Shown here in pieces: positions 1 to 64,000 of a DNA stretch of 64,000 nucleotides. Source of the DNA: Oerskovia paurometabola. Its GTDB lineage: Bacteria; Actinomycetota; Actinomycetes; Actinomycetales; Cellulomonadaceae. The stretch lies in assembly GCF_016907365.1 (NCBI RefSeq), contig NZ_JAFBBV010000001.1:2852001-2916000 (forward strand). The letters run 5' to 3'. A program made the position numbers and the translations under genes. Under the pieces are notes generated by a model. That model was not told the DNA's origin. It saw only the letters and a program-made list of their open reading frames with translations, and did no database searches. Numbering within the stretch: position 1 is the stretch's first letter; the number at the start of each line of letters is the position of its first letter.

Positions 1-17
1 GGTCAGGGAGTGCCCAC

Positions 18-41
18 GGGACACTCACCGACCAGTGTCCC
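18..41. terminator. Hairpin downstream of the SGNH hydrolase gene
   Basis: GGGACACT (18-25) and AGTGTCCC (34-41) form an 8-bp stem with an 8-nt loop, about 80 nt beyond the stop codon of the minus-strand esterase gene. There is no U tract, as is usual in high-GC actinobacteria, so the terminator role is inferred from position. Confidence 0.4.
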
Positions 42-122
42 CCCTCGGCCCCGCCTCCGCCAGGCCGGCCCCCTCGGATGTTGCGCAGTGCACACGCGCG
101 GTCGCGTGCCGCGCGCTCCTCC

Positions 123-755
123 TCAACGCAGCCGCACCACGCTCGTCCAGGCGTCCGCCAGCAGGTCGTGACCTGCCGGGGTGGGGTGCACGCCGTCGTA
201 CGCCCAGGCCTGGGGCCCCAGCCCGCTCGTCGCGACGGCCTGCGCGAACGGCCCGTCGGTCGCCACGAGCGCCAGCCCGTACTCGGTCGCGAGCCGCCGC
301 ACGACCTGGATCTTGGGGTCCAGGTCCTCGCGCCAGCCCCACTGCTCCGCGCGGACCGGCACCAGGAAGGGCTCGACCAGCACGATCGCGGCGCGGGGCG
401 CCCCGGCGCGGGTCCGGTCGAGCAGGTCGCGGTAGCCGGACTCGAACGCCTCGGTGCTCGTCGCATCCCCTGCGTCGTAGCGGCGCCAGGTGTCGTTGAT
501 CCCGATCTTGATCGAGACGAGGTCGGGCTCGAGCGCGAGGACGTCGGCGTCCCAGCGCGCCTGCAGGTCCACGACCCGGTGACCGCTCACGCCACGGTTG
601 AGCACCTCGATCCCGCGGCGCCCGCACACGCCGGCGACCCGGGCCGCATAGCCGTGCCCGAGCCCGAACTCCCCCTCGGCGACCCGCCCGGCGTCGGTGA
701 TCGAGTCGCCGATCAGGACGGCTCGCGACCCCGGGGCCAGCACCGCGCGGCTCAC
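123..755 (-). CDS. SGNH/GDSL-family hydrolase (candidate sialate O-acetylesterase)
   Basis: This is a 210-aa SGNH hydrolase without a signal peptide, so probably cytoplasmic. Block I (GDSIT) supplies the nucleophile Ser18, block III is GINDTW around Asn87, and the C-terminal DGVHPTPAGH holds the Asp-His pair. The GTG start overlaps the stop codon of the upstream GntR gene (GTGA), so the two are translationally coupled. The family removes acetyl or other acyl groups from sugars. Next to a sialic acid operon, the likely job is deacetylating O-acetylated sialic acids before cleavage by the lyase. The fold is clear; the substrate is inferred from context only. Confidence 0.85.
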   Translation of the reverse strand: MSRAVLAPGSRAVLIGDSITDAGRVAEGEFGLGHGYAARVAGVCGRRGIEVLNRGVSGHRVVDLQARWDADVLALEPDLVSIKIGINDTWRRYDAGDATSTEAFESGYRDLLDRTRAGAPRAAIVLVEPFLVPVRAEQWGWREDLDPKIQVVRRLATEYGLALVATDGPFAQAVATSGLGPQAWAYDGVHPTPAGHDLLADAWTSVVRLR

Positions 756-1579
756 GCCGTGCCCGCCTCGGCCGCGGCGGCCGGACGCTCGCCGGACGGC
801 TCCAGCGGCGCCCTCACCCCGGCGGACGCCGCACGCTCGGCCTCGACCGTGGCCGCCACCTGGCGCAGCGCGTCCTGGAGCGGCGCGTAGTGCGCGATGA
901 CCGCCTCCCGGTAGGCGTCGGCGTCCCCCGCCTCGGCCGCACGGAGCATGGCCCCGTGCGCCTTCGCGGTGAGGTCGATCTGCTCGGGCGCGGGCAGCCC
1001 CAGCTTGGGCGAGACCACCTGGTGCACATCCCAGAACGCGGTGCCGAGCTGTGCCACGAGGAAGTTGTCGAGGTGCGCGAGCAGGTGCGAGTGGAACTCG
1101 CGGTCCTCCTCGAAGAAGTCCTCGCCCTTCTGCGCCTTGCGCTCCATCGCGGCGACGAGGCTCTCGAGGTCGGGGTTCGAGGTGCCGGCCATCTCGGTGA
1201 CGATCTGCTCGGCCATCGACAGGTCGAGCGCCTGGCGCACCTCGACCACCTCGCGCAGCGCCGAGAAGTCGTCCCCCGGGATCAGCACCCCGCGGAACAC
1301 CAGCCCTTCGACCAGCGGCTTGAGCGAGAGCTGGCCCACGTAGGTGCCGTAGCCGTGCCGCACCTCGACGATGTCGAGGGCCGCGAGCGTCCTGATCGCC
1401 TCGCGGACGTTCGACCGGCTGACACCCAGGAGCGAGCACAGCTCGGCCTCGGTCGGCAGGAGATCGCCGGGCCGCAGATGGGCCCGCAGGATGTAGTCCT
1501 TGATCTGTTCGGTAGTCGTCGGGGGACGCACCCCCTGACCTCCGAAGCCCAGATGTGACACGGGCTCGGTAGCTGTCAT
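752..1579 (-). CDS. GntR/FadR-family transcriptional regulator of the sialic acid locus
   Basis: This 275-aa one-component regulator has an N-terminal GntR winged helix (about residues 20-85; LPTEAELCSLLGVSRSNVREAI is the helix-turn-helix region, followed by the wing HGYGTYVG). A C-terminal FCD-type ligand domain spans about 95-235. A strong GAGGAGGT ribosome site precedes the ATG. The gene is divergent from the sialic acid transport/catabolism operon with only 82 bp between starts, the usual arrangement for a local repressor. NanR of E. coli belongs to the same FadR subfamily, so a NanR-like role answering to sialic acid or a catabolic intermediate is a reasonable inference. Confidence 0.88.
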   Translation of the reverse strand: MTATEPVSHLGFGGQGVRPPTTTEQIKDYILRAHLRPGDLLPTEAELCSLLGVSRSNVREAIRTLAALDIVEVRHGYGTYVGQLSLKPLVEGLVFRGVLIPGDDFSALREVVEVRQALDLSMAEQIVTEMAGTSNPDLESLVAAMERKAQKGEDFFEEDREFHSHLLAHLDNFLVAQLGTAFWDVHQVVSPKLGLPAPEQIDLTAKAHGAMLRAAEAGDADAYREAVIAHYAPLQDALRQVAATVEAERAASAGVRAPLEPSGERPAAAAEAGTA

Positions 1580-1584
1580 GCGCC

Positions 1585-1641
1585 TTGACCTCCTCAGAAA
1601 TTGCCTCTACGGTTCAACCCTACCAGCGTCAGACATCAGAC
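1585..1641 (+). promoter_or_regulatory. Promoter and candidate operator of the sialic acid operon
   Basis: TTGACC (1585-1590), a 17-nt spacer and TACGGT (1608-1613) resemble a sigma-70 promoter pointing into the transporter genes. Just downstream, TCAGACATCAGACG (1629-1642) is a 7-bp direct repeat near the expected transcription start, where a repressor could block. A perfect FadR-type palindrome is not visible. Assignment to the adjacent GntR regulator is inference. Confidence 0.4.
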
Positions 1642-1661
1642 GTCCTATATCTGGAGAGTTC

Positions 1662-3302
1662 ATGGCTACCTCGATGGCGACTAGCACGAACGCGACCGAC
1701 ACCTCTCGCCGGAGCTTCCTCAAGCTCGCCGGCGTGATCGGCGCAGGAGCGGTGATCGCAGGCACGATCGCCGCCTGCGGCGGACCCGCGTCCACCTCGG
1801 CCGACCCGCAGACCACCCCCGCCACCGGCGGCGGGGCCAAGCCCAACCTCGACGGCACGATCGAGGCGGGCATCTCCTACGCCCTGTCGACCGGCTTCGA
1901 CCCCATGACGACGTCCGGCGCCGTGACCATGGCCGCCAACTGGCACGTCCTCGAGGGCCTCGTCGAGCTCGACCCGGCAGCCCGCACGCCCTACGCCGCG
2001 CTCGGCAAGGAGCTGCCCAAGAAGATCGACGAGACCACCTGGGAGGTCACGCTGCGCGACGGCGCGACGTTCCACGACGGCTCCCCCGTCACGGCCGACG
2101 ACGTGGTGTTCAGCTTCAACCGCGTCCTGGACCCGGCGAACGCCTCGCTCTACTCCCAGTTCCTGCCGTTCCTCGCCTCGGTCGCCGCCAAGGACGACAA
2201 GACGGTCACCTTCACGCTCAACTACCCGTTCGGGCTGTTCGTCGACCGCGTCTCGGTCGTCAAGATCGTCCCGAAGGCGATCGTCGAGGCCGACCCCAAG
2301 GCCTACGACTCGCTGCCCGTGGGCTCGGGCCCGTACAAGCTCACGAGCGCGACGGTCGACGACAAGATCACGTTCGAGCGCTTCGACGCCTACAACGGCT
2401 CGCGCCCCGCGCTCGCCAAGGCCATGACGTGGAACCTGCTCTCGGACGCCGCCGCTCGCGTGACCGCGGTCGAGTCGGGCCGCGTCCAGTCGATCGAGGA
2501 CGTGCCGTACCTCGACGTCGACCGCCTCGCGAACGCCGTCACCGTCGAGTCCGTCCAGTCGTTCGGTCTGCTGTTCATGATGTTCGACTGCACCAAGGCG
2601 CCGTTCACCGACAAGCGCGTGCGTCAGGCGTTCTTCCACGCGCTCGACATGGACAAGATCATCAGCACGGGCCTGCTCGGCAACGCGACCGCGGCGACCA
2701 GCTTCCTGCACAAGGAGCACCCGTCCTACGTCAAGGCCTCGACGGTCTACTCGCACGACCCCGCCAAGGCCAAGAAGCTCCTGGCCGACGCGGGCGTGAG
2801 CGGCCTGACGATCACCCTCCTGACGACCGACACGAGCTGGGTCAAGGACGTCGCCCCGCTCATCAAGGAGGACCTCGACGCGGTCGGGATCTCCACGACG
2901 CTCGACATCGGCCAGTCCGGCGGTCAGTACAAGAAGGTCGACGACGGCGGGCTCGAGGTCATGGTCGCCCCCGGTGACCCCTCGGTCTTCGGCAACGACC
3001 CCGACCTGCTGCTCCGCTGGTGGTACTCGGGCTCGGTGTGGCCGGTCAAGCGCTACCGCTGGGCCAGCACGCCCGAGTTCGCGGAGGTCACGCGCCTGCT
3101 CGACCAGGGTGCCGCCGAGCAGGACGCGGCCAAGCAGAAGAAGACCTGGGGCCAGGTCTTCGACATCCTCTCCGACGAGGTCCCGCTGTACCCGCTGCTG
3201 CACCGCAAGCTCCCCACGGCCTGGGAGGACTCGGCGCTGACCGGGTTCAAGCCCATCCCCGTCACGGGCCTGTCCTTCCTGGACGTCTCCCGCACCGCCT
3301 GA
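1662..3302 (+). CDS. ABC transporter substrate-binding lipoprotein (family 5), probable sialic acid binder
   Basis: This 546-aa extracytoplasmic binding protein of the peptide/nickel/opine (SBP_bac_5) class starts with a twin-arginine signal (SRRSFLK, residues 15-21). A hydrophobic stretch and lipobox IAAC follow, with lipidated Cys39. The characteristic DGxxxTADDVVFSFNR segment lies near residues 140-155. An upstream in-frame ATG at 1578 is rejected because it would translate through the promoter; ATG 1662 has GGAGAG just ahead. It heads an operon with two permease modules, two ATPase modules and nanA/nanK/nanE homologues. By analogy with the Sat/Sia-type sialic acid ABC importers, it likely delivers free sialic acid. 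Confidence 0.88.
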   Translation: MATSMATSTNATDTSRRSFLKLAGVIGAGAVIAGTIAACGGPASTSADPQTTPATGGGAKPNLDGTIEAGISYALSTGFDPMTTSGAVTMAANWHVLEGLVELDPAARTPYAALGKELPKKIDETTWEVTLRDGATFHDGSPVTADDVVFSFNRVLDPANASLYSQFLPFLASVAAKDDKTVTFTLNYPFGLFVDRVSVVKIVPKAIVEADPKAYDSLPVGSGPYKLTSATVDDKITFERFDAYNGSRPALAKAMTWNLLSDAAARVTAVESGRVQSIEDVPYLDVDRLANAVTVESVQSFGLLFMMFDCTKAPFTDKRVRQAFFHALDMDKIISTGLLGNATAATSFLHKEHPSYVKASTVYSHDPAKAKKLLADAGVSGLTITLLTTDTSWVKDVAPLIKEDLDAVGISTTLDIGQSGGQYKKVDDGGLEVMVAPGDPSVFGNDPDLLLRWWYSGSVWPVKRYRWASTPEFAEVTRLLDQGAAEQDAAKQKKTWGQVFDILSDEVPLYPLLHRKLPTAWEDSALTGFKPIPVTGLSFLDVSRTA

Positions 3303-3371
3303 CGTCCCCGTGTTCCGGGTGGCGGCGGCGCCTGCGCCGCCGCCACCCACCCCGACCCCGAGGAGTACCGC

Positions 3372-4325
3372 GTGACCGCGCTCCTACGACTGACCGGACG
3401 ACGCCTGGTCGCCCTGCCCGTCATGATCCTGGGCATCACCCTGCTCGTCTTCGTCGTCATGCAGTTCGCGCCCAGCGACCAGGCGACCAACGCCCTCGGC
3501 GAGTCCGCCACGGACGCGGCCAAGGAGGCCTACCGGGCGGCCAACGGGCTCAACGACCCGATGCTCGTGCAGTACGGCAACTTCCTGGCCGGCCTCGTGC
3601 GCGGCGACATGGGCATGACCGTCCCGCCCTCTCAGCCCGTGAACGAGCTCATCGCCAACGCGTTCCCGCTCACGCTCCAGCTCACGTTCATGGGCCTGGC
3701 GATCGCCGTCGTGCTCGCGCTCGTGCTCGGTGTGACCGCCGCCCTCTACCGCGACCGCTGGCCCGACCAGGCCATCCGCGTCCTGTCGATCGCGGGCGTC
3801 GCGACGCCGTCGTTCTGGCTCGCGATCCTCCTCATCCAGCAGTTCTCGCTGCGCCTGGACTGGTTCCCGTCGGGCGGGTACACGAACCCGTCGGACGACT
3901 TCGGGAAGTTCCTCGCCTCGATGTTCCTGCCCGCACTCTCGCTCGCCATCCCGGTCGCGGCGTCGCTGACCCGTGTGGTCCGCACCGCGATGGTCGAGGA
4001 GCTCGACCGCGACTACGTGCGGACCGCGATCGGCTCGGGCCTGCCCCGCGGCGTGGTGGTCGGGCGCAACGTCCTGCGCAACGCGCTCATCACGCCCATC
4101 ACGGTGCTCGGCCTGCGCGTCGGCTACCTCATGGGTGGCGCGGTCATCATCGAGGTCATCTTCGACCTGCCCGGCATGGGCAAGCTCATCCTCAACGGCG
4201 TGACCGCGAGCGACACCGCCCTGGTGCAGGGAGTGACGCTGACCGTCGCCCTGACCTTCGTGGTCGTCAACATCCTGGTCGACCTCCTCTACCTCGTCGT
4301 CAACCCTCGAATCCGGACGGTGTGA
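3372..4325 (+). CDS. ABC transporter permease, DppB type
   Basis: This 317-aa inner-membrane permease of the dipeptide/oligopeptide group has six predicted membrane segments. The first follows the N-terminal RLVALPVMILGITLLVF. The EAA-like cytoplasmic loop that docks the ATPase (REDYVRTAIGSGL-type, here DRDYVRTAIGSGLPR) lies near residues 214-230. GTG is the start, with GAGGAG about 8 nt upstream. The gene sits 69 nt after the binding protein gene and 1 nt before the permease-ATPase fusion. It should pair with the fusion's membrane domain to form the channel. Confidence 0.9.
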   Translation: MTALLRLTGRRLVALPVMILGITLLVFVVMQFAPSDQATNALGESATDAAKEAYRAANGLNDPMLVQYGNFLAGLVRGDMGMTVPPSQPVNELIANAFPLTLQLTFMGLAIAVVLALVLGVTAALYRDRWPDQAIRVLSIAGVATPSFWLAILLIQQFSLRLDWFPSGGYTNPSDDFGKFLASMFLPALSLAIPVAASLTRVVRTAMVEELDRDYVRTAIGSGLPRGVVVGRNVLRNALITPITVLGLRVGYLMGGAVIIEVIFDLPGMGKLILNGVTASDTALVQGVTLTVALTFVVVNILVDLLYLVVNPRIRTV

Positions 4326-4326
4326 C

Positions 4327-6432
4327 ATGCGTCGGAAGCTGACAGAACGACTGTCCCGCCCGGGCCTGCGCCTCGCGGCCCTCCCCCTGGGTTCCAAGAT
4401 CGCCCTCGGTTTCGTGCTCCTGGTCGCGCTCCTGGCGATCTTCGCCCCGCTCGTCGCGGCCTACGACCCGCTGCAGTCCGGCATGCCGGCCCAGCCGCCG
4501 TCGGGCGAGCACTGGTTCGGCACGGACCGCACGGGCCGCGACATCTTCTCCCGCATCGTCTACGGGGCCCGCTACTCGCTCGTGATCGGTCTGGGAGCCA
4601 CGGCCGTGGCCCTGGTCGCCGGTGCGATCCTCGGCTCGATCGCCGCGACGGCCCACAAGGCCGTGAGCGAGACGCTCATGCGCATCCTCGACATCATCAT
4701 GGCCTTCCCGGGAATCGCCCTGGCCGTGGTCTTCGTGGCCGTGTGGGGCAAGTCCCTGCCGGTCCTCATCTTCACGATCGCGTTCCTCTACACCCCGCAG
4801 ATCGCCCGCATCGTCCGCGCCAACGTCCTGAGCCAGTTCGGCGAGGACTACGTGTCGGCCGAGAAGGTCATCGGCGCGCGGACCTCGCTGATCCTGATGA
4901 AGCACGTGGCCCGCAACTGCATCGCCCCGATCATGGTGTTCGCGACCGTCCTGGTCGCCGACGCGATCGTGTTCGAGGCGAGCCTGTCGTTCATCGGCGC
5001 GGGCGTGCAGGACCCCGAGCCCTCGTGGGGCAACGTCATCGCCTACGGCCGCAACCTCCTGCTCAACGGCGGCTGGTGGGCGACGTTCTTCCCCGGCATG
5101 GCGATCCTCCTGACGGTCCTCTCGCTCAACGTCCTGTCAGAGGGCCTCACGGACGCCATGGTCCGCCCCGCGGCTCGCAAGCCGGCCGAGGCTCGCGCCG
5201 CCGCCGCCGCCGAGGACGCAGCGCACGCGACCGACCCGCTGACCGAGCCCGACGCCGACGCGCCCCTGGAGTACACGGGTGGCGCCGACCTGCGCGAGCC
5301 CCGCGTGCTCGACGAGCTCGTCGCCGACACCTCGGTGATCCCCGACCCGGAGATCGCGATCGCGGCGGCCGCCGCCCAGCGCGAGGCCCTCGCGGTCCAG
5401 CTCGAGCGCCTGCGCGTCGTCGAGGCCGCCCGTACGGACCGCCTGGTCTACACGGGCGACGCGGCTCCGCTGCTCGAGGTCAAGAACCTCTCGATCCGCT
5501 TCCCCGAACGGCACGGCGACGTGGCCGTCGTGGACGACATCAGCTTCTCGGTGCGTCCCGGCGAGACCATGGCGCTGGTCGGCGAGTCCGGCTGCGGCAA
5601 GTCGCTCACGAGCCTCGCGGTCATGGGCCTGCTGCCCTCGTCCGCCCAGGTCACGGGAGAGATCCTGCTCGACGGCGTCGACCTGCTCACGGCGACCCCG
5701 GCGCGCCGCAACGCGCTGCGCGGCCACGAGATGGCCATGGTCTACCAGGACGCGCTGAGCTCGCTCAACCCGTCCATGCTGATCCGCTCGCAGATGGCGC
5801 AGCTCGTCAAGAGGGGCGGGACGCGCACCGCGGTCGAGCTCCTCGAGCTCGTGGGCCTCGACGCGGACCGCACTCTCAAGAGCTACCCGCACGAGCTCTC
5901 GGGCGGGCAGCGCCAACGTGTGCTCATCGCGATGGCCCTCACGCGTGACCCGCGCCTGGTCGTCGCCGACGAGCCGACCACGGCCCTCGACGTCACGGTC
6001 CAGAAGCAGGTCGTGGACCTGCTCAACGAGCTCCGGGAGGAGCTCGGGTTCGCGATGGTCTTCGTGAGCCACGACCTGGCGCTCGTCGCGTCGCTCGCGC
6101 ACCGCGTGACGGTCATGTACGCGGGCCAGGTCGTGGAGTCGGCACCCGTGCCGAGCCTGCTCATGAACCCGCAGCACGAGTACACGCGCGGGCTGCTCGG
6201 GGCGGTGCTGTCGATCGAGTCGGGGGCGAAGCGCCTGCACCAGATCCCCGGCACGGTCCCCTCGCCGCGAGACTTCGCGACGGGCGACCGCTTCGCCCCT
6301 CGGTCCTCGCGGCCGCAGGACGCGTTCGTGCCCCGTCCCCCGTTGCGCACGCTGCCGGGGACCGACCACCGCTACGCCAGCCACACCGAGTCGACCGACA
6401 GCGGTCTCCTGGTCCAGGAAGGTGCCCGATGA
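4327..6432 (+). CDS. ABC transporter permease-ATPase fusion (DppC + DppD)
   Basis: One 701-aa chain joins a DppC-type permease (about residues 15-285, with the N-terminal HWFGTDRTGRDIFSR motif and six membrane segments) to an ABC ATPase (about 380-625). They are linked by about 90 Ala/acid-rich residues. Walker A is GESGCGKS (419-426), the signature LSGGQRQR is near 524, and Walker B VVADEPT is near 545. The C-terminal oligopeptide-transporter extension is present (IPGTVPSP...FAPR), but the Cys that normally follows FAPR is replaced by Ser. A fused permease-ATPase is, as I recall, also found in SatC-type sialic acid transporters, so the fusion is probably authentic. The gene overlaps the next ATPase gene by ATGA. 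Confidence 0.88.
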   Translation: MRRKLTERLSRPGLRLAALPLGSKIALGFVLLVALLAIFAPLVAAYDPLQSGMPAQPPSGEHWFGTDRTGRDIFSRIVYGARYSLVIGLGATAVALVAGAILGSIAATAHKAVSETLMRILDIIMAFPGIALAVVFVAVWGKSLPVLIFTIAFLYTPQIARIVRANVLSQFGEDYVSAEKVIGARTSLILMKHVARNCIAPIMVFATVLVADAIVFEASLSFIGAGVQDPEPSWGNVIAYGRNLLLNGGWWATFFPGMAILLTVLSLNVLSEGLTDAMVRPAARKPAEARAAAAAEDAAHATDPLTEPDADAPLEYTGGADLREPRVLDELVADTSVIPDPEIAIAAAAAQREALAVQLERLRVVEAARTDRLVYTGDAAPLLEVKNLSIRFPERHGDVAVVDDISFSVRPGETMALVGESGCGKSLTSLAVMGLLPSSAQVTGEILLDGVDLLTATPARRNALRGHEMAMVYQDALSSLNPSMLIRSQMAQLVKRGGTRTAVELLELVGLDADRTLKSYPHELSGGQRQRVLIAMALTRDPRLVVADEPTTALDVTVQKQVVDLLNELREELGFAMVFVSHDLALVASLAHRVTVMYAGQVVESAPVPSLLMNPQHEYTRGLLGAVLSIESGAKRLHQIPGTVPSPRDFATGDRFAPRSSRPQDAFVPRPPLRTLPGTDHRYASHTESTDSGLLVQEGAR

Positions 6433-7223
6433 GCGAGAAGACTCCCGTCCTGGAGCTCAAGGACGTGCACGTGGTGCACAAGGCCCGCACGGGCAAGCTC
6501 TTCCGCCCGGACCGCGTCCACGCGGTCGCCGGGGTCGACATGGCCGTGCGCCGTGGCGAGACCATCGGCATCGTGGGCGAGTCGGGCTGCGGCAAGTCGA
6601 CGCTCGCGAAGGTCATGGTGGGTCTGCAGGCCCCCACGAGCGGCGACGTCGTGTTCAACGGCCGCAGCGTGCTCAAGCGCAACGCCCGCACCCGCAAGGA
6701 GTTCGGGCGCGCGATCTCGATCGTGTTCCAGGACCCGTCGACGGCTCTCAACGGCCGCATGCTCGTGCGCGACATCCTGCGCGACCCGCTCGACGTGCAC
6801 CAGATCGGCTCCCCCCGGGACCGGGAGCGTCGCGTGAGCGAACTCCTCGACCTCGTGGGCCTGCCCCAGTCGGCCCTCGACGTGCTGCCGAGCCAGGTCT
6901 CGGGCGGTCAGCGCCAGCGCGTGGCGATCGCCCGTGCCCTGGCCCTCGACCCGGACGTGATCGTCGCGGACGAGCCCACGTCGGCGCTCGACGTCTCCGT
7001 GCGGGCCCAGGTCCTCAACCTCCTGACGGACCTCAAGGCCCGCCTGGACCTCGGGCTCGTGTTCATCTCGCACGACATCCAGACCGTCCGGTACGTCTCG
7101 GACCGCATCGCGGTCATGTACTTCGGGAAGGTCGTCGAGGAGGGCACGGCCGAGGAGGTCTTCGACCGCCCGACGAACGACTACACCCGGACCCTGCTCG
7201 GCGCCGCGCCGACGCTGCTCTGA
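6429..7223 (+). CDS. ABC transporter ATP-binding protein, DppF type
   Basis: This 264-aa ATPase has Walker A GESGCGKST (about residues 49-57), a VSGGQRQR signature, Walker B VIVADEPTSALD and the H-loop FISHD. It should pair with the ATPase domain of the preceding fusion protein to power the importer. The start codon overlaps the fusion's stop codon (ATGA), giving translational coupling and equal stoichiometry. The C-terminal extension typical of DppF is short, ending soon after NDYTRTLLGAAP. Confidence 0.9.
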   Translation: MSEKTPVLELKDVHVVHKARTGKLFRPDRVHAVAGVDMAVRRGETIGIVGESGCGKSTLAKVMVGLQAPTSGDVVFNGRSVLKRNARTRKEFGRAISIVFQDPSTALNGRMLVRDILRDPLDVHQIGSPRDRERRVSELLDLVGLPQSALDVLPSQVSGGQRQRVAIARALALDPDVIVADEPTSALDVSVRAQVLNLLTDLKARLDLGLVFISHDIQTVRYVSDRIAVMYFGKVVEEGTAEEVFDRPTNDYTRTLLGAAPTLL

Positions 7224-7294
7224 CGGTCCACCATCCACCCGGCGCCGGGCGGAGCCTTCCGCCCGGCACCACCGCACCATCCTTGGAGTCCGCT

Positions 7295-8218
7295 GTGCCC
7301 ACCACGACCACCTTCTCCGGTGTCATCCCTCCCGTCGTCACCCCGCTCACGGCCGACGGCGAGCTCGACCGCGCGTCGTTCGAGCGCCTCATCACGAGCC
7401 AGCTCGACGCGGGCGTGCACGGCCTGTTCGTGCTCGGTTCGTCGGGAGAGGTCGCGTACCTCGACGACGCGCGCCGCTCCCAGGTCATGGAGGCCGCGGT
7501 CGAGATCACCGCAGGCCGCGTGCCCGTCATGGCGGGCGTGATCGACCTGACGACGCGCCGCGTCGCGGACCAGGTCCGCCGGGCGCAGGACGCGGGGGTC
7601 GACGCGGTCGTCGCGACGGCTCCCCTGTACATCCGCACGAACGACGACGAGATCGAGCGTCACTTCCGGGGCGTCGCCGCGGCGAGCGACCTGCCGCTGT
7701 TCGCGTACGACGTCCCGGTGTGCGTGCACTCGAAGCTCGACCTGGGCATGCTGGTCCGCCTGGGCTCGGAGGGCGTCATCGCGGGCGTCAAGGACTCGAG
7801 CGGTGACGACGTCGGCTTCCGGCGCCTGGTCGCGGCGAACCGTGCCGCGGGCAGCCCGCTGCGCCTGTTCACGGGTCACGAGGTCGTCGTCGACGGCATG
7901 CTGCTGCTCGGCGCCGACGGTGTGGTCCCCGGCCTCGGCAACGTCGACCCGGCGGGCTACGTGCGTCTGTGGGACGCGGCGCAGGCCGGCGACTGGGTCC
8001 GGGCCCGCGACGAGCAGGACCGTCTCGCGTCGCTGTTCGAGATCGTTTTCCAGCCCCGCGGCTACAGCGGCGGCGCGAGCGGCCTGGGCGCGTTCAAGAC
8101 GTCGCTGCAGCTCCTCGGCGTGATCGGGTCCAACGTCATGACGACCCCGGCTCCCGCCCTGGAGGGCGAGGTCGTCGACCAGATCAAGGTGATCCTCGCG
8201 GAGGCCGGGCTGCTGTGA
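7295..8218 (+). CDS. nanA: Dihydrodipicolinate synthase-family lyase, probable N-acetylneuraminate lyase
   Basis: This 307-aa class I aldolase TIM barrel has the family GSSGE loop (48-52), the general-acid Tyr138 (FAYDVP) and the Schiff-base Lys166 (GVKDSSGD). GTG at 7295 is chosen because TTGGAG lies 6 nt upstream; nothing convincing is found further 5'. The family includes DapA and NanA. The flanking transporter, ROK kinase and NanE favour cleavage of N-acetylneuraminate to N-acetylmannosamine and pyruvate over lysine biosynthesis. The start of the next gene overlaps its stop (GTGA). Symbol by context. Confidence 0.8.
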   Translation: MPTTTTFSGVIPPVVTPLTADGELDRASFERLITSQLDAGVHGLFVLGSSGEVAYLDDARRSQVMEAAVEITAGRVPVMAGVIDLTTRRVADQVRRAQDAGVDAVVATAPLYIRTNDDEIERHFRGVAAASDLPLFAYDVPVCVHSKLDLGMLVRLGSEGVIAGVKDSSGDDVGFRRLVAANRAAGSPLRLFTGHEVVVDGMLLLGADGVVPGLGNVDPAGYVRLWDAAQAGDWVRARDEQDRLASLFEIVFQPRGYSGGASGLGAFKTSLQLLGVIGSNVMTTPAPALEGEVVDQIKVILAEAGLL

Positions 8219-9243
8219 GCGTCCCGACCAGCCACCGCACCGCCGTCGGGATCGACCTGGGCGGTACCAAGATCGCCGCGGGTCTCGTCCGCGACGACGG
8301 CACGGTCCTCGCCCGGGCCGGGGTCCCCACCCCGGCCCGGGAGGGGGCGGCCGCGATCCTCGACGCGGTCGCACGTCTGGTCACGCTCCTCCTGCCCGAC
8401 GGCGCCGACGCGCCCGGGTCGTCCGGCGCACCGGACGTGCTGGTCGGGGTGGGCATCGGTTCGGCCGGGGTCATCGACTCGGGCCGCGGCCGCGTCGTGG
8501 CGGCGACCGACGCCCTGACGGGCTGGGCCGGGGCCGACCTCGCGGGCGGGATCGGTGCTCGCCTCGCGGCGGCGGGCGGCCCCGCGGCGGGCCTGCCCGT
8601 GCACACCGACAACGACGTGCACGCGCACGCGCTGGGCGAGCACTGGTTGGGGGCGTGCGCGGGGACGCGGACCGCGCTCGTCGTCGCGGCCGGCACCGGG
8701 GTCGGGGCCACGCTCCTGCTCGACGGCACGCCGCAGCACGGTGCGCGCCACGTGGCCGGGCACCTGGGCCACCTGCCCGCGGCCGAGGCGGCCGGGCTGC
8801 TGTGCACGTGCTCGCGCTCGGGGCATCTCGAGGCGATCGCGTCGGGACCTGCGCTGCACGCCCTGTACCTGCGCCTCGGCGGCGACGCCACGGTCGCCAC
8901 GGCCCGGGTCGTGTGCCAGCTCACCGACGTCGACCCGGTCGCGCACCAGGCCGTGGTCCTCGCGGCCACGGCCCTGGGCCGGACCGTGGGCGGTGTCGCG
9001 AACATGCTCGACCCGGAGGTCGTCGTGATCAGCGGCGGCCTCGCAGGAGCCGGGAGCCTGTGGTGGGACACGATGTCCGCCGCGGTCGCGTCCGAGCTCA
9101 TGCCCGCGCTCGACGGCCTGCCCGTCGTGACCGCGACCCTCGGCGGCGACGCCGCCGTCCTGGGGGCGGCCCGGCTCGCGTTCGTCGCGCACGAGGCGCG
9201 CGAGACACCCGCCGCACCGCTCGCCTCCCTCGCAGCACCGTGA
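8215..9243 (+). CDS. nanK: ROK-family sugar kinase, probable N-acetylmannosamine kinase
   Basis: This 342-aa ROK kinase has the N-terminal phosphate-binding DLGGTK motif and the catalytic DNDVHAHALGE region. In the zinc site, the usual CxCGxxGCxE reads C197-T-C199-S-R-S-G-H204-L-E206. The third Cys is His, which could still bind zinc together with the upstream GHLGH. In this operon it should phosphorylate N-acetylmannosamine to the 6-phosphate, linking NanA and NanE. A glucokinase role is possible, since ROK members are hard to tell apart by sequence. The GTG start overlaps the lyase stop codon. Confidence 0.8.
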   Translation: MSVPTSHRTAVGIDLGGTKIAAGLVRDDGTVLARAGVPTPAREGAAAILDAVARLVTLLLPDGADAPGSSGAPDVLVGVGIGSAGVIDSGRGRVVAATDALTGWAGADLAGGIGARLAAAGGPAAGLPVHTDNDVHAHALGEHWLGACAGTRTALVVAAGTGVGATLLLDGTPQHGARHVAGHLGHLPAAEAAGLLCTCSRSGHLEAIASGPALHALYLRLGGDATVATARVVCQLTDVDPVAHQAVVLAATALGRTVGGVANMLDPEVVVISGGLAGAGSLWWDTMSAAVASELMPALDGLPVVTATLGGDAAVLGAARLAFVAHEARETPAAPLASLAAP

Positions 9244-9275
9244 CAACCGTCCCCTCTCGCCTCCCGGAGGATCCC

Positions 9276-10013
9276 GTGACCGACCGTCCGTCGACCGCCC
9301 CCGCACCCACCGCGGGGCCGGTGACCACCGACCCGCTCGTCGCGCTGCGCGGCGGCCTCGTCGTCTCGTGCCAGGCCTATCCCGGCGAGGCCATGCGGGA
9401 CCCGCGGACCATGACCCAGGTCGCGCTCGCCGCGGTCCGCGGCGGCGCGGTGGGCATCCGCGTCCAGGGCGTCGCGGACGTCGAGCACGTCACGCACGCG
9501 TTCGCCGAGCTCGGGATCACGGTGCCCGTCACGGGGCTCTGGAAGGACGGCACCGACGGCGTCTTCATCACCCCGACGCTGCGTCACGCGGTCGCCGTCG
9601 CCCGCGCCGGGGCCACGATCGTCGCGATCGACGGGACCCGGCGCCCGCGCCCCGACGGCCTGAGCCTCGCGGACACCGTCGCAGGCCTGCGCGAGCACAC
9701 GTCCGCGCTCGTCATGGCCGACTGCGGGAGCCTCGACGACGCGCTCGCGGCCCGCGACGCGGGGGTCGACGTCGTGGGGACGACGCTGTCCGGGTACACG
9801 GGCGAGCGTCCCCGCACCGACGGGCCGGACCTCGAGCTGCTCGCCCAGCTCGTCGACCGCCTCGACGTGCCCGTGATCGCCGAGGGCCGCGTCCACTCCC
9901 CCGCCCAGGCGCGCGCCGCGCTCGACGCGGGCGCGTGGGCGGTGGTCGTGGGGACCGCGATCACCCACCCCACGAGCATCACCGGCTGGTTCGTCGACGC
10001 CCTCACGGCCTGA
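9276..10013 (+). CDS. nanE: N-acylglucosamine-6-phosphate 2-epimerase
   Basis: This 245-aa NanE TIM-barrel protein is recognised by the N-terminal GGLVVSCQA, the GLWK segment, TRRPRP, the ADCGS strand, GTTLSGYTGE and the C-terminal phosphate-binding GTAITHP. It converts N-acetylmannosamine 6-phosphate to N-acetylglucosamine 6-phosphate, which enters amino sugar catabolism through nagA/nagB-type enzymes not found in this window. GTG 9276 follows a strong GGAGG at 9266-9270. It is the last cytoplasmic gene of the operon; a hairpin follows before the sialidase. Confidence 0.92.
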   Translation: MTDRPSTAPAPTAGPVTTDPLVALRGGLVVSCQAYPGEAMRDPRTMTQVALAAVRGGAVGIRVQGVADVEHVTHAFAELGITVPVTGLWKDGTDGVFITPTLRHAVAVARAGATIVAIDGTRRPRPDGLSLADTVAGLREHTSALVMADCGSLDDALAARDAGVDVVGTTLSGYTGERPRTDGPDLELLAQLVDRLDVPVIAEGRVHSPAQARAALDAGAWAVVVGTAITHPTSITGWFVDALTA

Positions 10014-10350
10014 CGCCGCCCCGCCCCGCTCTCCGCGCCGGGCTCGCACCGCCCGACCCCGACCGACTGACCCGACACAGCCCCACCCCCGGGACGCCCG
10101 CACCGCCGCGGACGCCCCGGCCCCGCACCGCCGGACCACGACGGTCCCGCACCCGCCCGCCCGACGTCCGCTCCGCCGTCGGGCACCTCGCACCAGGAGC
10201 ACCACAGACCGGACCCCCGCACCCGACTCGGTGCCGAGGCGGAGGTCCGCGCCGTGCCCGCCCCGCGCCCGGGACGGGCACGGCCACCGCAGGACCGCAC
10301 CGTGCAGCACGACAGCAAGAGCTCTGACCCGACGATGCCAGGAGTATCTG
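10014..10350. terminator. 337-nt spacer between nanE and the sialidase, with a hairpin at 10159-10184
   Basis: GCCCGACG (10159-10166) pairs with CGTCGGGC (10177-10184) as an 8-bp stem, a likely terminator or processing hairpin after nanE. The right half contains GCTCCGCCGTCGGGC, which recurs after two other genes (27919 and 43659 regions). The rest is C-rich and I see no coding gene in it. A ribosome site (AGGAG, 10340-10344) belongs to the sialidase. Confidence 0.4.
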
Positions 10351-12929
10351 ATGCCACTGCACCCATCCACCCCGCCGAGCGCAGCGCTGCCAGCGCCGCC
10401 CGCGCGCGCACGAAACCGCAGGTCACGACCGGCGCTCGCCGCCGGACTGTCCCTGCTCCTCGTCGCCCCGGCCGCGAGCGCCCAGGCGTTCGACCCGTTC
10501 CCGCCCGCCGCGACCGACGGGCCCGGGACGTTCTCCGAGCAGACCCTCGCGGTCGGCGGCACGGGCGGCTACGCGAACTACCGCATCCCCGCGCTGACCA
10601 CGACGAACGACGGCACGATCCTCGCCTCGTACGACGGGCGTCCGTTCAACGCGGGCGACGCCCCGCAGCCCAACTCGATCCTGCAGCGCGTGAGCCGTGA
10701 CGGCGGCGCGACGTGGGAGCCCACGACGGTCGTGGCCGCGGGCCACGGGACGAACTCGTCCCCCGACAAGTACGGGTTCTCCGACCCGTCCTACGTCGTG
10801 GACCGCGAGACGGGCACGATCTTCAACTTCCACGTGAAGTCGTTCGACCAGGGCTTCGGCGGGTCGGCCACGGGCGTCGACCCGACCAACCGGCAGATCC
10901 TGCACGCCGCCGTCAGCGTCTCCGAGGACGGGGGCGAGACCTGGGAGGGCCGCGTCATCACCGAGGGCGCCAAGGACCCGTCGTGGGCCGGCATCTTCGC
11001 GGCGTCGGGAGAGGGCATCCAGCTGCGCTACGGCGAGCACGCCGGACGCCTCGTCCAGCAGTTCACCGCCCGCACGGGCGGGACCTACAAGGCCTACAGC
11101 GTCTACTCCGACGACCACGGCGCCACCTGGACGCACGGCGAGGCGTTCGGCACGGGCATGGACGAGAACAAGTCCGTCGAGCTCTCCGACGGACGCGTCA
11201 TGATGAACTCGCGCGACTCGGCGGGCAGCAAGTACCGCAAGGTCGCGTTCTCGCAGGACGGCGGGCACACCTACGGCCCCGTGACCCTGGACCGCCAGCT
11301 CCCCGACCCGACCAACAACGGCTCGATCTCGCGCCTTCACCCCGACGCCCCCGAGGGCTCGGCCGAGGCGAAGATGGTGCTGTTCAGCAACTCCAACAGC
11401 ACCACGGGCCGCGAGAACGTGACCGTGCGCCTCTCGTGCGACGACGGCGCGACCTGGCCCGGCTTCCGGGTCGTCAACCCCGGCTCCGGCGCCTACTCGA
11501 CGCTCTCGCCGCTCGGCGACGGACGCTTCGGGCTCCTGTACGAGACGCAGGGCATGAACGCGATCTCGTTCGCCAGCTTCGACCAGGAATGGTTGAACGC
11601 GACGTGCGCGTCGACCGTCGTGCCGGACACGACCGTCGCGACGGGCGGCACCGTGCAGGTACCGGTCAAGGTCACGAACCAGAACCAGGCGCCCCTCGCG
11701 GCCTCGCGCCTGACGATCGACGCCCCCGTGGGCTGGAGCGCGACCACGGTCGACGTGCCGGCGCTCGCGGTCGGCCAGACCGCCACGGTCCAGGTCGCGC
11801 TCACGGCGTCCGCGACCGCTGCGGCGACCACGGCCGCCAACCCCGTCCGGGTCCAGAGCGTCCTCACCGCTGCCGACGGCACCCAGGCTCGCGCGTACGG
11901 CTACGTGACCGTCACGGGCGGCCCCGCCGGCCCCGTGACCTCGCTCGCGGTGTTCGGGAAGTACACGACCGACCGGGACGTCGCGGCCCAGCCGTACACG
12001 CTCGGCGAGCGCGTGCCCTACTCGTTCCGCGTCTACAACACCGGGACCACGGCCTACCGCTCGACCGCGACGGGCAAAACACCGGGACCACGGCCTACCG
12101 CTCGACCGCGACGGGCAACCTGACGAACCTGTCCCCGGGGTGCAACTGGAGCAGCCTGCCCGCGGGTGGCACCTACCTGTGCGCGCTCGCGTACCGCGTG
12201 GTGACGGCGGGCGACCTCGCGGACGGCTTCTTCGTCCCCGAGACCCGCTGGTTCATGAACGCCGACCAGGCCTCGTCGGTCGCTCTCACGGGCGAGCCCG
12301 TCGACCTGGTCGACCGCCGCCCCTCGCTCGCCGTCACGGCCGGCGAGGCCACGGTCGAGGACACGGACGCGAACGGCTCGGTGAACGCGGGCGACGTCGT
12401 GGTCAACCAGGTCACGGTGCGCAACACCGGCAACGTGCGGCTCACGGGGGTCGGGGCCACGGGCCTGTGCACGCTGCCCGAGCTCGCGGTGGGAGCCGAG
12501 GCCGCGTGCGGCACCGTGCGGCGCACCCTCACCGCGGCGGACGTCGCGGCGGGCTCGCTCGCGGGCCGGACCGTCACGGTGGCAGCGTCCAACGGCGACC
12601 TCGCCGTGACCGGGCAGGTCGACGTCGCACCCTTCGAGCTGCCCGCGCAGCCCGTCGTCCCCGTCGAGGTGACCGCGAGCGCGCAGTGCGTCGCCGGCAA
12701 GGTCCAGCTCACGGGCCGTGCGGTCAACGCCGGGGACGAGGCGCTCGACGTCACGATCCGTTCGACCGCCGGCACCAAGGCGTTCGCGGGGCTGGCACCC
12801 GGGCGCAGCGCGTCGCAGCGGTTCGCGACCCGTTCCGCCTCCGTCGCGGCCGGGCAGGTCTCGTTCGACGTGACCGCCGGTGGCGCGACGTCGACCCTCG
12901 CCGCGCCCTACGACGCGACGTCGTGCTGA
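10351..12929 (+). pseudogene. Secreted exo-alpha-sialidase, frameshifted by a 41-bp duplication
   Basis: The ATG at 10351 (AGGAG upstream) opens a secreted protein: basic residues 20-26, a hydrophobic core, and cleavage near ASA-Q (about 45). The six-bladed sialidase domain covers about 60-425, with YRIP (77-80) and five Asp boxes (for example SRDGGATW, SEDGGETW, SDDHGATW). A CARDB/NEW3-like beta domain follows (about 430-530). Near residue 575 a perfect tandem duplication (12037-12118) shifts the frame, and translation stops at 12123 (590 aa). The remaining downstream domains continue in another frame to 12929. Removing one copy restores an 845-aa protein. The truncated form keeps the catalytic domain, so it may still be an active secreted enzyme. 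Sequencing error is the main alternative. Confidence 0.85.
12037..12118 (+). repeat. Perfect 41-bp tandem duplication inside the sialidase gene
   Basis: Positions 12037-12077 and 12078-12118 are identical, both starting AACACCGGGACCACGG and ending GACGGGCAA. Because 41 is not a multiple of three, the second copy shifts the reading frame. Deleting one copy gives a continuous in-frame protein, with YNTGTTAY leading into TGNLTNLSPGC. Confidence 0.97.
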
Positions 12930-12952
12930 GCCGCGGCTGACGCACCACAGAC

Positions 12953-12992
12953 CTCGGCCCTCGTCCCCGTGCCGGCGGGGACGGGGGCCGAG
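12953..12992. terminator. Terminator after the sialidase
   Basis: A 16-bp stem (12953-12968 with 12977-12992, one G-U pair) closes an 8-nt loop, 24 nt after the sialidase stop. It lies between convergent genes and may serve both strands. Confidence 0.75.
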
Positions 12993-13013
12993 CCTCTTCG
13001 CCCCCCCGCGGCG

Positions 13014-13493
13014 TCAGGCGTCCGCGGGCTGCTTCCCCTCGAACGCGGCCCGCAGCGCGGGCATCTCGAGCTTGATCATCTGCATCATGGCGCCCATCAT
13101 GCGCGCCACGGCCTCCTGGTCGTCGGACTGCGCAAGCTCCTCGAACTCGACGGGCACGACCTGCCACGACAGCCCGTAGCGGTCCTTGAGCCAGCCGCAC
13201 TGCGACTCGGTGCCGCCGCCCGAGAGCAGGGCGTCCCAGTAGTGGTCGACCTCGGCCTCGTCCTCGCAGCGCACGATGAACGAGACGGCCTCGCTGAACG
13301 GGAACAGGTGGTCGGGGCCACCGTTGATGAGGTTGAAGGGCTGCCCCTGCAACGTGAAGTCGATGGTGACGAGGGTGCCGTCGGGCATCTTCAGCGAGTC
13401 GCCGACGGTGCTGTCGGGGAACACCGACGTGTAGAAGGCCACGGCCTCCTCGAGGCCGCCGTTGAACCACAGGCTCGGGACGATCGGTCGCAT
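13014..13493 (-). CDS. VOC-family protein, PhnB-like
   Basis: This 159-aa vicinal-oxygen-chelate fold protein of the PhnB/3-demethylubiquinone-like group is recognised by SLWFNGGLEEAVAFY, the GxPFNLINGGP loop and CGWLKDRYGLSWQVVP. These proteins are small, dimeric and cytoplasmic, and their substrates are mostly unknown. GAGGAGG precedes the ATG. A promoter-like motif 49 nt upstream is shared with two other genes of the window, suggesting control by one sigma factor. Confidence 0.85.
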   Translation of the reverse strand: MRPIVPSLWFNGGLEEAVAFYTSVFPDSTVGDSLKMPDGTLVTIDFTLQGQPFNLINGGPDHLFPFSEAVSFIVRCEDEAEVDHYWDALLSGGGTESQCGWLKDRYGLSWQVVPVEFEELAQSDDQEAVARMMGAMMQMIKLEMPALRAAFEGKQPADA

Positions 13494-13542
13494 CGTTCTC
13501 CTCCTCCCGCGCGGCGCGCGGTGCGTCGCGCTCTTCTGGTCC

Positions 13543-13570
13543 GACCGGCCGGGGCCGGCGAACTCATCGG
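13543..13570 (-). promoter_or_regulatory. Shared bipartite promoter motif, copy 1
   Basis: Read on the minus strand: CCGATGAGTTC, 10 nt, GCCGGTC, ending 49 nt before the VOC gene start. The same two blocks at the same spacing occur at 25450-25477 (+) and 32756-32783 (-). The arrangement fits -35/-10 elements of an ECF-type sigma factor, but the factor is not in this window. Confidence 0.6.
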
Positions 13571-13608
13571 TCGGCGCGCCCGGTCGGGCTCACCGGCCGT
13601 GGGGCGCG

Positions 13609-14115
13609 TCAGGCAGCCGTCCGCAGGAACGTCCCCAGCGCCTCGACCACGAGCAGGTGGTCGTCGCGCTGCGCCAGGCCCGACACGGTCACGACGCCGA
13701 TCACCCCGACTCCCTCGACCCGCAGCGGGAACGCCCCGCCGTGGGCCGCGTACTCCTGGAGCGACAGCTCGTGCTGCGCGGTGAACGTCGTCCCCTTGGC
13801 CTTGGCCCGCAGGCCCATGAGGTAGGACGACGCACCGAACCTCTCGACCACGCGCACCTTGCGCTGGACCCACGTGTCGTTGTCGGGCGTGGTCCCCTCG
13901 GTCGCGGCGTGGAAGACCTGCTGCGGTCCGCGGCGCACGTCGATCGTGATCGGCAGCGACCGCTCGGCCGCGAGCTCGACGAGCAGGCAGCCGAGCCGCC
14001 ACGCGTCGTCGTGCGTGAAGCGGGTGAGCACGAGCTCACGTTCGTGCTGCTCGGCCTCCGCGATGAAGCGGGCCGTGCGTGCGTGGTCGTGGTTCTCGGG
14101 CTGGTCGTGGGTCAT
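13609..14115 (-). CDS. HbpS/GlcG-like heme-degrading domain protein (UPF0303)
   Basis: This 168-aa protein shows the UPF0303/HbpS-like fold: RLGCLLVELAAERSLPITIDVRR, then a central VQRKVRVVERFG, and a Gly-rich C-terminal half with HGGAFPLRVEGVGVIGVVTVSGL. Relatives bind heme or small ligands as oligomers; some are extracellular, but this one lacks a signal peptide. It is a single gene between the VOC gene and ku, with its own start. The biochemical role is unknown. Confidence 0.75.
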   Translation of the reverse strand: MTHDQPENHDHARTARFIAEAEQHERELVLTRFTHDDAWRLGCLLVELAAERSLPITIDVRRGPQQVFHAATEGTTPDNDTWVQRKVRVVERFGASSYLMGLRAKAKGTTFTAQHELSLQEYAAHGGAFPLRVEGVGVIGVVTVSGLAQRDDHLLVVEALGTFLRTAA

Positions 14116-14142
14116 GGCGTCAGCCTGGCACGCCGCGGCACG

Positions 14143-15114
14143 TCACGCCGAGGCCTTCTTGCGCGTCGTCTTCTTCGCGGGTTCCTTCGTCGAGGCGGCC
14201 TTGCCGTCCGAGGCGCGCGACGCCGTCGTGCCCTTGGTCTTCTTCGTGGCTGCGGCGCTCTTCTTGCTGCCCGACGACGCCGCCTCCTTCGCGGTCTTCT
14301 CGCCCTTCGCGTCACCCGACTTCTTGCCGCGCGAGCTCTCGACGCTGCGGCGCAGGGCCTCCATGAGGTCGATGACCTCGGCCCCGTCGCCGCCCTTCTC
14401 CTCCTGCTCGCCGAACGTCTCGGCGGTGTCCAGGGCCTCGCCCTTCTCGATCTTGGCCTCGATGAGCTGGCGGAGCTGGGCCTGGTAGTCGTCCTGGTAC
14501 TCCTCGGGCGTGAAGTCGGCCGCGAAGGACTCGACGAGCTGGGACGACATCGCGAGCTCCTTGGCGCTGACCTTCGCGGGCTCGTCGAGCGTCGGGAACG
14601 CGGCCTCGCGCACCTCGTCGGCCCACAGCAGCGTCTGCAGGACCAGCACGTCGTCGCGCACGCGCAGCGCCGCGAGCCGCGTGCGCTGACGCAGCGCGAA
14701 CTTCACGATCGCGGTCCGGTCGGCCTCCTCGAGCGTGCGACGCAGCAGCACGTACGCCTTGTTCGAGGACGAGTCCGGCTCGAGGTAGTAGCTGCGGTCC
14801 AGGAGCATGGGGTCGATCTGGTCGTTCGGCACGAACTCGACGACCTCGACCTCGCGGCTGCGCTCGGCGGGCAGCGCCCCCAGGTCCTCGGCCGTGAGCA
14901 CGACCGTGCGCTCGCCGTCGTCGTACGCCTTGTCGATGTGCTCGTACGCCACGACCTCGCCGCAGACCTCGCACCGTCGTTGGTAGCGGATCCGACCGCC
15001 GTCCTTGTCGTGCACCTGGTGCAGCGGCACGTCGTGGTCCTCGGTCGCCGAGTACACCTTGATCGGCACGTTGACGAGACCGAACGTGATGGCACCCTTC
15101 CAGATGGCCCTCAT
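14143..15114 (-). CDS. ku: Non-homologous end-joining protein Ku
   Basis: This 323-aa bacterial Ku begins MRAIWKGAITFGLVNVPIKVY, the family hallmark. CEVCG (about residues 48-52) lies in the ring. The Ku core runs to about 255, and a long Lys/Ala-rich tail (about 265-323) resembles the DNA-binding extensions of actinobacterial Ku proteins. The homodimer rings broken DNA ends and recruits LigD, whose gene lies 5.6 kb away (20769-23405). It is a monocistronic gene, divergent from the DUF1905 gene. Confidence 0.95.
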   Translation of the reverse strand: MRAIWKGAITFGLVNVPIKVYSATEDHDVPLHQVHDKDGGRIRYQRRCEVCGEVVAYEHIDKAYDDGERTVVLTAEDLGALPAERSREVEVVEFVPNDQIDPMLLDRSYYLEPDSSSNKAYVLLRRTLEEADRTAIVKFALRQRTRLAALRVRDDVLVLQTLLWADEVREAAFPTLDEPAKVSAKELAMSSQLVESFAADFTPEEYQDDYQAQLRQLIEAKIEKGEALDTAETFGEQEEKGGDGAEVIDLMEALRRSVESSRGKKSGDAKGEKTAKEAASSGSKKSAAATKKTKGTTASRASDGKAASTKEPAKKTTRKKASA

Positions 15115-15257
15115 GCCTCCATGGTGCTCCCGGGCGCGAGGGCTGGCGAGTCGTCAGACCATCTGGAGCCGGTGGTGCGGGCCGACGGGGAGCATCATGG
15201 CGCGACTGCCCGCGGCGCGGACCGCGCGCTGTGGGTGCCGCCCGGCATCATGGGCGC

Positions 15258-15560
15258 ATGGTCGGCACCAGGTACGAGTTCGAGGCGGAGCTGTGGCGAT
15301 GGACCGCGCGCAGCGACACGTGGGTCTTCGCCGCCCTGCCGACCGACGTGAGCGACGAGATCGCGGACTCCCCGCTCCCCCCGGCCGGGTTCGGCTCGGT
15401 CAAGGTCGAGGTCACGCTCGGAGAGTCCCGCTGGTCCACGTCGGTCTTCCCCGACGCCGAGCGCAAGACGTTCGTCCTGCCCGTCAAGGCCGCGGTACGT
15501 CGCCGTGAAGGGGTCGACGTCGGGGACACCGTGCGGATCGCGGTCGAGACGCTGATCTAG
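15258..15560 (+). CDS. DUF1905 domain-containing protein
   Basis: This 100-aa small beta-rich protein matches DUF1905: FEAELWRW.A....WVFAALP near the N-terminus and the GFGSVKVEVTLG....WSTSVFP segment in the middle. ATG 15258 is preferred over an in-frame GTG at 15231 because translation then begins directly at the conserved region. Its TAG stop overlaps the stop of the convergent alarmone synthetase gene (CTAG). Function unknown. Confidence 0.8.
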   Translation: MVGTRYEFEAELWRWTARSDTWVFAALPTDVSDEIADSPLPPAGFGSVKVEVTLGESRWSTSVFPDAERKTFVLPVKAAVRRREGVDVGDTVRIAVETLI

Positions 15561-16321
15561 CCTGCCGGCTCGGCGTCGGTCGCACCCGGCCTGCCGCGCA
15601 GGTAGGAGTCGAGCAGCTCCCACGACGGCGTGAACGGACCTGCCATCTTCTCCGTCCCCGGGCGGAGGACCGCGGTGTCGCGCGAGTGCTGGAGGACCTC
15701 CTCGTGCAGACGCTCCATCTTGGCATCGAGCTCGGAGGCCGCGAGCGAGGCCTCCTTGAGCTCGTCGAGGAGGCGCTGCGGCACGGCCTTGTCGTACTTG
15801 TAGTAGATCTTGTGCTCGAGGCTGGCCCAGAAGTCCATGGCGATGGTCCGGATCTGGATCTCGACGACCACGGGCTGCACCCGGTCGGACAGGAACACGG
15901 GCACCTCGACGATCAGGTGCAGGCTCTTGTACCCGTTGCCCTTGGGGTGCGCGATGTAGTCGCGCTCCTCGAGGACGACGACGTCGCGCTGGGCCGCGAT
16001 CATGTCGCGCACCGTGTAGATGTCGGACACGAAGCTGCACGTGACGCGCACGCCCGCGATGTCGAAGATCTCCGCGCGCAGCGCCTCGATCGTCAGGTCC
16101 ACGCCCTTGCGACGGGCCTTGGCGAGCAACGACTCCGGCGACTTGAGGCGCGAGGACACGTGCTCGATCGGGTTGTACTCGTGGGCGTAGGCGAACTCGT
16201 CGCGCAGGATGGTGATCTTCGTCATCACCTCGTCCATGCCGAACCGGTACGTCATCATCAGCCGCGTGAAGTGCTCCCGCAGGGCCCTCAGCTCTGCCCC
16301 GACCTGGGGTTCACCGCTCAT
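15557..16321 (-). CDS. Small alarmone synthetase (RelA/SpoT-domain GTP pyrophosphokinase)
   Basis: This 254-aa stand-alone ppGpp synthetase has only the synthetase domain, with no HD hydrolase, TGS or ACT parts. Motifs seen are SRLKSPESLLAKARRKG, the G-loop region DIAGVRVTCSFVSD, HPKGNGYKSLHLIV and VEIQIRTIAMDFWASLEHKIYYK. It should make (p)ppGpp or related alarmones from ATP and GDP/GTP. ATG 16321 (GAGGAA upstream) is preferred to the more distal start at 16366. It is a single gene, divergent from a TetR gene with 235 nt between. Confidence 0.88.
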   Translation of the reverse strand: MSGEPQVGAELRALREHFTRLMMTYRFGMDEVMTKITILRDEFAYAHEYNPIEHVSSRLKSPESLLAKARRKGVDLTIEALRAEIFDIAGVRVTCSFVSDIYTVRDMIAAQRDVVVLEERDYIAHPKGNGYKSLHLIVEVPVFLSDRVQPVVVEIQIRTIAMDFWASLEHKIYYKYDKAVPQRLLDELKEASLAASELDAKMERLHEEVLQHSRDTAVLRPGTEKMAGPFTPSWELLDSYLRGRPGATDAEPAG

Positions 16322-16493
16322 GGATTCCTCGCTGATCGTGCCGACGTCGATCCTCCACCGTCGCACACCGTCAGGTCCCGGGGCGCCGGCGTCCGCCCTC
16401 GCCCACCGCTCGTCTCACGTCGTGGCCCCGAGCGCCCGTCGCGACGGGCCGTTGGGCCCCGAAGCCCGGGACCAACGTCCTGACCTGGTCGAA

Positions 16494-16518
16494 CACTGTT
16501 GACGCTGTGTCAATAGTG
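16494..16518. promoter_or_regulatory. Imperfect palindrome upstream of the TetR gene
   Basis: CACTGTTGAC (16494-16503) and GTCAATAGTG (16509-16518) are inverted repeats with one mismatch around a 5-nt centre. The left arm contains TTGAC, a possible -35 box, so a bound dimer would block transcription. It lies 38 nt before the TetR start and is a plausible autoregulatory operator. Confidence 0.6.
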
Positions 16519-16556
16519 GATCTAGCGTCCAGTTATCAGCTCAGAAAGGGGCTCCG

Positions 16557-17168
16557 ATGACCGACGCGACGACGCCGAGGAGGCGACGTTCAGCACCCGA
16601 GGTTCGTGCCGAGGAGATCGTGCACGCCGCCCGCGAGCTGTTCGCCGAGCAGGGCATCGCCCGGACCTCGACCAAGGAGGTCGCCGAACGCGCGGGCATC
16701 GCCCGGGGGCTCGTCTACTACTACTTCCCCGACAAGGACGCCCTCGTCGACGCCGTGCTCGAGGGCTATGTCGCAGAGTTCGTCGAGGCCGTGCGCGCGT
16801 GGGACGCGGCGCGCGAGCCCGGGAACGTCGACAAGGCCCTCGTCGACTGCATCGCGATGTTCCGCACGCACCTGCGGGCGGTCGCCCCGCTGCGCGACGA
16901 CATGCAACGCACCGAGAGCGCCGGGCTGTACAACCGTTTCCTCGACCGGGCCGTGCGGGCCGTGGTCGAGTGCATCGGCGCCACGACCGTGGAGGCCTAC
17001 GCGGCCAGGCACCACATCGGCATCGAGCACGTGCCCGAGACCTTCTACGTCCTCGTCTACGGGCTCGTCGGCCTCGCCCGGAACACCCCGGAGGTCGACG
17101 ACGCCGTGCTCGTGACGATCGTGCGCCAGGTTCTGCACCTCGAGGAGGCGCGTTCCGACACCGAGTGA
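16557..17168 (+). CDS. TetR-family transcriptional regulator
   Basis: This 203-aa regulator has an N-terminal TetR helix-turn-helix (about residues 15-65: IVHAARELFAEQGIARTSTKEVAERAGIARGLVYYYFPDK) and a divergent all-helical ligand domain. AAAGGGG precedes the ATG. It lies upstream of, and codirectional with, a DUF5692-like membrane protein gene (113 nt gap), which is the obvious target together with its own promoter palindrome. The ligand is unknown. Confidence 0.88.
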   Translation: MTDATTPRRRRSAPEVRAEEIVHAARELFAEQGIARTSTKEVAERAGIARGLVYYYFPDKDALVDAVLEGYVAEFVEAVRAWDAAREPGNVDKALVDCIAMFRTHLRAVAPLRDDMQRTESAGLYNRFLDRAVRAVVECIGATTVEAYAARHHIGIEHVPETFYVLVYGLVGLARNTPEVDDAVLVTIVRQVLHLEEARSDTE

Positions 17169-17280
17169 CGCGACGGCCCGGAACCCGACGGTGCGCCGGG
17201 ACCGGGCTCGCTCACCTGGCGCACCGTCCTCCACCCCGGGCGGCCACGAGCCGTCCCGTCGTCCTGAGAAAGGGAGCGAC

Positions 17281-18234
17281 GTGTTCCTCTTCGATTCCAT
17301 CCCCTGGCAAGCGGCCGTCATGTGGTTCGTGGTGCTCGCTGCCCTCGTGGGCCTCAACGAGCTCGTCCGCTGGTCCAAGACCGCCGCGATCGGCATCTTC
17401 GTCGTCCTGCCGGTCCTGCTGACGATCTTCGTCTGGCCCCACACCGCGGGGGCAGGGTCCTCGACCGGCACCTGGTTCCACTGGGTCAAGGTGTACTCGG
17501 CCCTCGCCGGGTGCATCGGCTTCATGCTCATCCGCTACAACAAGCGCGTCGGGGCGATGAAGTACGCCCTGCTTTTCCCCCCGGCGATCCTCGCGCTCAA
17601 CATCGCCGAGGCCGTGATCCGTGACTTCCAGGTCTACGGCATGGACGGCATGGTCGACGGCGTGTTCATGGTCGGCGGTTCGTGGAACATCATGAACGGC
17701 ATCGCGGGCATCCTGAACCTGCTGACGATCTGCGGCTGGGCCGGCATCTACATCACGCGCGACCGGTTCCGCGACATGGTCTGGCCCGACATGATGTGGT
17801 TCTGGATCATCGCGTACGACCTGTGGAACTTCGCGTACGTCTACAACTGCGTGGGCGACCACGCGTTCTACGCGGGCGCCGCGCTGCTCATCAGCTGCAC
17901 GATCCCGGCGTTCTTCCTGCGCAAGGGCGCCTGGCTCCAGCACCGTGCCCACACGCTCGCGTTCTGGATGATGTTCACGATGGCCGTGCCGACGTTCGTC
18001 TCGGACTCGTCGTTCGCCGTCGACTCCTCGCACGACCCCACGGCACTGTTCGTCGTGAGCCTGATCTCGCTGCTCGCCAACGTCGCGGTCGCCGTCTACC
18101 AGGTCAAGGTGATCGTGACCAAGCGCCGCAACCCGCTGCGCGACGAGCTCTTCACGGACCACAAGTCCTACCAGGAGCTCGCGAAGGACCGCCCGGCACC
18201 GGAGCTCGCGACCGCGGGCGCCACGACCGCCTGA
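17281..18234 (+). CDS. DUF5692-like multi-pass membrane protein
   Basis: This 317-aa integral membrane protein has about eight to nine hydrophobic segments and many Trp/Tyr residues. Recognisable stretches include SIPWQAAVMWFVVLA, RYNKRVGAMKYALLFPPAILALNIAEAVIRDFQV and PDMMWFWIIAYDLWNFAYVYNC. GTG 17281 follows AGGGAG. I place it in the DUF5692 family from memory of such sequences; no function is known. It follows a TetR gene and ends at a strong bidirectional terminator, so the two genes probably form one regulated unit. Confidence 0.72.
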   Translation: MFLFDSIPWQAAVMWFVVLAALVGLNELVRWSKTAAIGIFVVLPVLLTIFVWPHTAGAGSSTGTWFHWVKVYSALAGCIGFMLIRYNKRVGAMKYALLFPPAILALNIAEAVIRDFQVYGMDGMVDGVFMVGGSWNIMNGIAGILNLLTICGWAGIYITRDRFRDMVWPDMMWFWIIAYDLWNFAYVYNCVGDHAFYAGAALLISCTIPAFFLRKGAWLQHRAHTLAFWMMFTMAVPTFVSDSSFAVDSSHDPTALFVVSLISLLANVAVAVYQVKVIVTKRRNPLRDELFTDHKSYQELAKDRPAPELATAGATTA

Positions 18235-18246
18235 CGAGCCCGACCG

Positions 18247-18291
18247 CGACGAAGGGTCGCCCCGACACGGTGTCGGGGCGACCCTTCGTCG
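18247..18291. terminator. Strong bidirectional terminator
   Basis: A perfect 22-bp inverted repeat (18247-18268 with 18270-18291; arms begin CGACGAAGGGTCGCCCC) lies between the convergent DUF5692-like and MFS genes, 12 nt past one stop and 15 nt before the other. Confidence 0.92.
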
Positions 18292-18306
18292 CGTGTGCGG
18301 GTCCGG

Positions 18307-20022
18307 CTACCGCTCGGGTCGCGCCCCGGCGCGCACGCTCTCTCCCCGCCCGACGGCGTCGCTCGCCCCGGCGGCGTCGGTCACCAGGAGCTGGCCCTCG
18401 GCCAGGGACTCCGCGGCGATCTCGTGCTCGACCGAGGTCGCGAGCGGCTTCTCGTGGACGAAGCACAGGGCGATCGCCGCGATGATCGCGAGCGGCACCA
18501 TGTAGAGGAAGAGCGGCACGAGCGCCTCGTTGTAGGACTCGATCACGAGGGCGCGCACGCCGTCGGGCAGGGACTGCACCAGGTCCGGGGTGAGCGAGCC
18601 CGTCCCTCCCGCCGAGCCCGTGCCCTGCGGGAACTTCTCCGCGAGGAGCGTGGTCAGACGAGCGATGAAGACGCTGCCGACCACGGCCGAGCCCAGCGTG
18701 GCGCCGACCTGGCGGAAGTAGTTGTTGGCCGCGGTCGCGGTCCCGACCTCGCGCAGGGGGAACGAGTTCTGCACGATGAGCGTGAGAATCTGCATGCTGC
18801 TGCCCAGCCCGATCCCGATCACCCCGAGGAACACGCAGATCATCGGGGTCGGGGTGTCCGCCTCGACGGTCGAGAGCAGGGCCAGGCCCACGCCCAGGAT
18901 CAGCGACCCGACGATCGGGAGGACCTTGTACTTCCCGGTGCGCGAGACCATCTGCCCCGTGACGACCGAGGTGACGAGCAGCGAACCCATCATGGGGATC
19001 ATGAGCAGGCCCGCGACGGTCGCGCTGGCCCCGGTCGCCATCTGCAGGTAGGTCGGCATGTAGCCGATCGCGCCGAACATCGCGATGCCCGTCGCGAGGG
19101 CCGCGATGGTCGTGACCGTGAAGTTGCGGTCCGCGAACAGGTGCAGCGGGATGATCGGCTCGTCGGCGCGCCTCTCGACGAGCACGAACGCGACGGCCGC
19201 CACGACCGCGAGAGCGATCAGGCCGAGGATCGTCGCCGAGCCCCACGCGTACTGCGAGCCGCCCCACGTCCCGACCAGGACGAGCGCCGTGGTCGCGACG
19301 GCCATGAGGGCCATGCCGAGGTAGTCGTGGCGCACGCGCTCGGCGCTGCGAGCCTTCTTGGGCAGGTGCAGGAGGAAGATCGCGGCGAGCGCCGCGACGA
19401 CGCCCAGCGGGATGTTGATCCAGAAGACCCAGCGCCAGCCGGGACCCTCGGTGAACCAGCCGCCGAGCAGCGGGCCCGCGACCGAGGAGACCGCGAAGAC
19501 GGCACCCATGATGCCCATGTACTTGCCGCGCTCACGGGCGGGGATGACGTCGGCGATCGCGGCCTGAGACAGGATCATGAGCCCGCCGCCGCCGAGGCCC
19601 TGGACCGTGCGGCCCACGATGAGCAGGTTCATGTCGCCCGCGACGGCGCCGATGACCGAACCCGCCATGAACAGCAGGATCGCGGTCAGCAGCAAGGGCT
19701 TGCGCCCCAGGACGTCGGAGACCTTGCCGTAGATCGGCATGGTGATGGTCGAGGCCAGGATGAAGGCCGTGATGACCCAGCTCATGTGCTCGACCCCGTC
19801 GAGCTCGCCCACGATGGTGGGCAGCGCGCTCGACAGCACCGTCTGGTTGAGCGACGCGAGCAGCATCGTGACCATGAGGCCCAGGAAGAGCAGCACGATG
19901 CCCCGGTCCTTCGGGGTCGCTGCCGGGGCGTCCGGGGACGACGGTTGGGTGGGCGCGGCACCTCGGGTGGTCGTCGCGCCTCGGGTGGGTGCCGGCGTGC
20001 CGGCTCGGGGGGTGGTGGTCAT
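18307..20022 (-). CDS. DHA2-family MFS multidrug exporter
   Basis: This 571-aa, 14-helix drug:proton antiporter of the EmrB/QacA type has SSALPTIVGELDG in helix 1, the loop 2-3 motif YGKVSDVLGRKPLLL, and antiporter motif C in helix 5 (VSSVAGPLLGGWF). An Ala/Pro/Thr-rich cytoplasmic N-terminus of about 40 residues precedes helix 1. The ATG overlaps the stop of the upstream TetR gene (ATGA), so regulator and pump are cotranscribed and coupled. The substrate is unknown. Transcription ends at the 18247 hairpin. Confidence 0.92.
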   Translation of the reverse strand: MTTTPRAGTPAPTRGATTTRGAAPTQPSSPDAPAATPKDRGIVLLFLGLMVTMLLASLNQTVLSSALPTIVGELDGVEHMSWVITAFILASTITMPIYGKVSDVLGRKPLLLTAILLFMAGSVIGAVAGDMNLLIVGRTVQGLGGGGLMILSQAAIADVIPARERGKYMGIMGAVFAVSSVAGPLLGGWFTEGPGWRWVFWINIPLGVVAALAAIFLLHLPKKARSAERVRHDYLGMALMAVATTALVLVGTWGGSQYAWGSATILGLIALAVVAAVAFVLVERRADEPIIPLHLFADRNFTVTTIAALATGIAMFGAIGYMPTYLQMATGASATVAGLLMIPMMGSLLVTSVVTGQMVSRTGKYKVLPIVGSLILGVGLALLSTVEADTPTPMICVFLGVIGIGLGSSMQILTLIVQNSFPLREVGTATAANNYFRQVGATLGSAVVGSVFIARLTTLLAEKFPQGTGSAGGTGSLTPDLVQSLPDGVRALVIESYNEALVPLFLYMVPLAIIAAIALCFVHEKPLATSVEHEIAAESLAEGQLLVTDAAGASDAVGRGESVRAGARPER

Positions 20023-20660
20023 AGCGTGGCCTCGAAGACCTCTCGGAAGATGGTGATCGCTTCGCCGATGTCGGCCTCGGCGTCGGCGTCGCTCAGGGCG
20101 GTGCCGGGGTTGCGCGAGTACGCGAAGCGCATGATGGTGCCGGCGAGCATGAGGAGCGCTCGCGCGGTGTCGGGGCTGTCGGGCAGGCCCAGCGACGCGA
20201 GCTCGCTGAACCCCGTCCCGTCCTCGGCCCGGTCGGACAGCAGGTCGTTGACGAGCCCCTCGACCTGGGAGACGTAGCCCATGGCGTGCTTGCGCAGCTC
20301 GGGGTGCTCCCGCACGAGCGCCTTGCGCTCGGCGAACGGCACGCCGGGGTGGAGCGTCGAGCGCAGGATCGAGAGCAGGAACCGCACGACCCGTTCGAAC
20401 GCGGGCCCCTCGGTCTCGGCACGGAAGGCCGCGAGCGCCTCGTCGGAGACGGTCGGGGGCACGAGCCCCAGGATCGCCTCCTCCTTGGTCGTGAAGTAGT
20501 TGAAGAAGGTCCGCGGCGAGACTCCCGCCGCGGCGGCGATCTCCTCGACGGTCGCATGGTGGAGCCCCTTCTCGCGGACCAGTGCGGCGGCCGCCTGGTG
20601 GATCGTGAGCCAGGTCTCGGCGCGCTTGCGTTCGCGGAGGGACGTCGGTGCGGTCTGCAT
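20019..20660 (-). CDS. TetR-family repressor of the MFS exporter
   Basis: This 213-aa protein has an N-terminal helix-turn-helix region: RERKRAETWLTIHQAAAALV, then TVEEIAAAAGVSPRTFFNYFTTKEEA. ATG 20660 is chosen; an upstream in-frame ATG (20702) would place an odd Cys-rich peptide in front and run through the TGCA operator array. It is the first gene of a two-gene operon with the pump. Induction would be by a pump substrate, as in related systems. Confidence 0.9.
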   Translation of the reverse strand: MQTAPTSLRERKRAETWLTIHQAAAALVREKGLHHATVEEIAAAAGVSPRTFFNYFTTKEEAILGLVPPTVSDEALAAFRAETEGPAFERVVRFLLSILRSTLHPGVPFAERKALVREHPELRKHAMGYVSQVEGLVNDLLSDRAEDGTGFSELASLGLPDSPDTARALLMLAGTIMRFAYSRNPGTALSDADAEADIGEAITIFREVFEATL

Positions 20661-20701
20661 GACTGCACTGTATGCACGACTGCAAAGATTGCACAACTGC
20701 A
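20656..20701. promoter_or_regulatory. Six-fold TGCA operator array at the TetR gene
   Basis: TGCA occurs at 20656, 20664, 20673, 20681, 20690 and 20698, with alternating 8/9-nt steps. It amounts to nearly three copies of a 17-bp unit TGCAYRACTGCANNNNN (each half a TGCA-N4-TGCA palindrome). The array covers the TetR start codon and the region shared with the divergent ligD promoter. Cooperative binding by the TetR protein is inferred. Confidence 0.65.
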
Positions 20702-20768
20702 CGTTTAGCTCCTACGGCTCTCGCCGCCCCGCCGAGCGCAACCACCCGCCCCGGGCAACCATGGACCC

Positions 20769-23405
20769 ATGGCCACCTCGACGGCGCAGACCGTGAGCGT
20801 CGGCGGTCACCGCCTCAAGCTCACCAACCTGGACAAGGTCCTCTACCCGGCCACGGGCACGACCAAGGGGGAGGTCCTGGCCTACCTCGCGGCGGTCGCG
20901 GACGTCCTGCTCCCCCACGCCTCGAACCGCCCTGCCACGCGCAAGCGCTGGCCCAACGGTGTCGAGGGACCCGTGTTCTTCCAGAAGAACCTCGACGCCG
21001 GCACGCCCACGTGGGTCCGGCGGCGCACGATCCAGCACAAGGACCACGCGAACGAGTACCCGCTCGTCAACGACCTCGCGACGCTCACGTGGCTCGGGCA
21101 GGTCGCCGCCCTGGAGATCCACGTGCCGCAGTGGCAGTTCGGGCGGACGGGCGTCCAGAAGAACCCCGACCGGCTCGTCCTCGACCTCGATCCCGGCGAG
21201 GGCGCGGGTCTGCCCGAGTGCGCCGAGGTCGCGCGCCTGGCCCGCGACGTCCTGCGCGGCATGGGCCTGGACCCCATGCCCGTGACGAGCGGGTCCAAGG
21301 GCATCCACCTGTACGCCGCGCTCGACGGCCACCAGACCACGGACGAGGTGAGCGCGGTCGCGCACGAGCTCGCCCGCTACCTCGAGGCCGAGCACCCCGA
21401 CCTCGTGGTGAGCGACATGAAGAAGGCGCTGCGCGGCGGCAAGGTGCTCGTCGACTGGAGCCAGAACAACGGCAACAAGACCACCATCGCGCCCTACTCG
21501 CTGCGTGGCCGTGCCCACCCGACCGTCGCGGCCCCGCGCACGTGGGACGAGCTCGACGACCCCGACCTCGCGCACCTCGACAAGGACCAGGTCGTGGAGC
21601 GCGTCCAGAGCATGGGCGACCCGCTCGCGGCCCTCACCGCGGGCCACCTGGCCTCGCTCGAACCCACGCCCGAGCGCATGGCGACGTTCGCGCGCAGGGG
21701 CGCGGCGCCGTCGGGCGGCGGGAGCACGGACGACGGCGGGCGCGACACCGCACCGGGAGACGCACCCCGGCGCGACCGCCTCGAGACCTACCGCGCCAAG
21801 CGCGACGCCTCCCGGACGCCCGAGCCGGTCCCGGGATCGGGAGAGCCGCCCGACGAGTCACCAACGGGGAACTCCTTCGTCATCCAGGAGCACCACGCGC
21901 GCCGCCTGCACTGGGACTTCCGCCTGGAGCACGACGGCGTGCTCGTGAGCTGGGCCCTGCCGCGCGGAGAGCCGACCGACACGAAGCAGAACCACCTCGC
22001 GGTCCAGACCGAGGACCACCCGCTCGCGTACGGATCGTTCGAGGGGACCATCCCGGCGGGCGAGTACGGCGGTGGCGAGGTGACCATCTGGGACGCTGGC
22101 ACGTACGAGCTCGAGAAGTGGCGCGACGACGAGGAGGTCATCGTCACGCTGCACGGCGAGCAGCACGGGACGCGGCGGCTCGCACTCATCCACACGGGGG
22201 GTCATCAGCAGCACGGCTCCTCCGGCACATCAGGCAGAGCCGAGGAGAACAACTGGCTCATCCACCTCATGGCCCCGCGCGACGAGGGGCGGGCGCCGCA
22301 GCGCGCGACACAGCACGCCTCGCCCCGCGGCAAGGCGAGGGCGCAGCACCCGAGCGAGCCCGACGACGAGCCCGCGGGCACCGCTCTCCCCCGCCCGATG
22401 CTCGCGACCGCCGGGACGGTCGAGACCCTCACGGCAGAGGGCGACCCCGACGACTGGGCCTACGAGATGAAGTGGGACGGCTTCCGGGTGGTCGCGCAGG
22501 TCACCGACGGTGCCGTGGCACCCGGCGCGCCCGGCGGCACCTCCGCCCCGACCGTCCGCCTCGTGAGCCGCAGCGGCAAGGACATGACCGCGACGTACCC
22601 CGAGCTCGCGGACCTCGCGTCCTGCGTCGCCGCCGAGGACCTGCCCGTCGTCGTGGACGGCGAGATCGTGGCGCTCGACGCACGCGGTCGCCCGAGCTTC
22701 CGACGGCTCCAGCAGCGCGCGAACCTCACCAGGGCGGGGGACGTCGCGGCGGCGCGGGCGAAGGTCGGGGTCGAGCTCATGCTGTTCGACGTCCTGTCCG
22801 TCGGCGGTCGCTCGCTCGTCCGGCGCACCTACGACGAGCGCCGCGAGATCCTCGAGGACCTGGTCGCCCAGTCCTCGACGGTGCACGTGCCGCCCGCGTT
22901 CGACGGCGACCTCGCGGGGGCGGTCGCGACGAGCAGGCAGCTCGCCCTCGAGGGCGTGGTGGCCAAGCGCCGCACGAGCACGTACACGGCCGGGCGGCGC
23001 TCGCGGAGCTGGATCAAGGTCAAGCACTCGCACTCCCAGGAGGTCGTGGTGGTCGGCTGGCGCCCGGGGCACGGGGACAGGTCGCACCTGGTCGGCTCGC
23101 TGCTGCTCGCGGTGCCCGACGACGAGGGTCTGCGCTACGTGGGCCGCGTCGGGTCGGGCTTCACCGAGAAGGAGCGGCGCGACCTCGTGACGCGGCTCGG
23201 GCGGATCGAGCGGGTCACGAACCCGGCCCTCGACGTCCCGACGGCGGACGCCTCGGACGCCCGCTGGGTCACGCCGCACCTGGTCGGCGAGGTCGACTAC
23301 GCGGACTGGACGAGCGCCCCCGACGGCGACGGCAAGCTGCGGCACGCGGTGTGGCGCGGCTGGCGTCCCGACAAGTCTCCCGAGGACGTGCGCCGGGAGG
23401 GCTGA
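20769..23405 (+). CDS. ligD: ATP-dependent DNA ligase LigD (polymerase-phosphoesterase-ligase)
   Basis: This 878-aa three-domain end-joining enzyme is in mycobacterial order. The polymerase/primase domain (about 1-295) has catalytic LDLDPGEG. The 3'-phosphoesterase domain (about 370-530) has HHARRLHWDFRLEHDG and AGEYGGGEVTIWDAG. The ATP-dependent ligase domain (about 545-870) has the adenylated Lys568 in YEMKWDGFR and the motif V-like SWIKVKH. It fills in, trims and seals ends held by Ku. It is divergent from the TetR/MFS operon with 108 nt between starts, a region that includes the TGCA array. Confidence 0.95.
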   Translation: MATSTAQTVSVGGHRLKLTNLDKVLYPATGTTKGEVLAYLAAVADVLLPHASNRPATRKRWPNGVEGPVFFQKNLDAGTPTWVRRRTIQHKDHANEYPLVNDLATLTWLGQVAALEIHVPQWQFGRTGVQKNPDRLVLDLDPGEGAGLPECAEVARLARDVLRGMGLDPMPVTSGSKGIHLYAALDGHQTTDEVSAVAHELARYLEAEHPDLVVSDMKKALRGGKVLVDWSQNNGNKTTIAPYSLRGRAHPTVAAPRTWDELDDPDLAHLDKDQVVERVQSMGDPLAALTAGHLASLEPTPERMATFARRGAAPSGGGSTDDGGRDTAPGDAPRRDRLETYRAKRDASRTPEPVPGSGEPPDESPTGNSFVIQEHHARRLHWDFRLEHDGVLVSWALPRGEPTDTKQNHLAVQTEDHPLAYGSFEGTIPAGEYGGGEVTIWDAGTYELEKWRDDEEVIVTLHGEQHGTRRLALIHTGGHQQHGSSGTSGRAEENNWLIHLMAPRDEGRAPQRATQHASPRGKARAQHPSEPDDEPAGTALPRPMLATAGTVETLTAEGDPDDWAYEMKWDGFRVVAQVTDGAVAPGAPGGTSAPTVRLVSRSGKDMTATYPELADLASCVAAEDLPVVVDGEIVALDARGRPSFRRLQQRANLTRAGDVAAARAKVGVELMLFDVLSVGGRSLVRRTYDERREILEDLVAQSSTVHVPPAFDGDLAGAVATSRQLALEGVVAKRRTSTYTAGRRSRSWIKVKHSHSQEVVVVGWRPGHGDRSHLVGSLLLAVPDDEGLRYVGRVGSGFTEKERRDLVTRLGRIERVTNPALDVPTADASDARWVTPHLVGEVDYADWTSAPDGDGKLRHAVWRGWRPDKSPEDVRREG

Positions 23406-23409
23406 TCTC

Positions 23410-24069
23410 TCAGCCTCGCGCCGGGCCCTGGGCGGCGCGCCGGGCGCGCGCGGCGTCGCGGCTGGTCTGCACGTGCCCGACGGCGAGGCGCGCCGCCTCC
23501 TGCCCGTCACCCGCGCGGATCGCGGCCAGGAGCCCGCGGTGCTCGTCGACCATCTCCTCGAGGTCGAGGTGCTGCCCGAGGAGCCAGCGCAGGCGGCTCG
23601 CGGTGATCGCGCCGATCTCGTCGAGGAGCGGGCTCGCGGCGGTCGTCGCGACGAGCTCGTGGAAGTCGGCGCCCGCACGGTGGGCGGCCTTCGCGTCGTG
23701 GTCGCGCGCGGCCCGGGCCTCGCGGTCGAGGACGGCCTCGAGCGCGGCGACCTCGTCGGGGGTCCGACGTTCGGCCGCGAGGCGGAAGGTCAGGGTCTCG
23801 AGCGCGGAGCGCACCTCGATGAGGTCGTCGACGTCGGCGTCGGTGAAGGTCCGCACGACGGCCCACGTCCGGGGGCGCGGGGTCACGAGCCCCTCGGCGA
23901 TGAGCGCCTTGAGGGCGTCGCGGACGGGGACGCGACTCACGCCGAGCTCGGCCGCGAGGTCGCGCTCGACGAGCCGGTCGCCCGGCGTGCGGTCGCCGTC
24001 GATGATCTGCTCGCGCACGATCCGGGCGACACGGTCCGCCTCGGGCTCGAACGGCTGGTCTGCGCTCAT
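23410..24069 (-). CDS. GntR/FCD-family regulator of the adjacent amidohydrolase
   Basis: This 219-aa regulator has a GntR winged helix (about residues 10-75; PGDRLVERDLAAELGVSRVPVRDALKAL) and an FCD ligand domain (about 80-205) with candidate metal-binding His/Asp residues. It is divergent from the amidohydrolase gene, with a perfect 14-bp palindrome 31 nt upstream of its start. This suggests it represses both itself and the amidohydrolase until substrate appears. It converges on ligD with 4 nt between stops. Confidence 0.88.
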   Translation of the reverse strand: MSADQPFEPEADRVARIVREQIIDGDRTPGDRLVERDLAAELGVSRVPVRDALKALIAEGLVTPRPRTWAVVRTFTDADVDDLIEVRSALETLTFRLAAERRTPDEVAALEAVLDREARAARDHDAKAAHRAGADFHELVATTAASPLLDEIGAITASRLRWLLGQHLDLEEMVDEHRGLLAAIRAGDGQEAARLAVGHVQTSRDAARARRAAQGPARG

Positions 24070-24099
24070 GCGTCCATCCTCCCGGAAGCCCCGGCGAGA

Positions 24100-24113
24100 A
24101 ATGGTATACCATT
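24100..24113. promoter_or_regulatory. Operator palindrome AATGGTATACCATT
   Basis: This perfect 14-bp palindrome sits midway between the divergent GntR and amidohydrolase genes. Its TGGTATACCA core resembles operators of FCD-type GntR proteins, so it is the likely binding site of the adjacent regulator. Confidence 0.7.
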
Positions 24114-24184
24114 CACACCAGTATGGACCCCTGGGGGTGGGCCCTGCACCAGGCCAGACAGCACCACCGGAAGAAGGACCTCAG

Positions 24185-25420
24185 ATGCCGCCGTTCCCCA
24201 GCTCTCCCCAGGTCGCCGTGTCGGTGCTGCGCAACGTCAGGCCATGGGGCGCCGACCCCGTCGACCTCCACGTCGCGGACGGGCACATCACCCGGGTGAC
24301 GCCGCACTCCCCCGCGGAGGCTGCGCCGTCGGGCAGCGTGCCTGCCCCGGGCGAGATCGACGGGCGCGGCCTCCTGGCCCTGCCCGGGTTCGTCAACGCG
24401 CACGCGCACGTCGACAAGAGCTGGTGGGGCAAGCCGTGGGTCAGCTACGGCGGCGAAGCCACCACGCAGGGACGCATCGCGCACGAGCGCGAGCACCGCG
24501 ACGAGCTCGGCATCCCCGGGGTCGACGTCACGGTCGCGGTCCTGCGCGAGTTCCTGCGCCACGGCACGACGGCGATCCGCACCCACGTCGACGTCGACCT
24601 CGGCCTCGGGCTGCGCGGCATCGACGTGGTCCGCGAGTCCCTGTTCGTCCTCGGCGGCACGGTCGACGCCGAGATCGTCGCGTTCCCCCAGGACGGCGTC
24701 CTGCGCCGGCCCGGCGTGCTCGAGCTGCTCGACGCCGCAGCGGCCGCCGGGGCCGAGCACATCGGCGGGCTCGACCCCGCCTCGATCGACCGCGACCCGG
24801 TGACGCAGCTCGACGGGCTGTTCGAGATCGCCGAGCGGCGCGGCGTCGGGGTCGACGTCCACCTGCACGACGGCGGCGAGCTGGGCGCGTTCCAGATCGA
24901 GCTCATGATCGAGCGCACGATCCGCGCGGGCCTGCAGGGCAAGGTCAACGTGGCGCACGGGTTCGCGGTCGGGCAGCTCCCCCCCACGCGCATGGCCGAC
25001 CTCGTCGAGGCCATGGGCGACGCGGGCATCAGCATGACGACCGTCGCCCCGATCGGCGCCACCCCGCTCCCCCTCGACCTGCTGCGCGAGCACGGCGTCA
25101 AGGTCGGTCTGGGCACCGACGGCATCCGCGACCTGTGGGCGCCGTACGGCACGGGCGACCTGCTGGCGCTCACGACCCGCCTGTCCCAGCTCGCGCGCTT
25201 CCGCCACGACGAGGACATCGTGCGCGCCGCCCGGCTCGCGACGAGCGACGCCGCGCCCTTCGTGGGACGCCGGGTGCACGACCTCGTCGAGGGTGCGCGC
25301 GCCGACGTCGTGCTGGTCGACGCCGAGAACACCATGGACGCCGTGGTCCGGGCACCGGCCCGCGCGCTCGTGGTCGCGGGCGGCCAGGTCGTGGCCCGCG
25401 ACGGCGAGGTCCTGGTCTGA
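24185..25420 (+). CDS. Cytosine deaminase-like amidohydrolase
   Basis: This 411-aa metal-dependent hydrolase of the amidohydrolase superfamily has HAHVDKSWWG (first metal HxH), RTHVDVD, DVHLHDGGELGAFQIEL, NVAHGFA and GLGTDGIRDLWAPYG (catalytic Asp), with flanking beta-sandwich strands at both termini. This motif set is typical of the cytosine/isoguanine deaminase-like branch. The substrate is probably a cyclic amidine or amide. ATG 24185 has AAGGA about 10 nt upstream. Regulation by the divergent GntR protein is likely. Confidence 0.85.
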   Translation: MPPFPSSPQVAVSVLRNVRPWGADPVDLHVADGHITRVTPHSPAEAAPSGSVPAPGEIDGRGLLALPGFVNAHAHVDKSWWGKPWVSYGGEATTQGRIAHEREHRDELGIPGVDVTVAVLREFLRHGTTAIRTHVDVDLGLGLRGIDVVRESLFVLGGTVDAEIVAFPQDGVLRRPGVLELLDAAAAAGAEHIGGLDPASIDRDPVTQLDGLFEIAERRGVGVDVHLHDGGELGAFQIELMIERTIRAGLQGKVNVAHGFAVGQLPPTRMADLVEAMGDAGISMTTVAPIGATPLPLDLLREHGVKVGLGTDGIRDLWAPYGTGDLLALTTRLSQLARFRHDEDIVRAARLATSDAAPFVGRRVHDLVEGARADVVLVDAENTMDAVVRAPARALVVAGGQVVARDGEVLV

Positions 25421-25449
25421 CCCCTCCGCCGACGCGAGGTCGGCGAGCG

Positions 25450-25477
25450 CCGATGAGTTCTCCGAGGACCGCCGGTC
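25450..25477 (+). promoter_or_regulatory. Shared bipartite promoter motif, copy 2
   Basis: CCGATGAGTTC (25450-25460), 10 nt, GCCGGTC (25471-25477), 61 nt before the VOC gene at 25539. It is identical in both blocks and in spacing to the copies at 13543-13570 and 32756-32783. Confidence 0.6.
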
Positions 25478-25538
25478 TACCCGACGACACCCGTCCTCGC
25501 CGCGGAGCACCGCGGCGGCACGTCCGAAGGAGCACGTC

Positions 25539-25946
25539 ATGACCGGAACCCAGATCTTCGTCAACCTGCCCGTGGCCGACCTCGACAGGTCAAAGGCGTT
25601 CTACACGCAGCTCGGGTTCTCGATCAACGAGCAGTTCACCGACGAGAACGCGTCGTGCGTCGTCATCAGCGACACGATCTACGTCATGCTCCTGACGCAC
25701 GACTTCTTCCGCCGGTTCACGTCGAAGGACATCGTCGACGCCCAGAGTGCGACCGAGACCATCAACGCGATCAGCGCCGAGTCCCGCCCGGGCGTCGACG
25801 AGCTCGCCGACCGGGCGCTCGCCGCGGGCGGGTCGCAGACCAACCCGCCCCAGGACGAGGGCTTCATGTACTCGCGCAGCTTCTCCGACCTCGACGGGCA
25901 CCTGTGGGAGGTCATGTACATGGACCCGAGCGCGATCGAGGGCTGA
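25539..25946 (+). CDS. VOC-family glyoxalase-like protein
   Basis: This 135-aa VOC fold protein has FVNLPVADLDRSKAFYTQLGF, then the central ISDTIYVMLLTHDFFRRF and the C-terminal FSDLDGHLWEVMYMDP, which carries the usual terminal metal-ligand Glu. AAGGAG precedes the ATG. It is a single gene with its own ECF-like promoter motif and a hairpin terminator. Substrate unknown; relatives include fosfomycin/bleomycin-resistance-like and dioxygenase-like proteins. Confidence 0.88.
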   Translation: MTGTQIFVNLPVADLDRSKAFYTQLGFSINEQFTDENASCVVISDTIYVMLLTHDFFRRFTSKDIVDAQSATETINAISAESRPGVDELADRALAAGGSQTNPPQDEGFMYSRSFSDLDGHLWEVMYMDPSAIEG

Positions 25947-25961
25947 CCTGCCGGGACACGA

Positions 25962-26001
25962 CGGGCGGCGGTGCCGGGGAATGCCTCGGCGCCGCCGCCC
26001 G
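25962..26001. terminator. Terminator after the VOC gene
   Basis: CGGGCGGCGG (25962-25971) pairs with CCGCCGCCCG (25992-26001), with an inner GCC/GGC pair, 15 nt after the stop codon. Confidence 0.8.
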
Positions 26002-26012
26002 TTGCCGCCTTC

Positions 26013-26936
26013 ATGCGAGCCATCACCTACTCCCGCTACGGCGGAGCCGACGTCCTCGAGCTCAACGAGCTCCCCACGCCCAAGGTCGGGCCGGACACCG
26101 TCCTGGTCCGGGTCAAGGCCACGAGCGTCAACCCGGTCGACTGGAAGGTCCGCGAGGGCTACCTCGACGCGGTCATGGACGCGACGTTCCCGGTCGTGCC
26201 CGGCTGGGACGTCGCGGGCGTCGTCGAGCAGGTCGGCCTGGACACGCCCGAGCTCTCGGTCGGCGACGAGGTCTTCGGGTACGTGCGCAAGGACGTGGTC
26301 TCCGGCGGCACGACCGCCGAGCTCGTCGCGGCCCCGGTCCGCACGCTGGCCCGCAAGCCCGCGGCATGGACGTGGGAGCAGGCTGCCGGCGCACCGCTCG
26401 CGGGGCTCACTGCGCTCCAGACGATCGACCGCGCCGGGGTGAGCAGCGGTCAGACCGTGCTCGTGCACGCGGCCGCGGGGGGCGTCGGGTCGATGGCCGT
26501 GCAGATCGCGGTCGCCCGCGGCGCGCGCGTGATCGGCACGGCGTCCGAGCGCAACCACGAGTACCTGCGCTCGCTGGGCGCCGAGCCCGTGACGTACGGC
26601 GAGGGCCTCGCCGAGCGCGTGCGCGCCCTCGCTCCCGAGGGCGTCGACGTCGTCCTCGACTACATCGGCGGCGAGGCCCTGGCCACCACGCCCGACGTCC
26701 TGCGCGAGGGCGGCACGGTCGCCTCGGTCGTCGACGCGGCGGCCCGCGACGAGCTCGGCGGGCACTACGTGTGGGTCCGCCCCGACGTCGAGGGGTTGAC
26801 CGAGCTGGCCCGCCTCGCCGACGCCGGCCAGCTCACGGTCGACGTCGCCGAGGTCTACGACCTGGCCGACGCCGCGAAGGCCCACGAGGCGAGCCGGACC
26901 GGGCACGTGCGCGGCAAGGTCGTCATCACGGTCTGA
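26013..26936 (+). CDS. Quinone oxidoreductase-type NADP-dependent alcohol dehydrogenase
   Basis: This 307-aa zinc-independent medium-chain dehydrogenase/reductase has an N-terminal GroES-like catalytic fold (VKATSVNPVDWKVREGY), a cofactor fold with AAAGGVGSMAVQIA (about residues 145-158), and GHVRGKVVITV at the C-terminus. ATG 26013 is preferred; an in-frame upstream start at 25971 would lie inside the preceding terminator. No clear ribosome site is present, so it may be leaderless. Likely reduces quinones or activated alkenes. Confidence 0.85.
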   Translation: MRAITYSRYGGADVLELNELPTPKVGPDTVLVRVKATSVNPVDWKVREGYLDAVMDATFPVVPGWDVAGVVEQVGLDTPELSVGDEVFGYVRKDVVSGGTTAELVAAPVRTLARKPAAWTWEQAAGAPLAGLTALQTIDRAGVSSGQTVLVHAAAGGVGSMAVQIAVARGARVIGTASERNHEYLRSLGAEPVTYGEGLAERVRALAPEGVDVVLDYIGGEALATTPDVLREGGTVASVVDAAARDELGGHYVWVRPDVEGLTELARLADAGQLTVDVAEVYDLADAAKAHEASRTGHVRGKVVITV

Positions 26937-26961
26937 GCCGCCCGTCCCGCTCCGGCGGGGT

Positions 26962-27008
26962 GCGGATCCCTCGTGCGACTCGCTGCGCGTCGCGCACCAG
27001 GGGTCCGC
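26962..27008. terminator. Hairpin after the dehydrogenase gene
   Basis: GCGGATCCCT (26962-26971) pairs with AGGGGTCCGC (26999-27008), with one G-U pair. Inner CGTGCGAC/GTCGCG pairing lengthens the stem. Confidence 0.65.
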
Positions 27009-27043
27009 GCCCCGCGGCCGGTCGGTGACGTACCGTGAAGCCC

Positions 27044-27877
27044 ATGTCCGCCACCGTCCCCGCCCTCGTCGCCGCCGACTCCGCACGCCTGCGGACCCGC
27101 GCCGCACGACATGCCCGCTCGCTCCCTCTCGCCGTCTGCGGGCTGGCCGTGCTGGTCGTCGCGGGGATGGGCCTGCTCGACGGCAGCTGGTTCTGGCTCG
27201 TCATGCTCGTGCCCGCAGCAGGGTTCCTCGCGACGTACGTCGTGGCCTTCGCCCTGCGGCTGCCCTCGGGGGTGGGCGTCGGGAGCGACGGGTACGGGAT
27301 CGCGCTCGTCCTGAGCGCACTGATCGCCTTCTTCCTCCCCTGGATCATCTGGACGACGGGCGTCCCCTTCCTCGCAGGGCTCGGCCTCGTCGTCCTGGGG
27401 CTGCGCGCCTCCGACCGGTTCCTGTGGGTGGCAGGGCTCGCGACGATGGCCGCGTCGTTCGGGATCGCGACCCTCTCGTCGCCGCTCTTCCTCCCGCTCT
27501 CGACGCCCGGCCTCATGGCGATGATCGCTCTGGGCCTCGCCCTGCTGGCAGCCGCACTGGTGGCCCTGCGCGGTGAGCGCCAGACCCTCGCCGCCGGGGA
27601 TGGCGCCCTGAGCATCGGCGACCCCGCGACCGACAACCTGCGCGTGCTCGCGGTGCTCGGCGACGCCGACGAGGCCGACCAGCCCGCGCTCGCCCGTCTC
27701 ACGGGCATCGAGGAGCGCAACCTCGCGGCCCGCCTCCACGACCTCACCGAGGCGAGCCTGGTCCATGCCCGGATCACGAAGAACCGGAACTGGGCGCAGA
27801 TCACCCGCGAGGGCCGCGAGGAGCTGCGGACCCGCCACGAGGCGCTGCGCGGGGTCGCGGAGCACCGCAAGGCCTGA
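27044..27877 (+). CDS. Membrane protein fused to a C-terminal winged helix
   Basis: This 277-aa protein has about five to six membrane segments (residues ~25-165) and a cytoplasmic winged-helix domain (~195-270; DNLRVLAVLGDADEADQPALARLTGIEERNLAARLHDLTEASLV). The membrane part is homologous to the separate 185-aa protein at 29638, sharing RHAxSLPL, GVGxGxDxYG and a GLGLV/GVGLV-type segment. The winged helix resembles the separate 130-aa protein at 30192. It therefore looks like a one-component membrane-anchored regulator. ATG 27044 is chosen; GTG 27035 is also possible. Function and signal unknown. Confidence 0.7.
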   Translation: MSATVPALVAADSARLRTRAARHARSLPLAVCGLAVLVVAGMGLLDGSWFWLVMLVPAAGFLATYVVAFALRLPSGVGVGSDGYGIALVLSALIAFFLPWIIWTTGVPFLAGLGLVVLGLRASDRFLWVAGLATMAASFGIATLSSPLFLPLSTPGLMAMIALGLALLAAALVALRGERQTLAAGDGALSIGDPATDNLRVLAVLGDADEADQPALARLTGIEERNLAARLHDLTEASLVHARITKNRNWAQITREGREELRTRHEALRGVAEHRKA

Positions 27878-27905
27878 GCGCCGGCACCGCCCAACGGCGA
27901 GCCGC

Positions 27906-27940
27906 GCACCCGGGACGGGCTCCGCCGTCGGGCACCTCGC
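27906..27940. terminator. Hairpin with the recurrent GCTCCGCCGTCGGGC motif
   Basis: GACGG (27914-27918) pairs with CCGTC (27925-27929) downstream of the membrane/winged-helix gene. The sequence 27919-27940 matches 10170-10191 over 22 bases. Confidence 0.35.
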
Positions 27941-27976
27941 CCGGCGCACCGGCGAGAGCGGTGGCAGGCTGGCCCC

Positions 27977-29104
27977 ATGAGGGAGTTCACCGCACAGGAC
28001 TTCGCCGCGCGCATCGACCGCGCGGCCGCCCAGGCCCGGGACGCCGGGCTCGCCGGGGTGCTCGTCACCCCCGGGCCGGACATGACGTACTTCACGGGGT
28101 ACACGCCCACGGCCATGACCGAGCGCATCACGCTGCTCGTGGTCCCGGCCGAGGGCGAGGCGTCGATCGTGGTGCCCGTCCTCGAGCGCCCCGACCTCGA
28201 CCGTGCGGCCGGTGCCGCGACCCTGCACGTCACGGCGTGGACCGACGGGGTCGACGAGTACGCGGTCACGGCCGACCTGCTCGACACCGCGGGGCACTAC
28301 GCGATCTCCGACTCGGCGTGGGCCATGCACCTGCTGGGGCTCCAGCGCACGCTGCCGGGCTCGTCGTACTCGGCGATGACGCAGGCCCTGCCCATGCTGC
28401 GCGCGGTCAAGGGACCCGACGAGATCGAGCGCCTCGCGGCCGCGGGCGCGGCGAACGACGCGACGTTCGCCGACATCGTCGAGATCCGTTTCAGCGGGCG
28501 CCGCGAGCTCGACGTCGCGGCGGACCTCGCGGGCTTCCTGCGCGACCACGGGCACTCGCAGGTCGACTTCACGGTCGTCGGCTCGGGGCCCAACGGCGCC
28601 AACCCCCACCACGAGGCGGGCGACCGGGTCATCCAGGAGGGCGACATGGTCGTGCTCGACTTCGGCGGCCTCAAGGACGGCTACGGCTCGGACATGACGC
28701 GCATGGTGCACGTCGGGGGCGACGTCACGGACCAGCAGCGCGAGGTCTTCGAGGTCGTGCGAGCCGCGCAGCAGGCCGGGGTCGACGCGGTGCGGCCCGG
28801 CGCGACGTGCCAGGACGTCGACCGCGCCGCCCGAGCAGTCATCACCGAGGCCGGGTACGGCGAGCAGTTCATCCACCGCACGGGCCACGGGATCGGGCTC
28901 ACGACGCACGAGCCGCCCTACATGATCGAGGGCGAGGAGCAGCCGATCGTGTCCGGCATGTGCTTCTCGGTCGAGCCCGGAATCTACCTGTCGGGGAACT
29001 TCGGGGTGCGCATCGAGGACATCGTGGTCGCGTTCCCGGACGACCTGCCCGACGGCGCCCGTCGCCTCAACAACGCACCGCACGACCTGCACGTGGTCGA
29101 GTAG
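27977..29104 (+). CDS. M24-family Xaa-Pro aminopeptidase
   Basis: This 375-aa protein has an N-terminal creatinase-like domain (about 1-145) and a pita-bread metallopeptidase domain (about 150-375). The dinuclear metal ligands are visible: Asp in DFGGLKDG, Asp in GSDMTRMV, His in HRTGHGIGL, Glu in SVEPGIY and Glu in VRIEDIV. It should remove N-terminal residues preceding proline. It is flanked by the fused and split membrane/winged-helix genes, but no functional link is evident. It starts at ATG 27977. Confidence 0.9.
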   Translation: MREFTAQDFAARIDRAAAQARDAGLAGVLVTPGPDMTYFTGYTPTAMTERITLLVVPAEGEASIVVPVLERPDLDRAAGAATLHVTAWTDGVDEYAVTADLLDTAGHYAISDSAWAMHLLGLQRTLPGSSYSAMTQALPMLRAVKGPDEIERLAAAGAANDATFADIVEIRFSGRRELDVAADLAGFLRDHGHSQVDFTVVGSGPNGANPHHEAGDRVIQEGDMVVLDFGGLKDGYGSDMTRMVHVGGDVTDQQREVFEVVRAAQQAGVDAVRPGATCQDVDRAARAVITEAGYGEQFIHRTGHGIGLTTHEPPYMIEGEEQPIVSGMCFSVEPGIYLSGNFGVRIEDIVVAFPDDLPDGARRLNNAPHDLHVVE

Positions 29105-29169
29105 GCCGCCCCGCGAGGGCCGGGCGGACGGGTGGCCCGCAGCGTGCGTGCGCCCGCTAGGTTCGTCGC

Positions 29170-29625
29170 ATGATCTCTGAGGCACCTACCGCCGCGGACC
29201 AGGGCACGAGCAGCGCGCGACGCGGGCTCGTCGTGTGCGCGATCGCGACCGTCGGCGCGACCCTCGTCGGCGCCGTCCCCGCCCTCGCGATCGGCCTGTC
29301 GGTGGCCCGGTACCGCTACGTGGAGAACTGGTCAGGCGCGTCGAGCGGCTTGCTCGACGGCGAGCGCGAGCGGGCGCTCTTCGTCGCCGGGACTGGGATC
29401 CTCCTCGCACTCCTCGCCGCCGCTGCGGTGTTCCGGTTCGTCGCGCGGTCCGGGCGCACCTCCGTGCCCGCTCCGCGGGTCGTCGCCGCGTGCGCGGTGC
29501 TCGTCGCAGCGAGCGTGCTCACGCTGGTGGTCGTGGTCCTGCTCGGATCACCACTTGCTGCCGGGATCGTGGACGGATCCGTCCCCGCGGCCGGTGCGGA
29601 GGTTGACCCCATTTACTCTGCCTGA
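29170..29625 (+). CDS. Hypothetical membrane protein (151 aa)
   Basis: Three hydrophobic segments are visible (about residues 18-45, 72-92 and 105-128), with an RSGRTSVPAP cytoplasmic link between the last two. No family is recognised. Its 3' end holds the promoter and inverted repeat of the next gene. It shows ordinary high-GC codon use and an ATG start. It may be transcribed alone or read through from the M24 peptidase gene 65 nt upstream. Confidence 0.6.
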   Translation: MISEAPTAADQGTSSARRGLVVCAIATVGATLVGAVPALAIGLSVARYRYVENWSGASSGLLDGERERALFVAGTGILLALLAAAAVFRFVARSGRTSVPAPRVVAACAVLVAASVLTLVVVVLLGSPLAAGIVDGSVPAAGAEVDPIYSA

Positions 29626-29637
29626 CAGAGTTCACGC
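29603..29637 (+). promoter_or_regulatory. Promoter with overlapping inverted repeat before the split membrane/winged-helix pair
   Basis: TTGACC (29603-29608) is followed 17 nt later by CAGAGT (29626-29631), a weak -10, which would start RNA about at the ATG 29638 (leaderless). ACTCTG (29615-29620) and CAGAGT (29626-29631) form a 6-bp inverted repeat across the -10, a likely binding site for the winged-helix protein encoded at 30192. Confidence 0.5.
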
Positions 29638-30195
29638 ATGACGACCACGGCCCAGTACGTCGCCGACCTCCAGGCCCAGCAGCGAGCCGTGCGTCACGCG
29701 GCGTCGCTCCCGCTCTTCGTGACGACCCTCGGCGTGGGGTTCCTGGCCTACTGCGAGATCGCCACCGACTGGTGGATCTTCCCCCAGGCATTCGTCCCGG
29801 CGGTCGCCTTCGGGACACTGTTCATCGGCATGCGGGTCCAGCGGCAGGCGCTCGGGGTCGGCACTGGTCGCGACCGGTACGGGCTGCTCGCGCTCACCAT
29901 GCTCGCCCTGACCTTCTTCCCTGGACCCGTCCTCTCGATCTTCGTGGGAGCGAGCCTCCTCCTCGGCGTCGGGCTCGTCTCGCTCGGCTGGCGAGCCCGG
30001 GACCTGTGGCTCCTGGCACCGGGGCTCGGGCTCCTGGTCGTCAGCCCGCTCGTCGTCCACAGCCCGCTCGAGAGCCTCGCTCCCGTCCTGGGCAGCCGCG
30101 GGGGCGGCCTGGTCCTCGTCACGGTCGTCCTGCTCGCCCTCACCGTCGCCGCGTTCGTACGCGAGCGAAAGAACACGCAGGAAGCCGCGGCGTGA
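29638..30195 (+). CDS. Membrane protein paired with a winged-helix regulator (split form)
   Basis: This 185-aa protein has about five membrane segments: residues ~25-45, 48-65, 85-110, 115-128 and 155-170. It is homologous to the membrane half of the 277-aa fusion at 27044. It is followed by its winged-helix partner with a GTGA stop/start overlap, so the two are made together. A regulator-sensor or anti-regulator role is inferred from this linkage and from the fused form nearby. No known family function is assigned. Confidence 0.65.
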   Translation: MTTTAQYVADLQAQQRAVRHAASLPLFVTTLGVGFLAYCEIATDWWIFPQAFVPAVAFGTLFIGMRVQRQALGVGTGRDRYGLLALTMLALTFFPGPVLSIFVGASLLLGVGLVSLGWRARDLWLLAPGLGLLVVSPLVVHSPLESLAPVLGSRGGGLVLVTVVLLALTVAAFVRERKNTQEAAA

Positions 30196-30584
30196 GCACG
30201 CCACCGGAGCAGCATCCACTCTCCCGCCTCGACGAGACGGTCCACCAACGCGCACGCCTCGGCATCCTCGCGATCCTCGCCGAGACGCGCGACGCTGACT
30301 TCGCGCACCTCAAGCGCGCGTTGGGCCTCACGGACGGCAACCTCGGGCGACACCTCGAAGTCCTCGTCACGAGCGGGTACGTCGAGCTCCGCAAGGGCAG
30401 CGACGGCCGCCGGGCACGCACCTGGGCACGCATCACCCCCCGGGGCAGGCAGGCCCTGATCCTCGAGGTCGAGCTCCTGCACGGGCTGCTCGCGGCGGTG
30501 GGACGACCCGTCGACGCGTCGGACGCGCCGAGCACGCCCCACGGCGACGGCTCCCGCGCCGCAGGACACGACGCCTCGTCGTGA
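30192..30584 (+). CDS. Winged-helix transcriptional regulator (MarR/ArsR-like)
   Basis: This 130-aa DNA-binding protein has a helix-turn-helix region RLGILAILAETRDADFAHLKRALGLTDGNLGRHLEVLVTSGYV (about residues 20-65), a wing with RRARTWARITPRGRQAL and a low-complexity tail. It matches the single-domain winged helices found next to membrane proteins in actinobacteria. The GTG overlaps the stop of the membrane protein gene. The inverted repeat at 29615-29631 is a candidate operator. Confidence 0.82.
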   Translation: MSTPPEQHPLSRLDETVHQRARLGILAILAETRDADFAHLKRALGLTDGNLGRHLEVLVTSGYVELRKGSDGRRARTWARITPRGRQALILEVELLHGLLAAVGRPVDASDAPSTPHGDGSRAAGHDASS

Positions 30585-30691
30585 CGCCGACAGGCCGTCG
30601 GCGCCCGACAGAGCACCCCACGGACTGACCACGGGCGGGGCCCTCGTGACCGGGCTGCACAGCGGCCTCCGGCCGCCTCACCCCCGCCGCG

Positions 30692-32095
30692 TCAGGCCTC
30701 GGCCGCGTCCGCGCTCTCCGCAGAATCGGCCCCCGCCGCCACGACCTGCTCGTTGCGGATGCCCGCCCAGCTCACGAGGCCGCCCGCGACGAGCAGCGCG
30801 GCCGTGACGATCAGTGCGCGGTGGAACCCTGCGACGTCGAGCACGGGTCCGATGACGATCCCCGCGCACGCGATGACCACGAGGCCCGCGATGCGCGAGA
30901 CCGCGTTGTTCACGGCCGACCCGATGCCCGCGTCCGCGGCCGGGATCGAGCCGAGGATCGCCGCGGTCAGGGGCGCCACCGTGACGGCGAGCCCCAGGCC
31001 GAACAGCAGGATGCCGGGCAGGAGCTGCGTGAAGTAGCTCGCCTCGGCGGTCGTGGTGAGCATGAGCAGGTACCCGCAGCCCGCGATCAGGGGGCCCACC
31101 GTCATGAACAGGCGCGGCCCGTACCGGCCCGCGAGCGCCCCGAAGCGCGACGACAGGAACAGCATGAGCAGCGTCACCGGCAGCAGGGCGAGGCCCGCGA
31201 GGGTCGCGCTGTACCCGGCGACCTGCTGGACGAACAGGGTCACGGCGAACCCGCCGAACGCGAGCGCCCCGTAGATCGCGGCCGTCGCGACGTTGCCCGC
31301 GGCGAAGTTGCGCACCGAGAACAGGGACAGCGGCAGCATGGGGTCAGGGGCGCGCCGCTCCCAGACGAGGAACGCCACGAGCGCCGCGATCCCGACGACG
31401 AGCGGCACCCACACGACCGGGCTGCCCCACCCGAAGCGCCCGTGCTCGATGAGCGCGAAGACGGGCCCGGCGAGCCCGACGGCCGCGAGCACCGCTCCGC
31501 GCACGTCGATGCGCCGACCGGTCTCGGTGTCGCCCTCCTCCATGCCGCGCAGGATCCACAGCGTGACCGCGACGGGCAGGAGGTTGATGCCGAACACCCA
31601 GCGCCAGGACAGCGTGTCGACGAGCACGCCGCCGAGCAGGGGTCCGGCGATCATCGCGGTGCCGGTCCACGCGGTCCAGGTGCCGATCGCCTTGGCCTGC
31701 GCGGCGCCGCTGAACGAGGAGATGATCATCGCGAGCGAGCTCGGTACGAGCAGCGCGCCCGCGATGCCCTGCAGCCCGCGCGCGACCACGAGCACGACGC
31801 CCGTCGGGGCCAGCGCGCACAGCACCGACGTGAGCGCGAACCCGACGAGCCCCCACCACATGACGCGGCGGCGCCCGTGGACGTCGGACAGCGAACCCGC
31901 CACGAGGATGAGCGACCCGAGCGTGATGAGGTACGCGTCGACGACCCACTGCTGGAGCGCGAGCCCGTCGAGCACTCCCCCGGCCAGCTCGTCGGCGATC
32001 GCGGGCAGCGCGACGTTGACCACCGTCCCGTCGAGGAACGACACGAACGAGGCGAGGATCGCGACGAGCAGCACACGGCGCTGGGCGGGTGTCAC
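30692..32095 (-). CDS. DHA2-family MFS transporter
   Basis: This 467-aa drug-exporter-like protein has about 14 membrane segments: FLDGTVVNVALPAIADEL (helix 1, DHA2 motif), SLSDVHGRRRVMWWG (loop 2-3) and a motif C-like GPLLGGVLVD. The GTG start overlaps the stop codon of the PPOX-family gene upstream (GTGA), so the two are one operon under the promoter motif at 32756-32783. Substrate unknown. It differs clearly from the TetR-linked MFS at 18307. Confidence 0.9.
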   Translation of the reverse strand: MTPAQRRVLLVAILASFVSFLDGTVVNVALPAIADELAGGVLDGLALQQWVVDAYLITLGSLILVAGSLSDVHGRRRVMWWGLVGFALTSVLCALAPTGVVLVVARGLQGIAGALLVPSSLAMIISSFSGAAQAKAIGTWTAWTGTAMIAGPLLGGVLVDTLSWRWVFGINLLPVAVTLWILRGMEEGDTETGRRIDVRGAVLAAVGLAGPVFALIEHGRFGWGSPVVWVPLVVGIAALVAFLVWERRAPDPMLPLSLFSVRNFAAGNVATAAIYGALAFGGFAVTLFVQQVAGYSATLAGLALLPVTLLMLFLSSRFGALAGRYGPRLFMTVGPLIAGCGYLLMLTTTAEASYFTQLLPGILLFGLGLAVTVAPLTAAILGSIPAADAGIGSAVNNAVSRIAGLVVIACAGIVIGPVLDVAGFHRALIVTAALLVAGGLVSWAGIRNEQVVAAGADSAESADAAEA

Positions 32096-32706
32096 GGCTC
32101 CACGCTAGCCCCGTCCTCGAAGCGCCACCGGGTCGCGGTGTAGTCCTCGCCGCGCCCGTACGCGTAGACCGTCGTGGGCTGCACCCGGAAGACGTACGCC
32201 TCCACGGTGGCCTGCTCGCCGGGCTCGGAGCCGTCCGCGGGCGCCTCGCTGTCCCAGAAGGCGCCGTCTCGCACCTCGAAGTGCCAGTCGTACTTGCACG
32301 CCCAGCGGTCGGCCAGGCGTTGCAGCAGGTGGTGCTCGGTGATCCGCTCGGCGGCCCCGTCGAGCACGACGTCGAGCCCCGCGCTCAGGAGGTTGGTCCC
32401 GGTGGTCAGCACGCACCCGGGGTTCGCCGCGAGGTTGAGCGCCTTGCGCTCGGTGCGGCCGGTGCAGAAGTGGAGCGCCCCGTCGGCCCAGACCGCGATG
32501 AGCGGAGTGACGTGCGGGCGCCCGTCGGGGCGGACGGTGGACAGCCAGAAGATCTCGGCGCCCTGGAGCTGAGCCAGGGCGTCGGCCCAGGAGGTCGGTG
32601 CAGCGCCGGGGGACGAGAAGTCCGTCATGAGGACCCCGGCGGGCGCCCCGCCGGGCTCGACGGGCTGGGCGGACTCGGCGGCGGGCTGGTCGGGTTCTGC
32701 GGCCAT
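32092..32706 (-). CDS. Pyridoxamine 5'-phosphate oxidase-fold (PPOX) family protein
   Basis: This 204-aa split-barrel flavin or F420-binding-type protein has ADALAQLQGAEIFWLSTVRPDGRPHVTPLIAVWADGALHFCTG, the family start, and a C-terminal TYxxTRWRF-like end. A 35-residue Pro/Ala-rich lead precedes the barrel. GGAGGATC precedes ATG 32706. Members reduce or oxidise small organic substrates; this substrate is unknown. It heads an operon with an exporter, suggesting detoxification, and carries the shared ECF-like promoter motif. Confidence 0.82.
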   Translation of the reverse strand: MAAEPDQPAAESAQPVEPGGAPAGVLMTDFSSPGAAPTSWADALAQLQGAEIFWLSTVRPDGRPHVTPLIAVWADGALHFCTGRTERKALNLAANPGCVLTTGTNLLSAGLDVVLDGAAERITEHHLLQRLADRWACKYDWHFEVRDGAFWDSEAPADGSEPGEQATVEAYVFRVQPTTVYAYGRGEDYTATRWRFEDGASVEP

Positions 32707-32755
32707 GGGAGATCCTCCGTCTCTGGGTGGCTCCGTCGCCACACCGTCCCTCTCC

Positions 32756-32783
32756 GACCGGCGCGGGCGCCCGAACTCATCGG
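32756..32783 (-). promoter_or_regulatory. Shared bipartite promoter motif, copy 3
   Basis: On the minus strand, CCGATGAGTTC-N10-GCCGGTC ends 49 nt before the PPOX-family gene start, the same distance as copy 1 before its VOC gene. Confidence 0.6.
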
Positions 32784-32830
32784 CAGCTCGGGGCGAGGGC
32801 CGCCCTCTCGGGTCGCACCGGTGGCAGCGC

Positions 32831-33994
32831 TCACGCGTTCGGGGCAACGGTCGTCCCGGTTCCACGACGGCGGACCGTGACCCCTGTCCCGCCCGCCTCG
32901 CCCGACGGGGCGCCACCGTCCCTCGCCACGATCCGCGTGCCTGGCCCGTCCAGGGGGGCACCGTCGTCGGCGCGCGCCGTCTCGACCTCGAAACCTCCGT
33001 CGGCGAGCAGGCCGTGGTCCGCCTGCGCGGCCTGCCCTTCGCTCGTGAGGTAGTCGCCCAGGAAGATCGAGCTCACCATCTCCAGCGCGAGCGGCTGGAG
33101 CGAGCGCAGGTGCACCTCGCGCCCGGCCGCGAGGCGGAGCTCTGCCGTGGGGCACACGAAGCGCACCATGGCGAGGATGCGCAGGCACCGCTGGGGCGTG
33201 AGGTCCCACGTCCCCGCGAGGGGCGTCCCGTCGAACGGCACGAGGAAGTTGACGGGCACGGAGTCCGCCCCGAGGTCGCGCAGCGCGAACGCGACGTCGA
33301 CGAGGTCCTCGTCGCTCTCGCCCATGCCCGCGATGAGCCCCGAGCAGGGCGAGAGCCCGGCGCCCCTCGCCCGTTCGACCGTCTCGACGCGGTCCGCGTA
33401 CTCGTGCGTGGTGCAGATGTCGGCGTACGTCGCCTCGGACGTGTTGAGGTTGTGGTTGTACGCGTCGGCGCCCGCTGCGGCCAGCCGGTCGGCCTGGCCG
33501 TCGCGGAGCAGGCCGAGGCACGCACAGACCTCGACGTCGGGGTGCTCGCGCTTGATCCCGTCGACCATCGCGGACACCCGTGCCACGTCGCGGTCGCTCG
33601 GCCCGCGCCCGCTCGCGACGAGGCAGACGCGACGGGCGCCGCCTGCGACCCCGGCCCGGGCGGCGGCGACCGCGTCCTCGGTGCTCAGCCACGAGTACTT
33701 CAGGACCTGTGCCGTGGACCCGAGGCGCTGCGAGCAGTACGAGCAGTCCTCGGGGCACAGGCCCGACCTCAGGTTGACCAGGTAGTTGAGCCGCACCCGA
33801 CGGCCGAACCGGTGGCGACGCACGCGCCCGGCCGCAGCGACGACGTCGAGCAGGTCGTCGTCGCTCGTCCGCAGGACGGCCACCGCCTCGGCGCGCGTCG
33901 GCGCGGTGCCGGCGAGGCCGCGGGCGACGAGGGTGTCCAGGAGGTCGCGGACGTCCGCAGGACCGGTGTCGTCGTGGTCGGAGGAGAGCTTCAC
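32831..33994 (-). CDS. bioB: Biotin synthase
   Basis: This 387-aa radical-SAM enzyme inserts sulfur into dethiobiotin. The [4Fe-4S] motif is C80-PED-C84-SY-C87. YSWLSTEDA, the [15 protein letters not shown] region, YNHNLNTSE and the [12 protein letters not shown] motif are typical of BioB. The second of two close GTG codons is chosen because GAGGAGG lies 9 nt ahead. The C-terminus has about 40 extra residues beyond the usual end ([18 protein letters not shown]...). No other bio genes lie nearby. It is divergent from a TetR gene. Confidence 0.93.
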
Positions 33995-34135
33995 GACCAC
34001 GATCCTCCTCGCGCGCCAGCTACCTCTCCCCGGCCTGCCCCGACAAGGCGAGCCGCTTCTTCTTGGGCCGGACCACAGCCCGTCGTGGGGTTCCTCCAAG
34101 GCCCTCGCCCGCACGTTGGCGACAGCCGAGGTCTC

Positions 34136-34165
34136 GACACCATACCTAGAGGTAGGTATGGTGTC
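34136..34165. promoter_or_regulatory. 30-bp perfect palindrome, TetR operator
   Basis: GACACCATACCTA (34136-34148) and TAGGTATGGTGTC (34153-34165) are perfect 13-bp inverted repeats around GAGG, ending 3 nt before the TetR start codon. This is a classic autorepression site. Confidence 0.8.
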
Positions 34166-34168
34166 GGC

Positions 34169-34756
34169 ATGACCGACACCGACCTCCCGAGCCGCGAGCG
34201 CCTCGTGCGCGCGGCCCGCGACCTGTTCTGGGCACAGGGCGTCGAGGGCACGAGCCCGCGCCAGGTCCTCGAGGCGAGCGGCGTGGGGCAGGGCAGCCTC
34301 TACCACCACTTCCCCACCAAGCACGACCTCTCGCTCGCCGCGATCAGCGCGACCACCCACGACGCCCTCTCGTCCGTCGCGAGCGACCTCGAGGACGCCG
34401 ACCGCTCACCCGCCGAACGCCTCGTGGCCTACCTCGAACGGCCGCGTCCGGCGCTCGCGGGCTGCAAGGTCGGGCGCCTGACGAGCGACCCGTCGGTCAT
34501 GTCGGACGACGAGCTGCGCGGCCCCGTCCGCGACTACTTCGCGGGCCTGGTCGCGCGGGTCCAGGCGGTCTTCGAGGAGACCGGCCTGCCCGACGACGCC
34601 GCGCACGACCGCGCGTACGCGGCGGTCGCGATCGTCCAGGGCGGGTACGTGCTCGCGCGGGCCCTCGACGACCCGGCGGCGATGAGCGCCGCGGTCGAGG
34701 GGTTCGTGTCGATGCTCGAACCGGCGCTGGACCCGAGCACGGCGGCACGTCGATGA
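34169..34756 (+). CDS. TetR-family transcriptional regulator
   Basis: This 195-aa repressor has a helix-turn-helix region [32 protein letters not shown] (about residues 25-55) and a C-terminal domain of the TetR_C group often seen with small oxidoreductases. It is the first gene of an operon with a PNPOx-like protein (ATGA overlap) and a maleylpyruvate isomerase-like protein (ATGA overlap). The 30-bp palindrome over its start region should be its operator. Confidence 0.9.
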
Positions 34757-35472
34757 GCGCCGGGCCGCACGGCTCGCCAGGCCCCGGCGACACCCGGGAC
34801 GAGCGCTCCGCCCGTGAGCCCTCGTCGCTCCGTGAGCGCCTCCGCGCCCTGCCGACCTTCGCCCCGGGACTGCCGACCCTCGAACCGGACGCGACGCCGT
34901 CGGACCCCGTGACGCTGTTCCGCGCCTGGATCGAGGAGGCGATCGACGCCGGGGCGCCGCTCCCCCACGCCATGACGCTGGCGACCGCCGGGGCCTCCGG
35001 CGAGGTGCACGCGCGCACCGTGATCCTCAAGGACGTCGACCCCTCGGGATGGTGGTTCGCGACCGGCTCGACGAGCCCCAAGGCCCGCGACCTCGCAGAG
35101 AACCCGCACGCCGCCCTCACGTTCCTCTGGCCAGTCCTGGGACGCCAGGTCCGCGTCACCGGGCCTGTGACGCCCGCCGACCCCGCGACGAGCGCGGCGG
35201 ACTTCCTCGCCCGCTCGGACGGCTCGCGCGCCGCCGCGCTCGTGGGCCACCAGAGCGAGGCCCTCGCGTCCCGGCAGGAGTACCGGGATGCCTTCGCGGG
35301 CGCGCTCGCCCGCGCACAGCACGACCCGACGCTGATCGAGCCCACCTGGACCGCCTACGCGCTCGCGCCGACGTCGGTCGAGTTCTGGCAGGCGTCGGAC
35401 GACCGCGGACAGACCCGGCTGCGCTACCGCGCGGTCGGCCACGACTGGGAGAAGGGGCTGCTCTGGCCATGA
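34753..35472 (+). CDS. Pyridoxine/pyridoxamine 5'-phosphate oxidase-like protein
   Basis: This 239-aa PNPOx-fold flavoprotein has PHAMTLATAGASGEVHARTVILKDVD, then WWFATGSTSPKARDLAENPHAALTFLWPVLGRQVRVTG and a C-terminal FWQASDDRGQTRLRYR. In true PdxH the FMN-site sequence is SRKGxxL and the C-terminus ends RLxP; here they are SPKARDL and KGLLWP. It may therefore act on another substrate. It lies in a TetR-controlled operon. The gene symbol pdxH is deliberately withheld. Confidence 0.78.
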   Translation: MSAGPHGSPGPGDTRDERSAREPSSLRERLRALPTFAPGLPTLEPDATPSDPVTLFRAWIEEAIDAGAPLPHAMTLATAGASGEVHARTVILKDVDPSGWWFATGSTSPKARDLAENPHAALTFLWPVLGRQVRVTGPVTPADPATSAADFLARSDGSRAAALVGHQSEALASRQEYRDAFAGALARAQHDPTLIEPTWTAYALAPTSVEFWQASDDRGQTRLRYRAVGHDWEKGLLWP

Positions 35473-36314
35473 CGAGGACCACGCAGGACACCAGCACGAG
35501 CATCACCGGCACGCACACCACCTCCGACGCGACGCGCGCCGCACGCGCCGACGCGGGTGCCGCGCTGCACCAGCTCGTCGAGGCCGTCCGCACGCTCGAC
35601 GACGCCGCGCTCCGCTCCCCCAGCGCGCTCGACGGGTGGACCGTCGGGCACGTGCTCTCCCACGTCGCGATGGTCGGCGACGCGCTCGCCCGCCAGGCCG
35701 AGCTCGCAGCCCGCGGCGAGACGGCCGAGGTCTACGAGGGCGGGGCCGAGGGCCGCGCGGCGGGGATCGAGTCCGGCGCGACCCGCTCGCGCGACGAGCA
35801 CCTCGACGCGCTCGGGGCGGCAGGCGCACGGCTCGACGCGGCCTGGGACCTGACCGACCGCACGGGGTGGGACGCACCCGTGACGTATCGCGACGGGGCG
35901 GTCGCCGACGTCCTCGACTGCTGGTGGCGAGAGGTCCGCATCCACGCGACCGACCTGGGCGAGGTCAGTACCGCCCAGGGACTCACGCCGTCCGCGACCT
36001 GGGGGCTCGCCTTCACCGACCACCTGCTCGACTTCCTGGGCCTGCGCCTGGCCGAGCCCGTGCTCGTGGCGCGGGACGAGGACGGGGCGCGCGCCGTCGT
36101 CGGGCCCGAGGGCGTGCGGGCCGCCGCCCCGGGAGCAGACGACACGCTCACGACCGTGACGGGTTCCGCGGCGGACGTCGCCGCGTGGCTCGCAGGACGC
36201 GAGAGCGCCACCACCCCGGTCGCACGCCGCGGCGGGGTCGCGGTGGACCTGCCCCCGCTCGCGCCCTGGCCGTCGGGCGTCCCCGTGCGCCGCCGAGCGC
36301 CGGTCAGGCCCTGA
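35469..36314 (+). CDS. Maleylpyruvate isomerase-family mycothiol-dependent enzyme
   Basis: This 281-aa DinB/YfiT-like four-helix-bundle protein has WTVGHVLSHVAMVGDALARQ (first metal His) and CWWREVRIHATDLG (HxxxD-type ligands), followed by an SCP2-like C-terminal part. Family members use mycothiol, the actinobacterial thiol, as cofactor. The start overlaps the PNPOx-like gene stop (ATGA). Its 3' end overlaps the convergent nirD gene by 11 nt. It is probably part of a small detoxification operon. Confidence 0.82.
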   Translation: MTRTTQDTSTSITGTHTTSDATRAARADAGAALHQLVEAVRTLDDAALRSPSALDGWTVGHVLSHVAMVGDALARQAELAARGETAEVYEGGAEGRAAGIESGATRSRDEHLDALGAAGARLDAAWDLTDRTGWDAPVTYRDGAVADVLDCWWREVRIHATDLGEVSTAQGLTPSATWGLAFTDHLLDFLGLRLAEPVLVARDEDGARAVVGPEGVRAAAPGADDTLTTVTGSAADVAAWLAGRESATTPVARRGGVAVDLPPLAPWPSGVPVRRRAPVRP

Positions 36315-36642
36315 CCAGGACCGTCCCGTCCTCGACCGCGACCTCGAAGGTCGCCAGGGCCTCGGGCTCCTTGCCGCTCGGGTCGAGGCACCGCCCCGTC
36401 GTCAGGTCCCAGACCTGCTTGTACATGGGCGAGGTGATGGTCGGGGTCTCGCCCGCCGAACCGACGATGCCGCGCGAGAGCACGTTGGCCCCCGAGTAGG
36501 GGTCGCGCTGCTGGACCGCGAACAGCCGGTCGTCGGCCAGGCGGAACACCGCGACCTGGGTGCCGTCGACCAGCGCGGCGACGCCGCGCTCGGGCACGAG
36601 CCGCTCGAAGGGGCAGACCGTCGTCCATGCCGTCGCGCTCAC
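36304..36642 (-). CDS. nirD: Assimilatory nitrite reductase small subunit
   Basis: This 112-aa Rieske-like NirD protein has TVCPFERLVPERGVAALVDGTQVAVFRL and RGIVGSAGETPTITSPMYKQVWDLTTGRCLDP. As in other NirD proteins, the Rieske Cys/His ligands are absent. It works with NirB in NADH-dependent reduction of nitrite to ammonium. The GTG start overlaps the nirB stop (GTGA). Confidence 0.92.
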   Translation of the reverse strand: MSATAWTTVCPFERLVPERGVAALVDGTQVAVFRLADDRLFAVQQRDPYSGANVLSRGIVGSAGETPTITSPMYKQVWDLTTGRCLDPSGKEPEALATFEVAVEDGTVLVRA

Positions 36643-39212
36643 TTGCGGACCTCCACCGTGCGGGCGATCACCGGGTTGTTGTCGGACGGCTCGCCGGGGC
36701 GGGCCGGTCGCACCTGCCCGCGCACGCCCGTGTAGGCGAGGTCCGGGTCGTGCTGGTCGGGTGCGTTGACGAACGACACGAACCGCGACAGCCGGTCCGG
36801 GTCGTCGAGGGTCTGCGCCCACTCGTCGACGTACGACTCGACGTGCCGCGCGACCTCGGCCTCGAGGTCGGCCGCGATGCCCAGCGAGTCCTCGACCAGG
36901 ACCTTGCGCAGCTCGACGATCCCGCCGGGGAAGTCCGCGACCCAGGGGGCCGTGCGCTGCAGGCGGTCCGCGGTCCGGACGTAGTACGCGAGGAAGCGGT
37001 CGACCACCGCGACGAGCGTCTCGTCGTCGAGGTCCTCCGCGAGCAGCTCGGCGTGCCGGGGCGAGAAGCCGCCGTTGCCGCCCACGTACACGTTCCAGCC
37101 CTTCTCGGTCGCGATCACGCCCACGTCCTTGCCGCGCGCCTCGGCGCACTCGCGCGCACAGCCCGAGACACCGATCTTGAACTTGTGCGGCGACCGCAGC
37201 CCCCGGTAGCGGAGCTCGAGACGCACGGCCATGCCCACCGAGTCCTGCACCCCGAACCGGCACCACGAGGAACCCACGCACGACTTCACCGCGCGCAGCG
37301 ACTTGCCGTACGCCTGCCCCGACTCCATGCCCGCGTCGACCAGCCGGCGCCAGATCTCCGGGAGCTGGTCGATCCGGGCCCCGAAGAGCCCGATCCGCTG
37401 GGCGCCCGTCACGCGCGTGTACAGGCCGAAGTCCTGCGCGACCTGCCCGATCACGATGAGCTTCTCGGGCGTGATCTCCCCCGCGGGGACGCGCGGCACC
37501 ACCGAGTACGTGCCGTCCTTCTGCAGGTTGGCCAGTGCGCGGTCGTTGGTGTCCTGGAGCGCAGCCTGCTCGCCGTCGAGGATGTACCCGCCCCACAGCG
37601 ACGCGAGGATCGAAGCGACGACCGGCTTGCAGACCACGCAGCCGCGGCCCGTGCCGTGCGCCGCGACGATCTGGGTGAAGGTGCGCAGCCCGTCCTGCCG
37701 CACGAGCGCGAAGAGCTCGGCGCGGGACATCGTGAAGTGCTCGCACATCGCGTTCGACACCGTGACGCCGGCCGCCTCGAGCGTCGTGTTGACGATCTTG
37801 GTGAGCACGGGCACGCACGACCCGCACACGGTCCCTGCCTTGGTGCACGCCTTGACCTCGCCCAGGCTCGTGCAGCCGTGCTCGGTCACCGCCCCGCGGA
37901 CCGTCCCGGCGGTGACGTTCGCGCACGAGCAGACCACGACGTCGTCGGGCAGGTCGCCGCCGAGCGCCGGGGCGCCGCCCTCCGGGGCGAGGAACGCCGA
38001 CGGGTCGGCGCCCAGCGAACGCCCCAGCAGGGGGCGCAGCGACGAGTAGAGGGCCGCGTCGCCCACGAACACGCCGCCGAGCAGGGTCCGTGCGTCGTCC
38101 GAGACGACGAGCTTGCGGTAGGTCCGCGCGACCGGGTCGGCGAACGTGACCTCGAGCGCGCCGGGCGTCAGCCCGAACACGTCGCCGAAGCTCGCCGCCT
38201 CGATGTCGACGCCCTTGAGCTTGGTCCCCTCGGGCGCCGGGGAGTAGGTCGCGCTGCCGCCGAGCAGCCGGTCGACGACGACGTCGGCCATGGCGTTGCC
38301 CGGTGCGACCAGGCCCACGCACTGGTCCTCGAACGACGCGCACTCCCCGATGGCCCACACGGCGGGGTCCGAGGTGTGGCACGCCGCACCGACGACGACG
38401 CCGCCGCGCTCGCCGATCGCGAGGCCCGCCTCGCGCGCGACGCGGTCCCGGGGCCGGATGCCGGTCGAGAAGATCACGACGTCGGCGGGGATCCGCGACC
38501 CGTCCGACAGGTCCATACCGCCCACCGCGCCGTCGCCCGCGGCCGAGAGCCCCGTGGCGCCGGTCGAGGTACGGACGTCGATGCCGCGGTCGGTCACGAG
38601 CACGCGCAGCGCCTCGCCGCCCGCGTCGTCGAGCTGGACGCTCATGAGGCGGTCGGCGAACTCCACGACGGTCGCGGCCGCGCCGAGGGTCTGGAGCGCG
38701 GCCGCGGCCTCGAGCCCCAGCACGCCTCCCCCGACGACGACGCCGTGCAGCGGACGCCCCAGGCGTGCGGTGCGCAGCCCGACGTACTCGCGCAGCCCCT
38801 CCAGGTCGGCCAGGGTGCGATAGCTGAACACGCCCGGCAGGTCGGTGCCCTCGGTGCGCGGGGTCCAGGCCCAGGAGCCCGTGGCCAGGACCAGGTGGTC
38901 GTAGGCGAGCACGCGCCCGGACCTCGTCGTGACGGTCTGCGTCTCGCGGTCCACTGCCGCGACCGCGTCGCCCGTGACCAGCTCGGTGCGCGAGTCGTCC
39001 CAGACCGAGGGCTCCATCGTCAGGTCGTCCGCCGAGCGGCCCGTGAAGTACTCGGACAGGTGCACGCGGTCGTACGGGGCACGGTCCTCGTCCCCGACGA
39101 CGGACACGTGCCACGCCCCCTCGGGAGAGCGTGCGATCATCTGGCTCACGAACCGGTGGGCGACCATGCCGGCGCCGACCACCACGACGCGGCCGGGGGT
39201 GGGAGTGCTCAT
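36639..39212 (-). CDS. nirB: Nitrite reductase large subunit (NADH-dependent, siroheme)
   Basis: This 857-aa protein has an FAD/NAD-binding reductase part (about 1-400; VVVVGAGMVAHRF, VVVGGGVLGLEAAA). A BFD-type [2Fe-2S] segment (about 430-490; CSCANVT...CTKAGTVCGSCVP) follows, then the sulfite/nitrite reductase half. The siroheme-[4Fe-4S] ligands are in CVGSSWC and CARECAE. It reduces nitrite to ammonium for assimilation. ATG 39212 is chosen because the FAD motif follows after nine residues; upstream in-frame sequence to 39434 is not protein-like. Confidence 0.93.
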   Translation of the reverse strand: MSTPTPGRVVVVGAGMVAHRFVSQMIARSPEGAWHVSVVGDEDRAPYDRVHLSEYFTGRSADDLTMEPSVWDDSRTELVTGDAVAAVDRETQTVTTRSGRVLAYDHLVLATGSWAWTPRTEGTDLPGVFSYRTLADLEGLREYVGLRTARLGRPLHGVVVGGGVLGLEAAAALQTLGAAATVVEFADRLMSVQLDDAGGEALRVLVTDRGIDVRTSTGATGLSAAGDGAVGGMDLSDGSRIPADVVIFSTGIRPRDRVAREAGLAIGERGGVVVGAACHTSDPAVWAIGECASFEDQCVGLVAPGNAMADVVVDRLLGGSATYSPAPEGTKLKGVDIEAASFGDVFGLTPGALEVTFADPVARTYRKLVVSDDARTLLGGVFVGDAALYSSLRPLLGRSLGADPSAFLAPEGGAPALGGDLPDDVVVCSCANVTAGTVRGAVTEHGCTSLGEVKACTKAGTVCGSCVPVLTKIVNTTLEAAGVTVSNAMCEHFTMSRAELFALVRQDGLRTFTQIVAAHGTGRGCVVCKPVVASILASLWGGYILDGEQAALQDTNDRALANLQKDGTYSVVPRVPAGEITPEKLIVIGQVAQDFGLYTRVTGAQRIGLFGARIDQLPEIWRRLVDAGMESGQAYGKSLRAVKSCVGSSWCRFGVQDSVGMAVRLELRYRGLRSPHKFKIGVSGCARECAEARGKDVGVIATEKGWNVYVGGNGGFSPRHAELLAEDLDDETLVAVVDRFLAYYVRTADRLQRTAPWVADFPGGIVELRKVLVEDSLGIAADLEAEVARHVESYVDEWAQTLDDPDRLSRFVSFVNAPDQHDPDLAYTGVRGQVRPARPGEPSDNNPVIARTVEVRK

Positions 39213-39451
39213 GTGGGGGGCCTCACGAGAAGGGTCGGGCGCGGACGGGGCGAGTCGGGTCGCGGGGGGCGGGTGCGACCGTCGTGACCATCCTGGCGCA
39301 TAGATACGAGGTTTCTGGTCAAAACACCAGATCAGCGCGTCGCGAGGACCTAGGACGCGACGTCCAGGGACCTTGGTCCCGAAAAAGTGTGACGCACGAC
39401 CGTGACGGACGGCACAGCATGTGCACTCCTTCACAAGCGTAAAATCGAGCG
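39213..39451. promoter_or_regulatory. Divergent nirB/mqo control region
   Basis: The 239-nt spacer has an inverted repeat TCTGGT-N6-ACCAGA near 39313-39330 and an unusually AT-rich middle (39300-39445). TAAAAT (39440-39445) lies 7 nt before the mqo GTG and could be the -10 of a leaderless transcript. A GlnR-type box would be expected for nirBD, but I cannot recognise a convincing one. Confidence 0.45.
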
Positions 39452-40957
39452 GTGGCGACTAAGAAGACAACGGGTCAGAACACCATCGACGTAGCCCTCA
39501 TCGGCGGCGGCATCATGAGTGCGACCCTCGGCGCCCTCCTGAAGCTCCTCGAGCCCACGTGGACCATCAAGGTCTTCGAGCGCCTCGACGCGGTAGCCCA
39601 GGAGTCCTCCAACCCGTGGAACAACGCTGGCACCGGCCACGCTGCGCTCTGCGAGCTGAACTACACCCCCGAGAAGGCCGACGGGACCATCGAGATCTCC
39701 AAGGCGGTCACGATCAACGAGCAGTTCGAGGTGTCGCGCGAGTTCTGGCACCACCTGCTCACCGGGGGCCACCTGCCCGAGCCCGCGAGCTTCATCAGCC
39801 ACACCCCGCACATGACGTTCGTGCGCGGCGCGGCCAACGTGGACTACCTCAAGCGCCGCTTCACCGCGCTGAGCGCCCACCCGCTGTTCAGCGAGCTCGA
39901 GTTCACCGACGACCCCGCGGTCATCGCGCAGTGGGCACCCCTGCTGGTCCTCGACCGGGACGGCGACGAGGCCGTCGCCGCGACCCGTGCGACGAGCGGC
40001 ACGGACGTCGACTTCGGCGCGCTCACCTCGCAGCTCTTCGACTTCCTCACGGCCCACGACGTCGAGCTCAACCTCCAGCACGAGGTCAACCGCCTCAAGA
40101 AGCGCAAGGACGGCACCTGGGACGTCACCGTCAAGGACGTGTCCTGGAACGCCAAGCAGGGGCCGCGCACCGTCAACGCCCGCTTCGTGTTCGTCGGCGC
40201 GGGCGGCGGCGCCCTGCCGCTGCTGCAGAAGGCCGGGATCAAGGAGGCCAAGGGCTACGGCGGCTTCCCCATCAGCGGCGAGTTCCTGCGCACCGACAAC
40301 CCGGAGATCGTCGCCCAGCACCAGGCCAAGGTGTACGGCAAGGCCGACGTCGGCTCGCCGCCCATGTCCGTCCCGCACCTCGACACGCGCGTGGTCGACG
40401 GCAAGACGTACCTGATGTTCGGCCCCTACGCCGGGTTCAGCCCCAAGTACCTCAAGAAGGGGTCGCTGCTCGACCTCTTCACCTCGCTGCGGACCCACAA
40501 CATCGGGTCCATGCTCGGCGCAGGCCTCAAGAACATCGACCTCACGCAGTACCTGGTCGGTCAGCTCGTCGCGAGCCCCGAGGCCAAGTTCACGGCGCTC
40601 CAGGCCTTCATGCCCACGGCTCACCCCAAGGACTGGGAGAAGATCACCGCGGGCCAGCGCGTGCAGGTCATCAAGAAGGACCCCGCCAAGGGCGGTGTGC
40701 TCGAGTTCGGCACCGAGGTCATCGCGGCCGCGGACGGCTCGATCGCCGGCCTGCTCGGCGCCTCGCCGGGCGCCTCGACCGCGGTGCCCGCGATGATCGA
40801 CGTGCTCGAGCGCTGCTTCCCGCAGCAGTTCGCCACGTGGCGCCCCGCGCTCGGGGCCATGATCCCGAGCCTCGGCCAGGCCACGTGGGAGGCGACCGAG
40901 CTCGACTCGCTCTCCGCCTCCGCGGGGCCCTCGGAGGAGGCGGTCGGCGCCCGCTGA
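39452..40957 (+). CDS. mqo: Malate:quinone oxidoreductase
   Basis: This 501-aa FAD-dependent membrane-associated enzyme has an N-terminal VALIGGGIMSATLGALLK dinucleotide motif. SSNPWNNAGTGHAALCELNYTP is the Mqo hallmark, and ERCFPQQFATWRPALGAMIPSLG lies near the end. It oxidises malate to oxaloacetate and passes electrons to quinone. GTG 39452 has only a weak ribosome site; TAAAAT just upstream suggests leaderless translation. It is followed by a clear terminator. Confidence 0.95.
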   Translation: MATKKTTGQNTIDVALIGGGIMSATLGALLKLLEPTWTIKVFERLDAVAQESSNPWNNAGTGHAALCELNYTPEKADGTIEISKAVTINEQFEVSREFWHHLLTGGHLPEPASFISHTPHMTFVRGAANVDYLKRRFTALSAHPLFSELEFTDDPAVIAQWAPLLVLDRDGDEAVAATRATSGTDVDFGALTSQLFDFLTAHDVELNLQHEVNRLKKRKDGTWDVTVKDVSWNAKQGPRTVNARFVFVGAGGGALPLLQKAGIKEAKGYGGFPISGEFLRTDNPEIVAQHQAKVYGKADVGSPPMSVPHLDTRVVDGKTYLMFGPYAGFSPKYLKKGSLLDLFTSLRTHNIGSMLGAGLKNIDLTQYLVGQLVASPEAKFTALQAFMPTAHPKDWEKITAGQRVQVIKKDPAKGGVLEFGTEVIAAADGSIAGLLGASPGASTAVPAMIDVLERCFPQQFATWRPALGAMIPSLGQATWEATELDSLSASAGPSEEAVGAR

Positions 40958-40979
40958 CCCCGTCCCCGCAACGCACCGG

Positions 40980-41010
40980 CGCCCCGGTCTCCTTCGTGGA
41001 GACCGGGGCG
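40980..41010. terminator. Terminator after mqo
   Basis: CGCCCCGGTCTCC (40980-40992) pairs perfectly with GGAGACCGGGGCG (40998-41010) around TTCGT, 22 nt after the stop codon. Confidence 0.9.
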
Positions 41011-41077
41011 TCGTGCTGTGCGAGGCCCTCGTGCCGCGCGGGGCACCGTAGCCTCCGGCCCAGCGGATGGGCGGCGC

Positions 41078-42310
41078 CTACTGCCGCGCCTGTGCGAGCA
41101 CGTCGGCGACGGCGTTCCAGAGGTCGACACGGGCCTGGTGCGTCGCTGCCGGTTCCGCGCCCGGCTCGTCCAGGGCGATGGGCTGGTACGGGGCCGGGAC
41201 GATGAAGTGTCCCGCGTCCTCCTGCACGATCGCGCGCACCTGCGTCGGGTCACTGAACCGAGACGTCGCCTCCGTGAGCAGCAGGCACGCTTCCCACACG
41301 GGGTCCGCCCTCCCGCACGCGAGCACCGTGGGGCCGACGATCGCGTCGACGTCCACGACCGCCTCCGGAGGTGGCGGGACGCCCCACCGATACTCGGCGC
41401 ACGGCAGGCCCTCTCCAGCAAGAGTCCAGGCGGGCACCCCGTGGTTCGGGTACCCGCAGTACAGGCGGCCCGCCCCAGTCGGCGCGAACGCGCCGTACAC
41501 CTCGTCGGGGTGGTTCGCGGCGAGCCAGAGCGCCATCTCCCCGCCACGGGACTGGCCGAACGTGAACACCCGTTCGGTGTCGACGCCGGGCTGCTCCCGC
41601 AGCCACGCGAGCCCGGTGAGGAAGGTCTCGACGGGCACGTTCTCCAGCTGCGGCGGCTGCCCGGGGCTCTTGAAGTAGCTGATCGCCAGCGCCGGGTACC
41701 CGAGCGCGGCCAACGAGATGGCGGTGGCACGGGCGTTGCCCAGTCCCCCCTCTGAGCCGCTGAACACGAGCACGGCCGGCAACGAGGCGTCGGCCGAGAG
41801 CCCGTCCGGCACGGCGTAGGCGGCGACCATGCCGTCGTCGGTCACGTCCTGGACATCGACGTCGGCCCCGTAGCCGCGCCGCTCGACGACGGCCTCGGCA
41901 AGTACATCGTCGTCGGCGCTCACGACGAGGCGGACGTCGACGTCTGCCGACAGGGCAGCCAGGCTGGCACGGTTCATCGACCAGAACGGTCCCATCGCGT
42001 CGGCCGTCGTCCACGACCCTTCGGTCGGTGCCGTCGTCGCGAGGTCCACCCGCCCGTCCTCGTCCGCCACGAACGTCGCACGCGACGACATCGCGCTCCC
42101 CTCGAGCTCCGTCGTCGCGACCAGTCGCACCTCGCGACCCGCGCCGAGCCCGGTCAGCGTGATCGCGAGCGGGTCGAACGCCCCGTCCTGCGGGGCGACC
42201 TCGATCGCCGGTTCCTGCTCGGGCGACGCAGAGCACGCCGCGAGAGCCAGCAGCGAAGCGGTCAGCAGGAGGGCAACGGCAGGGACATGGTCACGTCGTC
42301 GGGAGGCCAT
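41078..42310 (-). CDS. Lipoprotein alpha/beta hydrolase, BAAT/acyl-CoA thioesterase-like
   Basis: This 410-aa exported lipoprotein has a signal LLLTASLLALAAC with the lipidated Cys near residue 26. An N-terminal Ig-like domain (about 40-165; thioester hydrolase/BAAT N-terminal type) and an alpha/beta hydrolase domain follow. The triad is seen as the Ser nucleophile in FGQSRGGE, Asp in GRADPVW and His in EDAGHF. Cytosolic relatives act on acyl-CoA or bile acid-CoA; a cell-surface form must act on something else, such as an ester of a secreted antibiotic or lipid. ATG 42310 sits at the signal peptide. Confidence 0.78.
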   Translation of the reverse strand: MASRRRDHVPAVALLLTASLLALAACSASPEQEPAIEVAPQDGAFDPLAITLTGLGAGREVRLVATTELEGSAMSSRATFVADEDGRVDLATTAPTEGSWTTADAMGPFWSMNRASLAALSADVDVRLVVSADDDVLAEAVVERRGYGADVDVQDVTDDGMVAAYAVPDGLSADASLPAVLVFSGSEGGLGNARATAISLAALGYPALAISYFKSPGQPPQLENVPVETFLTGLAWLREQPGVDTERVFTFGQSRGGEMALWLAANHPDEVYGAFAPTGAGRLYCGYPNHGVPAWTLAGEGLPCAEYRWGVPPPPEAVVDVDAIVGPTVLACGRADPVWEACLLLTEATSRFSDPTQVRAIVQEDAGHFIVPAPYQPIALDEPGAEPAATHQARVDLWNAVADVLAQARQ

Positions 42311-42380
42311 GGGCAAATGTTCCCGTACCTCACCAATTCGGCACAACCCACCACGCCGGACGGTCGGCGCAGCCTTGGTC

Positions 42381-42581
42381 TCATCCTCGAAGGCCTCGCG
42401 CACCGACCAGGTCGACCTGTCGGCGCGGGTCTCCCCGCCCGGCCGGCGGCAGGCTCCAGCCGTCGTTCGTCCCGGCGGGGAACCGACCCCCGACCGGTGG
42501 GCGCCGGAGCGCCATCACCACGAGCGGCGCCACGAGCGCCGCGACCACGACCACTCTCATCACGAGCTCCACGATGTCCAT
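42381..42581 (-). CDS. Possible small membrane protein (66 aa)
   Basis: ATG 42581 opens MDIVELVMRVVVVAALVAPLVV, one clear membrane helix, followed by a basic, Gly/Pro-rich cytoplasmic tail. The ribosome site is weak and no family is recognised. It occupies most of the 360-nt space between the lipoprotein hydrolase and the GlxA-type regulator. The rest of that space shows nothing I can name. Confidence 0.3.
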   Translation of the reverse strand: MDIVELVMRVVVVAALVAPLVVMALRRPPVGGRFPAGTNDGWSLPPAGRGDPRRQVDLVGARGLRG

Positions 42582-42670
42582 GCATCCAGCCTGGTCCGGC
42601 GTCACGACCCGCACGAGTGGCAGGAGAGACAGGTGTCGACAAGATCCTGCCACGGGCGTAGCGTCGAAGG

Positions 42671-43624
42671 ATGTTGCGCACAGTGGCGGCCGTCGTCGCC
42701 GACGGACTGGCCCCGTTCGAGTTCGGCGTCGTGTGCGAGGTCTTCGGCCTCGACCGCACGGACGATGGCGTCCCCCCGGTCGACTTCCGCGTGTGCGGCC
42801 CGGTCGCGGGCGAGCCGGTCCGCACCAGCATGGGCGCCTCCCTGGTCCCCGACCACGGGCTCGACGCGCTCGAGGACGCCGACCTGGTCGCGGTCCCCGC
42901 GCTCACCATCCGCGACGAGTACCCGCCGGAGATCGTCGACGCACTGCGCGCGGCCCACGCCCGCGGCGCGGTCCTGCTGAGCGTCTGCTCGGGCGCGTTC
43001 CTGCTCGCTGCGGCGGGGCTCGTCGACGGACGCCGCATCACGACGCACTGGCGCCACGCGGAGGACCTCAAGGCGCGGTTCCCGCAGGTCGAGGTGGACC
43101 CGGACGTGCTGTTCGTCGACGACGGCGACATCGTCACGAGCGCGGGGACGGCCGCCGGGATCGACGCGTGCCTGCACATCGTGCGCAAGGAGTTCGGCAG
43201 CGCGGCCGCCAACGCGATCGCGCGGCGCATGGTCGTCCCGCCCCAGCGCGACGGTGGGCAGCGCCAGTACATCGACCGCCCCGTGCCGGTGTGCGAGGAG
43301 CAGAGCATCCGCGACGTGCTCGCGTGGATGAGCGAGCACCTCGACAAGCCGCAGACGGTCGAGGACCTCGCGCGGCGCGCACACCTGTCGACGCGCACGT
43401 TCGCGCGGACGTTCGTCGCCGAGACGGGCACGACGCCCATGCAGTGGCTCGCGACCCAGCGCGTGCACCATGCGCGGACCCTCCTCGAGGAGTCGGGGCT
43501 CGACCTCGAGGAGATCGCGCGGCTGTGCGGGTTCGGGTCGGCCGCGCTGCTGCGGCACCACTTCCGCCGCGCGGTCGGCGTGCCGCCCACGGACTACCGG
43601 CAGACGTTCCGGCACGCGTCCTGA
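42671..43624 (+). CDS. GlxA/FtrA-type AraC-family regulator
   Basis: This 317-aa regulator has an N-terminal DJ-1/PfpI domain (about 1-170; VADGLAPFEFGVVCEVFGL, nucleophile-elbow-like VCSGAFLLAAAGLVDGRR) and a C-terminal AraC double helix-turn-helix (about 215-310; TVEDLARRAHLSTRTFARTF, LEEIARLCGFGSAALLRHHFRR). Relatives control amidase, nitrogen or quaternary-amine genes. It faces away from the lipoprotein hydrolase gene. Its target is not evident. Confidence 0.88.
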   Translation: MLRTVAAVVADGLAPFEFGVVCEVFGLDRTDDGVPPVDFRVCGPVAGEPVRTSMGASLVPDHGLDALEDADLVAVPALTIRDEYPPEIVDALRAAHARGAVLLSVCSGAFLLAAAGLVDGRRITTHWRHAEDLKARFPQVEVDPDVLFVDDGDIVTSAGTAAGIDACLHIVRKEFGSAAANAIARRMVVPPQRDGGQRQYIDRPVPVCEEQSIRDVLAWMSEHLDKPQTVEDLARRAHLSTRTFARTFVAETGTTPMQWLATQRVHHARTLLEESGLDLEEIARLCGFGSAALLRHHFRRAVGVPPTDYRQTFRHAS

Positions 43625-43650
43625 CCCGCAACCCGGTGAGGCGCGCGCCG

Positions 43651-43673
43651 GACGGGCGCTCCGCCGTCGGGCC
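43651..43673. terminator. Hairpin after the AraC-family gene
   Basis: GACGG (43651-43655) pairs with CCGTC (43664-43668); the loop and right arm contain the recurrent GCTCCGCCGTCGGGC motif also seen at 10170 and 27919. Confidence 0.35.
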
Positions 43674-43748
43674 GTGTCCCACGTTGCACGACGGCGCCAC
43701 GCACCTAGTGTCGAGAGGGTCAGGTCCCGTCCGACGTGAGGTGCCCAT

Positions 43749-44579
43749 ATGACCATCCCCACCACCCTGCTCTCGTCCGGCCACGAGATGCCGCTCCTCG
43801 GCCTCGGGACGTGGCCCCTCGACGACCACGCGTCGGCGAGGGCCGTGGCGGGCGCGATCGGGCTGGGGTACCGGCTGATCGACACGGCCTCGCGCTACGA
43901 GAACGAGATCGGCGTCGGGCAGGGCATCGCGGCATCGGGTGTGGACCGCGCCGACCTGTTCGTCACGACCAAGCTCCGCGGCGCCGACCAGGGGTACGAC
44001 GCGACGCGCGACGCCCTGCGCGGGAGCCTCGACCGCCTGGGCCTCGACTACGTGGACCTCTACCTGATCCACTGGCCGCTGCCCCGCCTCGACCGGTACG
44101 TCGAGTCCTACCGGGCGATGATCGACCTCGCCGCCGAGGGCCTGATCCGCAGCGTCGGCGTCTCGAACTTCCGTGAGCACCACCTCGACCGGCTCATCGC
44201 CGAGACGAGCCACGTCCCCGCCGTGAACCAGATCCAGCTCTCCCCGGCGCTGGCACGCACGGGCCTACGACGCTTCCTCACCGAGCGCGGGATCACGGTC
44301 GAGGGCTGGAGCCCGCTCGGGCAGGAGGAAGGCGTGCTCGACGAGCCGGTGATCCAGGCGATCGCCACGGCCCACGGGCGGACCGTCGGTCAGGTCGTGC
44401 TGCGCTGGCACGTCCAGCAGGGGATCATCACCATCCCCAAGTCGGCGAGACCCGAACGCCAGCGGGCGAACGCCGAGATCTTCGACTTCGAGCTCACCGA
44501 CGACGACATGACCCAGATCGCGAGCCTCGACCGCGGCGAGGACGCCGCGCGCGACTCCGACGAGCACGAGGAGTTCTGA
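43749..44579 (+). CDS. Aldo/keto reductase
   Basis: This 276-aa TIM-barrel NADPH-dependent reductase of the 2,5-diketogluconate reductase-like group has the catalytic tetrad visible as Asp and Tyr in LIDTASRYENE, Lys in TTKLRG and His in LIHWPLP. The C-terminal cofactor signature is IPKSARPERQRANAEIFDFEL. The stop codon overlaps the next start by one base (TGATG), so it is cotranscribed with a beta-hydroxyacid dehydrogenase-like gene. Substrate unknown. Confidence 0.92.
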   Translation: MTIPTTLLSSGHEMPLLGLGTWPLDDHASARAVAGAIGLGYRLIDTASRYENEIGVGQGIAASGVDRADLFVTTKLRGADQGYDATRDALRGSLDRLGLDYVDLYLIHWPLPRLDRYVESYRAMIDLAAEGLIRSVGVSNFREHHLDRLIAETSHVPAVNQIQLSPALARTGLRRFLTERGITVEGWSPLGQEEGVLDEPVIQAIATAHGRTVGQVVLRWHVQQGIITIPKSARPERQRANAEIFDFELTDDDMTQIASLDRGEDAARDSDEHEEF

Positions 44580-45466
44580 TGAGCGACCTGCCGACCGTCA
44601 CCGTCCTCGGCACGGGCACCATGGGCACCGGCGTCACGCACTCGCTCCTGCGCGAGGGCTTCGAGGTCACGGTGTGGAACCGGACCGCGTCGCGCGCCGC
44701 CCCGCTCGCCGACGCCGGGGCGCGCGTCGCCCCGACCGCGGCGCAGGCCGCGCACGGGGCGGACGTCGTCCTGAGCATCCTGTTCGACGCCGCCGCCGTC
44801 CTCGACGTCCTGGACGCGGCAGGCCCCTCGGTGGGCACCGGAGCCGTGTGGGTCCAGGCCTCGACGGTCGGGCGCGAGGGAACCGCCCGGATCGTCGAGC
44901 GCGCCCGACAGCTCGGCGTGACCCTCGTCGAGGCCAACCTGCTCGGCACCAGGCAGCCGGCCGAGGACGGGCAGCTCACGGTGCTCGCCGCCGGGGACCC
45001 CGACGTCCTGGCCGGCATCTCCCCCGTGCTCGACGCGATCTCGGCGAAGGTCGTGGTCGCCGGGACCGAGGTAGGGCAGGGCACGGCGCTCAAGCTCGCG
45101 TGCAACGCGTGGCTCGCCGCGATCACGGCCGCGACGGCCCAGTCGATCGCGCTCGCGCGCGCAGAGGGCATCGACCCGCACCTGTTCCTCGACGCCATCG
45201 GGGGCGGAGCGTCCGACTCCCCCTACGCCCACCTCAAGGGCGCCGAGATGATCAGGGGCGGGTTCGCGCCGCAGTTCGCGCTCGACGGGCTGCGCAAGGA
45301 CATCGGGCTCATCTCGGAAGCCGCCGCAGGCGCCGGGCTGGACCCGGCACTGCTGGACGCGCTGTCTGCCCTGTACGACAGCGCGTCGGCGCGCGGGCAC
45401 GGGGGCGACGACATCGCCGCTGTCTACACGGCGTTCGGCGCACCGCACACCGGGTCGACGGACTGA
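44579..45466 (+). CDS. NAD(P)-dependent beta-hydroxyacid dehydrogenase family protein
   Basis: This 295-aa protein of the 3-hydroxyisobutyrate/6-phosphogluconate dehydrogenase family starts with the Rossmann motif VTVLGTGTMGTGVTHSLLREGFEVTVWNRT, with the catalytic Lys in GTALKLACNAWLA. It is the second gene of an operon with the aldo/keto reductase, so the pair may process one carbonyl or hydroxyacid substrate. Some relatives act as imine or glyoxylate reductases. Confidence 0.88.
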   Translation: MSDLPTVTVLGTGTMGTGVTHSLLREGFEVTVWNRTASRAAPLADAGARVAPTAAQAAHGADVVLSILFDAAAVLDVLDAAGPSVGTGAVWVQASTVGREGTARIVERARQLGVTLVEANLLGTRQPAEDGQLTVLAAGDPDVLAGISPVLDAISAKVVVAGTEVGQGTALKLACNAWLAAITAATAQSIALARAEGIDPHLFLDAIGGGASDSPYAHLKGAEMIRGGFAPQFALDGLRKDIGLISEAAAGAGLDPALLDALSALYDSASARGHGGDDIAAVYTAFGAPHTGSTD

Positions 45467-45569
45467 GAGCGAGGCAACCCGCACCCAACCTCCCTGCTTC
45501 CTCCACGCCGATCGCGATGTCACACGTAGACTCTCACCATCTGTACAACGGGCATCTCGCTCACCCCGC

Positions 45570-45592
45570 GGCTGGGAAGTCGACCCCCAGCC
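45570..45592 (+). promoter_or_regulatory. Hairpin in the desaturase leader
   Basis: GGCTGGG (45570-45576) pairs with CCCAGCC (45586-45592), ending 13 nt before the desaturase ATG and just ahead of its GTGAGGG ribosome site. It could modulate translation initiation. Confidence 0.3.
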
Positions 45593-45605
45593 CTGTGAGG
45601 GATGT

Positions 45606-46703
45606 ATGACCGACACTGCAGTCCGCCCCGGATTCCGCCCGACGAAGCCGCGCACCAGCGACGGCACGAGCGTCACCAGCACCTACACCGAGCTCTCCAA
45701 GCGCATCCGCGAGGCCGGGCTGCTCGAGCGGACGCACGGCTACTACGGCTGGGTCGCCGCGATCCTCACGGTCACTCTCGGCGGCGCCGTCGCCGGCTTC
45801 GTGCTCCTGGGCGACTCGTGGTTCCAGCTGCTCATCGCGGGCGCGCTGGGGCTCATCCTCACGCAGTTCGCGTTCCTCTCGCACGAGGCCGCGCACCGCA
45901 CGATCCTCACGTCCGGTCCCGCCAACGACCGGGTGGGTCGGTTCCTCGCCAACGGCGTCGTCGGCATCAGCTACTCGTGGTGGATGAACAAGCACACGCG
46001 CCACCACGCGAACCCGAACCGCGTCGGCAAGGACCCGGACATCGAGACCGACACCATCTCGTTCCTCGAGGAGAGCGCGGCCGAGCAGAAGGGCTTCCTC
46101 GCCCTCATCACCCGACACCAGGGCTGGCTGTTCTTCCCGCTGCTGACGCTCGAGGGCATCAACCTGCACATGATCTCGATCCGCTCGCTGCTGTCCTCGG
46201 CGAAGAGCCGGGCGCGGACCATGGAGCTCGTGACGATCGCCGTTCGCCTCACGCTCTACGTGGGCGTCGTGCTCTGGTTCCTCCCGCTGGGCATGGCCTT
46301 CGCGTTCCTCGGTGTACAACTGGCGGTCTTCGGTGTGTACATGGGTGCGTCGTTCGCCCCCAACCACAAGGGCATGGCGATCATCCCCGCGACCAGCAAG
46401 CTCGACTTCCTGTCCAAGCAGGTCCTGACGTCGCGCAACATCACGGGCGGGCGCGTCATGAACGTCCTCATGGGCGGGCTCAACTACCAGATCGAGCACC
46501 ACCTGTTCCCGAGCATGCCCCGCCCCCACCTCGCCAAGGCCCGCCTCATGGTCCGCGAGCACTGCGCGCGCCTGGGCATGCCGTACACCGAGACCAACCT
46601 GCTGGCGTCGTACGCGATCGTCGTCCGCTATCTCAACCGCGTCGGCCTCTCGGCACGCGACCCGTTCGACTGCCCCATGTTCAACCAGCTCCGCAAGGTC
46701 TGA
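45606..46703 (+). CDS. Membrane fatty acid desaturase
   Basis: This 365-aa integral membrane di-iron desaturase has three histidine boxes: HEAAH (about residues 98-102), HTRHH (about 132-136) and QIEHH (about 296-300). Four hydrophobic segments lie between them. The QxxHH third box is shared with front-end/acyl-lipid desaturases. It likely introduces a double bond into membrane acyl chains, a response common to cold or oxidative stress. It is monocistronic. Confidence 0.9.
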   Translation: MTDTAVRPGFRPTKPRTSDGTSVTSTYTELSKRIREAGLLERTHGYYGWVAAILTVTLGGAVAGFVLLGDSWFQLLIAGALGLILTQFAFLSHEAAHRTILTSGPANDRVGRFLANGVVGISYSWWMNKHTRHHANPNRVGKDPDIETDTISFLEESAAEQKGFLALITRHQGWLFFPLLTLEGINLHMISIRSLLSSAKSRARTMELVTIAVRLTLYVGVVLWFLPLGMAFAFLGVQLAVFGVYMGASFAPNHKGMAIIPATSKLDFLSKQVLTSRNITGGRVMNVLMGGLNYQIEHHLFPSMPRPHLAKARLMVREHCARLGMPYTETNLLASYAIVVRYLNRVGLSARDPFDCPMFNQLRKV

Positions 46704-46747
46704 GCCTGCGCCCCTCTGGTCCTGTCAGAGCCGGCGTGACGCAGAGG

Positions 46748-47404
46748 TCACGCTCGTCCTGACACGTCGGGCTCCGCGGGTCCCGTCCCGTCGAGCGCGC
46801 ACACCGGCTGACGCAGCACCGTCCGCAGCTTCTCGGGCGCCGTGCGACGCACGTCGCTGAGGTAGATCTCGTGGTGCGGGCCGTTGAACGTCAGCCCGTG
46901 CTCGGGCAGGTACTCGTCGTGCAACCGGGCGAGCGTCGGCGCCTCGTCGTCGTAGGACCCGACGTGCATGACCTGCACCGCGTCCCCCTCGTCGTACGTC
47001 GCGAAGCGCACCCGGTCGAGCGCGGGCAGCCCTTTCTTGCGGACCGTCACCTCGGCCACGTCGGCCACGAACGCGTCGGTGAGCCAGTCGGGCTGCAGCA
47101 CCATGAGGGTCCAGCTCCACGCGTCCTTGTCGCGGCGCACGAACGCGGCGGGGTCCTCCGCGGTCCACAGCCCTTCGAGCGGCCCGACGACGTAGTCCCT
47201 GCCCAGGTCCTTCTTGCTCGCGAACTTCACGGCATAGGAGAGCGAGAACAACGCCTCGACCGCCTCGGCGTACGCCGGAGCCGTGTTCGGGTCCCCCTCG
47301 CCGTCGAACTGCAGGTACACGAGCGGTGGCACGACGACCCGTGTGAACTCACGGGGCGGAGCGTAGAGCTCGCGGTGCTCCTTGCGCAGGTCGACCTTGT
47401 CCAT
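46748..47404 (-). CDS. GyrI-like small-molecule-binding domain protein
   Basis: This 218-aa single-domain protein of the GyrI/SOUL-like (AraC effector-binding) group has LVYLQFDGEGDPNTAPAYAEAVEALFSLSYAVKF, GPLEGLWTAEDP, WSWTLMVLQPDWLT and HHEIYLSDVRRTAPEKLRTVLRQPV near the end. It has no DNA-binding domain. Such stand-alone proteins bind or hydrolyse small planar toxins in a few studied cases. ATG 47404 has GGAG within GGAGGAACCC upstream. Confidence 0.85.
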   Translation of the reverse strand: MDKVDLRKEHRELYAPPREFTRVVVPPLVYLQFDGEGDPNTAPAYAEAVEALFSLSYAVKFASKKDLGRDYVVGPLEGLWTAEDPAAFVRRDKDAWSWTLMVLQPDWLTDAFVADVAEVTVRKKGLPALDRVRFATYDEGDAVQVMHVGSYDDEAPTLARLHDEYLPEHGLTFNGPHHEIYLSDVRRTAPEKLRTVLRQPVCALDGTGPAEPDVSGRA

Positions 47405-47572
47405 GGGTTCCTCCGAGACGAGCGACGAGTCGAGCGCGACCTGAGCGCGCCCGGTGCGCGGCGCCGTCGGGCCGGGACGACGAGGAGGTGAGCCACGTCG
47501 CTCTGCCTGACGACGTCGCCCACCTCCTCAGCCTCCCTCGCCCCGCGCAGGTTCGCACTCCCGCGCCGGGCC

Positions 47573-48955
47573 TCAGAGCGCCTGGATGATGTTCTCCACC
47601 TGATCCTTGGCGTCTCCGAAGAGCATCGCGGTGTTGTCCTTGAAGAACAGCGGGTTCTGGACCCCCGCGTACCCCGTGGCCATCGACCGCTTGAAGACGA
47701 TCACCTGCTTCGCGTTCCAGACCTCCAGCACAGGCATGCCCGCGATGGGCGAGCCCGGGTCGTCGAGCGCCGCCGGGTTGACCGTGTCGTTGGCGCCGAT
47801 GACCAGCACCACGTCGGTGTCCGGCAGGTCACCGTTGATCTCGTCCATCTCGAGGACGATGTCGTAGGGCACCTTGGCCTCGGCGAGCAGGACGTTCATG
47901 TGCCCGGGCAGGCGGCCCGCGACCGGGTGCACCCCGAACCGGACCTCGATGCCGCGCACGCGCAGCCGGCGCACGAGGTCCGCGACGGGGTACTGCGCCT
48001 TGGCGACCGCCATGCCGTAGCCGGGCGTCACCACGACCGAGCGCGCGTGCTTGAGCAGGTCGGCGACCTCGGCCGCCTGGATCTCGTGGTGCTCGCCGTA
48101 GTCCTGGTCCGAGGCCACGACCGTGCCGCCCTCGGCCCCGAACCCGCCCAGGATGACGCTCACGAACGAGCGGTTCATGGCCTTGCACATGATGTAGCTG
48201 AGGATCGCACCCGAGGAACCCACCAGTGCTCCCGTGATGATGAGCAGGTCGTTGCTGAGCATGAAGCCCGCCGCGGCCGCGGCCCACCCGGAGTACGAGT
48301 TGAGCATCGAGACGACGACCGGCATGTCGCCGCCGCCGATCGAGGCCACCAGGTGCCAGCCCAGCGCGAGCGCGACGACCGTCATGAGGATCAGCGGCAG
48401 CAGCCCGTGACCCACGATGAACCATGCCATGAGGCCTCCCGAGGCGACGAGCGCCCCGAGGTTCCACCAGTTGCGCCCCGGCAGCATGAGCGGGTTCGAC
48501 CGGATGCGCGCCGACAGCTTGAGGTAGGCCACGATCGAGCCCGTGAACGTCACCGCGCCGATGAGCACGCCGAGGAAGACCTCGACCAGGTGCACGACGT
48601 CACCCTGCTCGGTCAGGTACGAGTTGAAGCCGACGAGCACCGCCGCGAGCCCCACGAAGCTGTGCAGGAGCGCGATCATCTCCGGCATCTGCGTCATCTC
48701 GACGCTGCGCGCCCGCCACGTCCCGACGACCGCGCCGATCAGGAACACCATGGCGATGAGCAGCAGCGTCACCATGACGGGACGCTCGCTGTCCTTCAGC
48801 GCGAGCGCGACCGTGGCCACGAGGGCCAGACCCATGCCGGTCATGCCGAGCAGGCTGCCGCGACGAGCCGTCTCCTGCTTGGACAGGCCCGCGAGGCTGA
48901 GGATGAACAGGACTGCTGCGATGACGTAAGCAGCCTGGACCAGGGAGGTCAGCAC
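47573..48955 (-). CDS. pntB: NAD(P) transhydrogenase subunit beta
   Basis: This 460-aa protein has nine or so membrane helices (1-260) and a C-terminal NADP(H)-binding domain III (about 280-460) with [20 protein letters not shown] and [14 protein letters not shown]. With PntA it couples proton re-entry to hydride transfer from NADH to NADP. It begins 3 nt after the pntA stop. Confidence 0.95.
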
Positions 48956-48958
48956 GGG

Positions 48959-50521
48959 TCAGGCCTCCTTCCGGAACATGCCGATCATGCGGTAGGCCAC
49001 GAGGAACCCACCGAAGATGTTGACGGAGGCCAGGGCGGCCGCGACGAAGGCGATCGTGGTGACCACCCAGCTCGAGTCGCCGATCTGCAGGAGCGCGCCG
49101 ACCAGGATGATCCCGGAGATCGCGTTCGTCTGGGCCATGAGGGGGGTGTGCAGCGAGTGGCTCACGTTCGAGATGACGTAGTAGCCCACGACCACCGCGA
49201 GCGCGAACACCGTGAAGTGCCCCACGAACGCGGGCGGCGAGAACGTGATGGCGAGCGCTGCCAGGACCGCGGCCAGGGCGTACCCGACCGCCCGGCGGGT
49301 GCCACGCCGTCGGGCGGCGTCCAGCGCGGTCGCTGCGTCCAGCGCGGCCTGGGCCTCGTCAACCGCGGGCGCGGCCGGGGCCGCGGGGGCCGCGGCCGAG
49401 ACCGCGACCGGGGGCGGCGGCCACAGGACCTCGCCCGCCTTCGCGACCGTCATGCCGCGCAGCACCTCGTCGTCGAGGTCGAGCACGACCTGTCCGTCGC
49501 CGCCCGGGGTCAGGAGCTTGAGCAGGTTGACGATGTTCGTCCCGACGAGCTGCGAGGTGTGCTTGGGCATGCGGCTCGTGAGGTCCGTGTACCCGAGGAT
49601 CACGACGCCGTTGTCCGTCACGACGCGCTCCCCCGGCACCGTGAGCTCGCAGTTGCCGCCGCCCGAGGCCGCGAGGTCCACGATCACGCTGCCGGGGCGC
49701 ATCGCGGCGACCATGTCGGCGCTGATGGTGCGCGGCGCACGACCCCGCACCAGGGCCGTCGTGACGACGATGTCGGCGCGCGCCGTCTCGGCCGCGTACA
49801 TCTGGGCCGTGAGGCGCTCCTGCTCGGCGGTCAGCGCGCTCGCGTAGCCGTCGGTGCTGACCTCCTGGCGCGCGCCCTCGGCCTGGACGAACTCCGCGCC
49901 CATCGACTCGATCTGCTCGCCGACCTCGGGCCGCACGTCGAACGCGCGCACCTGCGCGCCGAGGCTCGCGGCCGTGCCGATCGCGGCAAGACCTGCGACG
50001 CCGGCGCCGATCACGAACACGGTCGCGGGCGCCGTCTTGCCCGCCGCGGTGACCTGGCCGGCGAACATGCCGCCGTACTCCTCCGCAGACTCGATCACCG
50101 CGCGGTACCCCGCGACGTTCGACATCGCGCTGAGCACGTCGAGCGACTGGGCGCGCGAGATGCGCGGCACGGCGTCGAGGGCCAGCGCCGTGACGCCGTG
50201 GTCCGCGAGCTGCTGCACGAGTGCCTCGTTCGCACCGGGGGCCAGCATGGCGACCAGGGTCGCCCCCTCGCTCAGCGACGCGACCTGCTCGGCCGACGGG
50301 CTGTTGACGGCCGTGACGACGTCCGCTCCCCACGCCTGCGCCGCGTCCCCCAAGGTCGCGCCCGCCTCCGCGTACGCCTCGTCGGGGTAGCTCGCGCGCT
50401 CACCGGCACCGTGCTCGACCACGACGTCGTACCCGAGGCCCACGAGCTGGGCCACCGTACGGGGCGTCGCGGCGACGAGCCGCTCGCCGGGACGGGTCTC
50501 TCTGGGCACGCCGATGCGCAT
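48959..50521 (-). CDS. pntA: NAD(P) transhydrogenase subunit alpha
   Basis: This 520-aa protein has an NAD-binding domain I (about 1-375; [55 protein letters not shown]) followed by a membrane part with four helices (about 400-515). It is the undivided PntA form rather than split alpha1/alpha2. ATG 50521 follows AAGGAGG. It is first in the pntAB operon, with palindromic elements upstream. Confidence 0.95.
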
Positions 50522-50588
50522 GCTGACCTCCTTGCTCGGATGGCTGCACGGTATCGGTACGGCAAAGGATCCGCCGTAAGGCACGCAT

Positions 50589-50609
50589 CGTGGACGAATG
50601 TCGTCCACG
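50589..50609. promoter_or_regulatory. 21-bp palindrome upstream of pntAB
   Basis: CGTGGACGA-N3-TCGTCCACG (50589-50597 and 50601-50609), perfect 9-bp arms, 68 nt upstream of the pntA start. A likely regulator binding site; the regulator is unknown. Confidence 0.6.
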
Positions 50610-50629
50610 CGGATCACGGTCCGGGGGGC

Positions 50630-50706
50630 GAGACGGGCGGTCCGGTCCGAGACGGGTGTGTGCGCCAGCGGTGCGGAGACCCGTCTCGGACGCGCGCACC
50701 CGTCTC
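50630..50706. repeat. Symmetric array of four GAGACGGG elements
   Basis: GAGACGGG at 50630 and 50649 and its reverse complement CCCGTCTC at 50680 and 50699. Both pairs are spaced 19 nt, giving a two-fold symmetric array. The inner pair extends to 12-bp arms (50646-50657 and 50679-50690). It lies between the pntA start and the gene at 50786. Confidence 0.7.
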
Positions 50707-50785
50707 ACCTGCGCCGCAGGTCCGCCCCTGCCCGACGGCGCCAATCACCTGGCATCTGCCGCTCGCCGCTGGCTAGGGTCGCGTC

Positions 50786-51022
50786 ATGAGCGCATCCGGC
50801 CCGCCCGACGCACGCGGGCGACTCGTCGAGGACCCGTTCGACCACCGCGTCACGGCGTCCGGGACCGTCCTGGCCTACCGAGGCGGGCGGCTGGTGGCGA
50901 CGATCTCCGGCGCCCAGGCGGCGCGACTGATCGCCGCTCTGGAGACGGCTGACGAGGACCGGGCGCAGCACCTCCTGGCGCGGGCGACCGGGAACTACCG
51001 ACGGGGGAACGAGCGGCGGTGA
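50786..51022 (+). CDS. Small hypothetical protein (78 aa)
   Basis: This soluble, charged protein carries a short core RVTASGTVLAYRGGRLVATISGAQAARLIAALE (about residues 20-52) that looks like a compact beta-beta-alpha fold. No family name can be given. It lies between the GAGACGGG array and tRNA-Ala, facing away from pntAB. ATG 50786 starts in normal codon usage. Confidence 0.55.
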   Translation: MSASGPPDARGRLVEDPFDHRVTASGTVLAYRGGRLVATISGAQAARLIAALETADEDRAQHLLARATGNYRRGNERR

Positions 51023-51161
51023 CGCCGGCCGAGGCAGCCTGCCCCGTCCCGGGCTGATGCGGCGTACTCGTGAGCCCGCGCGATGCTGGTGGGGACGAAT
51101 GACCCACCCGTGACGTACGACACATTCGGTCCGTAGCGGGTGAAAACAACCCCGGGCAACG

Positions 51162-51197
51162 ACGAAGGCCGCCTCCCTCGCGGGAGACGGCCTTCGT
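51162..51197. terminator. Terminator downstream of tRNA-Ala
   Basis: A 16-bp stem with one mismatch (51162-51177 with 51182-51197, arms starting ACGAAGGCCG) and a TCGC loop, 6 nt past the tRNA 3' end. Confidence 0.88.
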
Positions 51198-51203
51198 GTC
51201 GGG

Positions 51204-51276
51204 TGGAGCTGAGGGGACTCGAACCCCTGACCCCCTGCATGCCATGCAGGTGCGCTACCAGCTGCGCCACAGCCCC
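51204..51276 (-). tRNA. tRNA-Ala (anticodon GGC)
   Basis: The 73-nt cloverleaf on the minus strand has an acceptor stem GGGGCTG/CAGCTCC with discriminator A. The D arm is GCGCAGCTGGTAGCGC, and the anticodon stem CCTGC/GCAGG encloses ATGGCAT with anticodon GGC. The T arm holds GGTTCGAGTCC. A 3' CCA is not encoded. It is followed by a strong terminator. Confidence 0.96.
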
Positions 51277-51334
51277 AGAACCATTGCTGGCCCCGTGCTT
51301 CCGTGAGGTTTTCCCCCTCGGAAGCATCGCTAGT

Positions 51335-52015
51335 TTATGCCGAAGTCGGCTGGAAAATCCAATCGGGTCCAGACGCCCACTCGTCGAGCGAGAAGTCCGC
51401 TCCGACGTTGTGCGCGACGAGCCTCCACGCAGGGTGGGCGTTGGCCCCCGAGCGCTGCAGCTGGGACCAGTGGACGTTGTTCAGCCCGGAGATCCCCCGC
51501 CAGGTCGACGGGTCCAGCCCGAGCATCGCGGTGATCACGAGCGTGATCGCCGCACCGTGCGACACGACGACGAGGGTGTCCTTCTCGTCGAGCGCGTCCG
51601 CGTGCTCGGTCACGGCCTCGACCATGCGGGCCGCGACGTCGGCCCGCGACTCGGCGCCCGCACGCGCGGGCTCCTCGCCACGGCGCCACGCCGCGTACTC
51701 GTCGGGCCAGCGCTCGGAGAGCTCCTCGCCCGTCATGCCCTCCCACTCGCCGAACCCACGCTCACGCAGGCGCTCGTCGAGCGAGACGGGCAGCCCCGTC
51801 GCCTTCCCGTAGTACCTGGCGGTCTCGGCCGCACGCGTCAGGTCCGACGCGACGACGACCGTCGCGGCGTGCGCGGCCGCGAGCGACCGTGCCCCCTGCT
51901 CGGCCTGCCAGTGACCGACGGCGTCCAGCGGGATGTCGACCTGCCCCTGGAGGCGCATGGCCGCGTTGTACTCGGTGCGCCCGTGGCGCAGGAAGACGAC
52001 GGTGCGAGCGCTCAC
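51335..52015 (-). CDS. Histidine phosphatase family protein (phosphoglycerate mutase-like)
   Basis: This 226-aa protein has the catalytic motif LRHGRTEYN (phospho-His near residue 11), acid residues in ERGFGEWEGMTGEEL and the second His in VVVSHGAAI. The GTG start overlaps the rsfS stop (GTGA). In actinobacteria this gene commonly follows rsfS; the physiological substrate is not established. Confidence 0.92.
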   Translation of the reverse strand: MSARTVVFLRHGRTEYNAAMRLQGQVDIPLDAVGHWQAEQGARSLAAAHAATVVVASDLTRAAETARYYGKATGLPVSLDERLRERGFGEWEGMTGEELSERWPDEYAAWRRGEEPARAGAESRADVAARMVEAVTEHADALDEKDTLVVVSHGAAITLVITAMLGLDPSTWRGISGLNNVHWSQLQRSGANAHPAWRLVAHNVGADFSLDEWASGPDWIFQPTSA

Positions 52016-52449
52016 GCCTGCGAGTCCTCCGCGAGGTGGATCGAGCCGTCGGACACGTCGCCCGCGTCCGAGGAGCCGTCCCCACCGCGTGCGTCCTCGG
52101 GCAGCTCGATGGCCGGGCAGTCCTTCCAGAGGCGCTCGAGCGCGTAGTAGACCCGGTCCTCCGAGTGCTGGACGTGCACGACGATGTCGCCGAAGTCCAG
52201 CAGGACCCAGCGCGACTCCGACTTGCCCTCGCGGCGGATGGGCTTGACGCCCACCTTGTGCAGCTCTTCCTCGACGGCGTCCACGATCGCGGACACCTGC
52301 CGTTCGCTCGTCCCCGAGGCGATCAGGAAGACGTCGGTGAGCACGAGCTGCTCACTGACGTCCAGGGCGATGATCTCTTCGGCCTTGCGGTCCGATGCGG
52401 CGCGGGCCGCGATCACCGCAAGCTCGACAGCGCGTTCCGTTGCAGTCAC
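52012..52449 (-). CDS. rsfS: Ribosome silencing factor
   Basis: This 145-aa RsfS/DUF143 protein has EIIALDVSEQLVLTDVFLIASGTSERQVSAIVDAVEEELH and SRWVLLDFGDIVVHVQHSEDRVYYALERLWKDCP. It binds ribosomal protein uL14 and blocks subunit joining in starvation. The tail of about 25 acidic residues is extra. GTG 52449 has GGAGAG ahead. It lies in the conserved nadD-rsfS-phosphatase order. Confidence 0.95.
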   Translation of the reverse strand: MTATERAVELAVIAARAASDRKAEEIIALDVSEQLVLTDVFLIASGTSERQVSAIVDAVEEELHKVGVKPIRREGKSESRWVLLDFGDIVVHVQHSEDRVYYALERLWKDCPAIELPEDARGGDGSSDAGDVSDGSIHLAEDSQA

Positions 52450-52477
52450 GACTCTCCGTGTGTTGTCTCGAGGCCCG

Positions 52478-53491
52478 TCAGAAGGACGGGCCGTGGTGGT
52501 GCGTGGGGCTCGAAGCAGTGGCTTCGACGCCGACCTGCGCGGCGGGCTCCGCGGTGCTCGGCCCTTCGCCCAGGAGGAGCTTCCAGATCAGCAGGCCCAG
52601 GACGAAGGCCACGGCGATGAGGATCAGGTAGTGCAGCCAGGTGTACGCGTGCCCCGGAGGCCGCTCGTCCACCTCGTCGTCCTCGTCGTCCTCCGCACCG
52701 CGGGCCGCGAGGCTCTGCCGCGCTCCCCCGGCGACGGGGAACGGTGAGTCCTCGTCGGGTCCTTGGGCCGCGGCGCTCGGCGCCCCGGGGAACGGGGACG
52801 CAGGCGCAGGCGGCTGGGCCGGGGCCTGCGTCTCCCACGGGAGGGCAGCACGGGCCGGTTCCGGCGCCTGCTGCGCGAGCCCGCTGGGAGCGCTCTGCTC
52901 CCACGGCAGCGCCGCAGGGGCAGGCGCGGGGGTCGCAGCGGCACGCGGGGTGTCCGGCGCGGGCGTCCGTGACGACACCGACTCCCGCGCGGGCGGGAAG
53001 GGCGAGGCCTGCTGCGCCGGGGGGAAAGGGGAGGTCGCGCTCTGGGGCGCCGGCTCGGGGACCGCCGGACGCGTCGGCGTCGCGAACGGTGACGGTGCGG
53101 TCGACGGGGCCCGCATGCTCTGGCGGACCGGGGGCGTCATCCCGGGGGGCGGGGACTGGGCAGGACGGATCGCGACCCGCTCGGCCGTCTCCTGGATCGG
53201 GGTGAGCCGACCGGTCTCGTCGACGCCGCGCATGCCGCCCGTCATCGACGGCGGGCGCACGACGGGCGCCGGGGTCGAGTACCCGTCCGAGGGGGTAGGG
53301 GCCGACACGTCACGCATCGAACGCCGCGACGGCGGCGGGGCGGCCGGGGCCTGGGCCGGCGGCGGGGCGTAGCCTCCCGACGCGGACGGCGCGCCTCCTG
53401 CCGCCTGCTCGGCCGCCGCGGCTTCACGCTCGCGGATCTCTCGGCGCGTCAACGGGCGGACGGGCTGCATGCTCCCGTGCTGATCACTCAT
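52478..53491 (-). CDS. Pro/Ala-rich single-pass membrane protein
   Basis: This 337-aa protein has [17 protein letters not shown] near the N-terminus. A long disordered Pro/Ala/Ser-rich region (about 30-255) contains repeats such as LPWE (three times) and SPFP (several). An acidic stretch [14 protein letters not shown] and one membrane helix (about 285-305, [16 protein letters not shown]) follow. The ATG overlaps the nadD stop (ATGA), so it is part of the nadD-rsfS operon. Similar low-complexity proteins occupy this slot in related actinobacteria. Role unknown. Confidence 0.75.
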
Positions 53492-54108
53492 GATGCTGAT
53501 CCTCTGTACAGGCCGTGCTTCGCGATGTACTGGACGACTCCGTCCGGCACCAGGTACCAGACCGGTTGGCCGGCCTCCGCTCGTTGACGGCATTCGGTCG
53601 ACGAGATGGCGAGCGCCGGGATCTCCAACGTGGAGACGACCCCGGGCGGCAGGCTGTCGACACTGAGCCGGTGTCCCGGACGGGAGACCGCCACGAAGTG
53701 TGCCATCTTCCAGAGGTCGTCGGCATCCTTCCAGGTCAGCATCTGCTCGATCGCGTCGGCGCCGGAGATGAAGTAGAGGTCCGCCTCGGGGCGCAGCTCA
53801 CGCAGGTCGCGCAACGTGTCGACGGTGTAGGTGAGCCCCGGACGGTCGACGTCGACCCGGCTCACGGTGAATCGCGGGTTGGAGGCGGTCGCGATCACCG
53901 TCATGAGATAGCGGTGCTCCGGCGCGCTGACCTTCTGGTGCTGCTTGAAGCTGGGCTTCCCGGTGGGGACGAAGATGACCTCGTCGAGGTCGAAGCGGGC
54001 CGCGGCCTCGCTCGCCGCGACGAGGTGGCCGTGGTGGATGGGGTCGAACGTGCCACCCATCACCCCCAGCCGGGGCCTCCTGCTCGCCGTCATCTCCGAA
54101 GGATCCAC
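53488..54108 (-). CDS. nadD: Nicotinate-nucleotide adenylyltransferase
   Basis: This 206-aa protein has the nucleotidyltransferase motif [18 protein letters not shown] and the C-terminal [28 protein letters not shown]. It adenylates nicotinate mononucleotide in NAD synthesis. The start is GTG 54108; ATG 54093 is possible but has a GGAG directly abutting it. It is the first gene of the nadD-membrane protein-rsfS-phosphatase cluster. Confidence 0.93.
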
Positions 54109-54119
54109 CAGCGCCCGGG

Positions 54120-54275
54120 TCAGTGGCGGGTACCGACGCTACGGAAGGCGTAGGTCACGAGGAGCAGGCCGACGAGCACCCCGAAGGCGACGATGCCGAA
54201 CCCGACGGGCGGGATCGGGAGGTGGGTGACGGCTTCGGTGTTCTCCTGGGCAACCTGTGCGGCAGCAGCGAGCAC
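54120..54275 (-). CDS. Small membrane protein (51 aa) upstream of nadD
   Basis: GTG 54275, preceded by AGGAGG at good spacing, opens a 51-aa protein. A short N-terminal part ends [11 protein letters not shown], one membrane helix follows ([17 protein letters not shown]), and the tail is FRSVGTRH. This small protein with a FRSVGxRH-type end is, as I recall, common at this place in actinobacteria. It lies between proA and nadD, ending 11 nt before nadD, so it is probably cotranscribed. Function unknown. Confidence 0.8.
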
Positions 54276-54384
54276 GATGTCCTCCTAGTGGTTCTGAGCG
54301 TGGTGCGGGTCAGCGGGTGATCTGCGCGGGCGCCGATCGCCGTCCAGTCTCTCACGGTCGTGCTGGACGTCGAGCAGCATGTGA

Positions 54385-55740
54385 TCAGGGACGCACGTGG
54401 CCGTCGCCGTGCACGACCCACTTGGTCGTCGTGAGCTCGGCGAGCCCCATGGGGCCGCGCGCGTGGAGCTTCTGGGTCGAGATGCCGATCTCCGCACCGA
54501 GCCCGAACTGCGCCCCGTCGGTGAAGCGGGTGGAGGCGTTGACCATGATGGCCGCGGAGTCCAGCTCGGCCACGAACCGCTCCGAGGAGGCCAGGTCCCG
54601 GGTCACGATCGCCTCGGTGTGCCCCGAGGTCCAGGTGCGGATGTGCTCGATCGCCGCGTCGAGGTCCGGCACGACCCGCACCGCGATCTCCGGGGCGAGG
54701 TACTCGCGCGCCCAGTCGTCGTCGGTCGCGGCGAGGATCTCGACGCCGGCCGGGGCGAGCTCGGCCGTCCGGGGGTCACCGTGCAGCACGACGCCGGCGC
54801 CGTCGAGCGCCGCGAGCGCCGCGGGCAGGAACTGCGGCGCGGCGTCGGCGTGGACGAGCAGCGTCTCGGCCGCGTTGCAGACCCCGACGCGCTGCGTCTT
54901 GGAGTTCAGCAGGATCTCCAGGGCGCTGGACTGGTCGGCCGACGCGTCGACGTACACGTGGCAGTTGCCCACGCCGGTCTCGATCACGGGCACCGTGGAC
55001 TCGCGGACGACGGTCTGGATGAGGTCCGCTCCCCCGCGCGGGACGAGCACGTCGACGAGGCCGCGCGCGTGCATGAGCGCGACCGCGCCGGGACGACCAT
55101 GACGGTCGATCGACTGGACGAGGTCCGCGGGCAGCCCCTGGGCCACCAGGGCCCGGCCGAGGACCTCGACGACGACCTCGTTCGAGCGCGCGGCGGCCGA
55201 GCCTCCGCGCAGGATCACGGCGTTGCCGCTCTTGAGCGCGAGCCCCGCAGCGTCCACGGTCACGTTGGGTCGCGCCTCGTAGATCATGCCGACGACCCCC
55301 ATGGGCACGCGCACCTGGCGCAGCCGAAGGCCGTTGGGCAGCGTCGAGCCGCGGACGACCTCTCCGACCGGGTCCGGCAGCGTCGCGAGCTCGCGCAGCG
55401 CGTCGGCGATCGCGACGATCCGCTCAGGGGTCAGCGCGAGACGGTCGAGGAGCCCGGCGGACGTGCCGTTCGCCCGCCCTCGCTCGAGGTCCTGCGCGTT
55501 GGCCGCGACGATCTCCGCGGTGGCCGCGACCAGGGCGTCGGCCAGCGCGTGCAGCGCGGCGTCCTTGGTGGCTCGCGTCGCGGTCGCGAGCGTGCGCGAG
55601 GCCACCTTGGCGCGGCGGGCCGTGTCCTCGACGTCGCGGGCGACGGACGGCGCGGAGGCCGTGGGGTCGTTCGCCTGCGGGCCGCCCGTGACGGCGGTCG
55701 CGGGCTGGTCGAGGTCGGAGGCGGGGCTGAGCGCGGTCAT
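54385..55740 (-). CDS. proA: Gamma-glutamyl phosphate reductase
   Basis: This 451-aa aldehyde-dehydrogenase-fold enzyme reduces gamma-glutamyl phosphate to the semialdehyde in proline synthesis. Typical segments are [51 protein letters not shown] and the catalytic Cys in [14 protein letters not shown]. About 35 Ala/Pro-rich residues precede the usual N-terminus. proB lies 6 kb upstream on the same strand, separated by a four-gene ABC importer operon. Confidence 0.95.
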
Positions 55741-55879
55741 GCGACGAGCCTACGACGCACGCGCCGTGCCTGTCTGCGGCGTCCGAGACGTGAAGCGGCC
55801 CGACGCCGTCGCGCGCCCCCGTCGTAGAGGACCGGCCGTGCGGTGGCCTGGTCAGGGCCGCCCCGTGGTTCCTGGGCCC

Positions 55880-57568
55880 TCACTCGACGTCCGCGAGCGC
55901 CCGGCGCCCCGGGATGGCCGCGACCAGCTCGCGCGTGTACTCCTCGTGCGGGTCGAGGAGGATCCGGTCGGCGGTCCCCGTCTCGACGAGGTGCCCTCGG
56001 TGCATCACGCCCACGTGGTCGGCGACCTGCCGGACCACCGCGAGGTCGTGCGAGATGAAGAGGTACGCCAGCCCGTGCTCGGTCTGGAGCGCGCTCAGCA
56101 GGTCCAGGATCTGGGCCTGGACCGAGACGTCGAGCGCCGAGACCGGCTCGTCGAGGACCACCAGGTCGGGGCGCAGGGCCAGGGCGCGCGCGATCGCGAC
56201 CCGCTGACGCTGCCCGCCCGACAGCTCCCGAGGCCCCCGCCCCAGCGAGGTCGCCGGGAGCGCGACCTGGTCGACGAGCTCGCGCACCCGGGCCCGGCGC
56301 TCGCGGGGGTCCCCCACCTTGTACGCGCGCAGCGGCTCCTCGACGATCTGCTCGACCGTGAAGCGCGGGTCGAGGGACGCGTACGGACTCTGGTACACGA
56401 CCTGGAACCGTCGACGGAGCCTGCGCAGCTCCTCGCCGCGGGCCGCCGTGAGATCCGTCCCGTCGAGCACCAGCGAACCGGCCGTCGGCTGCTCGAGGCG
56501 CAGCACCAGGCGCGCGGTCGTGCTCTTGCCCGAGCCCGACTCGCCCACGAGCGCGAACGTCTGCCCGGCGTGCAGGTCGAAGCTCACGTCGTCGACCGCG
56601 ACCAGGGAGCGCGACGCGGCCCCGCGCGGCAGCGGGAACTCCTTGCGCAGCCCCCTCGCCTCGAGGAGCGGGGCGGACGGCGCGGCCCGGGCGTCGTCGT
56701 CGGGCCTGGCGGCCGGCCGTGCCGTGGCCCGCACCGCGGCCCCCGAGCCCAGGCGGGTGCTCGCGAGGCTCGGCGCGGCCGCGATGAGCTCGCGCGTGTA
56801 CGGATGCTTCGGGTCCGCCAGGACGCTGCGTGCAGGCCCCTCCTCCACGACCCGGCCGTGCCGCAGGACCACGATGCGATCGGCACGGTCTGCGGCCACC
56901 CCCAGGTCGTGCGTGATGAGGAGCACCGCCGTGCCGAGCGTCGAGCGCAGCAGCTCGATGTGGTCGAGGATGCGGCGCTGGACCGTCACGTCGAGCGCGC
57001 TCGTCGGCTCGTCGGCGATCACGAGGTCGGGCCCGGCGGCGATCGCGATCGCGATGAGGACGCGCTGGCGCATGCCGCCCGAGAGCTGCGACGGGTACTG
57101 CCGGGCGCGAGCGGCCGGGTCGTCGAGGCCCGCCTTCTCCAGGAGGTCGACCGCGCGCCTGCGCGCCTCGCGACGACGTGCGAGCCCGTGGATCACGAGG
57201 ACCTCGGCGACCTGGTCGCCCACGCGCTGGACCGGGTTGAGCGAGACGGTCGGGTCCTGCGGCACCAGGCCGATCCTGCGCCCGCGGACCTCGCGCCACT
57301 CGCCCTCGCTCAGCCCGGTCAGGTCCTGCCCGCCGAACCGGATCGTGCCCGACGTACGGCGGCCCCCGCGCGGCAGCAGGTTGATGACCGCGTGGGCCGT
57401 GGTGCTCTTGCCGGACCCCGACTCCCCCACCAGCGCCACGACCTCGCCCGCATGGACCTGGAGCGAGACCCCGTCGACGGCGGGCGCGTCACCTCCCGTC
57501 GTCGTGCGGTAGCCGACGTGGAGATCCCGGACGTCCAGCAGGACGTCGTCGGGCACGGGGACGCTCAT
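55880..57568 (-). CDS. ABC transporter dual ATP-binding protein (DppD-DppF fusion)
   Basis: This 562-aa protein carries two complete ATPase domains. The first (about 8-255) has Walker A GESGSGKST and signature LSGGMRQR. The second (about 305-550) has Walker A GESGSGKST and signature LSGGQRQR. Both have DEPxSALD Walker B and H-loops. A Pro/Ala linker joins them. It energises the importer whose permeases and binding protein are encoded upstream. The ATG overlaps the preceding permease stop (ATGA). It is the last gene of a SAM-riboswitch-headed operon. Confidence 0.9.
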   Translation of the reverse strand: MSVPVPDDVLLDVRDLHVGYRTTTGGDAPAVDGVSLQVHAGEVVALVGESGSGKSTTAHAVINLLPRGGRRTSGTIRFGGQDLTGLSEGEWREVRGRRIGLVPQDPTVSLNPVQRVGDQVAEVLVIHGLARRREARRRAVDLLEKAGLDDPAARARQYPSQLSGGMRQRVLIAIAIAAGPDLVIADEPTSALDVTVQRRILDHIELLRSTLGTAVLLITHDLGVAADRADRIVVLRHGRVVEEGPARSVLADPKHPYTRELIAAAPSLASTRLGSGAAVRATARPAARPDDDARAAPSAPLLEARGLRKEFPLPRGAASRSLVAVDDVSFDLHAGQTFALVGESGSGKSTTARLVLRLEQPTAGSLVLDGTDLTAARGEELRRLRRRFQVVYQSPYASLDPRFTVEQIVEEPLRAYKVGDPRERRARVRELVDQVALPATSLGRGPRELSGGQRQRVAIARALALRPDLVVLDEPVSALDVSVQAQILDLLSALQTEHGLAYLFISHDLAVVRQVADHVGVMHRGHLVETGTADRILLDPHEEYTRELVAAIPGRRALADVE

Positions 57569-58560
57569 CGGTCCTCTCCGTCCTTCTCGAGCGAGCGGGA
57601 GACGCGGTTGGCCGACAGCACGACCGCGACGATCACGAGCCCCGGCAGCGTCGTGAGCCACCACGCGGCGGCGAGGTAGTCGCGCCCGCCGGACACCAGC
57701 GCACCCCATTCCGGGGTCGGGGGCGCGGCCCCGTAGCCCAGGAAGCTCAGGGCCGAGATCGCGAGGACGGACGACCCCAGCTCGAGCGCGGTCAGCGCCA
57801 CCACGGGGCCCGCCGAGTTGGGCAGGACGTGACGTCGCAGCACCGTGTACCAGCGCACGCCCGACGCACGGGCGGCCTCGACGTACGTCGTCGACGACGT
57901 CCGCAGAGCCTCCGCACGCATGACGCGCGCGAACGCCGCGATCGTCGTGATGCCGACCGCGATCGCCACCTTGACCGTGCCGAACCCCAGCACCGTGATG
58001 ATCGCGAGCGAGAGCAGCAGGCTCGGCACCGCGAGCAGCACGTCGACCACCCTCCCCACGACGTCGTCGACCCACCCCCGCAAGAAGCCCGCGAGCAGGC
58101 CCAGCAACGAGCCGACCGACAGCCCCAGCGCGACCGCGATCACGGTCGCGCTCAGCGAGAGCCACGAGCCGTGCACGACCCGGGCGTACACGTCGCGCCC
58201 CAGGTGGTCGGTGCCGAACAGGTGCTCGCCGCTCGGCGCCTGCAGGCGGTCCGCCGGGACCCCCGTGATCGGGTCCTGGGACGCGAAGACGCCCGGTGCG
58301 AGCGCCCACGCGACCACGAGCAGCAGGAACAGCACCGCGAGCAGCAGGCCGGGGCGGCGCAGCACCGCGATCCCTGCCCGGCCGAGCGCGCGCAGCGACG
58401 ACCACGCTCCCCTGACGCGGCGGTCCGTGGCGTCGAGCGGGGCCGGGTCGGTGAAGGACGGCCGCGCGTCGGACCCGTCGAGCGGGGCCGGCCCGTCCGG
58501 CGCGGGAGCGTCCGGGGACAAGGTCTCCGGGACGGTGTAGGTGTCGAGTCGTGCGGTCAT
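57565..58560 (-). CDS. ABC transporter permease, DppC type
   Basis: This 331-aa membrane protein has an N-terminal Pro/Asp-rich cytoplasmic lead of about 60 residues and six membrane segments. The DppC signature HLFGTDHLGRDVYARVVHG is present, with the ATPase-docking loop TTYVEAARASGVRWYTVLRRHVLPN. It pairs with the DppB-type permease encoded immediately upstream (19 nt gap). It overlaps the ATPase gene by ATGA. Confidence 0.9.
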   Translation of the reverse strand: MTARLDTYTVPETLSPDAPAPDGPAPLDGSDARPSFTDPAPLDATDRRVRGAWSSLRALGRAGIAVLRRPGLLLAVLFLLLVVAWALAPGVFASQDPITGVPADRLQAPSGEHLFGTDHLGRDVYARVVHGSWLSLSATVIAVALGLSVGSLLGLLAGFLRGWVDDVVGRVVDVLLAVPSLLLSLAIITVLGFGTVKVAIAVGITTIAAFARVMRAEALRTSSTTYVEAARASGVRWYTVLRRHVLPNSAGPVVALTALELGSSVLAISALSFLGYGAAPPTPEWGALVSGGRDYLAAAWWLTTLPGLVIVAVVLSANRVSRSLEKDGEDR

Positions 58561-58579
58561 GATGTCCTCCTCCGTGCCC

Positions 58580-59530
58580 TCACGCCGCGGCGGAGGGCTG
58601 GCGGGTCGTGATCCGGGGGTCGAGCACGGGGTAGAGCAGGTCCACCAGCAGGGTCACGACGACGAAGACCAGGGCCGAGAAGACCACGATGGCCTGGACC
58701 ACGGGCACGTCCTGCTGGTTGACCGCGGTCACCGTCAGGCGACCGACCCCGGCCCGGGAGAAGACCGTCTCGGTCACGACCGCACCGGCCAGGAGTCCCC
58801 CGACCGTCACGCCGAGCACCGTGAGCGCCGGGATGGACGCGTTGCGCAGGGCGTGACCGAAGTGCACGCGCGCACGCCCCGCGCCCTTGGCCCGAGCGGT
58901 CTCGACGTAGGGCTCAGCCAGGGTCTGGCGCAGGCTGCGCGAGAGGACCTGCGCGAACGCGGCGCTCGCGGGGATCGCGAGCGTGCACGCCGGCAGGACG
59001 AGGCTCTCGAACCCCTCGTTGCCCATGGCGGGGAACAGCCGCAGCTCGAACGAGAACCACTGGAGCAGGAGCAGCCCCACCCAGAACGTCGGCAACGAGA
59101 TGCCCAGGGCCGGCAGCGACGCGAGCGCGTGCCGGAGCCAGCGGGCGCGCGGGAAGGTGCTCGCGAGCGCGAGCGCGGCTCCGCCGACGAGCGCGAGCCC
59201 GAGGGCCAGGGCCGTGAGCTGGAGCGTGGGCGGCAGCGCCTCGGCCAGGAGCTTGGTGGCGGGCGCCCCCGAGGAGAACGAGCGCCCGAAGTCCAGGTGC
59301 AGCGCTCCCCACAGGCCGTGCGCGTACTGGACCAGGACGGGGCGGTCGAGCCCTTGCTCGGCACGCAGGCGCGCGACGAGCTCGGGGTCCGAGAGGTCGC
59401 CGTCGGCTCCGGCCGCCTTGATCGAGGCCGCGTCGCTCGGCAGGACGTAGAGCAGGAAGAAGGAGATCGTGAAGGCCGCCCAGAGGACGAAGCCTCCCTG
59501 CCCCAGGCGGCGGGCGATGTACCGGCCCAT
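58580..59530 (-). CDS. ABC transporter permease, DppB type
   Basis: This 316-aa permease starts RYIARRLGQGGFVLWAAFTISFFLLYVLPSD, typical of DppB-type proteins, with six membrane segments and the docking loop EPYVETARAKGAGRARVHFGHALRN. ATG 59530 is chosen because the family N-terminus begins there. It lies 124 nt after the binding protein gene, with a hairpin in between. Confidence 0.9.
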   Translation of the reverse strand: MGRYIARRLGQGGFVLWAAFTISFFLLYVLPSDAASIKAAGADGDLSDPELVARLRAEQGLDRPVLVQYAHGLWGALHLDFGRSFSSGAPATKLLAEALPPTLQLTALALGLALVGGAALALASTFPRARWLRHALASLPALGISLPTFWVGLLLLQWFSFELRLFPAMGNEGFESLVLPACTLAIPASAAFAQVLSRSLRQTLAEPYVETARAKGAGRARVHFGHALRNASIPALTVLGVTVGGLLAGAVVTETVFSRAGVGRLTVTAVNQQDVPVVQAIVVFSALVFVVVTLLVDLLYPVLDPRITTRQPSAAA

Positions 59531-59616
59531 GGTCGGCTCCTCTCGGGTGGTGACGTGCGGATGGTGACGCGGGTCGTGACGCGCAGGTGGTCGGATCGGT
59601 GGCGGGAGCGCCGGCC

Positions 59617-59645
59617 CGGCGGGACGCTCGCGACGCGTCCCGCCG
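59617..59645 (-). terminator. Intercistronic hairpin after the binding protein gene
   Basis: CGGCGGGACG (59617-59626) pairs with CGTCCCGCCG (59636-59645). It overlaps the space just after the binding protein stop and probably lowers expression of the downstream permease genes relative to the binding protein. Confidence 0.6.
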
Positions 59646-59654
59646 AGCCGCTGC

Positions 59655-61307
59655 TCAGTCCTGCTGGACCCAGGCGCCGTAGAAGTCGAGGCGGGTCGAC
59701 GCCTCGAAGCCCAGGCCCTGGACCGTGTCGGCCGCCGCGATCGTCGTCGAGAGCTCGTAGACCGGGATCGCATGCCCCTGCTGGACCAGGAGACGCGCAG
59801 CCTGGGTCACGAGCTCCTGCCGCTCGGCCGGGTCCGTCGACGCGGCCGAGCGGTCGAGCAGGTCGTCGACCTCCTCGGGTGCCCGCTTGTTGATGTTGCG
59901 CGCGTTGGCCGAGAAGATCGTGCGCAGCACGTCGGGGTCCGAGCGCGTCAGGTTGTAGTAGTCGAAGTCGAAGTCCCCGGACTTCTTGAGCTCGGTGGAC
60001 TCGGCGACCGTGACCTGCTTGAGCTGGAGGTCCACGCCGATCTTCGCGAGCTGCTGCTGGACGAGCTCGAGCGGCTCGGCCACCTGCCAGAACGTGACCG
60101 TGGTGGACAGCCGCTGACCGTCCTTGACCCGCACACCGTCGGCGCCCTCGACCCAGCCGGCGTCGTCGAGGAGCGCCTCCGCACCGTCCGGGTCGTACGC
60201 GAGGTCGTCCGAGACGTCGGCCCACAGCGGGGTCGAGTGCGACAGCACGCTCGTCGCAGGCTCGTCCTGCGGGGTCAGCAGGGTCGCGGCGATCTCCTCG
60301 CGGTCGATGCCCTTGCTGATCGCCTGCCGCACCGCCGGGTCGGCGGCGAGCGGTCGCGACTCGTTGGGGAAGAGGTTGAAGACGACGCCCGGGTTCGCCC
60401 GGTACGCGAGCCAGAAGCCGTTGCCGTCGAACTGCGGCAGGTCGACCGTGCTGATGGCCGCGGTCGCGTCGATCTGGCCCGAGAGCAGGCTGCCGGTACG
60501 CACGCTGGCCTCGGGCACGAACTTCACGGTCACGGTGTCGAGGTACGCCTCCCCGGTGTGGTCGTCGGCCCCGGAGGCCCAGTCGTAGCCGGCGACCTTC
60601 TCGAGCACGACCTCCTGGTCGAACGTGTAGGACCTCACCGCGAACGGCCCGGAGCCCACGAACTTCCCGGCGCACCGGTCCTCGACGCTGAGCGCGGCGG
60701 AAGCGGGCGAGAGCAGTCCGAGCGAGAACGTCGAGGACGCCTGGAGGAACTGCGCGCTGGGTGCCGAGAAGTCGACCCGCACGGTGCGGGGGTCCACGAC
60801 CGTGGTTCCCTCGTACCCGACGAGGTAGGCAGAGCCGAGGGAGGCCGCCGCGCCGAGCTCGACGATCTTGTCGAAGTTCGTCTTGACCGCGGCCGCGTCG
60901 ATCGGCGTGCCGTCGGCGAACGTCGGCCCCTCACGGAGCGCGAACGTGAAGCTCGTGGCGTCCGCGTCGACCTCCCAGCTCTCCGCGAGCCACGGCAGGA
61001 TCTCTCCCGTGTCCGGGTCCTGCGCGGTGAGCGAGGCCACGGTCTGGCGGGCCGAGGCGATCGCGTCGTTGTTCCCGACCTGCTGGGGGTCGATGCAGTG
61101 CGAGTCGACCGTGACCGCGAAGGTGAGGTTGCCGCCCGGGACGGGCTCCGCCGTCGGGCCGGGGGACGCGCCGTCCGCGGTGCTGCCGCCACCGGAGCCG
61201 CACGCCCCGAGCAGGAGCGCCGTCGCGGCGAGGGAGGCCGCGACGAGCGCGCGGCGGGACGGGGCCGTGCGGCCGCCGGGCCCCGAGGGCCAGGTCGAGA
61301 GGGACAT
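59655..61307 (-). CDS. ABC transporter substrate-binding lipoprotein (family 5) under SAM riboswitch control
   Basis: This 550-aa exported protein has a signal ending in lipobox LLGAC (Cys36), a Gly/Ser-rich spacer and an SBP_bac_5 domain (LPWLAESWEVDADATSFTFALREGPTFADGTPID is characteristic). The family binds peptides, nickel chelates or other solutes. A SAM-IV-like riboswitch and a cysteine-containing leader ORF lie upstream, so the cargo is probably a sulfur compound such as a methionine- or cysteine-derived peptide or thioether. ATG 61307 has GAAGGAG upstream. Confidence 0.88.
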   Translation of the reverse strand: MSLSTWPSGPGGRTAPSRRALVAASLAATALLLGACGSGGGSTADGASPGPTAEPVPGGNLTFAVTVDSHCIDPQQVGNNDAIASARQTVASLTAQDPDTGEILPWLAESWEVDADATSFTFALREGPTFADGTPIDAAAVKTNFDKIVELGAAASLGSAYLVGYEGTTVVDPRTVRVDFSAPSAQFLQASSTFSLGLLSPASAALSVEDRCAGKFVGSGPFAVRSYTFDQEVVLEKVAGYDWASGADDHTGEAYLDTVTVKFVPEASVRTGSLLSGQIDATAAISTVDLPQFDGNGFWLAYRANPGVVFNLFPNESRPLAADPAVRQAISKGIDREEIAATLLTPQDEPATSVLSHSTPLWADVSDDLAYDPDGAEALLDDAGWVEGADGVRVKDGQRLSTTVTFWQVAEPLELVQQQLAKIGVDLQLKQVTVAESTELKKSGDFDFDYYNLTRSDPDVLRTIFSANARNINKRAPEEVDDLLDRSAASTDPAERQELVTQAARLLVQQGHAIPVYELSTTIAAADTVQGLGFEASTRLDFYGAWVQQD

Positions 61308-61500
61308 GCGAGCAGTGCTCCTTCGGTCGTGCGCGCCGTCGGTCCGGCACGGCCGGGGCGCTGAGGGGTCGCCGACGGACCGTGGGTGCGTCGGATCGAC
61401 GCCGGGCTCACGGTGAGCGGCGGTGGGGGCCGTCAGGGGACGGCGAGGGTGGGACGGGATGTCGGCCGCACGTCAGGAGCGGCGAGGGTTCAGCCGCGTG

Positions 61501-61587
61501 TCAGCGACAACAGAGCACGAGGGTCCCCGCGTCGAGGCAGCGGACACCCCTGCCGTCGAGCCCCTGTTGCGTTCCGAGTGCGCGCAT
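61501..61587 (-). CDS. Cysteine-containing leader peptide (28 aa)
   Basis: GGAGG (61596-61600 on the complement) precedes an ATG at 61587 by 8 nt. The ORF encodes MRALGTQQGLDGRGVRC... and ends LVLCCR just before TGA at 61501. It holds three Cys, the last two in tandem and both written TGT, a rare codon here. It sits between the riboswitch and the binding protein gene. Actinobacterial sulfur genes are known to use Cys-rich leader ORFs for attenuation; that role here is inference. Confidence 0.6.
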   Translation of the reverse strand: MRALGTQQGLDGRGVRCLDAGTLVLCCR

Positions 61588-61630
61588 CGCCCGTTCCTCC
61601 GTGTGCTTACCGCGCCCGACGGGTCGCGGT

Positions 61631-61711
61631 CAGGTACCACCCGGAGCACCCCGTCACGTCGAAGGGTTGCTGGCCAGCGAGCCGGGTCTTGGCGCTGGCG
61701 CTCTTCACCTG
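61631..61711 (-). promoter_or_regulatory. SAM-IV-like riboswitch
   Basis: On the minus strand, CAGGT (61711-61707) pairs with ACCTG (61635-61631) as P1. Inside are AGAGCGCCAGCG, CCAAGACCCGGCTCGCTGG, CAGCAACCCTTC and GGGGTGCTCCGGGTGG. These match in order the conserved SAM-I/SAM-IV core (GCCAGCG, AAG-CCCGGC, GCTGG, GCAACCC, GGGGTGC-CCGGGTG). High S-adenosylmethionine should switch off the downstream importer operon. Assigned by eye; a covariance search would settle the class. Confidence 0.85.
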
Positions 61712-61717
61712 CCGCAC

Positions 61718-61746
61718 AGGAAAGCCGCCCGAGGCCACCGAGTCAA
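61718..61746 (-). promoter_or_regulatory. Promoter of the riboswitch-controlled operon
   Basis: On the minus strand TTGACT (61746-61741), a 17-nt spacer and TTTCCT (61723-61718) place the transcription start about at 61711, the first base of the riboswitch P1 stem. The -35 is good; the -10 is weak. Confidence 0.5.
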
Positions 61747-61756
61747 GGGGTGAGCA

Positions 61757-61780
61757 GACCGTCCCACCCCGTGAGACGAC
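61757..61780 (-). terminator. Hairpin after proB
   Basis: On the minus strand a GGGGTG...CACCCC stem lies between the proB stop and the riboswitch promoter, a short likely terminator. Confidence 0.4.
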
Positions 61781-62923
61781 TCAGGACGCCTTGCGCTTGC
61801 GCCCCACGAGCACGAGGTCGTCGCGGTGCACGATCTCGCGGTCGTACCCCTCGCCGAGCTTGTCGCGCAGCTCGTGCGTCGAACGGCCGAGCAGGTCCGG
61901 GATGTCGCTCGAGTCGAACGCGACGAGGCCGCGCGCGATCACGCGCCCGTCGGGGGCGACGAGCTCGACGGGGTCGCCCGCGTCGAAGTCTCCCGTGACG
62001 CCGACCACGCCCGCGGGCAGCAGCGACGCGCGTCCGCCCAGGACCGCGGCGACCGCTCCCTCGTCGAGCTCGAGTCGTCCGCGCGTGCGGGCCGCGTGCG
62101 CGAGCCACAGGCGCCGGCGCGTGGTGCGCTTGCCCGTCACGGCGAACCAGGTCCCCACCTCGTGCCCCGCGAGCGCGCCCTCGGCGTGCGCGGCCTTGGT
62201 CAGGACGACCGGGATGCCCGAGCCCGTCGCGATGCGCACCGACTCGAGCTTGGTGAGCATGCCGCCGGTCCCGATCGAGCTGCCCCGGCCCGTGACCTCG
62301 ATGCCTTCGAGGTCGAGGGCGGACCGGACCTCGCGGATGCGCTGCGTGCCCGGGCGCGAGGGCGGGCCGTCGTACAGGCCGTCGACGTCGGTCAGCAGGA
62401 CCATCGCGTCGGCGCGCACCAGGTGCGAGACCAGGGCCGCGAGACGGTCGTTGTCCCCGAAGCGGATCTCGTCGGTCGCGACCGCGTCGTTCTCGTTGAC
62501 GACCGGCACGATGCCCAGGTCCAGGAGCCGCTCGAGCGAGCGCTGCGCGTTGCGGTAGTGCCCGCGGCGGATGGTGTCCTCGGCCGTGAGGAGCACCTGG
62601 CCCACGCGGATGCCGTACTCGGCGAACGCCTGGGCGTAGCGGGCGACCAGGAGCCCCTGCCCCACCGAGGCCGCGGCCTGGGCCGTCGCGAGGTCGCGCG
62701 GTCGCGCGCTCAGGCCCAGCGGACCGATCCCCGCGGCGATCGCCCCCGACGTCACGAGCACGACCTGCCCGCCCGCCGCGTGGCGGGCCGCGATCACGTC
62801 GACGAGCGCGTGCAGGGCCGGGACGCTGAGGTGCCCGTCCGGTCCGGTGAGGGACGAGGAGCCGATCTTGACGACGACCCGGTGGGCCGTGGCGACCTGG
62901 GAGCGTGCGGAGAGCGCATTCAC
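61781..62923 (-). CDS. proB: Glutamate 5-kinase with PUA domain
   Basis: This 380-aa enzyme catalyses the first step of proline synthesis. The amino-acid kinase domain (about 1-265) has VVVKIGSSSLTGPDG, LVTSGAIAAGIGPLGL, VVNENDAVATDEIRFGDNDRLAALV and TDVDGLYDGPP. A C-terminal PUA domain (about 285-370) has GRASLLPAGVVGVTGDFDAGDPVELV. It lies downstream of obgE on the same strand. Confidence 0.96.
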   Translation of the reverse strand: MNALSARSQVATAHRVVVKIGSSSLTGPDGHLSVPALHALVDVIAARHAAGGQVVLVTSGAIAAGIGPLGLSARPRDLATAQAAASVGQGLLVARYAQAFAEYGIRVGQVLLTAEDTIRRGHYRNAQRSLERLLDLGIVPVVNENDAVATDEIRFGDNDRLAALVSHLVRADAMVLLTDVDGLYDGPPSRPGTQRIREVRSALDLEGIEVTGRGSSIGTGGMLTKLESVRIATGSGIPVVLTKAAHAEGALAGHEVGTWFAVTGKRTTRRRLWLAHAARTRGRLELDEGAVAAVLGGRASLLPAGVVGVTGDFDAGDPVELVAPDGRVIARGLVAFDSSDIPDLLGRSTHELRDKLGEGYDREIVHRDDLVLVGRKRKAS

Positions 62924-63088
62924 GGCCTCATCATCCCGCGCCGGGCGCTCGGACGGGGCGCCGTTTCACCGTGTGACACCTCACGGTGGGACGGCGTGGG
63001 CGGCATGCCGCCGGCCCGGGCCCGACGACGACGCTCCCCCTGGGCGCCCGCCCCGCCCGGGCGGCGGGGTCGAGACCCCCGGGGACGC

Positions 63089-63129
63089 CGCAGGGCGGGC
63101 ACGACCCGAGGGGCCGTACCCGCCCTGCG
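63089..63129. terminator. Terminator after obgE
   Basis: CGCAGGGCGGG (63089-63099) pairs with CCCGCCCTGCG (63119-63129), 44 nt past the obgE stop. Confidence 0.75.
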
Positions 63130-63172
63130 GGCGGACGTGCGGTCGACGACGCTCGTCGACCCGCGCGGGAGG

Positions 63173-64000
63173 TCAGTCCTGGTCGGGGTCCGTCCAGTGG
63201 CCGGACTCGCGCTCGGTCCAGAGCTCGGCGCGGGCCTCGGCCTTGGCGTCCATGCGCTCGGTGTACTCGCGGCGCTTGTCGGTACGCGTGGGGCGCGAGG
63301 TGTCCTCGAGGCGCAGGTCGGAGCCGCGGGGGCCGCCGAGGTGCTCGGCGCCCGTGATGAGCGTGGGCTCCCAGTCGAACACGACCGCGTTCTTGTCGGA
63401 GCCGATGCGCACCTCGTCGCCCGCGACGGCGCCGGCCTTGAAGAGCTTCTCCTCGACCCCCAGGCGTGCGAGGCGGTCCGCGAGGTAGCCCACGGCCTCG
63501 TCGTTCGAGAAGTCGGTCTGGCGGACCCAGCGCTCGGGCTTGGAGCCACGGACCTCGTAGTAGAAGCCGGTCTCGGCACCACCCTTGCGGGTCACGGTGA
63601 AGCCCGCGTCGTCGACGGCCTTGGGGCGCAGGATCGTGCGCGCCGGGGCGGGGGCCGGGGCCTCGCGGCGGGCCTGGTCGACGAGCTCGGCGAGCGCGAA
63701 CGTCAGGGGACGCAGGCCCTCGTGGCTCGCGGTCGAGATCTCGAAGACGCGCAGGCCGCGGGCCTCGAGGTCGGGGCGCACGAGCTCGGCGAGCTCGCGG
63801 GCCTCGGGGACGTCGATCTTGTTGAGCACCACGAGGCGCGGACGCTCGTTGAGCGGGAGGCGGGCCCCCTCGATGTCGAGGTCGCCCGCGTAGGCGTCGA
63901 GCTCGGCCTCGAGGGCCTCGAGGTCGGAGATCGGGTCACGATCGGGCTCGAGCGTCGCGCAGTCGAGCACGTGCACGATCACGGCGGTGCGCTCGATGTG
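63173..64000 (-). CDS. obgE: GTPase ObgE, C-terminal part (cut by window edge)
   Basis: The last 275 residues of Obg are visible: the end of the G domain with G4 motif [11 protein letters not shown] and G5 region [11 protein letters not shown], then the OCT domain ([53 protein letters not shown]...AGDEVRIG). A charged actinobacterial tail ends in TDPDQD. The N-terminal Obg fold and G1-G3 motifs lie beyond position 64000. It is a ribosome-associated GTPase. The order obgE-proB is standard in the phylum. Confidence 0.95.

Follow-up and report, generated by a model that had tools for sequence, protein, structure and literature searches.

Candidate SigG-type promoters upstream of detoxification-type genes in Oerskovia paurometabola

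The SigG promoter of Mycobacterium tuberculosis has been proposed as CGATGA(N18)GTCNNTA, on the basis of two promoters: the start of Rv0887c was mapped by 5'RACE and aligned with Rv0911 (PMC3776920). Both genes are VOC-like and are the ones most strongly induced by SigG, and the set responding to SigG overexpression comprises six genes, namely fprB, Rv0887c, Rv0911, Rv0912, prpD, and inhA (PMC3776920). The main sigG promoter (P1) is of the RecA_NDp type and is inducible by mitomycin C, and SigG is needed for mitomycin C to induce Rv0887c; according to the same paper, sigG mutants show no sensitivity to DNA damage or to methylglyoxal (PMC3776920). The consensus of the PafBC/RecA-NDp regulon is given as tTGTCRgtg-8 nt-TannnT, and sigG is a named mycobacterial member of that regulon (PMC5656591, PMC8223512). 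A related system is SigG1-RsfG of Streptomyces tsukubaensis, which belongs to ECF56; SigG1 carries a SnoaL_2 tail and is 40% identical to M. tuberculosis SigG (PMC7730460).

Here, we focus on a window of the chromosome of the soil actinobacterium O. paurometabola, that is, the whole stretch of 64,000 nucleotides that was analysed. The bipartite motif CCGATGAGTTC-N10-GCCGGTC occurs in it in three exact copies (Table 1), and a scan allowing up to 3 mismatches finds no copy in the window beyond these. In shuffled versions of the window the mean number of matches is 0.19, and 3 matches are reached in 0 of 100 shuffles. The original prediction, which described three identical copies at these positions and strands, at these distances from start codons, and before two VOC genes and a PPOX/MFS pair, is confirmed on each of these points. 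It also called the genes unlinked. They are indeed separate transcription units, yet all lie inside 19.2 kb. The PPOX and MFS genes probably form one operon. All three copies are intergenic, i.e. they are located between likely genes. Long mechanically called open reading frames in other frames also overlap the motif copies; the only one of these that was scanned (32627-34753, + strand) has TetR domains as its sole Pfam matches, at residues 526-689, far from the motif.

Table 1. Predicted promoters and predicted target genes in the window.
Feature	Position	Strand	Details
SigG-type promoter copy 1 (predicted from sequence)	13543..13570	-	-35 CCGATGAGTTC, -10 GGTC
VOC-fold protein, 159 aa, predicted target of copy 1	13014..13493	-	PF06983 (3-dmu-9_3-mt); start 49 nt past motif
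SigG-type promoter copy 2 (predicted from sequence)	25450..25477	+	exact motif
VOC protein, 135 aa, glyoxalase/bleomycin-resistance-like, predicted target of copy 2	25539..25946	+	PF00903 + Ble-like_N; start 61 nt past motif
SigG-type promoter copy 3 (predicted from sequence)	32756..32783	-	exact motif
PPOX-family protein, 204 aa, predicted target of copy 3	32092..32706	-	PF01243 PNPOx_N; start 49 nt past motif
MFS transporter, 467 aa	30692..32095	-	PF07690; start overlaps PPOX stop

Across the 4.33-Mb genome, with the reversed pattern as a background control, CGATGAGTTC occurs 15 times (0 reversed) and CGATGAGTTC-N14-GTC 11 times, 3 of them in the window (0 reversed). Frequent occurrence inside coding regions, which the original prediction named as a refutation, is not seen: 11 of the 15 CGATGAGTTC occurrences carry the GTC, and each of these is followed 37-67 nt downstream by a start codon with a purine-rich stretch ahead of it. 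The other occurrences (L032, L033, L036, and L045) are dropped from the regulon because GTC is not at the right distance. A genome-wide search, proposed as a check in the original prediction, thus gives 11 sites, all before detoxification-like genes. By Pfam, their products are four RibD_C proteins, two VOC-fold proteins, two alpha/beta hydrolases, a DUF899 protein, a PNPOx_N protein (that of the PPOX-MFS pair), and a DrrA-type ABC ATPase. The base before the -35 box is C in 9 of the 11 sites, and the base before GTC is G in 9 of 11, the other two reading AGTC. The informative consensus is CCGATGAGTTC-N13-GGTC; the longer GCCGGTC block of the original prediction is common to the three window copies and is not kept elsewhere. 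The pattern of M. tuberculosis-type SigG promoters, CGATGA-N18-GTC, is present at the 11 exact genomic sites. A T at +3 after GTC and an A at +4 are each found in 0 of 11, so these sites lack the NNTA seen in M. tuberculosis, which forms the weaker end of a consensus derived from two promoters.

When one mismatch is allowed, the genome contains 21 sites against 0 reversed, i.e. ten extra. Three of the extra sites are well placed, with starts 39-69 nt on and a purine-rich stretch; they precede a VOC gene (L010) and two RibD_C genes (L149 and L152). Added to the 11 exact sites, they bring the number of credible targets to about 14, with VOC/glyoxalase-like genes at two exact sites and one one-mismatch site. 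L009, L148, L150, and L151 are rejected as not promoter-like, the distances to the gene make L147 (MFS, 131 nt) and L153 (ABC, 152 nt) doubtful, and the product at L011 has no Pfam match.

The genome has a single SigG-type (TIGR02960/PRK08241, ECF56-like) gene, located outside the window (G000:C1:4285925-4286935). Its product scores 400.7 bits against TIGR02960 (cut-off 264.75) and 425.4 against NF006089 (cut-off 240), and consists of sigma regions 2 and 4 (PF04542, PF08281) followed by a C-terminal SnoaL_2 domain (PF12680). The closest named relative is the protein of Oerskovia enterophila (96%); with the SigG-type protein of a Mycolicibacterium-like genome it shares 40% identity over 324 positions. 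A SpoIIE phosphatase/HATPase gene lies upstream, whereas on the downstream side the next likely gene runs in the opposite direction. The original prediction of a regulon of one ECF sigma factor encoded elsewhere is supported by this gene, by the match to M. tuberculosis, and by the co-occurrence described below. As a check, the original prediction also proposed looking for an ECF sigma gene with the same motif upstream. Some relatives do have a motif before their sigma gene; in this genome there is none, and autoregulation by the motif is rejected since the locus analysed contains no copy.

The motif and the sigma family occur together across genomes. A genome is termed SigX5-positive when it has a TIGR02960-type sigma gene. 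Among 39 relatives, 22 of the 23 with the sigma gene have at least two motifs and one has a single motif; of the 16 without the gene, 13 have no motif, three have one, and none has two or more. The reversed control gives 0 in all 39. Of the three single sites in sigma-negative relatives, two lack a downstream frame and the third lies before a gene for a substrate-binding protein. In 246 genomes of the class, at least two motifs are found in 92 of 143 SigX5-positive genomes versus 4 of 103 negative ones (Fisher p = 6.6e-25, a value that ignores kinship and genome size), and the mean number per genome is 3.13 versus 0.28. The forward pattern has 476 matches in these genomes and the reversed pattern 3. 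Because the promoter pattern has almost no background, the regulon should be readable from sequence in many actinobacteria.

The sigma family and the motif are not strictly tied, since the exact motif is missing from 28 of the 143 positive genomes, while 4 of the 103 negative ones have at least two. In a tree of 42 SigX5 proteins, 7 of the 20 from motif-free genomes form a separate, well-supported clade, so a different subfamily would account for the motif-free genomes in part. The remaining 13 mix with proteins from motif-rich genomes, which suggests that loss or drift of the motif is common as well. By raw count, 12 of 150 listed class sites (476 in total) are located within 2 kb of a SigX5 gene, and three of these immediately precede the gene in the same orientation (G078, G045, and G107); in a subset of 57 sites from relatives, 2 lie within 2 kb of the sigma gene, again a raw count.

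Partner genes of ECF41 and ECF42 sigma factors are also VOC- or YCII-like, and the genome has 19 Sigma70_r2 genes, none inside the window, of which two are ECFs with long C-terminal parts (L058 and L061). Family models were run on 10 of the 19. Another ECF sigma factor, for example an ECF42-like or ECF41-like one, could thus read the motif, with SigG-type genes merely co-occurring in larger GC-rich genomes. We consider this improbable: the SigG consensus of M. tuberculosis agrees with the motif in both sequence and spacing (PMC3776920), motif copies adjoin SigX5 genes, none of the 16 relatives without SigX5 has two or more motifs, and the SigX4 (ECF41) model is passed by 0 of the 10 scanned genes. 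The SigG-type protein itself falls short of the cut-offs of both SigX4 (TIGR02957; 90 of 323 bits) and the SigJ model (93 of 271 bits).

Within the genus, the orthologues of all three window genes are preceded by exact copies of the motif in 6 of 6 genomes searched; in one of them (G005), copy 1 is on a different contig from the other copies. Since the search demanded the boxes, their identity among these copies is not evidence by itself. Two bases that the search left free, the C ahead of CGATGAGTTC and the G ahead of GTC, are nevertheless invariant in 21 of 21 sequences. In the same sequences identity is only 33-57% across the 39 upstream bases and 72-76% across the spacer.

Targets of the same kinds recur in other genomes. 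Among the matches listed for the relatives there are 29 sites, and 20 of their products were scanned with Pfam: 19 come from SigX5-positive genomes, and the twentieth is the substrate-binding protein of a negative genome. Fourteen of the 19 belong to families of the O. paurometabola regulon (six VOC-fold, two RibD_C, two alpha/beta hydrolases, one PNPOx_N, two MFS, and one ABC), four belong to others (BNR/sortilin, peptidase S51, GyrI-like, and metallo-beta-lactamase fold), and one has no match. A mycobacterial-family set comprises 20 sites from five genomes chosen for being motif-rich. The ten products scanned, from Mycolicibacterium-like and related genomes, are two RibD_C, one DUF899, two VOC, two MDMPI_N, one alpha/beta hydrolase, one DoxX, and one unmatched protein.

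The position of start codons bears on where transcription begins. ATG or GTG is found 7-10 nt after GTC at 14 of the 20 mycobacterial-family sites (other distance ranges: mean 2.2, largest 8) and at 10 of the 29 sites in relatives (mean 3.25, largest 8); in the O. paurometabola genome it is found at 2 of 11 sites, with no excess. Such start codons suggest leaderless mRNAs, with transcription beginning some 7-10 nt beyond GTC, close to the 7 nt given in the original prediction. T at +3 is found in 7 of the 20 mycobacterial-family sites and A at +4 in 11. It is conceivable that the motif is instead the operator of an activator or repressor beside ordinary promoters, since a bipartite motif of fixed spacing can equally be a regulator site and the promoter reading is drawn from sequence. 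This explanation is very unlikely, given that the boxes are neither palindromic nor repeated, that the starts in the mycobacterial family cluster as expected for a leaderless -10, and that in M. tuberculosis a mapped start led to this motif being proposed as a sigma promoter (PMC3776920). A chance or base-composition artefact is hardly credible: parts of the motif are favoured by GC-rich DNA, but the shuffles and the reversed-pattern counts reject this origin (3 copies against 0.19 expected in the window, 11 against 0 in the genome, 476 against 3 in the class), and gene placement and function are non-random.

The sigma gene itself may be preceded by a PafBC/RecA-NDp-like promoter. For 24 SigX5 genes of relatives, the 170 nt ahead of the gene were compared with tTGTCRgtg-N8-TannnT, counting matches at 12 positions (PMC5656591). 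At least 10 positions match in 11 of 24 loci (0.07 expected, 0 on the other strand) and at least 9 in 18 of 24 (0.69 expected, 1 on the other strand); at one locus (L122) the scored region is in the wrong place, as the match to the model begins at position 52. The O. paurometabola sigma gene matches at 10 of 12 positions, one of the two departures being the C of the TGTC core, and a same-genus locus (L113) matches at 11 of 12. Only 2 of the 24 loci are recovered when the PafBC promoter is written as a strict regular expression; the scored scan gives the wider signal.

The strict core pattern has 12 sites in the O. paurometabola genome and 0 reversed. They precede recA, uvrB, and genes for a pcrA-like helicase, a DnaQ/UvrC-like exonuclease, a topoisomerase A subunit, a RarA-like ATPase, and a DinG/YoaA-like helicase, several of these gene fragments falling below model cut-offs because they are cut by the locus end. 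Among the other five sites, the three whose genes were scanned precede a VOC gene, an ACT_7 protein gene, and one gene with no NCBIfam match. Two adjacent WYL genes are located at 2341.6-2342.8 kb; since no NCBIfam model matches them at E 1e-20, it is their arrangement that points to PafBC. The presence of a PafBC/RecA-NDp-like promoter in the genus and family suggests a pathway from DNA damage through PafBC and SigG to detoxification genes.

Based on these comparisons, the three motifs are very probably promoters for the single SigG-type ECF sigma factor of the genome, which would have about 14 detoxification-type targets and would probably be induced by DNA damage via a PafBC-type promoter. 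RNA polymerase carrying the SigG-type sigma would bind CCGATGAGTTC as the -35 and GGTC as the -10 element, and transcription would begin about 7-10 nt beyond GGTC. The same sigma would drive some 14 scattered genes (VOC, RibD_C/dihydrofolate-reductase-like, DUF899, alpha/beta-hydrolase, PPOX, and MFS/DrrA-type exporters), whose products may dispose of reactive or foreign small molecules. DNA damage would switch on the sigma gene via a PafBC-type (RecA-NDp) promoter, which is how sigG of M. tuberculosis is induced (PMC3776920). Several observations weigh against the scheme: the loose tie between sigma family and motif, the lack of NNTA, the different motif and targets of S. tsukubaensis SigG1, the two departures in the PafBC-like promoter, and the insensitivity of M. 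tuberculosis sigG mutants to DNA damage and methylglyoxal. The parts of this scheme differ in strength. The motif, its target set, the sigma gene, their co-occurrence, and the PafBC-like promoter of relatives are read directly from sequence. As far as sequence can tell, the assignment of the motif copies as SigG-type promoters appears close to settled, and a cascade from DNA damage to detoxification is likely to operate in this organism. We infer that the sigma factor binds the promoters, that damage is the signal here, and that the genes have a detoxifying role.

M. tuberculosis already provides the outline of this scheme; what is new is the size and breadth of the regulon. A search of the open-licence literature found no report of a wider regulon, and the prediction of an ECF56 motif may have been published before; a search with the motif string found no sigma-factor paper, judged by titles among the matches listed. 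Families of unclear role (DUF899, stand-alone RibD_C, and small VOC proteins) are gathered under one predicted signal, and it becomes testable whether such families are defences against genotoxins or reactive metabolites that are induced after DNA damage. We give an even chance to the broader proposal that SigG is a second tier of the DNA-damage response across much of the class Actinomycetes, in which PafBC activates sigG and SigG a recurring, often leaderless set of detoxification genes. If so, this set would consist of VOC proteins, RibD_C reductases, DUF899 proteins, alpha/beta hydrolases, PPOX proteins, mycothiol-dependent enzymes, DoxX, and exporters, and the cell would repair its DNA while destroying or exporting the damaging chemical. 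CGATGAGTTC-N14-GTC would then be an ancestral mark that this SigG branch has kept almost unaltered, and the DUF899 and RibD_C orphan genes would gain testable functions.

Several known systems share parts of this organization. ECF41 sigma factors (SigJ/SigI) have a SnoaL-like tail too (PMC8999054), whereas the sigma factor described here is far under the SigX4 and SigJ model cut-offs. The pattern of the PafBC regulon is found before recA and uvrB in the O. paurometabola genome, whereas the promoter of the sigma gene departs from it at two of the 12 positions. SigG1 of S. tsukubaensis is likewise an ECF sigma factor with a SnoaL_2 tail; in contrast, its motif is described as CCG-17 nt-CCCTCC and its targets as ald, wblC, and metal homeostasis genes (PMC7730460). 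With SigG of M. tuberculosis the system shares the boxes CGATGA and GTC, set exactly 18 nt apart, as well as VOC-like targets, a SnoaL-tailed sigma family, and a putative promoter before the sigma gene similar to the RecA_NDp promoter that is dominant there (PMC3776920). It differs in the extended -35 element (CCGATGAGTTC) and in lacking NNTA after GTC, and the sigG-Rv0181c-Rv0180c operon of M. tuberculosis is not mirrored, the sigma gene here having different neighbours. The predicted regulon is also larger, with about 14 targets versus the six genes of the M. tuberculosis overexpression set.

Two loci in the Oerskovia paurometabola genome place predicted promoters of one or both proposed tiers, PafBC acting on sigG and SigG acting on detoxification genes, in close relation to VOC genes. 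At the first, a SigG-type and a PafBC-type site are arranged back to back with a spacing of about 60 nt, and from this placing it appears that one intergenic region may serve both tiers. At the second, a Glyoxalase_6 gene starts 7 nt past an exact PafBC-type promoter, a distance that points to what seems to be direct PafBC control of this one VOC gene. The gene immediately before the SigG-type sigma gene, judging from its predicted domains, may provide a partner-switch-like input.

Predicted sites and neighboring genes (G000:C1, own genome contig; L, extracted loci)
Feature	Location	Strand	Context
SigG-type site, one mismatch (L010)	G000:C1:1375681-1375707	-	before VOC gene
PafBC-type site, exact (L155)	G000:C1:1375767-1375788	+	before pcrA-like helicase gene
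PafBC-type promoter, exact (L164)	G000:C1:2798803-2798824	-	before Glyoxalase_6 gene
SpoIIE phosphatase with HATPase domain	L048:106-1389		immediately before SigG-type gene
BioB-like radical SAM/BATS gene	window 32834-34360	-	SigG-type site copy 3 directly downstream
TetR (LmrA/YxaF-like) gene	window ~34200-34756	+	past BioB-like gene, seen from copy 3

In the SigX5 tree, a separate clade is formed by L173, L178, L179, L181, L184, L187, and L188, all from motif-free genomes. Region 4 in this clade mostly starts with TVELAF or TIELAF, whereas the common form elsewhere is [ST][IV]RLAF. Proteins of this clade probably read another promoter and not the SigG-type motif.
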